A DNA stretch of 64,000 nt from Xestospongia bergquistia (taxonomy: Eukaryota; Porifera; Demospongiae; Haplosclerida; Petrosiidae): positions 126,501 through 190,500 of the forward strand of contig OZ014411.1 of assembly GCA_963965975.1 (NCBI GenBank), in the 5' to 3' direction. The notes under the pieces were generated by a model, which saw only the letters and a program-made list of their open reading frames with translations, was not told the origin of the DNA and made no database searches. Both the position numbers and the translations under genes were made by a program. Below, piece by piece: positions 1 to 64,000 of this stretch. Numbering within the stretch: the stretch's first letter is position 1; each line of letters starts with the position of its first letter.

Positions 1-649
1 GTTATATATAAGTATACAACAATGATAGTATATTAACATACTAACGCTTGTACACTAAAGGTGTCACAATTCCACAATACATTCAAAAACTTACTCATTT
101 ATCTTGAAACTGTTCAAAAACATATCAGAGACACTTCCAAACTATTGTTGAGTAGTTTCATTAGACATTTGTAATGTTAGAAAAGCTAACCAACTACTAA
201 CACAACACACGTTTCTTTCTCTTGAGGTGTTACTAAATTAATGACGTCATACTAAAATATAATGCGCATGCGCAATTCTGTTAATAAAGGATTAATTAAA
301 AGTATTAACTCTTGAACAATCTAATATAAAAATAAAGTGTGTCTTTGATATTGAATTTTAAATTTCTAGCATGTTCTATCTGTAATGTCATTGAAGATGT
401 CTATAAAAAGTGAGATTTTCAAGTACTATAATAACTTTGTCACTACTCGAGGCAGAGAAGAGCATGCTTCCTTACCTACTAGATGTTACAGCAACTATGT
501 TTCTAGTTTGGATCATTGTTCTTCTGCAAAACTTGAGAACTAGTCTTATATTTCATTTTGGACCAGATTTAGAATGTGAACTTCACAAGTTTCCATGTAC
601 TTCATTGTTGTAATATAACAAATATTCCAAATATACTGAGTATTCACCA
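1..649. other. Non-genic AT-rich sequence
   Basis: I see no coding signal or recognisable repeat here. The 67-codon open frame at 410-613 has no family features and lies in sequence of ordinary non-coding composition. Confidence 0.5.
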
Positions 650-1055
650 AATCCTGAATCCAATAAGTCAGGTTACAACAAAGTCATAAAAGGTAAGGCT
701 TAAAAATTCACTTATTTTATGTATATTTTTGGAAGCTAAAAACTTAGAAAATATGCTGTTCCCACATCTCATCAATAATCAGTTCAATGACAAACAACAT
801 GGTTTGATGATATCTCAAAACTAATAGATGCCATTTAAGTTACATAGTATATATCTTTGTTTAATAACTGTTCTTAATAAAAAAGAAAAAATGCCAAACC
901 TTATAACAAACATCATTGGCTTGGTACACATGATCCTAGCACTATATGACTTAGAAAATATGCTGTTCTAAGTTTTAAAAAATATACATAAAATAAGTGA
1001 ATTTTTAAGCCTTACCTTTTATGACTTTGTTGTAACCTGACTTATTGGATTCAGG
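650..1055. repeat. Fold-back inverted repeat, about 80-bp arms
   Basis: The left arm (650-730) and right arm (978-1055) are near-perfect reverse complements, separated by about 250 bp. A short direct copy of the arm start (GAATCCAATAAGTCA) recurs at 1063-1077, and TTAGAAAATATGCTGTTC occurs in the same orientation at about 745 and 951. This looks like a fold-back element or miniature inverted-repeat transposon (MITE). No protein is encoded. Confidence 0.75.
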
Positions 1056-1533
1056 CTTTGATGAATCCAATAAGTCAGTGAATAGTGACGTCAATAGATT
1101 CAAAGAAACACAACTTTAACATATCACTGTAAAAAGTGAAGTTTGTTATACCCACATTTATGACCATTGGTATTCACAAGATATAGAGTGTTATACACAC
1201 ACCATATCACACCAAATATTGTGTATCATTTTCACAATGTGGATTAAACTTAAACTGTTCAATAAGGTAATAACAAAAACAAGAATGTTGCGTATTTTTC
1301 CAAACACAGGACTGAGTTCCATTTCAAGCAGCACAACACCACCAACTTTATAAATTATTACATTGACTTAAATCCATGATAATCTAAAATTTACAAGGAA
1401 TAATTAGCATAACTTAGGTGATAATGAAAACCTGGTAATGATGGATTAGGCTGTCAGATCCTCTCTTAACACACTCACATCAGCAGAATAAGGTACATCA
1501 TTAACTGGAACCTTCTGTTCTATTACATATTGT
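1056..1533. other. Non-genic sequence
   Basis: Apart from the short echo of the fold-back arm at 1063-1077 I see nothing recognisable. Confidence 0.5.
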
Positions 1534-1827
1534 ATAGGTGTAGGAACAGGGGGGGCACAGGGGGCACGTGCCCCCCAATATTTTTGGTATATTGTGAGGT
1601 CGTTTCACAATCAACTGATTTAGATTAGCCACTTCTCAATCCCTATCATCATAATACAATTTACAGCTGTAGATGCACATTTTATGTAAAACATTTTAAA
1701 AATTTTTGTCAGTGTAAATGACAGAAGGTTTATTTTGGTTGTTATTGAAATACTTCACTGTTAAACTAAACAATGTTAAAATGTTACATATGTGCCCCCC
1801 GAATGACAAAATTGTTCCTACACCTAT
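1534..1827. mobile_element. Small TIR element (MITE) with G/C-tract core
   Basis: A perfect 15-bp terminal inverted repeat, ATAGGTGTAGGAACA at 1534-1548 and its reverse complement at 1813-1827, bounds a 294-bp element. Next to the left end is the palindrome GGGGGCACGTGCCCCC (1560-1575), and next to the right end is GTGCCCCCC. The open frame at 1718-1978 runs across the element end and is not a gene. The superfamily is not resolved, and I saw no clear target-site duplication. Confidence 0.7.
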
Positions 1828-2814
1828 GCATTGTATAAGAAGTATTATGGTATTAAAGTTATTTACCTGGTCCTGCCTGACATTGCCTGCTTCTTTAGGC
1901 TCATTCCACTCTCCCTATTTAAGTACAGATACATTAGTCTTTGGTGATGATTGGCAAGGTTTTTGGGTATATTTCTGAAGCATTATTCTCTGAGCTAAAC
2001 TTTTAAAGTAATTATGCTTCACACCAAAACACCAAAACCACACAAGAGGACCACATTTAGATGTATAAATATAATTATTATCTCAATACTTTATGATTAC
2101 ATTTACCTGTCAAGGGTAATGAACCATGAAATGAAATTTTGGTATAATGGAACTTCAAGGATACAATCTGAGAATTCAGAGTGGTGATCTTCATTTAACA
2201 CTTTGAGGTAACTAGTGACATCATGTGAAACAACAGGAGCTAGTAGGTAGTCTATAATACTTAACAAAACCAAGAAATTCAGCCAATTTTTAATGATTAT
2301 AATGTAAGTAATGGGATGTGGTGCTTTTGTACTACTAGCTGCCTACTTTGTTTCCAATATTGAGTATCGAAGAGATTGTACAAATTTGTACACATTTCTT
2401 GAGATATTTCTCAAAGCTACAACTGACAAAATGTCTCCTTCAGTTAAACATTTTCTTTCTAATCTTTCTTGAATTATCTGAGACTAACTAAATTGTGGTT
2501 TTCATTTATTCATTCAGTTAATAATTATTGTGTAATCAAAATTATTGTAGGCAGTTACTACTGTGAGGCATCTTCTCAGCAAGCTTGCAATAATCAAATA
2601 TATTTAGCATCTGAAATGTGCTGTCTGAGTTGTTACTTGCCATTGTTCATTGGTGATTTAGTTCCTAAAGATGATGACGATTGTCTGACTCATACCTTCC
2701 AAGTGTCACGCCTCGTGTGTGAGTATCATACCTTCATCATTATTCTTAGTCATACAACCACTTTGTTTTGGCTCTCACCCAACACAGCACATGTGTTCTT
2801 TTTTCCATGTGGTG
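1828..2814. other. Non-genic sequence
   Basis: I see no supported gene. The open frame starting at 2469 runs on into the finger-like relic but has no recognisable domain of its own. Confidence 0.4.
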
Positions 2815-3105
2815 AGAGATGGATTCTGATGATTCAGAGAATGAGACAGCCCAGGACTTTTAAAAGGAGCAAAAATTGGCGTTGAAAAACAGAATCTATA
2901 AGACAAAATTTAACCGTGCTTGGAAAATGATTAATCCTTTCACTCAGGAAGTTAAAGGTGACCCATACAAGTACAACTTGTGGTCGAAGTGTATCATGTG
3001 AGATTCAAGGAAAACGTGATGTAGACAAGTGCTTAAAAAGGCGAAGTCAGCAACATGGGAATACAATCAAGCCCATTCACAGAAGCATTGAGTTCATGTA
3101 CGTAA
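2815..3105 (+). pseudogene. Possible zinc-finger-like (TTF/BED-type) coding relic
   Basis: An acidic start (MDSDDSENETAQDF) is followed by a stop, then KFNRAWKMI, GDPYKYNLWSKCIMC and, after a frame change, a segment with DVDKC and spaced histidines. The order tryptophan, GDPYK, CxxC, H resembles the finger found at the front of many hAT-type and related transposases. At least one stop and one frameshift are present. It could belong to the transposase relic just downstream or be independent. The family call is tentative. Confidence 0.3.
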
Positions 3106-3239
3106 CTAAATTCAGTATATTGTTATGTTTGTCAGTGTAATTGATTTTTTGACCTGCTTCTCAGTTCAACATTTTCCATTTTACTGATTTTTTTAAAAAT
3201 TTGAATATTTTAACACTAGCACTCATCACTCCTGAGATA

Positions 3240-4690
3240 CCTATGACAAGGTTGTGTTGGAGAGGCTATTGCTGCTGTCGAACAAGGTGAATCTTATAGA
3301 CGAGCTGCCGATATCTATGGAGTGCTACGTTCAACTTTGCATGATCACTCTGTAGACAATCTCTTAACATGATTCCATGTGTCCCTAAGCCTTACTTAAC
3401 TGTTGGAGAGGAGGAGGAGCTAGTGAGGTTCCTTGATGTTGATTGTAGAATAGGTTACGCATATACTCAAAAGCATGTGCTGAGTATTGTTCAAAAAGTT
3501 GTTATTTCAAAGGGTAAGTTTCCAATAGGTGGCAGAAAGCCTTTTTTAGAGGACACACTTCACTGACATTAAGAATAGCTGTACCATTGTCAGTAGCAAA
3601 AACCATTGCCACTGATGAACATATGATAGAGTGCTACTTTGATAAGCTTGAAGAGACACTTGCAGCTAATAACATCTTTCATATGGCTAGCAACATCTTC
3701 AACTGTGATAAGACTGGCTTTGTTCCTGGCTCGAGCTCCTAAAACTCCTAAAGTTGTTTGCACTGTAGGAACAAAAGCTGTTTCTCATTTTACAAGTGAC
3801 ACCAAATCCCAGATTACTGTGCTAGTTTGCACTAGTGCCTCAGGCTATGCTTTTCCACCTTTTGTTATTTCAATAGAAAGACACTCAATTCAAAATTGAC
3901 AGTTTGTGAAGTGCCAGACACACTATATGGTTTGTCAGCAAATTGGTGGATTGACATAGATCTGTTTTCAGATTGGTTCTTCAACCATTTTTTGGTTTAT
4001 GCTCCGTTACATCTATTATTAGTTATTTTAGATGACCACTCCAGTCATTACTACCCAGATTTTATTCAAGCAGCATCAGAGCAACAGATTATGATATTTG
4101 CTGCTAGATAAAGGAGCCTTTTCACCACTTATTTACCTTGGAGAGATGTGTGTCACAATTTTACTGTTAAGAATCCAGGAAGATGTATATCTAGGTATGA
4201 ATTTTCCAAGCTCTTTTCTGAGGCATGGTCTCAGGCCATGACATTTAGAAATATCATTGATGGGTTTGAAACAACAGGTATTTGGTCTTTTAATAGATAT
4301 GTGATTTTAGTGCTAGAGGGTACTTAGTTTCAGCCTATAGATGTTGTGAAGAAGTCTAATTTAGCTTATCATCCATTGTACAGCCCTAAAGTCTCAAGTA
4401 ATATGCTCATAGAGTTACACTGTTTTAATTCTAGTGGTAGTGATGAAGATCAATCTATTGCACCATTTCCAATTGCACCAAGTATAGTAAAAATCCTCAG
4501 CAAATTCACAATTCCAACACATCCAAGCCAACTGTCCACCAAACCTAACGGCTTTGGTTTAGTGTTAACTAATACTGAGAATTGACAAATGCTTGAAGAA
4601 GAGAAAGAAAAGGAATGAATTATTGAAGAAAGAAGAGCGGAAGAGGAAGATAAACAAACAAGGGTTCTTTGAGTAGTAAAATGACAAAAG
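3240..4690 (+). pseudogene. Broken pogo/jerky-type (CENP-B/Tigger-like) transposase
   Basis: Pieces in different frames occur in the order expected for a pogo-group DDE transposase. First is a psq-type helix-turn-helix at about 3260-3355 (EAIAAVEQGESYRRAADIYG). Then comes the KPYLTVGEEEELVRFL block (3387-3434). A first catalytic-aspartate segment, NIFNCDKTGF, lies near 3694-3723, and the second, ending LLVILDDHSSHY, near 4014-4055. A C-terminal GFETTGIWSFNR block follows near 4264-4299, then a Glu/Lys-rich tail to about 4690. The known role of intact members is cut-and-paste transposition in the nucleus. Here at least three frame changes and internal stops break the reading frame, so it is a dead copy. 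No terminal repeats were identified. The family call is firm; the exact clade (Tigger or jerky) is not. Confidence 0.8.
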
Positions 4691-4766
4691 CAAATGTTTT
4701 AACAAATGGAGGTAAGTGTGTTTTATAGTTATTACTACAGTTATACATATAAATGTCTATGATTAG

Positions 4767-5096
4767 ATGTGATTTCTGGTGCAAGCCCTTATGACAATCC
4801 AGTCACTCTTACTCCAGTCTCTCCTGCTACAGGAAGACCCAAACAGAAGACTGGTAAGCAGTTTAATGTATAATTATTATACTTAGTAGCTGAGGCACTA
4901 GAATTAAGTAACGTAGAGCCAATACTATATGTTGTTCCTAATAGATGAAGACCCAAGAACAAAAAACAAGACTGGTAAGTACTTTAATGTATAGCCATTA
5001 TATTCTATTGTTTAGTAGCTGAACCACTGGAGTTAGGTGATGTAGAACCAGTAATAGCTGTTCCTCCTGTTAGAGGAAGACCTAAGAAGAAGACTG
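4767..5096 (+). pseudogene. Three tandem AT-hook-like exons, decayed
   Basis: Three exon-like blocks lie in a row (4767-4853, 4887-4974, 5016-5096). Each has a 3' acceptor AG, ends ..ACTG, and is followed by a GTAAG donor and a near-identical short intron. They encode related peptides ending in GRPKQKT, RPKNKK and RGRPKKKT. The last matches the AT-hook core (RGRP), a minor-groove DNA-binding motif. Lengths are 87, 88 and 81 nt. The middle copy carries a stop where the third copy has glycine, plus one extra base, so the set cannot all be read. Whether they ever belonged to the upstream transposase or to the PGAM-like remnant downstream is unknown. Confidence 0.5.
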
Positions 5097-5293
5097 GTAA
5101 GAACTTTAATGTATAACTATTATACTCTATTACTTTGATAATCGTTTCTGAAGAACGTATTACTGTAATTATGTACATGGTCCATTTAACTTCAACAATA
5201 CTGCTTACCATATCCATATAAGTGTTTATAGGAAGAAGATTTAAGTGGTGGATAGACTTTGGACTTATCATCACTTCCATTTACTTATTACAG

Positions 5294-5813
5294 CATGTGA
5301 TTGACTCAAATATAGAACACATTGTACCATCCTGGACAGAGAGAGATAAAAGGTAAGCTAGCAACATCTTAATGAGCACATGTATTTATATTTCTTTAGT
5401 ATATTTGATTAGGAGAGTGTTATAATGTTTACAAGACACATGTACTTCATTTGGCATGAGGATTATAAAAAGACGTCTGACGACAAAACACAATTATTAA
5501 CAGAATTAGGACAGACACAAGCACAGAAAACTGGACAGATACTGACACAAGAGTTAAAGAAGATCAATATTTACTGACTAGAGCAAAACAGACTACTGAA
5601 ATTTTGATGATTAACATGAGGGAACATGACCCAGTACTTACTTGCAATCACATGTTTCAAGAAGTTGACCTCAAAAGCTGCCCATACATCCCAACTAATT
5701 TTCATCAGTTCACTGTAAGTGTACTCATTTATTTTGGCAATTAATAAATATAATATTGTGTTATTACTGTCAGAATGAGGCATATTACAAGAAAGCAGTT
5801 GATGTATTAAAAG
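5294..5813 (+). pseudogene. Broken PGAM5-like histidine-phosphatase remnant
   Basis: Exon-like blocks at 5294-5352 (..SWTERDKR), about 5413-5571, 5572-5716 and 5775-5813 line up with a phosphoglycerate-mutase-fold protein of the PGAM5 type. The RHMYFIWH block stands where the family has a catalytic LIRH. It is followed by LLTELGQTQAQKTGQIL (family LTxLGRxQAxxTG), then LTRAKQTTEIL (family MxRAxET), then NEAYYKKAVDVLK. Odd points: the catalytic arginine of the RH pair is tryptophan, there is an in-frame stop and frameshift near 5575, and the joins between exons do not keep frame. Intact PGAM5 is a mitochondrial serine/threonine phosphatase. This copy should not be functional. The family assignment rests on short motifs only. 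Confidence 0.5.
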
Positions 5814-6614
5814 GTATACTTATATATAGTACGAAAATGAAGCAATACATTGTAATAATGCAGTATTATTTTTATAACCAGCTGAAAATTATTCATTATT
5901 GATGAAACAAGAGTGTCTGTGGCTTTTAGAGTTTTGATTAACCTATCAGTGTACAAGTCATATTGCTTGTTTTTCAGATAGTAACAAAGTGTTAGAACTA
6001 CTTTGCATGTACGAGATAAGTCTGGTCTCTCAATAAGACAAGTATCTTTACCATAATATATATGTAGGTTGTGCATATATCCAGATTTACTGTCATAAGC
6101 TTTTATACCCCATGGGTTAAGTTTTCCTTTAAAGTATTCCCTGACCTCTAAAGGTGATTACTGCTTCATCAACAGCTACTTGTTTATCTGGTGTGTAATT
6201 ACTTTTTATGATGGGTAATAACAAATTGATGAATGCTTGATTCTTGCTTTGTCTGGGTCTTGCTTACTAGAAGCACCAACTTTCAGTGAGTTCATTTATA
6301 ATATTATTATATAATTTGTCATCTGTTATTTATTTTTATATGTAGACTATATCAAGGAAATTCTTAAAGAAGCCATTGAATTAGCCAGGGCAAGTGAAAG
6401 GCAGAGGATATGAAAGGTAAAACATGGAATGTTGATGGGAAATTAATAATAATAATAATCATAACAGTAGTGAAACTGATATTAACACAGAGAATCCCAG
6501 TGCATGTAATCCTGAAATCATTAACAGTGAAATAGAATGAAGATGATAAACACAAACTGATATTTCCAAGCTTTAATTTAGAATTAACAGTGGGTGCTTT
6601 TAAAGACAAACCAC
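5814..6614. other. Non-genic, possibly more decayed exons
   Basis: A short open stretch at about 6346-6413 (DYIKEILKEAIELARASERQRI) follows a splice-acceptor-like TATGTAG and ends at a GTAAAA donor, so it could be another remnant exon. Nothing else is recognisable. Confidence 0.3.
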
Positions 6615-6890
6615 TTGTCAAAGATTAAGTACTAGAGGTTGAACATGTCAGAGACTGAGTACTACAGGCTATTTTATTATACAAATGAATAATATAGAGG
6701 ATAACAGACAAACTGACCATTGGAGGCTTGACAATGGTTGCCTTTAATTTTGAGACTAACAACATGTCCGAGACTGAGTACTAGAAGCTGAACATGTCAG
6801 ATACTGAGTACTACAGGGTATTTTATTATACCAATGAATAAACAAACTGACCATTGGAAACTTGACAATGGTTGCCATTCAAGACTAACA
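6615..6890. repeat. Diverged tandem duplication, unit about 130-150 bp
   Basis: The block 6615-6762 is repeated at about 6763-6890. Shared landmarks are GAACATGTCAGA.ACTGAGTACTACAGG, TATTTTATTATAC.AATGAATAA and AACTGACCATTGGA..CTTGACAATGG. The copies differ by small indels. There is no coding potential. Confidence 0.7.
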
Positions 6891-9800
6891 AAGGGGAGAT
6901 GAGATGTGCTTTATAGGAAAGACCTATGGCTACTGCATGATTGAAAGGTTTTTTTTGAAATAACACAGTATCTTCTGATAACAATTAAAAACCATTTTTG
7001 GTTCTTTTTCAAAACAAGCGTATGTTGGTTCATCATATCATTACAAACATACCACCCAATACTGCTTTATTATTTCACTCTACATTCAGTTTAGTTACAA
7101 ACTAAAAGAATTCACTATTAAATTGACACAGACAACAGTGGTGAATAAATCATGATCATCATAAAAACACACTGTCTGACGTAGAGATCATTTTAATTTG
7201 TAACTTTGAAAGAAACAGATTGACTTATCATAACATATTGTGACAAAAAGTCAGTATAATTGCAGTTCCTAGTCTGCAGTGGTCGTAGTAAAAGATCCAA
7301 TTCAGACTCTCCACGATGACAAAAATAGTTGTGAAATTTATTGACTTGGTAGTGCAAGTTGAAATAGAGAACTCCAAAAACACGACTGAGTCAAGTCTAT
7401 CTCGACATTTTCACTTAGTGTGTGAACGTCCAAGAAGGCGGCTCTCCACATCTAGTGTTTTACTTATCTAAGACCTCAATACATTTATATGTACAAGTTT
7501 TACTGTTTCTCTTTATTACTAAAGAGGGAAGACGTCCGAATATATGTGGTGTCCGAATATCAATAGTCTACTACTGCCTCCAATTTTTTTTCAAAATCTT
7601 GTCGCTATTCACAGCAGCTTCTTAAAACTTTCAATGCACTTGGTATATTAATTAACCAGGTCATAGTTTACAGCAGTAAGTTAGAAATGCTACTTCTCTT
7701 GGTAGTGTATCTTGCTAACGTGCCCGAAAATGATACCTCAGTTCTTGCTCTACTGTTCAAAGCAACAACTGTCCAATAATTGGTTTGTTCGAACATTAAT
7801 TGCTTACTCTAGTATCAATTTTTAGGTGACAGTGACCCTCGTACACCTAACGCTTGGGTAGATACGACGTTAGAGTGATAGGTAACAAATTTTAACCCCT
7901 TACTTATAAAATTAAACTTAAACTGCTTGAGAGTAAATCTTGTTTTTGTGAAAGGAGTTCATCGTTGTTAGAGTTTCTATCAACTATTTAGTAAGTCTTA
8001 TTTGTTGTGTATATAAATATTTTGATTAAGAATCTGTATTAGTCTAGAATATTGATTTAAAATGAGAGTAGGATCTAATTGTATATTACAAAGGAATATA
8101 AATGTAAGAAATTGGTTTATTTTATTATGTTTTAATGTCCATGTCTTGAAAGTCAGCCCAGTCCCCCTCTCTATGTGTCTATAACGTTTATAGTGAGTAT
8201 AATTAAATGAAGAAATTGTAACACACTCAAATTAAATGACAAAGGATGAAAAGTTGGATAATTTTGTATGAACATCATGTACAAGTTTTAGAATGGCTTA
8301 TAATAATAACATTGGTAAGAGTAGCTATACCAACAAAACTTTGCACAAAAGTGTTGTGTACAAATTACTGACCATAGTACATCTACCACGTAATAGAATA
8401 ATAGAATAGTGACTTGCCTTGCTCTGACTATAACTCCAAAATCAAATTTATTCTCACTGAACCAAGAAACAACTTACATTATAAATTTATTGATATCATA
8501 TGTAATATACTTATTCTACCTCAGTATTACTTAAGGATATCTTCATTTCTTTGTCATATCTTTGTTTGTTCACTTTCTATTATAGATCTTTTATTTGTTT
8601 ATTCAAGAACCTGTCTTCTTCAATATGGAGAAATAACATGATAACATAGTCAAGCCTCTTTTCCAAAATATAGGTAAGCTATGTAGCATTTAAGATTGCT
8701 ATAAAAGTTATTATTATTATTTGATCATACTAGTCTTACATTAACCTTTCAACATACATATTAGTATCAGTGTCTTCATGTTTGTATATTTTAAAGTATA
8801 TTGATTATAAATCAATATTTATAAAAAAGTTCTCTATCAATCACAAACTGTTAACATGTTTTGTTATTAGGCAGTTGTGTAATAAGTCCATGTGTTGATT
8901 GCTATATATGTAATTATGTTAGGTATTAATGAGTATTAATTAGAGTTTGAAGCTCTGGTCTTTCGTTAAAGCTATATTTATGCTTTTTATTGTTTCTTTT
9001 GTGATCCTTTGTATCTCCAATAACTTCAATTAAAACTATCAGTCAAAAACCAAAACACACACTTTGCATCTGCCAATGGAAACAAATCTCAAACAAATGC
9101 TTGTGTATAAATCATTGCTATATGACCATCTTGAACAGGTAATTATTAACATTTAGTATGTGACAAGCTCAATGATTGACCTATATAATACCAAATTACA
9201 TTGACTCCTGCTCAAGATGGACATGTAACAAACATTTCAAGACAAGCGTTTGTTATTTGTATGTTAGGTACAATTTTTGTGTTTATGGTCACATATAATA
9301 AGAGGGTAATTATTTAGATATAATAATTTATTAGAAGAGTATAGAACACAAATTTATTGAATCCTTTAAAGCTAATTATGTAGGATATACTGGTTAGTTG
9401 AGTTGTCCAAGTTAGGTGACACTTTCATATTTATAGTCACATATCATTGCACAATTATTAACATCTTTCATTATTGTGTTTACTTTAGGTAGAGGACATA
9501 GCTCACTCAGTTTCTTAAAGTCTAAACCCTAATAGTAAAGATTAGGACATGAAAGGTTAAAGATTGATATTCACACATGACTTTGTTACCATTGAAGTTT
9601 TCCAACCATATGTGTCATCTCTGAGCTACACAACTCTTGTCAAACATTTTCCTCCTCTCATCACAAACTAAGACATCATTTTTTAATGTTCCCTACATTG
9701 AGTGGACTCTTCTCTCTAGAAGAAAAGACAACAAGAGACAAGATGTTATTTTACAGAGTGATAGTAGCAGGTCAGTATAAATTTAATGATAAATTATATC

Positions 9801-11460
9801 ATATTATTATATCATGGTTCATTGGTCTATATATGAAGTTACATTGACAAAATAACTTTGTCAACATCAAGTCATGCCCACATGTAGAATAAAATGGATT
9901 AAAACAGTTACAGAAGGATTTTTGCTTAAAATGTTATTTAGTGATTTCCATGTTTTATATTTTAAGATGTGTTGATTCTGTTGGTCTTTTTATCATAAGG
10001 TCTGGATTTCTCAATACATTAATTAATAATAAAATTATCATTTTTCCATGTTAGTGAGATACTACAACAAACTACAGTCTCTCATATAATATAGACAAAC
10101 TTCTTATATTAATATCATTATGAATTTGTAGTATAATACTACTGAGTAGCAGAAACAAAAAATGTATTATATTTCAAGTTATCCTTACCATACATTTACT
10201 CCATATATCATGTAATGATCATGACATACATCATGTACCTACATGAACTTATTACATTACTATGTTCTTCTAGGGAAACCAGTCCAAATATCTGATTCTT
10301 AGAAACAACTCACTCCTAGTCATGAACATTTACAGAGACAATATTATCAATGTGACAGAGACTATATTTATACTTATATTCAATATAAATGAACTTACAA
10401 GGCACACTACTAATGTAGCAAGTAGTATAGTACAATATCAATGTTCAATTAGTGACAAGCCATTAACAGTCTTCCTAATTCATAAGTGTTAAGCAAAAAT
10501 TAGAAGTGTTATATATATCAATGTATGTAGTGTTCATATAACATTGAACTTGTCAGTTCTTAAATTATAATATAACATATAGTATTACTGTTTAATATTT
10601 GTCTTTATCTTTTGGATCTATAGATATAGTACTAAGTGAAATCACATGACATGTTTAATCATTAAAGTTCTCATTTAACCAGATTTATTATTGACCTCTA
10701 CAACACTAATTTGTACAGAAACCAAAGGCAGACATCCAATTCTACTTTGTAATTTCATATTCTGCTTTGAAGTTTTCAAAAATATTCTAATTCCAATCCT
10801 GTTTTTATCCTTCAATGGAATATTTAACAACTATAATCACCTATCCCCACCCTAAATGGAAAGATGTCACTTAGCTCCATTCTAAAAGACAGCTCATAGT
10901 AATTGCAATCTGCACTTAGCAATAGAAATAGAATTGGAATTAGAATGTTCATCTTCAGCATCCATAAATTTGTCCACATTGCATGAGTGAAATTATGAGC
11001 TTGTTAGCTCTAGTCTTTTTGAGTCCTTTAAGAGTAATAAGTCCCTTTAACGTTAATAATAATAAGGTTATAACTTGTCTAATAAAAACTTGAAATGATA
11101 TATACATTGGTAATGTGAAAATATAGTGTGTCAATTAGGGAGAAGTACAGTAATGACATTGACCAGCTTGCAACAATCTTATTGATTACACAGTTAAGGA
11201 GATAATCTTTTGACAATATAATATATGAAACACAAATAAAGCACTTTAAGTGCCACACTTGTCAGCATTGCTATTAAGGAAAGAGCTGTCACTGCACACT
11301 AAACTCCACATCTGCTAATGCAGATCTATATGGAAATGAAATAATAATCACTTGTACCAAAAAAATTTCACTAGAAGTATAAGGTTGTGTTATAGGATAT
11401 AAATGTTACAAAACAATTATATGTCTGTTTATATACTCCATTCATTATGACTTCTAGATC
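6891..11460. other. Long non-genic region
   Basis: I see no convincing gene in these 4.5 kb. A 50-codon frame at about 7316-7500 and a slightly CpG-richer patch at 7400-7900 stand out weakly. Near 10720-10980 the sequence resembles the TIR family described at 15.7-16.3 kb (GACATCCAATTCT on the left, and the reverse complement of its TATGGAAGCTGAGGACGGACA-like end on the right). The rest is unremarkable AT-rich DNA. Confidence 0.4.
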
Positions 11461-11508
11461 TGTATATACATACATACATACATATACATATATATATATA
11501 TATATATG
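11461..11508. repeat. Microsatellite (TACA)n/(TA)n
   Basis: A run of TATACATACATACATACATA followed by a TA repeat, directly abutting the left edge of the Ginger-like element. Confidence 0.9.
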
Positions 11509-12655
11509 TTGTAACAGAATTAAAGGACAAAAGAACAGAGCTCTCGCTGTGTTGCTGTTACTCCGAGTTTCACGCGTTATGCGATCGTATATGTTGTATA
11601 TTGGGATTTTGCGAAATCCCTGAAAATTTAAGAGAGTTTGTGATCACTTTTTCACTTAGGGACTTCATCAATTCACTAAAAACTAGCAATTACATGCAAT
11701 CACTGAAGATAATACCATAGCTTTGATGACTACTCTGATGAGTTCTCATAGTTCAGAGCAGTTCACACTTCCTTTAATGTGTTGTAATTGCAATTTAGCT
11801 TAGCCTTCACCATATAAGAGGCAGCTACACCATGCTCATCCACTTCATTCCTGCATTTGAAACAAAATGGCGCAGCATAATTTTAAGACAACATTCAAAG
11901 AGGCTTTGTTCAAGAAATATTCTCAATGTGCAAAATATCTCATTCCTAAAGAGGTGTACTACAAGACCATTGATGATCTGAAAACAGCAGCTGAAGTTTC
12001 CACTACCAAGTCACGTCACCAGTACTACATCCTAAAAAAGTATGAGTTATTGTTGATCGGGATTAACATGACATGTATAGAATTAAGGTAAAAGCTGGGA
12101 TTCTGAGCACAAAGTATTCCAGGAGTCAGTTTGATCTCTGTCTGCAGCGACTCTTAAATGATTCTGTTGTCATCATAGAATGTACCATTACACTTTGTCA
12201 AGCTCTCAAGTCTACAGCTTCTGGTGGACAAGGGTTCTTACAGTGTGACTGCAGCAAAGGCAAGAAACAGTGTCAGACAAACATGCGGAAGTGTTATAAA
12301 GCAAAGAGACTTTGTAACAGCAGGTGTCACAAAATAAGAATTAGCTGAATTACTGTTTCATCAAAGATGTCTCATTGTGATGATTGTGTATGAAAATGTG
12401 AATTATGTAGTGATATTAAAACTAATGGTATAGTGTGTTTAAATATTGTTATTTTATCATTGTAATCATTTATGAATAAAGTTCCTTACAACACTTAAAC
12501 AATGATGAATTTTCTACCAATATATCACATTTAGTGATTTCGCAAAATAACTGGAGCCTCATTTCAGTGATTTCATGAAATTGCTAGAGTTTTTAGTAAA
12601 TTTATGAAGTCCTAAGTGATTTCACAAACTCCCTATATACACAATCTTACTGTAA
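11505..12655 (+). mobile_element. Internally deleted Ginger/KRBA2-like integrase transposon
   Basis: Inverted arms of about 70 bp (about 11631-11708 and 12563-12634 reversed) share AGTTTGTGA..TCAC, ACTTCAT.AATT.ACTAAAAACT and AGCAATT.CATG..ATCACTG. Subterminal copies of GTGATTTCGCAAAA-like motifs occur on both sides. Inside lie the N-terminal and C-terminal ends of a KRBA2/SCAND3-like integrase protein without the catalytic core. This fits a DNA transposon of the Ginger/GIN group, which uses a gypsy-type integrase but has terminal inverted repeats. Outer edges are approximate, placed at GTTGTAACA near 11508 and TGTAACATATA near 12650. Confidence 0.6.
11867..12348 (+). pseudogene. KRBA2-like integrase, core deleted
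   Basis: The first frame (11867-12091) encodes a small N-terminal domain with YLIPKEVYYKTIDDLK and SRHQYYILKKYELLLIG, the pattern that opens KRAB-A-domain-containing-2-like integrase proteins. A second frame overlaps it (12073-12348). It begins MYRIKVKAGILSTKYSRSQF and ends in a cysteine cluster, GGQGFLQCDC..C..CYKAKRLCNSRCHK, the usual C-terminal tail of that family. The zinc-binding HHCC and DDE core between them, normally several hundred residues, is missing. The deletion joint at about 12065-12075 also changes frame. It therefore cannot transpose alone but could be a non-autonomous or expressed small protein. The family call is based on both ends and is fairly firm. Confidence 0.65.
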
Positions 12656-12830
12656 CATATATATATAATTACATATACACACACACACGCACACACACAC
12701 ACATATATATAATAATAATATATATATATATAATACATACATACAAACATAAATACATACATACATTACATACATACATATATATATATATATACATATA
12801 TATAATTTTTAATCAGCACTATTACTATAA
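12656..12830. repeat. Compound microsatellite (CA)n, (TA)n, (CATA)n
   Basis: Runs of ACACAC, TATATA and CATACATA cover this stretch. The apparent 102-residue open frame at 12616-12924 is a translation of these repeats. Confidence 0.9.
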
Positions 12831-14308
12831 ACAAGTTTCAATGTATTACAATTTCTCAACCATTTTTTTCCAAATGTTGCATAACAATGATTTGTACCTG
12901 AAAGAATGTGACCAATCCTTTTAAGTCTAAAGGTATGTACTACTTATGATAGATGAATATTTAATTTAAACTAGTACTATTAATTTACAACAATAAGCAG
13001 GTTGTTACATAACATGCCAGGTTCCTACAGCATGTTGCTTAGTCTAGGATCTGTTCCAATACTCCTGCAGTAAAATTGCTCAGGATCACACAGCATGTAT
13101 GTAGAGACATATAGTGTTCCACTGATACTAGGTTTACTGATATACTCAATACTGATAAATATGTTTAAATTTTAACTGCTATTTTATCTGATATTCAAGA
13201 CAAAATGATGTATTGAAGGAAGAAGAGGAAGAAAGAAAGAAATATATAAAACAATTAAAACTAATAGTCATAATTAACAAATCATAAATTTTGGTTTAAG
13301 AAGAGTAATTGCTCAACCTTTTTAGGTAAGAGGCAGTTTCTTGAGTTAGTACATATGTTTGATGCACTATTGAATAACCTTTCAGAAGCAACTGAGGTAG
13401 GTGGAGCACTTAAATATCATCATGCTAATAGTGTCAACATTGATTGATCATGTGAAGTATAATATGGCTTCCACAAACACACATGTTTATCCATCAGTTT
13501 TATCAAACATGAAATGAACGATACTGAAAATTATTGTGATATTGGTACCAATACTGATTCATATATCAGTACAACACTAGTAACATACCTTGTAATGACC
13601 ATGAGGTGAGTATCACAACATTCTACAGACTACACTACCATCTTCTCATAACAGAAGTCATCATACACAGTATAGGTACAACATATGTCGCTAGTTGTTA
13701 ACACATATATACGTATGTATATATATAAAATGTTTCAGTTATAAAGCATTTGGATATGCAAGCTACTTAGATGCTAGTTATTTTAATACTGGCAGTCATT
13801 GATCTTATATTTAAATAAATTCATTGCATGCATTTCACATGAAAGAGTATTGCTGTCTCTCGTCGTAGGGTATCGTAGTGGAATTTAATTAGTACCTAAT
13901 GGAACCAAGGTCAGACTTTTTATTCCATTGCTATGAATGTAGTTACATGTATAGATTATAATAGAACAAACAATATTATATATGTTGTTGCTGTTCTTTG
14001 TGATGTGGGAAACATCAAATTAGTATAATCATGTGTATAAATATAAAATTATATAAAACCATTTTAAACACTAAACCACACCTCTAAGCTTTACATGTTA
14101 AAACTAAGTCATAGTATTAATGCAAATATAAATTGAATTCCAAATACAACTACATCTACAAATGTATTGTAGTAAGGATAATACCATCACTCATTTATAA
14201 GACATTTAACACTTTCATAAACACATTATCAAAATTTATGACCAAAGTAACTTTATTAAATTTTGTTGTGCTACTTAACTTAAAATGAACAAATGATATG
14301 TTACTGAC
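12831..14308. other. Non-genic sequence
   Basis: No recognisable gene or mobile element. The stretch immediately left of 14309 would be intron or 3' flank of the minus-strand ankyrin exon. Confidence 0.4.
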
Positions 14309-14407
14309 CTTGTCTTGAACATCCACTTGAACACCATGGTCTAGTAATACTTGTACTACTTTATCATGACCATTGGAACATGCTAAGTGCAATGGAGTTA
14401 TGCCATT
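14309..14407 (-). CDS. Orphan ankyrin-repeat exon, minus strand
   Basis: Read on the minus strand, an acceptor ..TTATTTAG precedes 99 nt that code one full ankyrin repeat (NGITPLHLACSNGHDKVV, then VLLDHGVQVDVQDK), and GTCAGT follows as donor. Exon length, phase (0/0) and flanking intron sequence are the same as in the plus-strand cassettes from 18.5 kb on. No further ankyrin exon was found on the minus strand on either side. It may be an inverted duplicate left at the array border, or one exon of a divergent gene that extends beyond what I can recognise. Nothing in the repeat itself is broken. Confidence 0.7.
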
Positions 14408-15630
14408 CTAAATAAGATATAACATTATGTACATATGACAATTTCAGTTACATAACCTTTATATACATGTATTGATAAGTTCAGTTTTCTCCTCATAATT
14501 TGGTCTATTTATGATACATCCTATTGCTGTATTTATTTCTAATACTGACAGGCAAATCTATTTGGTTAACCAAGGAAGCTGTTATAATTTAGAACAATAG
14601 CCATCAGTTATGTATGTAAACTTGACATATAGTATCATTCTTAGCAGGTATAACTAATGGTATATAACTAAATGGTTTGATGTCATATACTTTGCACCAT
14701 CTGTACTTAAAAAATAGGAGATCTTCATTTAATTATCATACATTTTAATTAACCTGTCGCTAAGTTCTTTTAGGGTATCACTAGTTAATATATATAGATA
14801 TATCATATGTAAATGTATTGTTATATACAGAAACTACTGGCACTGTGAATTTTTCATTTTAATATCAAATGAAGTGTACAAATCATACAAACCAATAATT
14901 CATAACATAAGATACATATGTTCTATCAAGACATAAGTAATAATATATACTGAAAAATATGAGCCTAAATTGAAAGAATAGAAATAATGCACTCAGCTAT
15001 TTTATATGAGGTGACATATACTTTATGTTTGTAAAATAAGTGGTTATCAAACTTGAAACAACTAGTGACTAATGATTTATTTGCTATTCAGTGTTAACGC
15101 CAAAATATAGACTGTTCTTTCCGAAAAATTTACATTGACCTGCTAGATATTGTTACTTCTGAAGTAACACATGTTAGCTTTATTTTAATATTTATGCAGT
15201 AAACCATATGGGACAAACTTCATGGTGGTCCTTACTTCATGTGTGTTTAAACACCTGTAAAATTAGTCTCTCAACATATCACAAGATACTATGAATGCAT
15301 TCAACAATAAAGTACAATAATAATCATAACATGTCAATAATAATTTATTTGTGCCAAAAATCAAATGTTTGCACTGAATGTGATGAATTTGTTTCATATG
15401 TTAAGGCTATATAAAACCTAATGTTTAAAAGTTCTAAATTTCTCCCATGATTTCTTCTGGTGCAATTCTCTGATGGCTACAACTTCAATATATCTGGTAA
15501 GTCATACGTAATTACAATCTATTTTACATTCAATGATCATAAGTGCCTTAGAAGCCAGACCAACTAAAAACAGGAATAATTGGGTCTTGCCTGCTAGACT
15601 AGTGAAAAGTTAATGGAAAGATCTTATGTG
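14408..15630. other. Non-genic sequence
   Basis: I see nothing recognisable in this stretch. Confidence 0.4.

Positions 15631-15664
<34 letters not shown>
15631..15664. repeat. (TA)n microsatellite
   Basis: An almost pure TA run broken by one CA. Confidence 0.9.
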
Positions 15665-15674
15665 CCCACTTTTA

Positions 15675-16290
15675 GATCACGAGGACGGAATTCCAATTCC
15701 TATTTCTTATTTCTTCTGTGAACTTTAGTGTATTTTAAAATCCCAATTAATGACCCAGTTGATGAGTTGCAATTATGTATTCCTAACTCCATTTATGACA
15801 CATGCACCATTTCTAGGCTTTCTTGTTACTTAATGAAATTCACTACCACGAGCTGTCTCTTAGAACTGAGCATAAGAGAGATGTTTCTAGTTGGGTTAGG
15901 TTAGGTTCCTGATTTTGATTGTATATTGTAGGTCTACTATTTATGGAAGCTGAGGACGGACATTCCAATTCTGTATAACCCTGTTTAAATGAAATTGGAA
16001 TGTCCATCTGCAGCTTCCATAGAAGCCTAGGACAAACTTCAAATTACTGTTTCTTCCTCTACCTTTGTATATTAAAAGTTTAACAACCCATGACTTTCAA
16101 TTTCTTATTCCTTATTCCATTCTGTGAATGTGTGCCATTTCTAGACTTTTACTTATGACTTAATTAAACACAGAGCATGAGTAGCACAAGCAGTCTCTTA
16201 GAATCAAGTGTCAGTGAGATATTTTCAGTTGGGTTGGGTTCCTGAGTTTGGTTGCATATTTTAGGTCTGTTGTATACATTCCAATCTAAT
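15675..16290. repeat. Two diverged copies of a TIR-type repeat with a central hairpin
   Basis: The left half (about 15675-15941) and right half (about 16022-16290) share blocks such as CCATTTCTAG.CTTT, GTCTCTTAGAA and AGTTGGGTT..GGTTCCTGA, each followed by ATATT.TAGGTCT. Between them an 80-bp inverted repeat has arms at 15942-15971 and 15991-16021 (ATGGAAGCTGAGGACGGACA and its reverse complement with few mismatches). This looks like two adjacent elements of one family joined tail to head. A relative lies near 10720-10980. Confidence 0.6.
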
Positions 16291-18490
16291 TCTCATTTAT
16301 AGAACCTCTTTACTATAATATTAAATTCCATCATCTCTGTACATTTTAAATATAATTGTAGCTTACACCAACTGATTGCAAGCATACTTAATTAAGTGGA
16401 ACATAAACTAAAAGACATCTACTTTTTGATTATTTCTATGAAGTATTTACTATCATTATTAATCCTTTATATATGAAATTAATTATTGTGGACGTGACTA
16501 TTAATACTAAATTAATAATTGCCTAAAGATACTTCATAGAAAGTTGTGTCTCTGTTTACTAAGAGCATTTTTTGTTGCTATGCTAAACTTTATACTTTAA
16601 AGTCAGAGAGTAAATGCACTAAACGTCAGCAAAGTAATGTTACATTATAATGAATAAATAGGATTATAGTCTGTTTGTGTTCATCTTGCCACTGCAAATT
16701 AGTAGTGGGTGTAATTAGTATGCATACCACATACCACACATCATTTATTAAATTCTTGTGGTGTTATTCTTTGAGTTATCACATGAAAATAATAGCCCAC
16801 ATGTCTGTGTGTAGAGTTGATTGTCTTTTTTTGTAAGAACCAATTTATTAGCTACAGTAGCATAGTACTTTTATTTATATGATTAAACTTTTATAGTTCG
16901 AATGTATTTTAACTGTACTGGCTCTCTTTTCAAGCGGTAGCCATTTTATTGATTAATAAAATTCACGAGATCACATTCCTCATGGTCAGTGGTATCTCCT
17001 ATACTTTGCTTATGGTAAAATTTGTTTTTGTGGGTCATATCATATAGAAAATTACATCAAAAGAACAGATGGACATCAGGAGACCACCTGACTTTGAAAT
17101 TTTGGATTTGGTTGAGTTGTTAGAAAGTTATAATAAGTATAGTTAGACAGTTTGTTAAATTGGCAAATTCCTTTGAGATTTTTGCTTATTTTGGCCACTG
17201 ACAAATCAAAGTTATAACTGATGTATGTACTATCAATGATCAAGTTTAAAAGGAAGGCTCAAAAAAATTCTACTTTTGATAATCTAGATATTATCCTTAC
17301 CACTTGAAATAGTTCCCTCCCCATATCCTGTTAACAATATATACATTCTGTGACTTTTACAAGGAATATACAAGTATATGGTTTTATCTAACACTTTTAA
17401 GTGCAAGTTGAAAATTTGCCCTGTTCATTATCATTATGTTATAAGACATAGGTCATTAGGTGCAAAAAGTAAAATTTGGGGGCGGGTCACATGTTGAAGA
17501 TCTAAATCATCAAACTGACAAAAAGGGTCAATTATGTCAAAATTTTGCTTACATAGAGTGACTCACTGTCCTCTCTTGTAACCAGTCAGGGTTCTTGAGG
17601 CAATTTTTTATTCGAGTCATTGTTTAGTATCTTCATAGCACGTTTCTCATACGTCAATATCTTCTTAATTGCAAGTGTGGACGAAGTATGTTTTTTTAAT
17701 TAAGTGGGTGTGTCATATAATGGTAGTCTGTTACTGCTGGTTAGTGGTCAGTTTTATGCCTTTGGCTTAAACTTGACATACTGTGAGGTTTGTTATTGTT
17801 GTTTACTAAATTGTAATCTTATCTGATGTGTGGTTACATTTCTTTGTCCAAAATGTTTCCATCTCTATCTTCTATGTTTATCTGGTCACTTCACTAAGAT
17901 GGAAAAATAATGATTTTATAATTAAATAAATTGAATTGAGAAAGTCAGACTTTATGACAAAAATGTAAATGCTAGCAGAATCAACACATTTTAACATACA
18001 TAAATCCTTAAAGTGAGAAATAATTCCGTAACTGTTTTGAACCCTTTTTGTTGTCCACCATTTTGTCCTGCTAAGTATGTGACTAGTCATGTGTAGCCAT
18101 CTCCTATGAAACAAGGATCTAGTGAATTGCTACTAATGGTCTACTTATAAGTACTTTCACTGGATCTATTGATACATAAGTATCTGATAAGTAGTTGATG
18201 AATCACATATGGAAGAATAGTTCTACTTTCTAATAACTCTAACCTACATTTGTCAGAACACTGAATAATCTTTATAGTTGTTGTTGTTTTATTGCCAATA
18301 CTCCTTTTAATTGTTCTAAATTATAAATATGTAAGTTTGTAACATTTATCTTTTAAGTTGTGAAAATAATAATTTAAAAATGAAGTATGTGATACTTTGA
18401 ATGAGACAGTCAATAGTGATCCACCAGACCTTTTTTGTTTCATTTAAAGGGTTAGCTACACTAGAATAATACAGTCTTTATGTTGTTTAG
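16291..18490. other. Non-genic region before the ankyrin array
   Basis: No exon, promoter motif or known repeat is recognised. If the ankyrin gene starts inside this window, its first exon and promoter would have to lie here, but I cannot point to them. Confidence 0.4.
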
Positions 18491-18589
18491 GATGGCTATA
18501 CTCCATTGTTCTTAGCATGTTGCAAAGGTCATGATAAAGTAGTACAATTATTACTGGACCATGGTGTTCAAGGGAATGTTTCAATAATG
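18491..18589 (+). CDS. Ankyrin cassette exon 1 (type I)
   Basis: Acceptor TGTTGTTTAG, 99 nt, donor GTCAGT. Codes one repeat beginning DGYTPLFLACCKGHDKVV. The last six residues (..GNVSIM) depart from the usual ..VDVPDK, so the loop to the next repeat is unusual. It is the first plus-strand ankyrin exon I can find. Confidence 0.75.
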
Positions 18590-21500
18590 GTCAGTGACAT
18601 ATCATGTATTCATGTTAAGTTATGTAAAGATTGACATGTACATGTACTGAATATTATTGATGTTTATATAATAGAAGTTAATTTGATCAAGAAAATTGAC
18701 CTCATCTCTGTTTGATTTCATTGTTTAGCTATGGTTATGATCATGATATATCAATATAGTTTTAAATAGCTTTTAATAAATATTATATTAACCCACTGTC
18801 ACTACAAGGAAGCAGCCACGGTTATTACACAAGTTATTGAAATGACTTCTTATCCTTCTCCTCTTATCATAAAAACAAGAAGTTTCCTCTAACATAAAGA
18901 GAATGTTCCTTAGTAGTATTACTTAATAATGCTTTTGCTGTATACATAGTAGTTTGTGCTAGTATGTGACAATAATATTATATGTTGTTTAGGGTGTCGT
19001 AACTCCATTGTCCTTAGCATGTTGCGGAGGTCATGATAAAGTAGTACAAGTATTACTACATCATAGTGTTAAAGTGGATGTTCCAGACAAGGTCAGTGTC
19101 ATATCATGTATTCATGTTAATTTATATAAATATTGACATGTACATGTACTGAATATTATTGTATAATAGAAGTTAGAAAAATTGACCTGATCTCTGTTTG
19201 ATTTCATTGTTTAACCATGGTTATGATCATGATATATCAATACAGTTTATAAATACCTTTTTGTAAATATTATAAATGGTATTGTTTTGTTATAATACAT
19301 AGTAGTTTGTGCTAGTATGTGACAATAACATCATATATTCTTTAGGATGGCATAATCCCATTGTCCTTAGCATGTTTCACTGGTCATGATAAAGTAGTAC
19401 AAGTATTACTAGACCATGGTGTTCAAGTGGATGTTCAGGACAAGGTCAGTGACATATAAGGTATTATTGTTAAGTTATGTGACACAACAGAAGGTAATGC
19501 TACTTTGGCCATGTGAATGAAACAAGTGAATGTAATAATGTGTTTATGAATGTGTTAAGTGTCTCATTATTTAATTTGATTTATCTCTGTCTATATAGGA
19601 TGGTAATACTCCTCTTTATGTTGCATCAAAGGAAGGCTACAGTGAAATTGTGAAAGTATTACTAAAGGCTAATGCTAGAACTGATCGGAAAAACAAAGTA
19701 AATTATCTCATTTACAGTCCTTTATTAAGATAATTATTTTATTTCAATTACTGTAAATATGTTGGTCTTTATTTGTATGCAATTTAAAGCATTTTTAAGC
19801 TAGTTTTTAAATGAGTCAAACAGGTGATTTTTAAACATTTATTTATATACCATTACCTTTCCACAAATTCAATGTTAACTACTTTTTTATCCCTTTAAGC
19901 CCTTCCAAACTACTTGTTAGCAAATTATAACTTGGTCATTTTAAAACTTTTTATAACAGTCAAAGTGTTTACTAATAACAGATGTATTTGAGGCATCATT
20001 GTTGCTTACGCTGTCAATGATTGGTCATAATGTACATGTTACAAATATAATTGTTGATGTGCCTGTATTTCTGATACAATAGTTTATGCCTTATAAGTGT
20101 AGTAATACTATACCTTCATAGTTTACATTTAAATTTTGGGATGTAGTTTAGTATTAGGCAGTGTCATATATACCCTATGATGATGTAACTTTAACATAGT
20201 TTAAAGCTTCTCCATTATCGCTTAATAATTCTTTTGCCATATGGTGTATACTAAAAGTTAGAAGCCACTATATTCACAAACAAATGTGTTAGTATTTTTA
20301 TTAATGTATTAAGAATCTCATACAATGACTTGTCATATTGTCCATACTAACAAGCATTTGTTGATGTATTTGGAATTTAATTTATTTTTTTCACTAATGC
20401 TATCAGTTACCTTTCGATATTTAAGGATAGAATGTGGTCTTATTATTATCTATATTCACATGTAATGTTCTATTATACAGACATGACTTATGATAATGTA
20501 ACTCTTAGAGAGTAGGAATGTTCTCTAGTATTGCTTTGTAATTGTTTTGCTACATAGTTTGTGCTGGTATGTGATAATAATATTATATGTTGTTTAGAAT
20601 GGGATAACTCCATTGTACATAGCATGTTATAAAGGTCATGATAAAGTGGTACAATTATTACTAAACCATCGTGTTCAAGTGGATGTTCCAAACAAAGTCA
20701 GTGACATATGATGTATTCATGTAAGGTTATGTAATACAACGTAAGGTAATAACACTACTTTGGTCACAGAAAAAACAAATGAATGTAATTATATATTTCT
20801 GAATGTGTTAATTGTCTTACAAAATGAGTGGTGATAATGTCCTTACCACAGTGGACTTGTTGATGTGGTTGTATTTGGAATGCAGTTTATATTTGCATTA
20901 ATGCTATGACTTAGTGTTTGACATGTAAAGTTTAGAGGGGATTTAGTATTTAACACAGTTTTAAAGTAATTTTATTTTAAAAGATGATTATACTGACTAT
21001 TAAATTTGATGTTTCTCACATAAGATTTATCTTTGTCTATATAGGATGGTAATACTCCTCTTTATGTTGCATCAAAGGAAGGGTACAGTGAAATTGTGAA
21101 AGTATTACTAAAGACTAATGCTAGAACTAATCTGACAAACAAAGTAAATTATCTCATTTACAGTCCTTTATTAAGATAATTATTTATTTCAATTACTGTA
21201 AATATGTTTGTCTTTATTTGTATGCAATTTAAAGCATTTTTAAGCTGGTTTTTAAATGAGTCAAACAGGTGATTTTTAAACATTTATTTACATACCATTA
21301 CCTTTCCACAAATTCAATGTTAACTACTTTTTTATCCCTTTAAGCCCTTCCAAACTACTTGTTAGCAAATTATAACTTGGTCATTTTAAAACTTTTTATA
21401 ACAGTCAAAGTGTTTACTAATAACAGATGTATTTGAGGCATCATTGTTGCTTACGCTGTCAATGATTGGTCATAATGTACATGTTACAAATATAATTGTT

Positions 21501-24500
21501 GATGTGCCTGTATTTCTGATACAATAGTTTATGCCTTATAAGTGTAGTAATACTATACCTTCATAGTTTACATTTAAATTTTGGGATGTAGTTTAGTATT
21601 AGGCAGTGTCATATATACCCTATGATGATGTAACTTTAACATAGTTTAAAGCTTCTCCATTATCGCTTAATAATTCTTTTGCCATATGGTGTATACTAAA
21701 GTTATGTATCTTGTTTAGGATAACAAGACTCCATTGTACATAGCATGCTACAAAGGTCATGATAAAGTAGTACAAGTATTACTAGTCCATGGTGCTCAAG
21801 TGGATGTTCAAGAAAATGTTAGTGACATAGAATATATTGATGTTAAGTTATGTAACACAATAGAAATCAAAGCAGCTACTATATTCACAAACAAATGTGT
21901 TAGTATTTTTATTAATGTATTAAGAATCTCATACAATGACTTGTCATATTGTCCATACTAACAAGCATTTGTTGATGTATTTGGAATTTAATTTATTTTT
22001 TTCACTAATGCTATCAGTTACCTTTCGATATTTAAGGATAGAATGTGGTCTTATTATTATCTATATTCACATGTAATGTTCTATTATACAGACATGACTT
22101 ATGATAATGTAACTCTTAGAGAGTAGGAATGTTCTCTAGTATTGCTTTGTAATTGTTTTGCTACATAGTTTGTGCTGGTATGTGATAATAATATTATATG
22201 TTGTTTAGAATGGGATAACTCCATTGTACATAGCATGTTATAAAGGTCATGATAAAGTGGTACAATTATTACTAAACCATCGTGTTCAAGTGGATGTTCC
22301 AAACAAAGTCAGTGACATATGATGTATTCATGTAAGGTTATGTAATACAACGTAAGGTAATAACACTACTTTGGTCACAGAAAAAACAAATGAATGTAAT
22401 TATATATTTCTGAATGTGTTAATTGTCTTACAAAATGAGTGGTGATAATGTCCTTACCACAGTGGACTTGTTGATGTGGTTGTATTTGGAATGCAGTTTA
22501 TATTTGCATTAATGCTATGACTTAGTGTTTGACATGTAAAGTTTAGAGGGGATTTAGTATTTAACACAGTTTTAAAGTAATTTTATTTTAAAAGATGATT
22601 ATACTGACTATTAAATTTGATGTTTCTCACATAAGATTTATCTCTGTCTATATATAGGATGGTAATACTCCTCTTTATGTTGCATCAAAGGAAGGGTACA
22701 GTGAAATTGTGAAAGTATTACTAAAGGCTAATGCTAGAACTAATCTGACAAACAAAGTAAGTCGTCTCATATGCAATTGTACTGGTCCTTTATTTAAAAA
22801 AATATTTTATTTCAATTACTGTGAATAAGTTGGTGTTTATTTGTATGCAATTTGAAATGTTTTAAAGCTGGTATTAAAATGAATGAAGCAGGTGTTTTTA
22901 AACATTTATTTATATACCATTACCTTTCCACAAATTCAATGTTAACTGCTCATGTTATCTCTTTTAGCCCTTCCAAACTACTTGTTAGCAAATTATAACT
23001 TGTCATTTTAAAGGTTTTTATAAGTCAAAGTGTTTACTAATAACAGATGTATTTGAGGCATCATTATTGCTAACTCAGTCAATGACTTGTCATAATGTAC
23101 ATACTACAAATATACTTGTTGATGTACTTGCATTTCTGATACAACAGTTTATGCCTTATAAGTGTAGTAATGCTATTATGTCATACTTTACATTAAAGTC
23201 TTAAGGTGTAGTTTAGTTTTAAACACTGTTATACGTAATGTATGATTATAATCTATGATAATGTAACTTTAACAGGGTATGAATGTTCTCTAGTACAACT
23301 TAGAAATCCTTTTGCCATATAGTTAATATTAAAAAGTGATTATTATATTATATATTTTTTAGTATGATAAGTCTCCATTGTGCATAGCATGTACAAAAGT
23401 CATGATAAAGTAATACAGCTATTACTAGACCATGGTGTTCAAGTGTATGTTCCAGACAATGTCAATGACATATGATTATTATATTAAGTTATGTAACACA
23501 ACAAAAAGTAGTAATGCTACTTTGGTCACAAAAAGAAACAAATGAATGTAATGATGTGTTCTGAATGTGTTATTTGAATATGAGAGGTCATGATGTCATT
23601 ACCAAAATGCCTTAGTTGATGTGGTTGTATTTGGAATGCAGTTTATATTTGCATCAATGCTATGACTTAGTGTTTGACATGTAAAGTTTAGTTAAGCACC
23701 TTATCAAAAAACTACAGTACACATATACATGTAATATATCCACTTAAAATGATAGGAAGAATGTACTTTTACTATACAAGTATTTACTACAACCTGTACA
23801 TGTATATTTACATGTATTTCAGTTTTCCTTTGATATGTATTATGTTATTATTAATTTAGTTTTGTTTTATAATATATCTATCATACTACATGTGTATGTT
23901 GTTATTGTTTAGATGTAACATATACATGATTATAACACTATTTAATGTTTCTCACATGACATTTATCTTTTTACGCATATAGGATGGTGACACTCCTCTC
24001 TATGCTGCATCACAGGTTGGCAATAGTGAAATTGTGGAAAAATTACTAAAGGCTAAAGCTAGTACTGATAACTTAAACCTGGTAAGTTTCTTTGTTAAGG
24101 TAATTATCATATGATTACATGACTTAGAGCATAATAATGTCAGAGCTTTTTGACTTGGCAATTAAAACAGCATGTGTTCTTTTAACATGGTTAACAAATA
24201 TAAGAATTGTTCGGTTAATTTCTTTAAGTGACTTTATTGTCAGATGTTCACAATTTGGGATGAGTTATTGTTATGGAGTTGTATTGTTGTTCATGATATT
24301 CAGTTAAAACTGATAGTGCCACTACAATGCATTGTAGATACCTTTAGAGGAATTCCCCTACGAACCAAGGATCTCCAGTAAGTCTATACTTTACAAGGTC
24401 AAAATTAACATGAAGTGTACTTGTCTTCTGAAATAAAACCTTTTAAATTCAGGAAGGCAAGACTTTTCAAGATTTTTTATCAAATCACTGACTGACAACA

Positions 24501-27500
24501 TTTTAGTTTCACAAATCCTGCCTTCCCTTCTACTCAGGTTGTGAATACAAGACCTTTCTCTAATAGAGTGTGAATGTTCCCTAGCAATATCACTTAGTGA
24601 TGCTTTTCTGTACACATACCAGTTTAATTTGTGTTAATATGTGACAATATTATTATATGTTGTTTAGGATTTCAAGACTCCATTATGCATAGCATGTTAC
24701 AGAGGTCATGATAAAGTAGTAAAAATATTACTACAACATGGTGTTCGAGTGGATGTTCTAGACGAGGTCAGTCTACATCCTCACAGCAAATGCTTTTATA
24801 GGAAGACTATGGCCACATCTTCGTAATCACATTCTAATGGCAGGTCAAAGTCCTTGGGGTCTAATGGTAGACAATAGGGTTATAAAAAATGATTTATCCT
24901 CCAAAAAATTATTTTTTAGTTAGTTTATTGTTTAAGTTTTTTGTTGCCGATTCTGATGAACTTTATACATTTTGTTAGGTAGACTGGAAATTCTTAAACG
25001 TGAAATACCATATTTCCTTGAATAGTCACCTCTCTTGCACTATATCCAATAAAATTGACATTGCTCTCTAATAAACAACACATATAATTATATTTATTAT
25101 TAGGTGATAATTATTAACTTGAACTGAAACAAACAGAGAAACAACAGCTAAATTGAATAATACATATATGTTCAGCAAGACAAGTTATTGAACTGACAAC
25201 TCTGCCTTTTCCTTCTCCTCATGTTATGAATACAAGAACTTTCTCTAATAAAGTGTGAATGTTCCCTAGTAATATCACTTAGCAATGCTTTATACACATA
25301 GCAGTTTATGTTAATATGTGGCAATAATATTATATGTTGTTTAGGATAGCATGACTCCATTATACATAGCATGTCACAGAAGTCTTCATAATGTATTGCA
25401 AATATTAGTTACAAATATTAAGTTATATAACACATATGTTGTTTAGGATGGCAAGATTCTATTATACATAGCATGTTCCAATGGTCATTATAAAGTAGTA
25501 CAAATATTATTAAAACATGGTATTCAAGTGGATTTTCCAAACAAGGTCAGTGACACATGATGTATTCATGTTAACTTACTTAAATATTGATATTTATGTT
25601 TTACAATGCAATTTAGTTTGACCAATTAGAAACTTGACCTGATCTCTGTTTGTTGTCATTGTTCATCTACAATTATAATCATGACATATTAATACATCTT
25701 TTAAATACCTTTTCATAATTATTATTTAGGATATTATATATAGACATAGCAGTTATTCATTATGTAGGTATTAAAGGATCTTTTATTTCAATGCACTTTT
25801 GTTTTCTAAAGTGCACATGAAATAAATATTGAGAAATCAGCAATTTTGTCAAAATACAAACTGAGATTTATTACAGTTTTTTTAACAAAATATCTGATGA
25901 AAAAGTTATTGCTGTGACAAAGTCTTGCTTATTCTTCTCCTCATATCATGAAAAGAGGAACTTTCCTCTAACAGAGAGTAATTGTTTCCTAGCAGTATGA
26001 CTTAATAATTCTTGAATAATACATATATGCCCAGCAAGATAAGTTATTGAACTGACAACTCTGCCTTTTCCTTCTCCTTGTGTTATGAATGCAAGAACTT
26101 TCTCTAAAAAAGTGTGAACATTCCCTAATAATATCACTTAGTAGTTTGTGTTAATAAGTGACAAAAATATTATATGTTGTTTAGGATGGCAAGACTCTTT
26201 TGCACAGAGCATGTTCCTATGGTCATGATAAAGTAGCACAAGTATTACTGAACCATCCTGTTGAAGTAGATGTTCATGACAAGGTTAGTGACATATCACG
26301 TATTTATGTTAAGTTATATAACACAACATAAGTTAATAAAGCTACTTTGGTCACAAAAGAAATTGACTACATATCGTTATTGTTTAGCTATATTGGCAAT
26401 CATGGTATATCAATGCACCACACAACTTATTAAGTGATGAGATTTATTATTACTGAGAATTATTATTAGTACTACAATAATATAACACCTACCTTGAAAT
26501 TGCCTTGTCCTTCTCCTCACATTATAAAAACAAGAGTGAATGAAAGTATGACTTATTGATGCTCTTGCTTTATAAACAGTAATAGTTTGTATTAGTATGA
26601 GACAATAATATTATATGTTGTTTAGGATGGCAAGACTCCATTATACATAGCATGTTCCAATGGTCATGATAAAGTAGTACAAGTATTAATAGGCCATAAT
26701 GCTCAAGTGGATGCTCCAGACAAGGTCAGTGACATATTATGTATTCATGTAAAGTTACATAAATATTGATATTGATGTTTTTTACAATGGAAGTTATTTT
26801 GACCAATAATTAGAAATTTGACCTGATTTCTGTTTGTTGTCATTGTTCATCTATAGTTATAATCATGATATGTCAGTACAGTTTTTCCATACCTTTTAGA
26901 ATATTTACAAAAGGTATTATATATAGACATAGCAGTTATTCATTATGTAGGCATTAAAGGATCTTTTATTTCAAAGCACTTTTGTTTTGTAAAGTGCACA
27001 TCAATTATATATTGAGGATTCATCAATTTTATCAGAATACAAACTGTGATATATCACAATCTTTTTTATTAACAAGTGATTGAACTGACAAACTCTGCCT
27101 TATCCTTCTTTCATGTCATGAAAACAAGAACTTTCCTCTAATAGAGAGTCAATATTTCATAGCAGTATGACTTATTAATGCTTTTGCTATATAAATAGTA
27201 GTTTGTACTAGTATGTGACAATAATATTAATATTATATTTTGTTAGGATGGCATAACTCCATTACACATAGCATATGATACAGAGGTCATAATAAAGTAG
27301 TTAAAGCATTACTAGACCATGGAGCTGATGTTACCATGATTACATAACTTAGCTAATGAGTGTGATAATTGATTGGTTCAATTTGATTAAGCAACATTGT
27401 TGACAGACATCACTAAGATAGAAAATGTGGGTGGTATCACAGTTAGATCTTGTGGCAACAATATCAGATGTTCACAATATGGGATGAGTTGTTGTTATAG

Positions 27501-30500
27501 ACTTGTAAAGTTGTTAATGATATCCAGTTAAAACATTAGTGTTGCTACAATGTAATATAGATACCTTGAGAGGAATTTTCCTGCTAACCCATAATCTCTA
27601 GTAAAACTCCTGTCAAATCTATATTGCATTGTCAAATCAATCACATAAAAGATAACAGCTAGAAATTGTGTGTATTTTACACCTTCATTACCAAAAAGAA
27701 TAAAGTGTACATCTTCACAGCAAATGCTTTTGTAGGAAGACTGTGGCCACATCTTTTTAATCACACTTCAAATGCAGGCCAAAGTCCTTGGTGTAAAATA
27801 GTGGAAAACAGGGTTATAAAAATGATATATCCCCTAAAAAATTATTTTTTACTTAGTGTTTTTTTATTTTAAGTTTTTAGTTGTTGATTCTGATGAACTT
27901 TCTACACTTTGTTAGGTAGACTGGAAATTCTTAAACATGAAATATCATTGAATAGTCACCTCTCTTGCACTATATCCAATAAAATTGACACTGCCCTCTA
28001 ATAAACAACACATATAATTATATTTATTATTAGCTGATAATTATTAAATGAACTGAAACAAACAGAGAAACAACAACTAAATTAAATAATACATATATGT
28101 TCAGCAAGACAAGTTATTGAACTGACTACTCTGCCTTTTCCTTCTCCTCATTTTATGAATACAAGAACTTTCTCTAATAAAGTGTGAATGTTCCCTAGTA
28201 ATATCACTTAGTAATGCTTTATACACATAGCAGTTTATGTTAATATGTTGCAATAATATTATATGTTGTTTAGGATAGCAAGACTCCATTATACATAGCA
28301 TGTTCCAATGGTCATTATAAAGTAGTACAAGTATTATTACACTATGGTGCTCAAGTGGATTTTCCAGACAAGGTCAGTGACACATGATGTATTCATGTTA
28401 AATTACATAAACATTGATATTTATGTTTTACAATACAACTTAGTTTGGCCAATTAGAAAATTGATCTGATCTCTGTTCGTTGTCATTGTTCATCTACAAT
28501 TATAATCATGATATATTAATACATCTTTTAAATACCTTTTCATAATTATTATTTAGGATATTATATATAGACATAGCAGTTATTCATTATGTAGGTATTA
28601 AAAGATCTTTTATTTCAACACACTTTTGTTTTCTAAAGTGCACATGAAATAAATTTTGAGATATCAGCAATTTTGTCAAAATACAAACTGAGACTTATCA
28701 CAGTCATTTTTATGAAATAAGTCACTAACAAAATATTTACGTTGTTGTAATGTTGCTGGCACTCTACTCAACCCAAATGGCATGGTGTTAAACTGATACA
28801 GTCTAAACAAAGTGGTGAAGGCTGTCTTGTATCTGTCTTGAGTAGACACAACAACTGGATAGTAACCTCATGTCAGATCTAAAGTGATAATAAACCTGGC
28901 TCTTCATAATCTGTCATCTTTATGGGGCATTAAATAGGCAACTGCCTGAGGTACTGAATTGAAACATCAATAGTCAACACACATCCTCATTGTTACATTT
29001 TTTTCTCGCCAGCACAATGGGGAGTCTTCCATTCACTGGAAGACTTTTCAATAACTCCACCTTCCATCTCTTTAGTTCCTTGGCCACAAATTCTCTGTTG
29101 GCTAAGGTAAGCAATAAGTAGAGAATTTCACTTGGAAAGTAGTTCCTGTCTCAATTTTATACTCAGCAAACCTTCTCTTTCCTAATAGTTTCTGCAAGAC
29201 ACCTGAGAAATTGTTTAGATTGTGTGTCAGTTTCATCCACAGAACACTCACTAATTGCTCTCCTCTCTATAGCTGACTTTTGGGGTCCTCATTTTATTCT
29301 GGGAGGTTCTTCATTAGCATTAGCTTTCACAACTTCTAGTAGATAGTGTCCTTCCAGAGTTTGTTGTGTATGGAAGTTTTTCAACATATTGACATGGAAT
29401 AATCTTCTTAGGTTCCTATTGTCATCGATGTCAATGATGTAGGTCACACAACAAGTTCATCTAAGAATTTTCTATGGTCCTTGCTATTGTGCCAATAACG
29501 TGCTTGTTGACATTGGTAATAATACAAGCAATGAGTCACCTGAAATAAACTTTCACAGTCTAGCTTTTTTATCATACATTTTCTTTTGTCTTTCTTGAAC
29601 CTTTGACAATGATTCCTTTACTACATCTGTCATGTTCTTCCATTTTTCATGTATTGGGAACACATAACTTACAATAGTTATGTCACTGTGTTCAGTAGCC
29701 TTTTGTTTAATATATCAAGTAGACCTCTTAAATCTCTACCATATTATACTAATTCAAATGAGAGAAACCCAGTGGACCTTTGTGGTACTTCTTGATACAC
29801 GAACAGCAAATATGGGATGACAGTCCTTCCTTAATTATTGACTGCCTTTCTTAGCATGCAATTCAATTTTTGATTAAAGCATTCTATCAATCCATCTGTT
29901 TGGGGATGATATGAGCTTGTCCTAATGGCTTGGATGTAAAGCAGCCTGCAGCTAGCACCTGGAATGTAAAGTTGCTTCCCTGGTCTGTGAGTATCTCCTC
30001 AGGTACTGAAACTCAGGCAAATATCTTTATCAACTCTTCTACAATATGCTCAGCATCAATGATATGTAGAGGTACTGCCTCAAAGTATCAAGTAGCATAT
30101 TCACAGATCACAAGTATGTACTTGTTTTCACTTTGAGTCTTTGGTAGTGGACGAACAATACCACTGCTATTCATCTGAACAGTTCAGTGATAGTAGGCAA
30201 AGGAATTAAAGGTGCCTTTTAATCTTTCCTGGTAGTGGCTTTTTGGCAAACCATGCATTGCTGACAGTAGTTCTCTACATCTTTGAATAGACTGGGTAGT
30301 TAACTTCATCTTTTGACTGTAACTTGGTCAGTTTCGTTTATTTTTTCAACTATAATATACTAAATTATTGCAATAGTTAACCTCTTTGATGTAGTAAATG
30401 TTAACATGTTTAATACCTCTAAATTCAGCTCAGTATGTTGCTCATAAGGAAAGTATGATCATCAGGACACATAAAACATAGTTAAGTCATTAAAATATAG

Positions 30501-33500
30501 TATAAAGTCAGGTCATAATTAAGATAACAGACTTTAGTTATAGTCCTGTGACTTATAGCCTATCAAATTCCTTGATTTCAATTAGATGACTGTGACTATA
30601 AATGTTACATTAAAAAAGTTTATACATGATTTATCAAAATTAAGTGTTAACTTCATCTTTTGACTGTAACTTGGTCAGTTTTGTTTTTTTTTTCAACTAT
30701 AATATACTAAATTATTGCAATTTTTGCTATATATGTTGTAGTTTGTGCTAGTATGTGACAAAAATATTATATGTTGTTTAGGATGACGTTACTGTATTAC
30801 ACATAGCATGTTCCAAAGGTCATGATAAAGTAGTACAATTATTAGTAGATCATGGTGTTCAAGTGGACGTCCCAGACAAGGTCAGTGACATATCATGTAT
30901 TCATGTTAAGTTACGTAAATATTGACATGTACATGTACTGAATATTATTGATGTTTATATAATAGAAGTTACTTTGGCCACTTGGAAAATTGACATAAGA
31001 TGATCTCTTAGTATTGTCAATGTTCGGCTATCGTTACAATCATGATTTATTAGTACAGCTTTAAATATCCTTTTCAAAATTATGAAGAATCTTATTATTT
31101 CTATCAGATGATATTATACTGGATATTATTTAATATTTAATTTATGTCTTACTACCGTTGTTTGTTTCATAATATTTAGTATTACAGAACACCCCTACAT
31201 TTTGCATACTGGAAAAGTAAAGATAACATTGTCAAATTGTTAAGTAAATCAGGAGCTAGTAGTAACTTGGAAGCAGTGAAAGTTGTAAGTAAAATGTGAT
31301 ATTTAATTAGAAATAAATGTTGATTAAACTAACTTTATAAATAGGAGACAAAGGTAACAATATCAACATATGTCAGTTACAGTAATATTAATCCTCTATT
31401 AGTAACACTATTGATTAGGTGCAAATCATAACTCATTAATCATTTACATATAACGTATGATGTAATATAATGCTTTGTGAATTATAATGTATTACTACTG
31501 TGTTATGTTATGTGGTGATAAATCCTGTACTGCGATCTCTTCAATAGGACACCCTTCTATTCACATCCGCAGAAAAAGGTCATTTGAAAGGTGTGAGAGA
31601 ATCAATCGCTAAAAAAACCAATGTTAACATTGCTAATAAGGTATACACTATCTTAATGTACATATAATTTACTGTAAAACTTCTAAGAATTTAACAAATT
31701 ATTTTATTGAGTTGTGATTTTAAGAATGGATTCTTAAAGATGAAATAAGAGTTATTTCAAGTTTTAAAACTTCATCAGCATAAGGCCCTACACAGAGCCC
31801 CACCTAATTTAATTGCAAATGCAGAAGGCTCTTATTTTGCAGCAAGAGGTAATTTTACTTATTGCAAGTACATACGCTTTTGTTTCAATGAAATACTAGT
31901 TCCAAATGGCACAGTTTTTAGTTCTAGTGATCCATAAGTATTGCTATAGATGATGGAGCACATAGATAGTGATTACAATGATTATTTTGACTGTTTTATG
32001 GATGATGACAAACAAGATGATAACAATTATTTATTTGTTTTTTAAAAAAGAAGTAATACTTCTATTACTATACCTACCATTATTACTACCACTACTATTG
32101 CTGCTTCTACCTCAACTTCAATTACTACTACATGCTCTTCTATCATTTACAATTGGTAGTGTTCAACTTATTGATCCATTTAAATCTGTCTGTATATTTT
32201 ACCTATGTCTGAAACATTAGCCTATAATATTGAAAATATCTTTACCTCATGTAAATATACATGGAATTTTTCAAGTCAGATTCAATGTAGTTGGAGAGGT
32301 TGATGCAATAATGCAGATATATGTCATGTTGTTAAATATATAGATATATGTCATGTTATTTTGCCATGAGTGTGGTAGTTTGGGAACAAGATTACCTCAG
32401 CCCATCAACTTCCTAAAAGTATGAGGGCCTAGACCTCCAACACAAGCTATGATAAAGTATAAGTAGGTGATAGACTTATTACTTGCAATAAAAATTTGTA
32501 TATCTATAGTTGTCCTTCTTTCTATATATCTTTGCATTTTTAAACTATTAGAAGACAAACCTTTTCAAAAACTCGCTTCTGTATAGTTTCTATAGTCTAT
32601 AGGATATATACAGCATATTGTATTTACATGTATGCTTTGTGCTACATATTAAGTTACATTACATATATATTATATCTCATTAATAAGTAAAATGATGTAC
32701 ATGAATCTGCTGTAGTATCATTATTACATTATACATATACATATTTGTCCACTTTTATCATTTTGTTGTAATGTCTAAAGTATGATTTGAATGGAGCGAA
32801 CTCACATGTAGTAACTGCTAATATACATGACAACTAAGGAATTTAAATAACTGCTGCTATGAAATATCAAATATGGTGCAACTGATCAAGGTTCAAAACT
32901 AGTTAAAACTTTCTGAAAGTGGAAAATCATCTTTGAGCAGCACTATAACTTCCTCAACTTCTCAATCTTCTGACTTGGCAAATACATATACATGCAGTGT
33001 TTCTTCCATTAAATTCCTCAGTGTTTATTTCAATAATAGCATTCATGACTGAGAAGGAAGGGATTCCTTTAAGTCGAAAGTTTTCAACAGTTAACTGAGA
33101 CATTACTAACACTTGCAATTTAATAGTAAAATGTGATAATATGTTGGGAAATGCTGGCATGTTTACTGACCCACCCACACCATCCATTATTTTGATTAGT
33201 TTTTTTTATTGGTACAAACATGATGATTACTTTCAACATTTATTTATGGCAGGCATTTTATTGAAAGAATGCTTTTAGTTGAAAAAATAATTATGGTATT
33301 TTTTATGGCAGAACAAGTTTAGGGCACTAGCAATCTTTTTTCCAAATTTTTATCTATATGAATGTAGTGTTGTTTTTGTAAGTAGGTGCAGTTTTAGTTT
33401 TAGTTATAGTAATTTTACTAAATTGATCATGATTTTAGTTAAAGTTTTAGTAAATTTACAAAATGTAAATGAATTTTAGTTATAATTATAGTTAGCATAA

Positions 33501-36500
33501 TTGTTTTAGTTTTAGCTTTAGTTATAGTTTAGTTGTTTGCTCAAAGCTGATTGGCTTGGGACTTTGTAATACATGTCTAGCTCATGCACTAAATACTTGA
33601 ACTACTAGCTTTCAACAATGCTATATGGCACACTTGTGCTTCCAATGGAAAATTGCCAGCTTTTTGGTAATCTTCTTATATTTTTCACTCTTCACATCAT
33701 ACATTTTTTTCCAACAGATTCTGTCAAAGACAGTTGTCTTTCAGTCTCAGAGCATTTGTAAAGATAATGATGCTGCTTCTGAGCTTTCTCTTTTTTCTCC
33801 TTCTCCTTTCTTTTCAGTTCCTTTAAAATATCAGGGTGGTGTTTTCTCAAATGATTTTTCAGATTAGTCATGAACTTTTCATTTACTTTGGCTCCACACT
33901 CGTGAATTTTTCTATCACAATCAACAGTAAAAATACACCTGCTATAGCATTCAGCTTTACAAAAATGAAAGTAGTCCCAAATCAATCCTTTGGGACAACC
34001 TATTGTTGATTTAGAAGTACTAGCACTAGCCATCTTGACATAATGGAAACTGAAGCATGTGCTGAATCAATCAAGTGTGACTATCAACTATTCAAGCACA
34101 ATGAAGTATTAAATTGCTCATATCCATTGTGTAAAATTTTATGTTCACTAAAATGTCTGAGAATATTAGTTTTAGTTATAGTTAAAGTAAGTTTGTGCAA
34201 AATAGATTTAGTTATTTTTAGTTATAGTTAACTAAAAAGATTTAGGCTTACTAAAATGCAAGTTATAGTTAACTAAAACAACACTAGGAAATTAATAAAT
34301 GAGATATAGTACTATGCCACAAACTTGTTACTCTATCTCTTCAAATAAAGCCACTTCTCAAATAAACATAACCCTCTGGTCAATTTCATACTCTAAAATA
34401 AGGTTCCTTTTTTGTAATTATTTTTACTTTTTTCAATTAATTACAACTGATGTAGGCATTTTTACCCCTTCCAAATTACTTAATAGCAAAATTATGACTT
34501 GTTATCTTAAGCCTTTTTTAAATAGTGAAAGTTTTTATTAGTCACAGATGCATTTGAAGCATGATTACTCAAGTGTTGTCTGTCTCCGATCATGTTATAC
34601 AAGTTTTTGTTAAGGTGGGATATGACAGAATTAAGCAGAGCAAATCACAAGGTTTTTATAGTGTTATGGAATGTAGATCATATACATTCAGAGCAAAGAG
34701 AAGCTATTTCTAATAGTCATAATTTACGTACATCATGCACTAACAAACTACATAAACACAAATAATGAAAACATTTATACATAAGTTGTATAAACTTCTT
34801 GAGATGAATTAGATTCAGAAACAAAGAAATGTTTTGTTAATGGCCCAGTACCATTTTTCTCAAGTGCTCTTTCGACATTTAAGTGTTTGAGTATACAATT
34901 CTAATTCATGTGGATATGTTAGTATGTTTATTGTAAAGTTAGTAATGGTACATATGGAAATGCATTAAAAACATTGCCAACAAGAAATTGATGTATCTCC
35001 TGAAATTGAAGGCAGGAGTTGTTGCACTTTCTACAAATGATGTTTCAATCAACCCTTTATCTAATTCACTGTCTCCACAAAGGTAGAATATCAGCTGAGA
35101 ATTCTCCCTTAAAATTCATCCTATTTTTCTTCTTTTTTCCTCTATTGGTATCAACCCAACAGCTAAGACAATACTCCATCATCACAGCAGCAAGCAAGAT
35201 AAACTACTCAGTGGCTTAAGAGATTATTATTGAATATGATAGCCAACTAAGTGCTAACTTCCATTGTTTATTTATATTAGATAGACATATTATAAGATAA
35301 TGTAACACTTATTACAGTATTATCTGTAGTATGTGTCAGTAGTTATACTGAGTGTCTTGATCATTTAATATTCTGCATTTAATTGTCTTTTTTTAAACAA
35401 AGCAAAATATCATATAGGTGGCTGTAGTTTTAGTGAGATTGCATTAACATACTTCACTTTTTGATGGATTTATTATATGTTAATTATGGATTTATGCCAC
35501 AACAAATGTTTTTGTTGCTTTGATAAACTATTATTATAATTGTATATGCAGTACATGTTTTGTATATTATCTGTGACATTTAACAATCCATTGTACACAT
35601 AGGAACCTTGGGAGTTATTGGGGCTCTAGCTCCATCCCACTATCTTTGGAAGGGGTAGGGCTCAGCCCCACTTTTAATCTTGTTGTTTGGATGAGGTTCA
35701 TTTTTTCATTGCATTTCAATTTTTAGTGTATACACACATGCATAATGCATTGATTAATAGAGAGCTTTCAAATTCAGAAATTGAGACTAAAATTAAGTTC
35801 TTTGCAATAATAACATCGTGTTTCAAGAGACTACTGAATTGAATTCAACCTGATTGTATTGACAATGATTTTGTTTACAATGTATGTCCCTACAATCTCA
35901 AGTAAATTATATCTAATATACTTATCTGACTGTTATCATAAATCAGCTAGACTGTTTAGATTTCATATGCCATATGTAGTACACAAAAGGTTGTTATACA
36001 AATTGTAAATATTATGTCTAAACTACTTAACTATTATGAACTATTATCTACTTCTCTTGTGTCTTTCTATAATGTGCAATATAACTATAGATGATATATA
36101 TCAGTAGTTCTGTATCTTTATATTGTTACTTTGTTTGGATATGTCAGATTAAGTTGAATACCAACCTAGTAGATTAGTTGTGTAATAACATGGAGATTTA
36201 TCCTGTGATTAAAGAATAGTCATCCAACACTCTTTGCTTGTCCCTTTGAATATTTCTACTGGTTACTCGGGAATATATTTACTTGTATATTTTAATAATA
36301 AATGTAAAGTAAATGACCTTTTTTATTTATGTACTACTTCATAGTATTGTCTGTAGTTATAGTTATTATTTTAAATATGATGTAATAGTTTCATTACTCC
36401 TATTTTAAGAGCCTTTAAAAACTGTATTTTGTATGGATTCCTCTAAATCTAGATCTTATATACCATATTAAATAGATCCATTCAATGTTTAGTGTTTTAG

Positions 36501-39500
36501 TTTTGGTAAAAATATTATCCAAGACCATATTGTACACATTCTTGTTAAGATTTGATCATAAAAAAAACAAACAATGACAAATTCTAAATTGATGGACATA
36601 AATACAAGTAAAGTATACATGTACATCTGTTTAAACTCATATGTCACAACTTTTTTAGGATGGAAAAACTGCACTCTATGCATCTGCTGAGCAAAACCAC
36701 ACAGATATTGCACTTTTTTTGATTGAGCGTGGTTGTTCTGTCGATGTTAAAGATAATGTGAGTTCATATAGGTTGTAGTACTAGTTAACAAAACCACTTA
36801 CAGTAGTAGTTCATATGTTTACATATCTGTAGTCTAACATGCTAGCCTCTCCTAAGCTGACTTTCAAATCTCTCCTTCTTATCAACAAGCTGATGGACAT
36901 AGGAGTGTAGAGAAGCAAAACTGGCCTACTGGAATAAGTAGAATATAGGATATTAGTTTTGTCTCTAAACTACATAGCAAATTGTAGTTACTCTTGTATT
37001 TTTGCCTTGACTTTATTTTGACAAGAAATGTAGCAAGAATATAGTCTATAGAGTGTATGCAACATATTGTATTTACATGCATACTTTATGCTACATATTA
37101 AAATATATTACATACATATATATTATATCTCATTAATATATGAAATGACATACATGAATCTATACTGTAGTAGCATTATTGATACATAATAAGAAATGAC
37201 TTGTTACACTCTCTTTATATTCTTAGAATGATGACACTGCTTTACACTGGGCAGTCTTCAATAACAATGTTGATCTTATTAAGGCAATCATGGCTCGCAC
37301 TGATCAGATTAATGTTAAAGATAAGGTGAGTATAATAAAACTACAACTATGTCAAAAACCATCTTTTGTCCAAGATAGTATTCTGTCATGGGCAAGTAGC
37401 TTGTCACGTAGTCTTAAGAGTGTTTAAGACATGTCGTTATACATGTATATATACATATACATATTTGTCCACTTTTATCATTTTGTTGTAATGTCTAAAG
37501 TATGATTTGAATGGAGCGAACTCACATATAGTAACTGCTAATATACATGACAACTAAGGAATTTAGATAACTGCTGCTATGAAATATCAAATATGGTGCA
37601 ACTGATCAAGGTTCAAAACTAGTTAAAACTTTCTGAAAGTGGAAAATCATCTTTGAGCAGCACTATAACTTCCTCAACTTCTCAATCTTCTGACTTGGCA
37701 AATACATATACATGCAGTGTTTCTTCCATTAAATTCTTCAGTGTTTATTTCAATCATAGCATTCATGACTGAGAGTTTATTCAAGAAAGGGATTCCTTTA
37801 ACTTGAAAGTTCTCAACCCTTTACTGATACATCACTAACACTTGCAATTGAATAGTAAAATGTGATAATATGTTGGGAAATGCTAACGTGCTTCCAGGCC
37901 TACCAACACCATACATTATTTTGATTAGTTGTTTATTTGAACAAACATGTCTATTTCTGTGAGGTGTTTATTTGTACAACCATACATTTACACTCAAAGT
38001 TTATTCAAAGTATGCTTTTAGTTGAGGAAATAATTATTGTAATCTTTTATAGCACACACTGTTTGAGATATTTACAATCTTTTTCTACAATTTTGGTAAT
38101 TGGAATCTAGTAGACATTTAACAGAATGGCAAAATACTAAATTCTATATGAGTAGAAGCAAATAAAAAATGTGATATAGTACTTTGCCAGAAACTTGTTA
38201 CGCAATAACTTTTAAACCTCTAGTCAATTTCTATGTTTACATGCTGCAATAATATGCTTTGTGATTAATTTTACTGGTTTTTAATTAATTAGAACCAAAG
38301 TAGGCTAAATTTTCACTACATATTTGTATTATGACAGTTAAATTTAGACTGTTCATATCTTGTTTAAATTAGTAATAGAAAGTTGCTGATGATTCAAAGT
38401 TGATAAGGACATTTTGGTACTGTCATGAAAACCTCATGATTTATAAAGAAGCACAGCAAAACAACAGATTGAAATCAACAGATAGCACATTAGCTGTATA
38501 TTTTACTTCATTTGTATTGTCTGTAGCTTGTTTTCTTTGATGGTAAATTCTAGAAAGAAAAATCTTGATAATATTTGATCTAAGATAATCTTCAAAACCT
38601 GACATTTTTATATCAACCTCTAATTCCTCAGTAGACTTAACTTTGGAACATTTAACACCACTTCTTGTTCTTTATGTTATACATAGTCCTGCATAGTTAG
38701 AATATTTCTAGTAGTTGTCAATTCCAACACTTCTGCATTACTATTACGTATGACTAGTCTTATTTCCAGACATCCATTCTTAACGCATAGAAGGGGATCT
38801 AGCATGCTTCAAGTGTTCCCTTGGCATTCCAGTCAGAAAGAGTTTCAGATGACAAATTGAGTTATCACTTTCATGAGATATAATATATATTTAACACTAG
38901 TAAAATGCATTTGCTTGAAACTAAGATGGTAGATATTCCAAGACTGAAGGTGACTGTTTTGAGTGCTACAATTACTGACACAAGTGATTCAGTTTTTTTT
39001 GAGTTTAGAACTAAAGATAAGTCAAGTAGAATTTGTTTAGCAAATTCTATGTGGGAGGACTTTTTAAGTTTGTGTTTCCCAACTACTTTAGAAGGAAAAT
39101 CTCTTTATTTCTGTTCTTCTAAAAATGAATAGCATTACAAATACTGACTACACTCCACCTTTAAGAATAAGGGATATTGTTGATGTTATGTGACAAAATC
39201 TACTTTCATACTTCCTGTAATTCCAACAAAGTGCTCCAATTGTGCTGCATAACTTTTTGTGTTAGTGAGTGGGCCTTTTGGGACAATACTAACCATAATG
39301 ATTGCAAACAAATATTTGCAAATACATTTGGGCTTTAACAATTGTAGCAGTAATTTTGATTTTGAGTGAAGTTTGTTGGTTACATTTTTGTCTATTCTAT
39401 TATCATGAATGACATTAAAAGAAATAAGAAGTATTTTTGTAGTGGGTAGCAGCCTTTTTCAGTGACAAAATGAATGCCCAATAGCTACTGCTAGTGTAAA

Positions 39501-42500
39501 GGATACAAACAGAATAGAACAATAATAAACAAAATATAGTATGATATAGTATGATTAATAAGACAGAGATAAAAATAAGTGATTGATGGTATCTGATCAG
39601 TTTTAGTGTGATAAGTGATAACAAGTGGATGATTATTAAATAAGCATATTGTACTTTTCCTTTGATTAAGATAATTTTTATGTTTCTTCCATTATCTCCT
39701 TGGTGTATTTTGAGTGTTTTAAGCTGTTGTCCAAAAATAAAGGTGTTTATTCAGCATAGGTATTGATTCATTGTTTACATAATGTTATACATGTAGTTGC
39801 TACAACAAGGGGTGTGTGTTTTATTATTATGTTAGAACTATATACATGAGTAGTTTTATGTCAATATGAGAACTGTTATAGTGTAAAAGAATATACTAGA
39901 TTTAACTTGTGTTATTAAAATGTAAAAAAAATTTTCTGACAACAAAAGGCAGTTTTAAGCATGACATGTCTTGAGCATCACACTTTAAAGTAAGGATTGT
40001 CACAATAGATGATAGTAGATATGGTTGTATGTCAATGGCAATGAACTTTACTCCATGTTGTATTTATTGTAAATTCCAGTCTAATTTAGAAGAGTGTAGA
40101 AGATTGTCTGCCATACTCAAGTACTAAACCCTACTCAGATCGTGTCAAATTTAATCACCTGCCCTTTTGTCCTAATCCTCAATGGTTATAAATTCCTTTT
40201 CAGCACAATGTAACATATACCATAATTTTGGGATTTGTTGTTGTAAAATATTTTCATTGTTGCCCTTTACACATGAAGTAGTATGCATGAAATTATTTAA
40301 ACAATGAAAATCATAATGATGAATAATAAAATCTTCAAGAATATTATTATTGTAACAGCTATGTGCAATAGTACAGAACACAAAATCTCAATGCCAACTT
40401 GAGTTATAAGTCAGAAATGTATCATCTTTTTCCAGTAACTCTACAATAGATGCATCCTCCTCTTCATAGGAACAATAAAAATGTCATGCATTCTTAATAA
40501 TTATGTCATATGAGACTTCCATTCTTTTTCATAGCAATAATATGTCTGTCCTTTTTGTTTCTGTTCACTCTTGTTATGCTTTGATACATATAAAATTTTC
40601 TCCTAAGCAAACACCACATCACGGAAATACAATACACGTCAACTTGTAATACAACCACTTTATTTTGACAAGAAGTATGTAATTGTACTATACACATATT
40701 TACTACAACCTATTCATGTACATTTACATGTATACCAGTTTTCCTTTGATATTAAACACACACACATGTATTATGTTATTGTTAATTTAGTTTTGTTTTA
40801 TAATATTTTCTATCATACTACATGTGTATGTTGTTATTGTTTAGATGTAACATATACATGATTGTAACACAATTTAATTTAATGTTTCTCACATGAAATT
40901 AATCTCTGTATATATTCATAGGATGATATTACTCCTCTCTATGTTGCATCATATAAAGGCTACAGTGAAGTTGTACAATTGTTACTAAAGGCTAATGCTA
41001 GTACTGATATAGCAAACAATGTAAGTTGTCTCATGTAAGAAAATTATTATATTTCCTTGATTAAATACCTTGATGTTTATTTAACTCAAAGCATTTTGAC
41101 TTGGGATTTAAACAAAGCAAAGATTTTCAATGTAGCTATCTTACTGTAAAAATTTAGTTGGAAAATTAGTTGGTTGATGTGACCAAGATATGGTTATACA
41201 AGTTGAATATAAGTTAAAGATAATGCTGTTTTCATTCGTCATGTACTATCCAATTAAGTAAATATATCCTGATGTATTATCATATTAATTATATAACAAG
41301 ATATTTTTAAATCAACCAATTAGTGTTTACAGTGTATTAACTCTTACTTGACAAAGTATATCCAAAATGTTACTGTTATTTTTGTCCCTTTAGAGTCTGT
41401 CAGAGTGACTTTAAAGCAAATTACAACTTGTTATTTTAAATTATTTTAAATAGTGAAAGTCTTTAATAATCACAGATGCATTTGATGCACTGGAGCCAAT
41501 TGCTTTTGAGTAATTCATTTCTCTGATAAGCTTGATTTTTGTAATGAGCTATCTTGAGTTTTAATTCACTCTTATTTACTATGCTTTGGGGCATATCAAA
41601 AAATTGATACAACTCTCCAAGTTAAACACCTTAATATGGATATACAGTACCTATGTACATGTAATAAATGCACTTAAATGTTACAAGAAGTATGTAGTTT
41701 AACTATATACATATTTACTACAACCTGTTCATGTATACCTTTTAATCTGGCATTAAAATGAGACATGCAGGCATATCTCAATGTAGACATTATTTGTTAA
41801 CAATACCTGGCTACAAATAGAAATGTTAGTTGTTCTTTTCTAACATTTTTGAGTTACTTTTGTAGCAAAATATAACTATTTAAAAACTTTTTTATGACAA
41901 CCAAGGTGTCTATTAATCAAAGATGCATTTCAAACATGATTGTTGCTTCAAGCAAAGTCTTTTTCTAATTAACTTGCAATGATTGGTCATAATGTATATA
42001 CTACAATGGACTTCTATTCACAATGCAATATTTTAAGTCTATATGTGTAGTATACTATAACTTAATACTTGACATTTAAAATTTATGTGTAACAACAACT
42101 TATTTTACGATGTTGTAACACTTATTACTTATTAGTTATAGTAAGTGTCAGTAGTTATACTGAGTGTCTTGATTATTTAATATTCTAAATTTGGTTGGCT
42201 TGTTAGTGAACAGAACAAAATGTCTTACAGGTAACTATAGTTTCAATAAAATTTTATCCAATAATTTGACTTTTAGATGGATTTATGATGTGTAAATATG
42301 GATTCAGCATTGAGAAACAAACATGTGGTCTGTAAACTCACAGTGAGGGTATTGTACAAAACTAACAATTTCTTGTGCTAGCCACCGTGAATATTGATCC
42401 CTTCTTTCAAACATGTTAAAACTTGTCCTGAGTTTAAGAACCTGACATTTATCATAGTATACAGATCTACCTGTCATACATGTTTTGATCATTATCCACA

Positions 42501-45500
42501 TAAATGTGACAAATGCATGTACTTTATTTATACACATATTTACAACCTGTACATGTACATTTACATGTATACCAGTTTTTCTTTGATATTAAACACGCAC
42601 ACATGTATTATGTTATTATTAATTTAGTTTTGTTTTATAATATTTTCTGTCATACTACATGTGTATGTTGTTATTGTTTAGATGTAACATATACATGATT
42701 GTAACACTATTTATTTTAATGTTTCTTACATGACATTTGTCTTTATATATACATAGAAAAGGGAGACTCCTCTCTATGTTGCATCAAGAAGAGGCCACAG
42801 TAAAATTGTGAAAGCATTACTAAAGGCTAATGCTAACACTGAACTGGCAGATATAGTAAGTTGTTTCATGTTCAATTGTACTTGTCCTTTGATTAAGATA
42901 ATTCTTGTATATCTTCCATTAAACTCTTTGGTGTACATTAACTGTTTTAAGCTGTTGTTAAAACAAGGATGGTGTTTATTCAAGATAGGTATTGATATAT
43001 TAACTCTACCTGACAAAAAAAGACAAACATTAACTGTTTTATTTCACTTCTTTTTGGCCTTTTATAGTCATTTTATAACAAATTTATGACTTGTCATATT
43101 TAATATTTCTAACATAGTGAAAGTGTCAACTAATCACATATCCATATTTGAAGCATTTGAGTCAGTTGCTGCAAGCAAACTCTTTCTCCCAAAAGCTTGA
43201 TTTTTCTTGCTGTAGCTATGATATGTAATCTTTAGTTCTAATCTGGAAGTTCCAGTCTGCTTTGGAAGAGTGTAGAAGACTATCTGCCATACTCAAGTAC
43301 TAAAACCTAAGCACACCTACTCAGACCATGTCAAATTAATCACCTGCCCTTTGGTCCTCATCTTTGGTGGTGGTTATAAATTATTTTTGAGCTTGTTGTA
43401 ATGTATACCATAAGTCTGAGAATTGTTGTCATAAAATATTTTCATTGTTGCTTTTTACCAGTGAAATTTTGTGCACAAAATTATTTAAACACTGAAAAAT
43501 AATGATGATAAATGATTAAAAATGTGAACAATGCTATAATTGTAAGAGCTATTGTGCAATAGTACAGACCACAAAATCTCAATACAAACTTGAGTTTTAA
43601 CTCAGCAGCATATTTCCTTTTTCCAGTAATTCTACAATTGATGTATCCAGATTTATAGTACATGTAGTTATTATAACAAATGGAATGGCTTATTATTATT
43701 ATGGAACTCTACACATGTGTAGTTATATGTCTGTATAAGAACTGGTGTAGTGTAGTAGTACTTAAGTATATATTAGAGTTAACTTGTGACATCAATAAAG
43801 AATATCACTTTAAGCATGGAGTCTCTTTTTTATGAAATAAGAACATGATACTTTTAAAATGAGGAATGTAATAGATGATAGTAGATATGTAATATACATA
43901 AGTAAATAAATATAAACTACACCACTTGTTCCTTAAATGGAGATATGTCCTGTCATCAAACGTATCCAACACTTTTTGTTTTGCCCCTTTGAATATTTTT
44001 ACTGGTTATTCGTATAAATATTTACATGTACATTTCAATGATCAATAGGAAGTGAATGACCTTTTGTCTTTTTATGTACTATATCATAGTATTATATGTA
44101 CTTGTAGTTATTTTTTTAACTATGACACTGTAGCCTCTCTATCAATTTTATAAATATCAGGAGCCTTAAAGAAATTGTGATTTCATGAACTCCTATAAAT
44201 ATATTTCTCGTATACCATATGGAATGCATCCATTCAATATTTAGTGGTTTAATTTGGTAAAGTATATTCTAAAATTATAACGTACACATTGTTAAGATTT
44301 GATCTTAAAAACCAAACAATGACAAATTTTTAAATAGATGCACATAAATACAAGCACAGTGTACGTCTACATCTATTTATTCTCTTTATGTCATATCTTT
44401 ATTAGGATGGAAGGACTGCACTCTATATGGCTGCTGTGAATAACCATACAGATATTGCACTTCTTCTGATTGAGCAGGGCTGTTCTGTTGATGTTAAGGA
44501 TAAAGTGAGTTCATATAGGTTAATCGAAGTCTTGTGTGTTTGCATTAACTTTCTTGGGAAAACAATGTAGGAGGAATATTGATGTCCAAGTCCTGTTTCT
44601 TACCATTTCTAGGAATAGTAACTCTAGTTTCTGATGTCATGTGATGATAATAGCACTGATATCATGAAATTGGAATTGAGTGATTGACACAATACTGGTA
44701 TGCACATTATTTTCTGTCCCAAGAAATTTGATTGAAGAAATTGATATTGATAATGATTTGTTTGTCTGTACGGCAGTGTCAGTAGCAGTGAGCTTATGAG
44801 TCTATATATAATCAGTAGAGAAATATAGTTCTTCTTAATATGAATGTTAGTTTCAGGCTTGTAAATATTAAAAACATCCTCTACTACTGTAATCCCCACT
44901 TGGTTATCTTGTTTATTGAAGAGAACACAATATTTCATAAGTCTCTACAGTGTCATATGTAATATCCTTACTCAACTTTTTAGTTTTAACATAAACCTGC
45001 AGGATAGTTTAGATTTCATATGACAATGAGGTACCCCCTGCAAAAAAATCTAGAGACAACTATACATAGAGAAATATTTATAATGGATTCTGGCACTGTA
45101 ATTGGGTAAGTTGTCTCCCAGGACAATTTACAGATAAGATATGGTCCCCTGGACCATGTATGGCTACTGCACTTTTGGCATAGTAGTTCAAAAAACTATA
45201 TACCTCTGACAAGTAATTTGTTAATGTAGGAAGGGTAGCTTATTTAACCTCCAGCACCTTGTATAAATAAATATAATAGGTGATAGACTTATTACTTCAT
45301 ATGGAATCTATACACAGCTGTCTTCTTTCTATGTATTTTTGTATTATTAAATATTGAGAGTCTTCAGTATATATACAGCATATTGTATTTATATGCATTC
45401 TTTATGCTGCATATTAGGTTGCATTACATATATATTATATCTTGTTAATATGTAAAATGATGTACATGAATCTATTATAGTAGCAATATTGCTACATAAT

Positions 45501-48500
45501 AGGAAATGATTTGTTACACTCTCTTTGTATTCATAGGATGACTACACTGCTCTACACTGTGCAGCCTACTATAACAAAGTTGACCTCATTAGGAAAATTG
45601 TGGAAAAAAATGTTCAAATTGATGTTAAGAATAAGGTCAGTATAATTAAAACTAAAACTGCTTTAAAAAACATTGTACAAGATGGTATTTTCTGACAATG
45701 ACATGCAGTATGTCACACTGTCCTAAGATTGTTTTCAACCATGTGGTTATACATATATGTATCTATATATATATGTATATATACACTTTTCATCATGTTG
45801 TTGTGATGTGTAAAACAAACATTAACTGTTTTATTTCACTTCTTTTTGGCCTTTTATAGTCATTTTATAACAAATTTATGACTTGTTTTCAACCATGTGG
45901 TTATGCATATATGTATGTATATATATATATATATGTATATATACACTTTTCATCATGTTGTTGTGATGTGTAAAGTGTGTTTTGAATGAAATGACATCAC
46001 CTATAGTAATTGCTGATGTACATGGCAACTTAACTGATGAATTTAAAAAACTGCTGCTATGAAAATTTCAAATATGGTATGACCAATCAAGTTTCAAATG
46101 TAGTTAGATATTTCTGAAAACAGAGAATTGTCTTTGAGTAGCACCATAACTTCCTCAACTCCCCAGTCTTCTGACTTTGTAAATATATGTGTATACTGTG
46201 TTTGTTCCATTAAATGCTCCAGTGTTTATTTTAATCACAAGAATTGTGACCATTTGTTTATTCAAAATAGCCATTCCATTATTTTGAAACTACTCATTTT
46301 AATAGTAAAATGTAAATGTGATTACATGTTGGGAATTGCTAGAATGTTCACCATGTGTTTATTCTAATGATGTATTTATTTGTACAAACGTGGTTCTTAC
46401 TTTCAACATTTAGTTATGACAGGTCTTTATTGAAAGGATGTTTTTAGTCAGGTAAATAATTACTGGTTTATGACATTTGCAAAAATTCTTTTGTAAAATT
46501 TGGCCATTGGAGATCAAACAGGTGGTAATCAGAATGGAAATACCTTTAATTGTCTATATGAATGGAATTTAATAAAGGAGACATAGTACTATGGTACAAA
46601 CATGTTACCCAATGACATCTAATATGGGCACCTCTCCAATACAGGTATACCCCTCTTGTCAATTTCCATGTTTACATGCTATAATATTGGTTTCCCTTTT
46701 CTTTGTAATTTACTGCTTTCTGATTAATTATAACTAAAGTAGACTGAACTTTCAGTGCATATTTGTATTATGACAATTGAATTTAGACTGTTTGCACTTA
46801 TTTAAACTAGTAATAAACAGCAGTTGCTATTTCAAAGCTTATAAGGATGCTTTGATACTCCTCAGAGCTTACAAAAATACAAAAAAGCAACAGATTAGAA
46901 TCAACAGTCAGTACAGCAGTTGTATGTTTTGCCTGTATCACACTTAATATTCTTAGATCTAGATAGAAATGTCCCTCATCTTGTCAACTTTAATTTGTTA
47001 TTAATGAGTCTAAGACTGTCTTGTACACCTGATATTTCCTTTTGACCTCTAATTCCTTAGGAAAATGTCATATAGCATAAAGAAATATATTTGCCTGCTA
47101 TTCACCTAAGAGCTTAGAGTAAGTAAATGGAGTTCTTTGTGATAATCATGTCCAATAGCTTTACGTAACATTTAATAATTTTTCCACATAAATGACCACA
47201 GGAGGATGGTAGGTATGTAACCTGGGTAAATCCACAGGTTAGAGTTTAAAGTCTTAGTTTGACAATGGCATATTTTACAACAAGAGAATGAAATCTGAAT
47301 ACATACACTGTCTTTATATAACAAGATGACAGAATGTTCTAGAAGCAATGATCAGAAAAATAAACAAACAACTCTGATAAATAAACAAGTTAGATAAATA
47401 AACAATTTAGAGATACAGTACACACACTACACCATTCCCCCTCTAGTTTTTGTGTCCTCACAAAAATCAGTAGTAAAGTAACAAATTCAATCAGTAATAT
47501 AATTTCCGTAACATACTGGGGGTCAGCGATTACGTTGTGGTCTTTCTGTCCCAATGGATACGTCATCTGATGATGTTGTGTATCCTCCAGCTGATCGAGT
47601 CTCTTCTTTGTTCTCAATGACTTCCACATGTGTTAGTTTTGACACTTGGGTGGCTGGTGGAGAAGTTGGGTTAGGGTAAGCTGTTTCACTTCCTCTCTTT
47701 TGTGGGGCAGGTGTAGGTTGCTTCTTGCTGGCTTTGTTCTGTGGCTCACCGTAGCAGAACTTTAATCTGTTCTTATGCACTACCAATGTCTTTGAAGATC
47801 CAATCAACTGTATCCGGTAGGTCACAGCACCAATCCTGTCAATTATGGCGTAAGGGCCATGCCACAACGAAGACAGTTTCCTTGTTCTTCCCTGCTTCAC
47901 AGCAGGGACATAAAGCCAAACTCTGTCCTCTAGAGTGAGGTTGCTGCCAGCTACTTTCTCGTCATATTTTGAATTTGTTCCTTTGGTGTGCTTTGTTTAG
48001 TTTCCGTCTTACATCATCGTATACTCCTTTTAGTGAACAGTTCACATCTTCTATGAATTCAGGAATTTCTTTCTCCTCTCCTTCTCCTGCTAAGGGAACC
48101 CTGCCTAGCATTATATCTACTGGAAGTTTTGGTGATCGTCCAAAATTAACTCGGTATGGAGAATAACCCGTAGACTCATGGAGGGTGGTTGTATATGCGA
48201 ATAACACCTTGGGGATATGCAGATCCCAATCTTTTTGGTTCTCCTTTACTAACTTGGCTAGCATTGCTTCCAAGGTAGGGTTGAAGTGTTCCACTTGTCC
48301 ATTTCCTTGTAGGTGATATGCTGTGGTTTGTGTACACTCAATTCCTAGACTTCTGCAGTGAGATGAAATGACTTGACTTGTCAAGTTTGCTCCTCAGTTA
48401 CTGTGAAGGCTTGAAGGCATTCCATATTGACACAAATTTCATTAACCAGCACTGTAGCCAAGGTTTCTGTATCTGTTGAATGAAGGGCAAAGACTTCAAC

Positions 48501-51500
48501 CTACTTGCTGAAAATATCAGTCACAACTAAGATGTACTTCTTTCCTTGTGAAGAGGTGGGTAAAGGTCCCATAATATCCCAGGATATCTTTTCAAATGGT
48601 TGGGTAGCCTTAATAGTTCCAAGTGGTGCTTGTAGTTTGAGTTGTGGAGCATTGCGTTGGTGACACTTCTGGCATCCTTGTACCCATTTCTGAATATCCA
48701 GCTCGTATGCTGGCCAGTAGAATTGCTCTTTTATACTCTCAGTTTTTTTCCATAAACCGAGATGACCTGCATTGTCGTGAAGCTGTTTTAGGATCACCTG
48801 TTGTGTTTTGGCCGTGGTGGAGGAGGAGGAGGATTGAAATTCCCGGCACAACAGTCCATTTTGGATGAAGGTTTTATGTAGTCCAGGGGCTGAACTTGCA
48901 GGCAGTGGTTTCCCTTCCTCAAGTGCTTTGATCACCGGTGCAAGCTGCTCATTGGCAAGCTGGGTCCTTCTCATATTGTCTGGATCTATGTCCAATTGAT
49001 GTACTGCAGCAAACTATGTTCTCTGTAGAGGCTCGTCTGGACATGGTATCAGCATTACCATGACTCCTTCTTGGTTTGTATCCAAACTTAAAATTGAATT
49101 GTTGCAGGAAATCATCCACCTTGAGAGACATCCTCCATTGTCTTTCAGACCTTTTAGTGATGTCAGGGGATTATGGTCAGTAACTAGCTTAAAGTTATAG
49201 CTATACAGGTAGGGATAGAACTCCTTAATGGCTGCCACTGCAGCAAGTGCTTCCTTCTCAATTGTAGAATAGTTTTGTTCAGCCTTTTGCAGTTGTCTGC
49301 TCCAATATTCTATCACTTGTTCTTTTCTGTTCTGATTTTAACTCAGGACTCCCCCAATAGCTGAATCTGATGCATCAGTGTACAATTCAAATTGCTGGCT
49401 GAAATCTGGGAATGCAAGAATGGGTGGATAGTCTGTGCTTGAGCTCATTGAAGGTATTTTGGCATTTGGAATCCCAGTGAAAGCTGTTTTCCTTTGTCAG
49501 AAGCTTGTGTAGTGGTTCTGCAATCTTGGAATAATCAACTACAAACCAGCGATAGTAGCTGGTTAGTCCTAAAAACTGCCTGAGCTCTTTTGCATTGTTT
49601 GGGATTGGTTATGTAGACACTGCCTCAGTCTTTGCAGGATCTGGGCAAACACCTGCAGCAGATATTATGTGTCCAAGGTACTTGACTTCCCTTTGAGCAA
49701 AATGACACTTATTAAACTTTAATGTTAGGCCTGCTTGCCTCAGTGCTTGAAAGACATTCATCAACCTTTCAATATGTCCTTTAAAGGAATTGCTAAATAC
49801 CACAATGTCATCCAAATATATCAGACATTGTTTTTCCATTAGTCCAGCAAGAACACACTCCATTAGGTGCTGGAATGTGGCAGGTGCATTAGTAAAGCCA
49901 AATGGCATTACATTGAATTCAAAATGGCCTTTGGGAGTCAAAAAAGGTGTTTTTTCCTTGTCTTGCTCTTCAACCTCCACCTGCCAGTAGCCGGAGGCGA
50001 AGTCTAGTGTGATGAAGTAGGTAGCACCAGCAAGTGAGTCAAGAGTGGCATCTATCCTTGGGAGAGGGTAGGCATCCTGATGGGTGATGGAATTGAGTTT
50101 TCGATAGTCCATACCGAATCTCCAGGAGCAATCCTTCTTCTTTACCATCACAATGGGTGATAACAGGGGCTACTACTGTGTTTCACCACTCCTTACTCAA
50201 GCATCCTTGTGACTTCTGCATCAACCACACCCTTAAAATACCTCATGAATCCTTTGTAATGGTTGTCACACAGGTGGTCCTTCAGTTGGAATTAAGTGCT
50301 TGACAACTGGTGTTCGACCAATTGGTCCTCCTTTAGGTGCAAATAAATCGGCAAATTTGGGTCAAAAGATTTTGGAGCTGTGTCTTTTCTGAAGATGTCA
50401 AATCAGAACGATCAAAGTTAAAATCCAGGGTCTGTGATCGGTCTGTTTGTGTAGCCATCACTTCATTTATGTTATAATTCGCCACCATCACATTGTGTCT
50501 GGGGTTGCCTCTTCAAGCTTCATACCTTTCTAGATGGTTATTTGTGTGGGGCCAATGTTCGTCACTTGATGAACAACCTCCTTTCCCAACGTAACTGGAC
50601 TCAGTGTCCTTATGATACACAGATTCTTGGGATTGACACTGCTCATTGGCTCCACTAGTGCCTCACAAAAACTGCTATATTCTTCCTTTAGCTCTCCCTG
50701 TATCAACTGTATCGTGTGTCCAGGTATCTCCATGTCGACAGGGGCTATAACACCTACACTATCAATTTTCGCTTGTTGATGTTCAATAAACATTGGGACA
50801 TGGCATCATGAGTCCTTCCCAATTGAGAGAGTGCTACATCAGCAGTCCATTACAGCACCATCAAAAATCTGCACCCAGTAGACAATCTACAGTTAGGTTG
50901 TGAATGACAGTAAACTCTTCCTCAGTGCTAAATGACCAGAGGGACACTGCAATTTTTGCTCTTCCTACAAGATCTAGTGGTATACCATTATCACCCACAG
51001 CTCCTGATGACTCTGTCAGTTTTCGACAGTACTCCTTTGGTAGGAATTTGTATCGTGCGACAGAGACAGCAGCTCCAGTATCTAATAAGATCTTAGTAGG
51101 CACTTTTCCTAAAAGACTGTCTGCATAGAATATAGCATCAATGCTTCCGGTTGCTTGGGTAGGTTGGCAGATATAAGTTACTTCCTTGGTCAGCTGCCCA
51201 CTGATCAGGCTGGCCCATCGTAGTTTAACCAGGGGCAGTCACGTTGAAAGTGTCCGAACTCACCACATTTCCAACAGGGGCAGCAATTGTGGTCTGCTAT
51301 CGGAACATACTTTGTACGGATGTTGCTTCGGTGATTTCACAGAGGGTTACGATCACGGGCAGTTTCATCAACACCAGTAGGCTGCAATCTCATTTCAAGG
51401 GCCTCTAGACGCTTCGTCATCTGATCTAAGGCCTGTTGTAATTGAACAAGCAGCTTTGGGTCTTCCATAGATTGTGTCTTATTGATCACATTGATGTCTT

Positions 51501-54500
51501 TCTTTTCTGGTTTGGTGTTTTTTTTCGAAGTTTAATGCATATTCTACCTCCTTTGGATTCACAACTGCTTGCTCAAAGGTTGTAGGTTGTCCATGCAGCA
51601 ATATTTGCTGGCTTTCGGGGGACATCAATCCTGTTAGGAAACATTGCAGCAGAATACCAGAGGTCAATTTCTCATCTGTGTAAGACTGTTTGAATAACTT
51701 CTTCAAGTGATCGGCAAAATCTGCAACTTTCTTATCTGAACACTGGCAACAAGAGATGAATAGCTTCCCCCTTGTTAGTGGGTCTTGAACCAGGCCAGTG
51801 TTCTTCATAAGTGCTGTTTTCAGTAGCTTCAGGCCAGCTTTAGTGGTTGCATCCAGGTCAACATAGTAATCTACTAGCTTCCCTCACAATATCGTTGGCA
51901 GGATTGGTGCTTGTTTCTCATCATTCCATTCCTTTGCAGCAGATACAAGTTCAAATCGAGTCCATAACCAGGAGAACTCTTCAACAGTAATTTCTGGAAG
52001 GAATAAGTCAAGCGTAGCCATCCCACTCCTGAGTCCTGACACCAATGTAACGTGGGTAAATCCGAAGGTTAAAGTTCAAAGTCTTAGTTTGAGAATGGTA
52101 TATTTTACAACAAGAGAATGAAATCAGAATACATGTACCATCTTTATTTAACAAGATGACAGAATGTTCTAGAAGCAATGATCACAAAAATAAACAAACA
52201 ACTCAGATAAATAAACAAGTTAGATAAATAAACAATTTAGAAATACAGTACATACACTACAGGTAAGAGCCATTCTCAAGACAGCTGAAAGACAAATGCA
52301 AACCATGGCTAAACTAGTGTTTGCGAATATTTTCAATTTATGTTTATAGAACTAAAACCTTATGAAAAATACTAACACTTGTTATTGTAAAATTAAATCC
52401 TCACAAATATTACCATGTATGGGATCATTTATTGACATGCCAAGTCATTGCAATTTGACATAATTTCTGTAGTAGCCTTCAAATGTGTCACAATGTCTCT
52501 GAAACTTTACTTATCTACAAATCGAACATAAATATTACTTTATTGCATATAGTAACTGTGTAATGATTATTAAATAGATTATGGCTACTTATGTTCAACA
52601 TGTATTTATAAAAGTACAAAAATGACAGAGTTCTTAGGGGTTCAAATACAAGACAACATAATCATATTCACCATACCTAAATGATGGACATTACTCTACC
52701 TTTAAATATAAGTTAATATATTTCAATCCCATATGTATAAGAAAATATGATATGTATAAAAGTAATTATGATGAGTTTGAAATTTTATTACTATTTGTCA
52801 TTTTGTGTGTAAAGTCAACAATACTGCAGAACTTAAATGTTATTCCTTTTTGCCTTAGAGTGGAAGTACACCTCTTCATGAAGCTTGTTCTAATGGCTCA
52901 GTAGATGCTATCAAATCTCTCTTATCATCTGGGCGAGTGGATCCAATGTCCAAAAATGACAGAGAACAAGCACCAATGGAACTTGTTCCTCAAGATCACG
53001 AGGATCGTTTCGAAATTTTAAAAATGTTTGAGCAATTTCAACAATGTCAAGCTGACTTCCCTGTGGAATCATATGGTAAAGTCTTTATGTGTGGCAACAC
53101 AGATGCGGGGAAAAGTTCTCTTGCAGCTATTATCATGGAACGAGCTAAGAAACCATCTGATCACAAATTTGATACATCCGAATGTGTCACAGTAGAACCA
53201 TTAACAGCTGGTATTAATCCACATACCATTGCAAGCCACGAAATAGGGAATGTTGTCCTCTATGACCTCGCTGGTCATAGGGAATATTATAGTAGTCATG
53301 CTGCTGTCCTGGAAAATCTAATGCTTAGATCACCTGCTGTCTTTTTGGTCCTTTCCAAGCTAATTAATGACAAAGAAACTATGAAAACAGAGTTATACTA
53401 CTGGTTTAACTTCATTGAAAACATCAGCAAAGGAATGAAGAGTTCAAAGCGATCACAAATTATTGTCATTGGAAGTCGACTAGATGAGCTAACTACTAGC
53501 TTGGATCCAATGTCTGAATTGGTTCATGATGTTGCGAAGAAGGCTATACATTCTCAGGAATTCCATGGATTTGTACCTATGGAATGTCATCGTCCTGGAG
53601 GTAAAGGAGTCAAAGAGTTTGTCATTACATTGTCAAAGAGCTGTAAAGCTGTTCTAGATAGATCTGACAAAATTAGTTTTTATTGCCATGTCCAATACTC
53701 CTTCCTTGTATCTCTTCAAAGAGTAGCTATTAGTTTGCAAGAACTATGTGGTTTATTAAAAGAGCATAATGATCCTTCTCTTCCATCTGAAATGTCAGTG
53801 TTACTTGAATTTCTGACCACTTTAAGTGATAAGGGGCTTATCTTATTCCTTAGAAGTACGGAAGATAAAAAAGGCTGGATAATTATAGATAGACCTGCTC
53901 TACTTTCAGAAATCATTGGTGTCCTCTTTGCCCCAGCAGCAATTGAGCGTGTATATCGAGATATGGCTAGTAATACTGGCATTATACCTCTATCATCTCT
54001 GAAGGAAGCATTTCCTGATCATAATTCTGATATGTTAGTTGGATTTCTTAGAAGTCTGCAGTTTTGTCATGTCATTGAATCAAGCAAACTTGATTACCTT
54101 GAAACTAACATATCAGCATCAATACCTCTGCCATTAGATGACCTTCTATTTTTTCCAGCACTTATCAGTACTAAACCTCCAACTAATATCAAAATAGAGA
54201 ATGGGTTAGGATGGTGTCTGTGGTGTCCTAATCCTAATGAATTCCTTTCTACACGATTTCTTCATGTCCTTCTACTTTGCCTCGCCTATACTTACTGCCT
54301 CCCTTCTCGAAGTGAAGCTGGTACGATTAATGAAATTAAACCTGCTGTACAAACATTAGCTCGTCATTGTACGGTATGGACTAATGGTATATATTGGAAG
54401 AGCAAAATTGAGGTTGTTGTTGAAGTATCTGAACACAATCGTTGCGTTACAGTACTTACATCAAACAAGGAAATTGGGGAGAGTCACAAAGTTTTTAACT

Positions 54501-56432
54501 CAGTCATTAAGAAAATCCTGAGTCTTAAGAAGCAGTTGTGTTCATGTACAAGTGATGAGTATATGATTACACCAGATCAAGTATCTACTGCTCATGGTCT
54601 TAAGGTCAGGAAACGCAGTCTTTATTCTATGAAAGACATTGCTGTTGCTGTTGTCACTAAGGTCAAAGTTATAAGCACAGATAACATTGCACTTGATGTC
54701 AAAGAGATTGTAGGAAATGAAGATCCCTTTTTCAACATTGCTCCTTTGGTGACAAAGGCACTGTTCAATACAAATAATGCTGAGCAACTGCTTCAAGATG
54801 ATTATCGTCGACACATTCATGATGTCTTTGGTGACACATTTTTATCATCTATTGAATGTACTTACAAGTCTATAAAGGAGCACTGTAGCTGTTTGAGTGT
54901 CTTTGCTGGACGTAATCCTTTGGTAAGTAAATGTACTATTACTTATTTACTTTTAGTGTACATGTAACAATGTACATATAGTTTTAATTTTAAACACTGC
55001 TCTATTACATCATATACAGGATCTTGCCACACCTCCAATAACTGATGATGACATCAAATGTGCCTCTAAATTACTCGTTGAGAAGACATGCCAAGGTTAG
55101 TATTTGTTTGTTTAGTTGTTGATATATTGCTTTACAACATGTGCCAGTTGCAAAGTATTAGGTAAGACTACTCAAAGTTAATGGCTTGTTTGTCTGTCAG
55201 TATTACTACAAAACCGTTTGAAACTTGATTTTAATGCTGTGTATATTCTATTGTAGATAATGATCCCATTCTTTCTAAAGTTCCTAAAATGAAAGATGTT
55301 TTATCTTTACTAATGTCTATTAAAGACAAATGGTACCTCATTGGGGTGTCACTTGAAGTCAACACTGGAGAATTAGATAGCTTAAAACAAAGCAATAACT
55401 CAACTGAGATAAACCTGTCACTTGTGATCAATAAATGGCTAAATGAGAAATCAAATGAAGCCACATGGAAAGTATTATTGAAGGAAGTAGAAGGTCCAAT
55501 TGTTCAAAGTCGTAAAATTGGTGATGATATTCGAACATTTCTAAAGAGACCTGATGTGTATAGTAAATATGTCTTTACTGAATGTAATCCTTTGGTAAGT
55601 GAATGTACTATTACTTATTAACATTTACTGTACATGTAACAATGTATTTTTAATTTTGAAGTTTTAATATACTGCTCTATCTACATCATGTACAGGATCT
55701 TGCCTCACCTACATTATCTGATGATGACATTAAACATGCCTCTAAATCACTTGTTGAGAAGACATGTCAAAGTTAGTCTTTGTTGTTTGATGATATATTG
55801 ATTTATTACATATTATCTGATAGCATCTGATAAAACAGGAGTAACTACTGCTAGCCCAAGTACCCCTTCATTAAGTAATTTATTAATTATTGTTACTATT
55901 AATATTTTCATTTCTCATATAATATAGGAACATCAAATGACACTATGTATTCATCATATCTTAATACTGCAGTAGAAAATGTATTAGGTATAACTACTTT
56001 CTTATAGTAGCTTACTAACTGTATTATATCCCTTTGAATGATATTTTAGTATGTCCCATTTTCTTGCAACTTTATTAATGAGCTTAATATATTGACTTAG
56101 TTAATGCAATGCCTTTCTGTTTCAAGCTTATTCAGCTACCATATAACAAGATATCACTGATACTTGCCATTGTTAAACTGACAATGAATTAAATTAAGCT
56201 ACACACATTAACTACTGAGGTAACCAACTGCTAGTGCTATGACAATGGGTATGACTAATCGAGCTTACTATTCAACCTTCTAGCATTGTATACATACTGC
56301 TAGCTCTCTAATTGTCAAGTCCCAATTTTACTTTAAAGTAGCATTATTAAAACTATTATTAAGGTCATTTTTTAATTATGTTTTCATTCAGATAAAGATT
56401 ATGATTCTTCTTTCAATAAACCAGATGGCGAG
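18491..56432 (+). CDS. Multi-exon ANK-ROC-COR-Death-domain gene, or several tandem genes
   Basis: This is the overall model; exons are listed separately. The predicted product is a cytosolic signalling scaffold. A long ankyrin solenoid for ligand or partner binding is followed by a ROC GTPase with a COR domain and a C-terminal Death domain for homotypic assembly. This is the domain order of the C-terminal part of DAPK1, and no kinase is seen in the window. Ankyrin exons are 99 nt and phase 0 at both ends, so any subset splices in frame. Four exon types recur: I (TPL.IAC.KGHDKVVQVLL), II (TPLYVASKEGYSEIVKVLL), III (TALY.AA.NHTDIAL.LIE) and IV (TALH.A...N.VDLI). Introns were copied along with the exons. 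The 5' end is not found. The last cassette with a natural-looking stop (27247-27347) could end one gene, with a second running from 28274 to the Death domain. Which exons are used together needs transcripts. Confidence 0.6.
18993..19091 (+). CDS. Ankyrin cassette exon 2 (type I)
   Basis: 99 nt between TTGTTTAG and GTCAGT. The repeat begins GVVTPLSLACCGGHDKVV and ends VKVDVPDK. The first residue is Gly where most cassettes have Asp. Confidence 0.75.
19346..19444 (+). CDS. Ankyrin cassette exon 3 (type I)
   Basis: 99 nt between TTCTTTAG and GTCAGT. The repeat begins DGIIPLSLACFTGHDKVV and ends VQVDVQDK. Ile replaces the conserved Thr of the TPL motif. Confidence 0.75.
19599..19697 (+). CDS. 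Ankyrin cassette exon 4 (type II)
   Basis: 99 nt with the type II acceptor context (TCTGTCTATATAG) and donor GTAAAT. The repeat begins DGNTPLYVASKEGYSEIV and ends RTDRKNK. The donor has A instead of G at +5, so splicing may be weaker than at other cassettes. It opens the first unit of the 1.4-1.6 kb tandem duplication. Confidence 0.75.
20598..20696 (+). CDS. Ankyrin cassette exon 5 (type I)
   Basis: 99 nt between TTGTTTAG and GTCAGT. The repeat begins NGITPLYIACYKGHDKVV and ends VQVDVPNK. It is identical, flanks included, to exon 8 (22209-22307) in the second unit of the recent duplication. Confidence 0.8.
21045..21143 (+). CDS. Ankyrin cassette exon 6 (type II)
   Basis: 99 nt between CTATATAG and GTAAAT. 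It is a close copy of exon 4, but with KTNARTNLTNK at the end. It shares the ATAG acceptor context and weak GTAAAT donor of that exon. It begins duplication unit 2. Confidence 0.75.
21719..21817 (+). CDS. Ankyrin cassette exon 7 (type I), absent from unit 1
   Basis: 99 nt between TTGTTTAG and GTTAGT. The repeat begins DNKTPLYIACYKGHDKVV and ends AQVDVQEN. The donor is GTTAGT rather than GTCAGT. It sits in the 165-bp segment missing from duplication unit 1. Confidence 0.75.
22209..22307 (+). CDS. Ankyrin cassette exon 8 (type I)
   Basis: Identical to exon 5 in sequence, phase and splice sites. The long shared antisense open frame across both copies confirms that several hundred flanking bases are identical too. 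Confidence 0.8.
22658..22756 (+). CDS. Ankyrin cassette exon 9 (type II)
   Basis: 99 nt between CTATATATAG and a standard GTAAGT donor. The repeat begins DGNTPLYVASKEGYSEIV and ends ARTNLTNK. Downstream intron sequence is related to that of exons 4 and 6 but clearly older. Confidence 0.75.
23363..23460 (+). pseudogene. Ankyrin cassette exon 10, frameshifted
   Basis: Splice borders are present (TTTTTTAG and GTCAAT), but the exon is 98 nt. One base is missing in the stretch coding the C-K-G-H segment (TGTACAAAAGTCATG), which leads to a stop eight codons on. If included it truncates the protein. If skipped, the frame stays open because neighbours are phase 0. Its GTCAAT donor is also poor. Confidence 0.75.
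23983..24081 (+). CDS. Ankyrin cassette exon 11 (type II)
   Basis: 99 nt between CGCATATAG and GTAAGT. The repeat begins DGDTPLYAASQVGNSEIV and ends STDNLNL. The upstream 250 bp of intron match those before exons 24 and 25, so this exon belongs to the subfamily used again 17 kb downstream. Confidence 0.75.
24668..24766 (+). CDS. Ankyrin cassette exon 12 (type I)
   Basis: 99 nt between TTGTTTAG and GTCAGT. The repeat begins DFKTPLCIACYRGHDKVV and ends VRVDVLDE. Complete, without defects. Confidence 0.75.
25345..25401 (+). pseudogene. Ankyrin cassette exon 13, truncated
   Basis: Starts normally after TTGTTTAG (DSMTPLYIAC) but loses the second half of the repeat and the donor site. The text runs from mid-exon straight into intron-like sequence (AAGTTATATAACACATATG) and then into the acceptor of exon 14. 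A deletion joining exon 13 to the following intron explains this. Confidence 0.7.
25447..25545 (+). CDS. Ankyrin cassette exon 14 (type I)
   Basis: 99 nt between TTGTTTAG and GTCAGT. The repeat begins DGKILLYIACSNGHYKVV and ends IQVDFPNK. The TPL motif is ILL. The second half is very close to exon 18. Confidence 0.7.
26185..26283 (+). CDS. Ankyrin cassette exon 15 (type I)
   Basis: 99 nt between TTGTTTAG and GTTAGT. The repeat begins DGKTLLHRACSYGHDKVA and ends VEVDVHDK. Complete frame; TPL is TLL. Confidence 0.75.
26626..26724 (+). CDS. Ankyrin cassette exon 16 (type I)
   Basis: 99 nt between TTGTTTAG and GTCAGT. The repeat begins DGKTPLYIACSNGHDKVV and ends AQVDAPDK. A canonical cassette. 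Confidence 0.75.
27247..27347 (+). pseudogene. Ankyrin cassette exon 17, frameshifted and ending in a stop
   Basis: Begins DGITPLHIA after TTTTGTTAG, then carries two extra bases near 27275. In the later frame it reads VVKALLDHGADVTMIT and then TAA at 27345-27347, with no donor site. The ending without a donor looks like a genuine terminal ankyrin exon, meaning that a gene may once have ended here. The frameshift now breaks it, unless the upstream half is spliced differently. Confidence 0.6.
27348..28273. other. Spacer between exons 17 and 18, duplicated sequence
   Basis: Mostly the second copy of the 24.2-25.3 kb segment. No exon is visible. The open frames at 27528-27872 are intron translations. 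Confidence 0.5.
27461..28690. repeat. Segmental duplication, copy 2
   Basis: Counterpart of 24241-25860. It lacks the exon 12 region and has one exon (18) where copy 1 has exons 13 and 14. Confidence 0.7.
28274..28372 (+). CDS. Ankyrin cassette exon 18 (type I), probable hybrid
   Basis: 99 nt between TTGTTTAG and GTCAGT. The repeat begins DSKTPLYIACSNGHYKVV and ends AQVDFPDK. Its start (GATAGCA.GACTCC) and upstream intron match exon 13, while its middle and end (TGTTCCAATGGTCATTATAA onwards) match exon 14. This could be a fusion of the two, or the ancestral state. Confidence 0.75.
28738..30310 (-). mobile_element. Gmr1-like Ty3/gypsy retrotransposon fragment (IN then RT)
   Basis: Minus-strand reading gives, in order, an integrase zinc-binding piece YCQQCMVCQ (near 30242-30279), KYILVICEYAT and ILTDQGSNF of the DDE core (29968-30130), then the integrase tail HVNMLKNFH (29371-29400). 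Next is a linker, then reverse-transcriptase blocks: LPIVLARKK with MRMC (28985-29035), LDLT.GYY, KTAFTTLFRLYQF and TMPFGLS (28741-28905). Stops and frame changes are frequent, so it is dead. No LTRs were seen. Integrase upstream of reverse transcriptase is the order known from the Gmr1 clade. It lies in the intron between cassettes 18 and 19 and is opposite to the gene. Confidence 0.75.
30299..30728. repeat. Direct repeat pair of about 80 bp
   Basis: 30299-30384 and 30649-30728 are near-identical (starting GTTAACTTCATCTTTTGACT). They bracket about 265 bp of unrelated intron at the right edge of the retrotransposon fragment. Confidence 0.75.
30782..30880 (+). CDS. Ankyrin cassette exon 19 (type I)
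   Basis: 99 nt between TTGTTTAG and GTCAGT. The repeat begins DDVTVLHIACSKGHDKVV and ends VQVDVPDK. Flanking intron sequence resembles that of exons 1 and 2. Confidence 0.75.
31180..31284 (+). CDS. Ankyrin exon 20 (105 nt, divergent)
   Basis: Acceptor AATATTTAG, donor GTAAGT, phase 0 at both ends. Codes 35 residues beginning YYRTPLHFAYWKSKDNIV and ending NLEAVKV. A real ankyrin pattern, but two residues longer and unlike the repeated types, so probably an older single-copy exon of the gene core. Confidence 0.7.
31548..31640 (+). CDS. Ankyrin exon 21 (93 nt, divergent)
   Basis: Acceptor CTTCAATAG, donor GTATAC, phase 0 at both ends. Codes 31 residues beginning DTLLFTSAEKGHLKGV and ending VNIANK. 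It lacks two residues of the loop. Like exon 20 it has no close copy in the window. Confidence 0.65.
31641..33364. other. Intron with ghost copy of the exon 22-23 region
   Basis: 32620-33190 matches 37060-37925 closely on both sides, but the 99-nt exon and its borders are missing here. The join is near 32730. The leucine-rich open frame at 31969-32220 comes from simple TTATTACTA-like repeats. No exon is recognised. Confidence 0.55.
33365..34286 (-). mobile_element. hAT-like non-autonomous element with BED finger
   Basis: Ends are the inverted repeat TAGTGTTGTTTT (33365-33376) and AAAACAACACTA (34275-34286). Many subterminal TTTTAGTTATAGTTA copies lie inside both ends. The paralogous introns near 38.1 and 46.55 kb give the sequence without the element (CTATATGAATGGAATTTAAT in the latter), which supports these borders. 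I do not see the expected 8-bp target duplication. Confidence 0.65.
33692..34033 (-). CDS. BED-type zinc-finger protein fragment
   Basis: A 113-residue frame with the BED-finger pattern. Residues about 15-24 read KGLIWDYFHF; then follow HECGAKV (about 43-49), TNLKNHLRKHHP (about 55-67), and a Lys/Glu-rich stretch. BED fingers open hAT transposases and bind the transposon ends. The catalytic domain is absent, and the frame ends shortly after the finger. It may be an N-terminal remnant, or a short protein kept by a non-autonomous element. No introns are seen. Confidence 0.6.
   Translation of the reverse strand: MASASTSKSTIGCPKGLIWDYFHFCKAECYSRCIFTVDCDRKIHECGAKVNEKFMTNLKNHLRKHHPDILKELKRKEKEKKEKAQKQHHYLYKCSETERQLSLTESVGKKCMM
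34287..36658. other. Intron before exon 22
   Basis: The first part continues the intron that is paralogous to 38.15 and 46.6 kb. At 35600-35680 a GGGGCT..AGCCCC-rich patch resembles the G/C-tract repeats at the window ends. No exon seen. Confidence 0.5.
36659..36757 (+). CDS. Ankyrin cassette exon 22 (type III)
   Basis: 99 nt between CTTTTTTAG and GTGAGT. The repeat begins DGKTALYASAEQNHTDIA and ends CSVDVKDN. It pairs with exon 23; the same pair recurs as exons 26 and 27. Confidence 0.8.
37227..37325 (+). CDS. Ankyrin cassette exon 23 (type IV)
   Basis: 99 nt between ATTCTTAG and GTGAGT. The repeat begins NDDTALHWAVFNNNVDLI and ends QINVKDK. Complete. Confidence 0.8.
37326..40921. other. 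Long intron between exons 23 and 24
   Basis: 37440-38300 is the sister of the 32.7-34.5 kb intron, without the hAT-like insertion. Parts of 40080-40460 recur near 43260-43640. The open frame at 38905-39132 has no recognisable domain. No exon seen. Confidence 0.5.
40922..41020 (+). CDS. Ankyrin cassette exon 24 (type II)
   Basis: 99 nt between ATATTCATAG and GTAAGT. The repeat begins DDITPLYVASYKGYSEVV and ends STDIANN. The upstream 230 bp are shared with exons 11 and 25. Confidence 0.8.
41021..42756. other. Intron between exons 24 and 25
   Basis: The last 220 bp duplicate the segment before exon 24 (about 40690-40920). No exon seen. Confidence 0.5.
42757..42855 (+). CDS. Ankyrin cassette exon 25 (type II)
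   Basis: 99 nt between ATACATAG and GTAAGT. The repeat begins KRETPLYVASRRGHSKIV and ends NTELADI. The first residue is Lys where most cassettes have Asp. Confidence 0.8.
42856..44405. other. Intron between exons 25 and 26
   Basis: Contains the 72-bp source segment (43023-43094) of the insertion found at 45815-45886. Otherwise diverged intron duplicates. No exon seen. Confidence 0.5.
44406..44504 (+). CDS. Ankyrin cassette exon 26 (type III)
   Basis: 99 nt between CTTTATTAG and GTGAGT. The repeat begins DGRTALYMAAVNNHTDIA and ends CSVDVKDK. Close copy of exon 22, including intron flanks. Confidence 0.8.
44505..45536. other. Intron between exons 26 and 27
   Basis: Diverged copy of the intron between exons 22 and 23, with extra sequence. 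The 104-codon minus frame at 44624-44938 shows no known domain. Confidence 0.5.
45537..45635 (+). CDS. Ankyrin cassette exon 27 (type IV)
   Basis: 99 nt between TTCATAG and GTCAGT. The repeat begins DDYTALHCAAYYNKVDLI and ends QIDVKNK. Copy of exon 23. Confidence 0.8.
45727..45980. repeat. Tandem intron duplication with a templated 72-bp filler
   Basis: Blocks 45727-45814 and about 45885-45975 are near-identical (TTTTCAACCATGTGGTTAT, TA-run, CATCATGTTGTTGTGATGTG). Between them 45815-45886 is identical to 43023-43094. Confidence 0.8.
47216..47431 (-). repeat. LTR, 3' side of the element
   Basis: Begins TGTAAC and ends ACTACA on the plus strand. Same length as the partner at 52046-52261. Confidence 0.9.
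47523..48995 (-). pseudogene. Retrotransposon integrase region, broken
   Basis: The minus strand carries the zinc-binding part H..H..C..C (HDNAGHLG and GCQKCHQRN) and the start of the DDE core (WDIMGPLP, ILVVTDIFSK) at 48501-48995. The later core (GNGQVEHFN, GYSPYRVNFGR) is at 47962-48384. A C-terminal chromatin/GPY-type end (LWHGPYAIIDRIG, HKNRLKF) is at 47523-47900. Stops or frame changes separate the three pieces. Known function is insertion of the cDNA into the host genome; this copy is not intact. Confidence 0.85.
49014..49400 (-). pseudogene. Retrotransposon RNase H region
   Basis: ELYTDASDSAIGG (RNase H first aspartate) near 49352-49390 is followed by a stop near 49340, then YWSRQLQKAEQNYSTIEKEA and VTDHNPLTSL. 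This is the usual gypsy RNase H after RT. The in-frame stop inactivates it. Confidence 0.85.
49401..50160 (-). pseudogene. Retrotransposon reverse transcriptase
   Basis: The open frame 49609-50151 holds the RT blocks: WRFGMDYRKLNSIT, LDFASGYWQVEVEEQDKEKT, NVMPFGFTNAPATFQ, and the catalytic LIYLDDIVVFSN. A stop after AEAVST at about 49609 is followed by the thumb/connection segment (LRQFLGLTSYYRWF) to about 49430. The catalytic YLDD is intact. Confidence 0.9.
50530..51103 (-). pseudogene. Retrotransposon protease and spacer
   Basis: The frame 50861-51103 has the aspartic-protease signature TKILLDTGAAVSV and the later DCLLGADF. A further open piece at 50530-50793 links it to RT without a known domain. 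The frames are not continuous. Confidence 0.8.
51236..51808 (-). pseudogene. Retrotransposon gag with zinc knuckle
   Basis: Gag-like frame 51479-51808 (LTSGILLQCFLTGLMSPESQ). Then, in a second frame, a CCHC knuckle CPCWKCGEFGHFQRDC lies near 51239-51286. The C-x2-C-x4-H-x4-C spacing is complete. Gag packages the RNA; here it is split and incomplete at its front. Confidence 0.8.
52046..52261 (-). repeat. LTR, 5' side of the element
   Basis: Partner of 47216-47431. Would carry the element promoter reading leftward. Confidence 0.9.
52262..52858. other. Intron end before exon 28
   Basis: After the GGTA target copy, ordinary intron leading to the acceptor TGCCTTAG. Nothing else seen. Confidence 0.6.
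52859..54922 (+). CDS. Exon 28: last ankyrin half, ROC GTPase and COR domains
   Basis: 2064 nt, 688 residues, phase 0 at both ends (acceptor CCTTAG, donor GTAAGT). It opens with SGSTPLHEACSNGSVDAI, the last ankyrin repeat. Numbering from the first Met at 52937: the Walker A motif GNTDAGKS is at 53-60, the DxxG motif DLAGH at 110-114, and a G4-like SRLD at 180-183, where Ras proteins have NKxD. ROC domains of LRRK, DAPK and MFHAS1 tolerate such change. Residues about 245-410 fit a COR domain (KGLILFLR, WIIIDRPALL, GIIPLSSLKEAF, FFPALIS). Next comes a block seen in other ROCO proteins (GLGWCLWCPNPNEFL, then HVLLLCLAYTYCLPS). ROC-COR acts as a GTP-dependent dimerising switch. No lesions: the largest intact open frame in the window. 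Reading starts in the exon, so the Met is internal, not a start. Confidence 0.9.
55020..55095 (+). CDS. Exon 29: linker exon
   Basis: 76 nt from CATATACAG to a GTTAGT donor; enters phase 0, leaves phase 1. Codes DLATPPITDDDIKCASKLL and then VEKTCQ. Acidic, without a known domain. A near copy is exon 31. Confidence 0.75.
55257..55594 (+). CDS. Exon 30: Death domain
   Basis: 338 nt; enters phase 1, leaves phase 0 (donor GTAAGT). The peptide from about residue 12 to 100 has the Death-fold pattern common in sponge and other invertebrate proteins: MKDVLSLLMSIKDKWYLIG, LEVNTGELDSLKQS, VINKWLNEKSNEATWKVLL, then VEGPIVQSRKIGDDIRTFL. Death domains make homotypic contacts, for example in apoptosis and innate immune signalling. 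A C-terminal position behind ROC-COR is as in DAPK1. The exon ends ..ECNPL followed by nearly the same intron start as exon 28 (..GRNPL), which points to an exon-module duplication. Confidence 0.85.
55696..55771 (+). CDS. Exon 31: duplicate linker exon
   Basis: 76 nt, the same phases as exon 29, coding DLASPTLSDDDIKHASKSL and then VEKTCQ. No second Death exon follows, so the duplicated module is incomplete. It could serve as an alternative C-terminal path. Confidence 0.7.
55928..55987 (+). CDS. Exon 32: small candidate exon
   Basis: 60 nt between AATATAG and GTATAA, in phase with exon 31. Codes TSNDTMYSSYLNTAVENVL. No known domain. The donor is weak. Confidence 0.5.
56392..56432 (+). CDS. 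Exon 33: small candidate exon
   Basis: 41 nt between CATTCAG and GTAAGC, in phase with exon 32. Codes DKDYDSSFNKPDGE. Returns to phase 0. The rest of the C-terminus is uncertain. Confidence 0.45.
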
Positions 56433-58465
56433 GTAAGCTCTGCATTATATTCTAAAGAAAAAATTAAACACAGTGTACCTTACCAAAATAATTCATAAGA
56501 ATTATATAAACCTGTCAATGAGGTAATTTGTAAAAAATATCACATAAAGATATATATATATATATATATCATGGTGAGATTCATAACCCATATATTTTTA
56601 AATAAACGTTTTGGTTCTATATAATGCATATAGACCTCATAGCAGATTAGTGTTTAAATGTATTAAATAGCTGGTCTCTTCTTCGTAAACAGCAAAGTGG
56701 CAGATTTATACAGACTTGATGACTAGCTTTATCAGTTTGGTCATTGTTGACAGTATTGTAAGTGTATAAACCTTCCAACCTGTATGAGAGATAGACTATA
56801 TTGCTAAGCAACCTAATGCTACATTATATTGCAATAGTGGTGGGTTAGTACAAATCTTATGATAAGTTACATCACATATGTCATGGTTCATTAATCTATA
56901 TGTGTTATGTAAACCAGTCAACTCAGAATTTTTTAAAAGATTCCCTCTCAGGCAATAGCTGTTTTAAAACCCCCTTGTTGGCAGGTCTATACAGTGCATA
57001 TAAACCACTGAACCTTGAAATATATTATACATATATATAATGCAATCGATCAACCTTTTGTCTTTATTTAAACTATTAAATTTGTTGACACACTGTCATT
57101 TTTTATTGTATGAGTATGATTCTGACTCTCAAGGTATTTAATTAATTTATTTTACAATAGACATCACATAATATTTATTTTCTTTTACTATAAAGGTCAA
57201 TCATTGAAGTACCAGGAAACATGAAATTTGTTCTGTTGCTCATAACAATGATAGTATATAGTCTATATATGTTTGTATATGATGTACATGAAAGTTTGCT
57301 GTATCTATGTTTATTACATTACTTATATTAACTATATGCTGTGAAATGTTTAAACTTTATTAGTTATTATTTCAACAGTTTATTACCTTTGATTATATAA
57401 TATGCAACAACTTTAGTGTATCTGTACATATTTTATTGCTGCTTTATTTTAGAATTGCAGTTCAAGCTTTAAGATTTTTTATTTTGATCTTATGAGCTAT
57501 ATGTGTTGCTGTTTTGGTTTATTTTATGCTATATGCTTTATAATATTGTATTGTAGATATATATATTATATGAAGATATAAACCTTTTTAAAATTTTCTT
57601 AATAAAAACAGTTTTTAAAATTATAAACAATACAGAACATATATAAACTGGACACACAGCTTAAAATTAGTTTTCAAGTAAAACTACAGCGTGTATTAAT
57701 ATACTTCATGTTCCTGTAGATAACTATACTGTGCATAGTTGATGGAGATGATATCATATAGTTCATTGTCATTGCCTCTTACAGAAGTAGAAACAGACTC
57801 CAAAACTATTGGCATACATACATAGTCCATAATTGTTCTGTTCATATGTATATACTTTAATTTGTTGTAATATTTGTCATTTCCAATAGAACACTGAGAT
57901 AATTATTTTATAATTAGATTCCAATGTATGGTTAATAAGGCCTAAATGGCTACACCTACATTTTAATTTCCTCCCATATGTCTAAACCCAATTGCATTAT
58001 TACTATTAATAGAAAATTCAAAATGCATTTTGCATAAATGGATTTTGCATTTTGCACGTAATGCAATACCTATTTTGAACTCAATATATTGTGTGTGTCA
58101 ATTGCATGAACAATCCATAGTAGATATGCAGGCAGATCTAGACAAAATCTTTTAGAAAGTTCTCAAGCAAGTCCACTAGAACAGACTGAAAACACAAGTA
58201 ATCTATTTCTGAGTGTTGTGACAAATGGTTAAACTTGTAGCCATTGGCATAGATTTATGTGTACTGATCTCCATCAGTTTGTAACGAGTTCCACTGCAGC
58301 AGACTAGTGAAGTATAACATAGCATCCATAAATCTGACCTCCTCTGACTCAGCAATGTTTGCTTAGTCAGCAAATGATGTATGTAAGTGATATCATTGTT
58401 ACTTTGTTTACTTAGTAATTGATGTAAGTGTTGTTGTTATTATTATTATTATTATTATAATTCAG
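56433..58465. other. Long intron or 3' flank
   Basis: Contains a TA run at about 56552-56569 and, at the right edge, a (TTA)n run (58437-58458). No exon seen in the 2 kb. Confidence 0.45.
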
Positions 58466-58576
58466 CAATGTTTCAAGACATATACTAATGGACTGATTTC
58501 TTCTGATACTATTGTGTCTAGCATTGACATTGATAGTGAACTCTTTGCAGTAGAAGGAATGAATAAAAGCATTAAG
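58466..58576 (+). CDS. Candidate exon 34
   Basis: 111 nt, phase 0 at both ends, between AATTCAG and GTGAGT. Codes QCFKTYTNGLISSDTIVS and then ELFAVEGMNKSIK. A good open frame with good borders but no domain. It may continue the ANK-ROC-COR-Death gene. Confidence 0.45.
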
Positions 58577-58647
58577 GTGAGTCTAGACTGCTGTAATGAG
58601 CAATCAAATCTATTGCACACACAGCTGTGATTGTCATCTCTTTTAAG

Positions 58648-58695
58648 GACTCAAGAAGTATTATTGTGGTAGCTAATAGCGAAGGGTTCATAAAG
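58648..58695 (+). CDS. Candidate exon 35
   Basis: 48 nt between TTTTAAG and GTACAC. Codes DSRSIIVVANSEGFIK in phase with exon 34. Borders are weak. Confidence 0.3.
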
Positions 58696-59136
58696 GTACA
58701 CTGGATGATTTAATATAAATATTGATTTATTGTCTATTTAGGTTTTGGAAATTAACTTTCAATAAAGACCTACAGTGGTGTTGTTCCCAACTTCCCTTGT
58801 AATATTTACTTCTATTTCATTATTTTATTTTTCATAATTTAAAATAGAATGTAAATGGTAATAGAAAATTGAAACAATTAATAGGAAAATGGCCTCAAAA
58901 TTGAACTTGTACATTAATTAAAAACAGTAGCAAAATGGTAGGAATTAAATTTGAAACAGTAAATTTAAACAACAGTCAATAGTTAACGGAGTGACCAGTA
59001 CATGTTGAGCAAATGGGACTCACTTAATTTCATACCTCCAGCTGAAAGATATAATATTATTTTATTAATTAATTTAACATTTAACAAACATCTAGTACAG
59101 TTGAAAGTTGTTTTACCTTTTGTCTTGATGTGGTAG

Positions 59137-59515
59137 TACCAAGACTTCCTGTCAGTGATCATGTGAGATTAACAATAAAGGGAGATGATAATAGTATTCA
59201 TAACAGGAAATTCCCTCCAAACTTCACACCTTTCAAATTTTTGATTCTAATGGAAGAAAAAGTGAGTGAGTTAAAACATAGTCCTTGGAAAGAAATGCAG
59301 TTACCTTTAACACTGTTAATCTTTATAACAGACTACAATACCTGAAACAAGTAGAGAGGAGGTAAGACAGCAATTTTATAATGATCCATCTTATTATATT
59401 AAAAGTTTATATAACATAGACTGACATTGAAGAAGTAAGAATGAAATGCTTAACATAAGTAACATTAAAGCCTGTACAAGAAAAAGAGGAAGAAGACGAT
59501 GACAAGGCTTACTAA
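59137..59515 (+). CDS. Candidate chain of four small terminal exons
   Basis: Blocks 59137-59261, 59332-59361, 59420-59434 and 59471-59515 join in one frame across three short introns with donors GTGAGT, GTAAGA and GTAAGA. The first codes PRLPVSDHVRLTIKGDDNS and then FKFLILMEEK; the others add TTIPETSREE, TDIEE, and the acidic end PVQEKEEEDDDKAY with TAA at 59513-59515. It enters in phase 1, which exon 35 does not supply, so at least one link is missing or misplaced. It could be the 3' end of the big gene or a separate small gene. Confidence 0.35.
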
Positions 59516-61189
59516 GTCAGTAGCAGTGAAGAAGTAAGAACCTGAACTGTCAATACTGTGGATTAATCCACTCTATATTATAGTACCTCCAGTGTGGTCA
59601 ACCACCCTGCATAGGCAGGGGTTGCGGAGAAACAGTACCTGATAACAGTGTGAGTACATTAACAAAAGTTAACTTATGTCATTATCATTTTATGTAAAAC
59701 TATACACAGTTTTGTAGGTTTTATTGGCCCTTAATAAAAGTAAGTCAAATGAAAGTATCAATCAAACTATGTCATATATACACAGGAAGCAATAACAAAA
59801 AAAAATCACCAATGAGTAAGTCCACAACACAATTCATTAAACTTTATCCTATGTCAAGTCAAAGTGTGCTGTTAATAACTTTAAAAAATGACTAAATGCG
59901 TGTTTTTTGTGAAGCATTATCGTGCTTTTTTAAAAGTAAGCACATAATGACATGTTGTTATTATGATTAATGAACTTATAGAAACAAAGAAACAAAAAAT
60001 ACAGAGAGAGGAGGAAGGAAAAAAGAGAGGGAGCTTACATTAAAGGACATGGAGGGAGCAGGAAAGAGAGACCACCAAAATTCTCCAGAAGAAGAAAATA
60101 AAATTTAGATACATTATTAAAATCGTACATAATACAGTTACAGTTCAATTCTATTATGAAGATTAAATAGTGTGGAAAGACTACACCTACTATTACTTGC
60201 CTGGACCATGAGGAATAGAGAGAAGTCTCCATGACTGTATAATATGTAGGTCCATGTCCAACTAGCATATGTCATCGTTCCAAATAGACAGTACTTACAG
60301 CAAAAATTAAAAGTAAATTGCACAATCAGGCTCTCTTCGTCACGGCTCCGTATATTGACAGGTATAGGCGTGGCCATGTTTTACTAATTTTAAGTCATTT
60401 ACATTTATATACAAATTTCAGAAGGTTTCCGCTATATTTTCCGTATACTAAGATATATTGAAAACAAAATTAATATCCAACACTGGCTGATACCTCTAAG
60501 ATAAACCAATATGATGTGTGCAAGCATAATAAAGTTATCTATCTGTCTGAGAAGCCTGCAACAAGTCAACAAGAGCTAGCAAATGAACTCATACAAATAG
60601 ATACGGTTATATCACTCCACTTGCAAGAAATATTCAACTTAAATAATTCAGTTCAAGTCTTCCTGCACTAATGGCATCAATCACTATTTCCAATTACCTG
60701 TGACTTCATGAAAATACACTAAAAATATAAAATAAGTATAATTCTTGTATCTAAAATGTTCTGAATTCACTGCAAAGTTCACTAATGGACACGCTAGCAA
60801 AAGAATTCACTACATTGTTACAAGCAATAGCATATAATGTTACATCATGTAAAGTGACCTGGTTTAAAACCACAATGAACCCTTACTTCCAATACATAGC
60901 AGCAGCTATGCCAATCCATAGATATAAATATCTTCTTCGGTATCTTGGATGTAATGTTCAGAGGTTACCCTTGAAAATTTTGAGCATATATGCAATAAAT
61001 CAGTGAATACATACTACACAGACCACTTTCTTACAGTAATATTATATACTACTAAAGCATTTAAGATGAATTGCTTAGAACAAATAAGAACACGTTGGTT
61101 TAGACTGCTTTTTCTTAATAAACTCACGCAATTGTTATGGAAAACACTAAAGTAGAGGTGCACATTTGGACATATGGCTGAGGTATGAG
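59516..61189. other. Non-genic sequence
   Basis: A purine-rich stretch (59990-60080) and AT-rich DNA. The 73-codon frame at 60785-61006 weakly resembles part of a piggyBac transposase, too short to call. Confidence 0.4.
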
Positions 61190-62560
61190 GTACATACCAT
61201 GGTCACACAACAGATCTAGGACATTTAGACTTACCTGATAATATCAGACTCACCATTGGTGGATAGTTGCTTCAAGAAATCTAATTTCAACATATCTTAG
61301 ACAATGTATGTGGCAGTGTTGACACAGATCTGAAACGAGTTCACTCAGTAAGTAGAAAGGACATAAGAAATATTGAAAAGTCATATCATCTAATACTGAA
61401 AAAAAAGATAAGAATGATGCAACAAGTTTAGACTGTTGGGCAAAAGAATGATGGAAAAGGAAGAAATGAATCCAGTGACAGTTTATAACCTCAACTGATG
61501 CTATAAACAATGACTGGATTCCTTTGTCCTCAGTCAGCAGAATACAACATCATGTGTGATAATGACTTCCTGCCATGTTTACAAACACTAATGGAAGTGT
61601 CAATGATAAAGAAATCTTGGCATCAAAAAAATATTATACATTGACTCAATCCATGGTACTAACAGCTATTACTGTTTGGTATATAGTCATAGATGAGTTT
61701 GGTGAGGATTACACTGCTGGTTAGTGTTTGTCACATTGCGAATATCTATTTGTGCTTCATCATTTTCTAATAGCAGTTAAGAAGAGGATTGGCTTTGTAA
61801 CACCATATTGGTTCATGTCTGATGACACTGGACAGTTTTACACTGCCTGGAGGTCAGTATTTTGTGAGGTCAACAATAAACTAATATATATGTATATGAT
61901 GTTTATTGTGACCTCACCTGGCATGTAGATAGGATACGGCTTGAGAAACTCTCCTTGATAAAGACAAACATTTGGAGATAACAGCATATCATAACTTACA
62001 TGTTTTAATGGGAGAAAAAGACATACGGAAGTTTGAAATGTTTTGAAAAAACAGTTCAACAACTTCAGATGAATAATAAAACATCCCTTTTGCAGAGTAC
62101 TTCATTAGAACCTACATAGACAGAATACAACAATGAGCATGATGATACAGATAAGGATCATTTATCAATACTAATATATACATTAAAGCTTTCCTTCTTG
62201 CTTTAAAATACATATACAGTAATGGAAGATCAATTACAGTAGACAATCAACATTAATTTGCTAATGAAAATCACAAGGGACAAAGCATTCCAACAATTTA
62301 TAAAAATATCCAAGGGTATTTATGTACATATCAAGACTGTGTTGCCATAGAAAACATTTGCAAACACATTAATTTAACAGTACACTTTCAACAACACAAC
62401 AATCCAAAACGACTACATAAAAGCAACTCAACTAATGATAGAAAGAATCCAGACAATGAGCTAAATGACTTACTTGAAGCAATAATGTCTGATGGTGGTG
62501 ACTTGGATGTTATCAAAACAAGACAACGCATTTTTGGCAAAGTTCAGGCTATTACAACAT
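61190..62560 (+). pseudogene. Broken MULE-type transposase
   Basis: Pieces in several frames follow the order of a Mutator-like transposase. YHGHTTDLGHLDLPDNIRL is near 61196-61252. A helix ending VHSVSRKDIRNIEKSYHL lies near 61340-61390. A first catalytic Asp, IDSIHGTN, is near 61641-61664, then VIDEFGEDYTAG, then a second catalytic block, YWFMSDDTGQFYTAWRSVF (61807-61863). EYFIRTYIDRIQQ follows near 62098-62135. At least two frameshifts and several stops are present. Intact relatives cut and paste DNA. No terminal inverted repeats were found, so the element limits are unknown. Confidence 0.65.
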
Positions 62561-63584
62561 TATTAGAATGATATACTTATAAGTCGATGCTATAAATAAT
62601 TAATACAGCATAGTAGAAAAAGAAAGAAATTTGAAAAAAACTTAAAAAAATACACTATGACAAAGAAAGTAGCATATGTAGGCCTGAACTTAACATCAGT
62701 GAGTAATTAATAACATTCACCTTCTATTTGTAGGTACTCTAATGCTGTTATGTACCAAAGATAGAACAAATAAGGTCATTGATGGAACAGCAGCCAAATT
62801 TGTACTGGTACAATTTTAAAAGAGATTGAACAAGCTTCTAGAACATATATTTGACTTCAAAATAACTAACATACACTGATAGGATTAAATGACAAAAGAA
62901 GCATGGGAACCATTATAACATCTAGGTAAGATCACGTGGTATTATACTGAATTATGATCAGTAACCTAAGTACTAAACATTTGTATGAATGTGCTCTCAA
63001 TGTCAACTATCTATGAGACACAGAAATATGATAGAATGTGCATGACTGCTGTAGGTGTTTTCACTGGTAAGTTCATTAAATGTATATTTATATACTACAA
63101 TAGATATTAACATATAGACCAAGAATTAACACATAATAAGTCAATAGTTTACCTTCTATTTTCTAGGACATGTGTGAACATGGACATTCCATCAACAACT
63201 GTATGGAATTGCTTGAGTTGTATTTGATAAAGTCAATTGAAAGAGAGGAATGATTATATTTTAAGTTATGCAGTTATAAATTGCAGCTTGTCATCTATAG
63301 AAAAAGATTACAGTGTTGGTTTAACTTGTTATTATTTGATTTAACAATTTTCTATCATAGTTATGTAAGGTACAAAATATGCATACATGTTCAATACAAA
63401 AATTAACTATTATGCATTAAAATAATCAATAATAATTATTATTTTCCTTTTAGATAGGTAAGAGAAAATCAGACTGTACTATAGACAGAATGGATCAATT
63501 TTCAGATGTTTACTTGTATCTCTTCCCAAGTCAATTTATACTCATGCTTCTTTGTTTGTAATAAGAGAGAGATTCCATGCATTC
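62561..63584. other. Non-genic sequence
   Basis: AT-rich, no recognisable gene or element. Confidence 0.4.
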
Positions 63585-63640
63585 ATTAGGATTATTAGGA
63601 TTATTAGGATTATTACGATTATTACGATTATTAGGATTAT
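63585..63640. repeat. 9-bp tandem repeat ATTAGGATT / ATTACGATT
   Basis: About six units; individual units switch between AGG and ACG. The core TTAGGA recalls, but does not equal, the metazoan telomere repeat TTAGGG. Confidence 0.85.
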
Positions 63641-63704
63641 TAAGTTGATAGATTATTGTCATGTTGTGACACCATTTTAATTATGATATATATTTAAACA
63701 TAAA

Positions 63705-64000
63705 TAGCAGGGGTGGAGAACATATTTGAATTTGGGGGGGGGGGGGCACCAAAGGAGGAGGTCTGGAGGGCACAGCCCCTAGAAGCTGAGGAGTGTTTTT
63801 GCTTTTAATCTATTAAATACACATCAATCTTGGTACCCAATTGCCACAATTATTTTATAATTACAATGAGCGTTTTTCATTGTTCTCTACATATTGCATA
63901 CTTCAGTTTAAATTTTTTTTGGGGGGGGGGGGTACAATGAGTGTGTTGTATTTTTTTGGGGGGGGGAGCATGTACCCCTGGTGCCCTATAGGTTCCTCCG
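63705..64000. repeat. G-tract repeat element, continues past the window
   Basis: Three long G runs (from about 63727, 63920 and 63957) are next to GGGGTGGAGAACAT on the left and a GGTGCCCTATAGGTTCCTCC end on the right. The layout resembles the 1534-1827 element (GGTGTAGGAACA plus G-tract plus CAC), so it may be a relative. Confidence 0.5.

Follow-up and report, generated by a model that had tools for sequence, protein, structure and literature searches.

The 64,000-nt stretch of Xestospongia bergquistia DNA analysed here (the window) probably holds a single member of an extensive ankyrin-Roco(-Death-like) gene family in which the signalling part is fixed and the repeats are interchangeable; this degree of confidence applies to the explanation as a whole, comprising the gene family, the turnover of its cassettes, and a proposed role as sensor or scaffold. 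Twenty-seven exons, whose transcription and splicing are predicted from the sequence, join in frame into 1618 codons with no stops, and all have AG/GT borders. They comprise 22 cassette exons, two more ankyrin exons, and one exon each for the Roc GTPase, the linker, and the Death-like domain, and the resulting array has 25 ankyrin repeats, 24 of them one per exon. The 5′ end of the gene, with its first exon and start codon, was not found: the matches listed from a homology search upstream of position 18491 were to a minus-strand cassette with its surroundings, and no first-exon candidate was among them. The window contains no Rfam family at gathering score and no tRNA.

The cassette exons

An earlier note on this DNA described 22 plus-strand exons of exactly 99 nt, each in phase 0 at both ends and coding for one repeat, and this description is borne out: all 22 are open, preceded by AG and followed by GT, and carry one ankyrin repeat each. 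When AG and GT were required at the borders, the plus strand of the window yielded 51 open phase-0 frames of 99 nt, of which 22, the first at 18491-18589 and the last at 45537-45635, encode an ankyrin repeat. A profile built from these same 22 exons, scanned over the plus strand without the AG/GT requirement, recovered all of them with scores of at least 49.6 bits, and no other hit exceeded 33.2 bits. On shifting the borders by −30 to +30 nt, the AG...GT pair was seen in 22/22 cassettes at shift 0 and once in all other shifts together. The cassettes show the 33-residue repeat of the ankyrin family, including the TPL, A, G, and LL residues of its motif; Pfam was run on the repeat within the Roc exon rather than on the 99-nt exons, and PF00023 scored above cut-off there.

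Two cassette types had been proposed, but the sequences fall into four. The 12 type I cassettes, all on the plus strand, lie at 18491..18589, 18993..19091, 19346..19444, 20598..20696, 21719..21817, 22209..22307, 24668..24766, 25447..25545, 26185..26283, 26626..26724, 28274..28372, and 30782..30880, and the six of type II at 19599..19697, 21045..21143, 22658..22756, 23983..24081, 40922..41020, and 42757..42855. Two are of type III (36659..36757 and 44406..44504) and two of type IV (37227..37325 and 45537..45635), the last being the final cassette ahead of the Roc exon. Two further plus-strand exons, an ankyrin exon of 105 nt (31180..31284) and an ankyrin-like exon of 93 nt (31548..31640), are also in phase 0 at both ends, and each has a homologue in a sister gene.

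The array bears marks of copying and of loss. Tandem stretches within it are 98–99% identical: the type II cassette at 21045 lies in a 683-nt stretch that is 98.4% identical to that of the cassette at 19599, and the type I cassette at 20598 encodes the same protein as the one at 22209, at a repeat offset of 1611 nt. Three type I cassettes on the plus strand have decayed: the reading frame is broken at 23363..23460, the 3′ part is gone from the truncated relic at 25345..25407, and the copy at 27247..27332 has a broken frame and no donor. At 32594..33349 (plus strand), a copy of the intron sequence flanking a type IV exon lacks the exon itself; the junction, at about 32725/32730, is placed by repeat and BLAST coordinates, as the multiple alignment placed the upstream flank uncleanly. 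The profile scan also found a solitary cassette on the minus strand at 14309-14407. A 5-kb LTR retroelement occupies the last long intron, before the Roc exon, and together with the decayed cassettes it would also be consistent with a gene that is being lost.

The signalling part

The output part of the gene (Roc, linker, and Death-like exons) lies outside the interval 18491..45635, further along the plus strand. A large exon at 52859..54922 carries the last ankyrin repeat, the Roc GTPase domain, and a long region where COR would be expected. It is followed by a 76-nt linker exon running from phase 0 to phase 1 (55020..55095) and a 338-nt Death-like exon running from phase 1 to phase 0 (55257..55594), which together form a symmetrical 0-0 pair. 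The linker exon has a second copy at 55696..55771, beside which neither self-comparison nor a tblastn scan revealed a second Death-like exon.

A ROC-COR-Death output had been claimed for this gene, and of this the Roc domain stands, whereas COR is unconfirmed and the Death match lies below the Pfam cut-off. PF08477 scores 27.4 bits in the window against a cut-off of 27 and matches all four Roc-exon paralogues (best E 1.4e-8), and the P-loop G-x4-GKS within the Roc exon is invariant in 4/4. Among the 11 PDB matches of the GTPase up to E 1, seven are LRRK2 and three are entries named ‘Rab family protein’ (3dpu is so listed), which we take to be bacterial Roco GTPases; these nearest solved relatives range from E 4.1e-5 (LRRK2) to 0.028. 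NACHT had no match in the four Roc-exon proteins, and nSTAND3 appeared only below threshold (E 0.16); Roc occupies the place that a NACHT/STAND NTPase has in NLR receptors.

PF16095, the COR family, had no match up to E 1 in the four Roc-exon proteins. Alignment of the COR place with two COR-bearing paralogues by profile was co-linear but weak (P 0.0046, probability 7.6%), and a structure of the Roc exon predicted from the single sequence gave a mean pLDDT of 35 and an unusable fold. Across the genome, PF16095 has 146 matches (150 scored of 171 candidates), and many of these lie in frames some 700 aa long. Two of these proteins were compared with the window Roc exon and showed no significant blastp similarity to it; PF16095-bearing proteins were therefore taken as another Roco group and not counted as paralogues of the window gene.

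Death is the best Pfam family of the 338-nt exon at 16.5 bits, against a curated cut-off of 22.6. In four paralogue copies of the exon, Death is again the best family (12.7–18.1 bits), likewise below 22.6, and the sole match in a PDB profile search is an Ankyrin-3 chain at E 0.63. The exon is called Death-like because its Death matches fall below the cut-off and the PDB match is weak.

A family of related genes

The type I splice context placed around exactly 99 nt has 61 matches in the genome, compared with none for a reversed-pattern control. Judged by the part of the sequence displayed, 60/61 look like ankyrin cassettes, and the 20 that were translated are all open over 24 codons. At a spacing of 100–129 nt, the same context gives a single match (102 nt), and the reversed control gives six. 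For 60 of the 61, the first scored Roc exon downstream is on the same strand, at a distance of 6.2–127.3 kb, and these fall at 12 loci; the distances use the 64 Roc exons scored of 319 candidates, so nearer ones were possibly missed. Those 64 genome-wide matches of the Roc exon are free of stops in 62 cases and, self aside, share 48–83% identity with it. Three Roc copies (44%, 49%, and 69%) come after one-repeat exons, and the Death-like exon is present in three of four downstream stretches checked, twice in one of them. The modularity that had been claimed is supported: 22/22 cassettes are in phase 0-0, the array can be joined to the Roc and Death-like exons in frame, and at the 12 loci a Roc exon comes after the type I cassettes on the same strand. 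The window gene belongs to a set of related genes that numbers in the dozens, a setting that the earlier note, made from the window alone, was unable to see.

Splice contexts and the copied unit

Conserved splice contexts had also been reported for the cassettes. Downstream of type II, GTAAR is found in 6/6, but the other contexts quoted are exact only in part: among type I cassettes, TATGTTGTTTAG is exact in 10/12, TTGTTTAG in 11/12, and GTCAGTGACATA in 6/12, while CTATATAG is exact in 2/6 of type II. In comparisons of type I cassettes, flank identity falls from about 0.85 beside the exon to 0.42–0.51 beyond 105 nt. The copied unit is the exon plus flank, splice contexts included. Conservation of the contexts was considered as a sign of function and rejected, since the contexts mark the border of what is copied and are therefore not independent evidence of function.

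Variation and likely exchange between cassettes

Site variation was measured on a motif-selected set from the window and other loci, made up of 46 type I exons (44 distinct) and 18 of type II (18 distinct); relics and diverged cassettes were excluded, as were exons that are not 99 nt long. At six presumed ligand-facing positions, entropy was 1.66 versus 0.75 bits in type I (P 0.0004) and 1.95 versus 0.72 bits in type II. The corresponding pN/pS was 1.71 for type II (bootstrap 1.26–3.18) and 1.37 for type I (0.88–2.28), the latter not clearly above 1; for the type I cassettes of the window alone, the ratio was 1.14 at presumed surface positions versus 1.10 elsewhere. Variability is concentrated likewise in the few type III and IV exons, with pN/pS of 1.11 and 0.60. 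Presumed surface positions vary in ankyrin repeats generally. Surface-position entropy was rejected as proof of selection, as the pattern recurs in types III and IV.

The history of the cassettes was followed in 45 type I and 17 type II exons with 130 nt of flank, the set also used for the flank comparison. Distances in the two halves of type I exons correlate at −0.03 where a shared tree would give 0.44 (0/200 simulations were as low), whereas type II halves are correlated as one tree predicts (0.57 versus 0.58). The upstream flank and 3′ half of type I retain some linkage (Mantel P 0.007). The unlinked histories of type I cassette parts suggest exchange between cassettes.

Sister genes

The broad exon order of the window gene resembles that of two sister genes, which themselves differ by one type II and one type I cassette. 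Exon turnover, which had been put forward as a way of varying the receptor, is supported between paralogues because the sisters differ in their cassettes, relics are present, and type I cassettes combine parts whose histories are unlinked.

Between the two sisters, the Roc exon is constrained and the ankyrin exons change at the neutral rate. The Roc exon has 31 nonsynonymous and 53 synonymous changes (w 0.15), compared with 30 and 7 in the ankyrin exons, counted over nine exon pairs with two further pairings of duplicated cassettes excluded; the contrast is significant (Fisher P 9e-6), and the ankyrin exons fit neutrality (P 0.84). The Roc exon of the window has a dN/dS of 0.25 against a sister gene, and within the window the type III pair has a w of 0.37 and the type IV pair 0.47. 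The dS of the sister Roc exon (0.125) exceeds intron divergence (0.030–0.045); we have no explanation for this, and it is counted against the preferred explanation.

Proposed mechanism and alternative readings

In the preferred reading, unequal recombination and local duplication would multiply and remove cassettes, conversion between them would mix their sequences, and the frame would tolerate such gain and loss because every module is symmetrical. The protein would be an intracellular sensor or scaffold, its ankyrin array binding ligands through a surface particular to each gene, with Roc as a putative GTP-dependent switch and the Death-like domain recruiting a downstream partner. Genomically fixed differences among genes and alleles, rather than splice choice, are expected to account for most of the diversity. 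A bolder version, tentative and rather improbable in our judgement, would be a germline recognition repertoire: dozens of Roco genes with 99-nt cassettes copied, deleted, and converted within and between loci, individuals differing in their sets, and thus an innate counterpart of VLR and NLR systems with Roc in place of NACHT.

A doubtful but serious possibility is that the array has a structural role, as a spacer or scaffold to which the exact repeats matter little; its symmetrical exons would merely tolerate gain and loss, with no recognition surface under selection. The sister ankyrin exons change as they would without selection, decayed cassettes persist among intact ones, and types III and IV share the position pattern while window type I cassettes have no surface excess. 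Neutral churn accords poorly, however, with a length held at exactly 99 nt in 61 matches against the one longer match, and with presumed buried positions that vary little where surface positions vary much, the type II surface ratio lying above 1 over its whole bootstrap range. That the window copy is a pseudogene, its array and output no longer in one mRNA, is unlikely: three decayed cassettes, a missing exon, the retroelement ahead of the Roc exon, the stray second linker, and the unfound start would all suit a dying locus, but all 27 model exons are open with AG/GT borders, the Roc exon remains constrained against a sister gene, and the exon order is broadly like that of two sisters.

Less likely again is a Dscam-like receptor, in which one locus would yield many proteins by including different cassettes. 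The frame survives any choice of modules, because all 22 cassettes are symmetrical and the linker and Death-like exons are symmetrical as a pair; yet duplication history explains this symmetry equally well, constitutive inclusion fits equally, and the many gene copies already supply diversity. Misassembly or in silico duplication of repeated cassettes is very improbable. Tandem stretches of 98–99% identity are indeed places where assemblers err, but window type I and type II cassettes differ by about 20% on average, and type I cassettes recur ahead of a Roc exon at 12 loci.

Relation to known systems

DAPK1 and other ankyrin-Roco proteins combine ankyrin repeats, a Roc GTPase, and a Death-like C terminus, and the window gene has the same order. 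It differs from them in its 25-repeat array with copy turnover and in the dozens of Roc exon copies, and no kinase was seen in the ten window frames scanned; the kinase domain of DAPK is N-terminal, and the 5′ end of the window gene was not found. LRRK2, which carries leucine-rich repeats and a kinase, and bacterial Roco proteins have the Roc domain in common with the window gene (PDB 6xaf, 2zej, and 3dpu across the two groups); the leucine-rich repeats and kinase of LRRK2 were not seen in the window gene, nor was COR detected. Vertebrate ankyrins and NLRP genes have one repeat unit per exon with the same phase at both ends, and such symmetrical exons are common to the window gene; the vertebrate arrays are old and of fairly stable repeat number, whereas the window gene shows 98–99% identical copies, losses, and signs of exchange.

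In the sponge Amphimedon, Death-TRADD-N proteins with ankyrin repeats are described as a lineage-specific expansion with a proposed role in invader recognition (PMC8195603). Both groups join apoptosis-type domains to ankyrin repeats in a lineage-specific expansion, but the Amphimedon proteins have the Death-like domain at the N terminus with TRADD-N (PMC8195603), whereas in the window gene Roc is central and the Death-like domain C-terminal. The term roco occurs in PMC8195603 once, in a reference title. No cassette-exon ankyrin-Roco family was described in the titles and abstract openings found, a search that left subscription literature mostly outside.

Were the array a recognition surface, the sponge would possess dozens of GTPase-switched sensors in which the binding part could be remodelled with the frame kept, and would offer a testable case for intracellular recognition that varies in animals without adaptive immunity. 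With its many naturally occurring fusions of ankyrin repeats to Roc domains, the family is also material for studying how the Roco switch is triggered.

Cassette exons in the window

The 22 plus-strand exons of 99 nt that the earlier note placed at 18491–45635, each a phase 0-0 cassette coding one ankyrin repeat, are real. Among 51 open phase-0 frames of 99 nt bordered by AG and GT on the plus strand, 22 code an ankyrin repeat. A scan free of the border requirement, its profile built from these same 22 exons, scores them at 49.6 bits or more and everything else on that strand at 33.2 bits or less. In a shift test from −30 to +30, the AG/GT pair stands at the true borders in 22 of 22 exons, against one occurrence in all other shifts.

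By sequence, the cassettes form four types, I to IV (n = 12, 6, 2, and 2). The splice contexts given earlier as conserved hold in part: for type I, the acceptor-side and donor-side strings are exact in only 10 and 6 of 12 cassettes; for type II, the donor GTAAR is found in all six but the acceptor string in two. Identity between type I cassettes is around 0.84 within the exon and drops with distance to 0.42–0.51 past 105 nt, and therefore, the splice contexts represent the edges of a copied unit. The array also holds decayed and truncated cassettes; in one type IV copy the exon itself is apparently gone. Upstream of the array, a solitary type I cassette with an open frame lies on the opposite strand (14309–14407, minus).

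The predicted gene and its output domains

The array comprises 16 type I and II cassettes, a 105-nt exon, and a 93-nt exon, followed by types III, IV, II, II, III, and IV. On its 3′ side, a 2064-nt exon (52859–54922) encodes the last ankyrin repeat, a Roc domain, and an extended C-terminal region; a 76-nt linker exon (55020–55095) and a 338-nt Death-like exon (55257–55594) complete the model. The predicted gene has 27 exons, each bordered by AG/GT, and 4854 nt (1618 codons) free of stops. A search for homologous 5′ exons upstream of the array did not locate the gene start among the matches listed. The linker runs from phase 0 to 1 and the Death-like exon from 1 to 0, and as a pair they are symmetrical. 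Another copy of the linker lies downstream in the window, and both exons are doubled in a paralogue on contig C4.

The intron preceding the Roc exon houses an opposite-strand LTR retroelement whose LTRs are 92% alike. This element (47215–52261, minus) is of the Ty3/gypsy type and carries a reverse transcriptase (RVT_1, E 2.2e-39). DDE transposase-like fragments occur at 3836–4108 (plus; below the Pfam cut-off) and 5810–6157 (minus; above it).

Of the ROC-COR-Death output proposed earlier, the Roc component stands, albeit barely above the Pfam cut-off in the window and more strongly in paralogues. Its nearest solved structures are LRRK2 and entries that probably represent bacterial Roco proteins; a structure model of the Roc exon from the single sequence was unusable. 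COR has no Pfam match in the Roc-exon proteins of four members, and the profile match of this region is co-linear but weak. Death is the best family in five copies of the Death-like exon, yet below cut-off. Around 34 kb 3′ of the window, another Death-like frame (4418–4717, minus, of fetched locus L015) scores 19.1 bits, where the Death family requires 22.6, and shares 22% identity with the window's Death-like exon.

A gene family across the genome

Genome searches that scored 40 of 220 candidates for a 229-nt cassette unit and 64 of 319 for the Roc exon yield at least 48 and at least 64 matches, respectively; 62 of the 64 scored Roc matches lack stops. The pattern TTGTTTAG, 99 nt, GTCAGTGACA has 61 exact matches, versus none for a reversed control. 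Judged on their first 72 nt, 60 of the 61 are ankyrin cassettes, and all 20 that were translated are open over that part. At spacings of 100–129 nt, the same pattern matches once (102 nt) and the reversed control six times. Contig C1 carries 47 of the 60 cassettes, within 2 Mb of either end, and C4 the other 13. Among the 64 Roc exons listed, the first downstream of each of the 60 cassettes is on the same strand, 6.2–127.3 kb away, at 12 loci. One-repeat ankyrin exons also precede three Roc copies with 44, 49, and 69% identity, and the Death-like exon is present in three of four fetched downstream stretches, each of about 2 kb.

At C1:686566–813870, just one listed Roc exon follows a run of fifteen exact-pattern type I cassettes spread over 121 kb; this may be one giant gene, or several with outputs undetected.

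Turnover and probable exchange of cassettes

Symmetrical cassettes would allow an array to be rebuilt without damage to the frame, and the data show that such rebuilding occurs between paralogues. Two neighbouring sister genes on C1 (L040/L041) have introns 3.0–4.5% apart (six stretches), and ahead of the Roc exon their type III and IV exons are arranged identically. Upstream, BLAST blocks reveal an additional type II cassette in one and an additional type I cassette in the other, in a comparison that omits 500 nt of the first gene and the 5′-most type I cassette of one, which lies beyond the other's fetched sequence. These differences support the earlier proposal that exons can be lost or copied without frame change, as far as paralogues are concerned.

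Cassette parts also appear to have separate histories. In type I, distance matrices of the 5′ and 3′ exon halves, and of exon and flanks, are nearly unrelated. Simulations on one tree, itself derived from these data, predict a mean r of 0.44 to 0.63, and for five of the six part pairs r lies below every one of the 200 simulated values. The sixth (upstream flank and 3′ half) falls at 2.5% of simulations and retains residual linkage (Mantel P 0.007). Of the six type II pairs, four fall at or below 4% of simulations, but the exon halves, as well as the 3′ half and downstream flank, match the single-tree expectation. The probable cause of this unlinking is exchange between cassettes; errors in the alignment or the tree, or uneven selection, could also produce it. 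In a further Roc paralogue (L037), one ankyrin exon occurs in three copies at about 1043, 2283, and 3528 (plus), spaced by about 1240 nt, which points to duplication of cassettes other than type I.

Tests for selection on the cassettes

Comparison of the sister genes gives 31 N and 53 S changes in the Roc exon (w 0.15), versus 30 N and 7 S in nine pooled ankyrin exon pairs (P 9e-6); the ankyrin exons alone fit neutral expectation (P 0.84). No slowing is seen between the sisters for type III and IV exons (15 N, 2 S), although the window's own type III and IV pairs give w of 0.37 and 0.47. The sisters' Roc exon has a synonymous divergence of 0.125, some three to four times the divergence of their introns, perhaps through conversion from a more distant copy.

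Six cassette positions, the ones randomised in designed ankyrin proteins, were compared with the rest. Variation there is 1.66 versus 0.75 bits in type I (44 exons, P 0.0004) and 1.95 versus 0.72 bits in type II (18 exons, 0 of 20000 permutations). The corresponding pN/pS is 1.37 (0.88–2.28) and 1.71 (1.26–3.18), with bootstrap ranges that are too narrow because shared descent and exchange link the cassettes to one another. Variation is likewise concentrated at these positions in types III (five exons, ratio 1.11) and IV (six exons, ratio 0.60). When only the type I exons of the window are taken, the ratio is 1.14 at these positions versus 1.10 elsewhere. The surface-position signal is therefore only suggestive of selection for diversity.

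Possible role

By analogy with known Roco proteins and known Death proteins, the array may bind ligand, binding may switch Roc, and the Death-like domain may then signal. One paper connects the sponge response to bacterial LPS with ankyrin-repeat proteins and GTPases (PMC8242945), and another describes Death-TRADD-N proteins as greatly expanded in a sponge, often with ankyrin repeats (PMC8195603). Because of these reports, an immune role for the family is a reasonable suggestion.

Other ankyrin and Roco groups

A separate ankyrin group on C14 and C3 (including loci L001–L008) has its repeats in long uninterrupted open frames, many of which lie in clusters and the longest of which has 2968 codons. 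PF16095 (COR-A) has at least 146 matches in the genome, many in frames of about 700 amino acids and clustered on C10, C11, C12, and C6; judged by these matches, this is a putative second Roco expansion. Two of its members showed no significant similarity to the window's Roc exon. Roc-like matches, mostly partial, also stand in tandem rows at C5:2506674–2523984 and C9:3041820–3063319.
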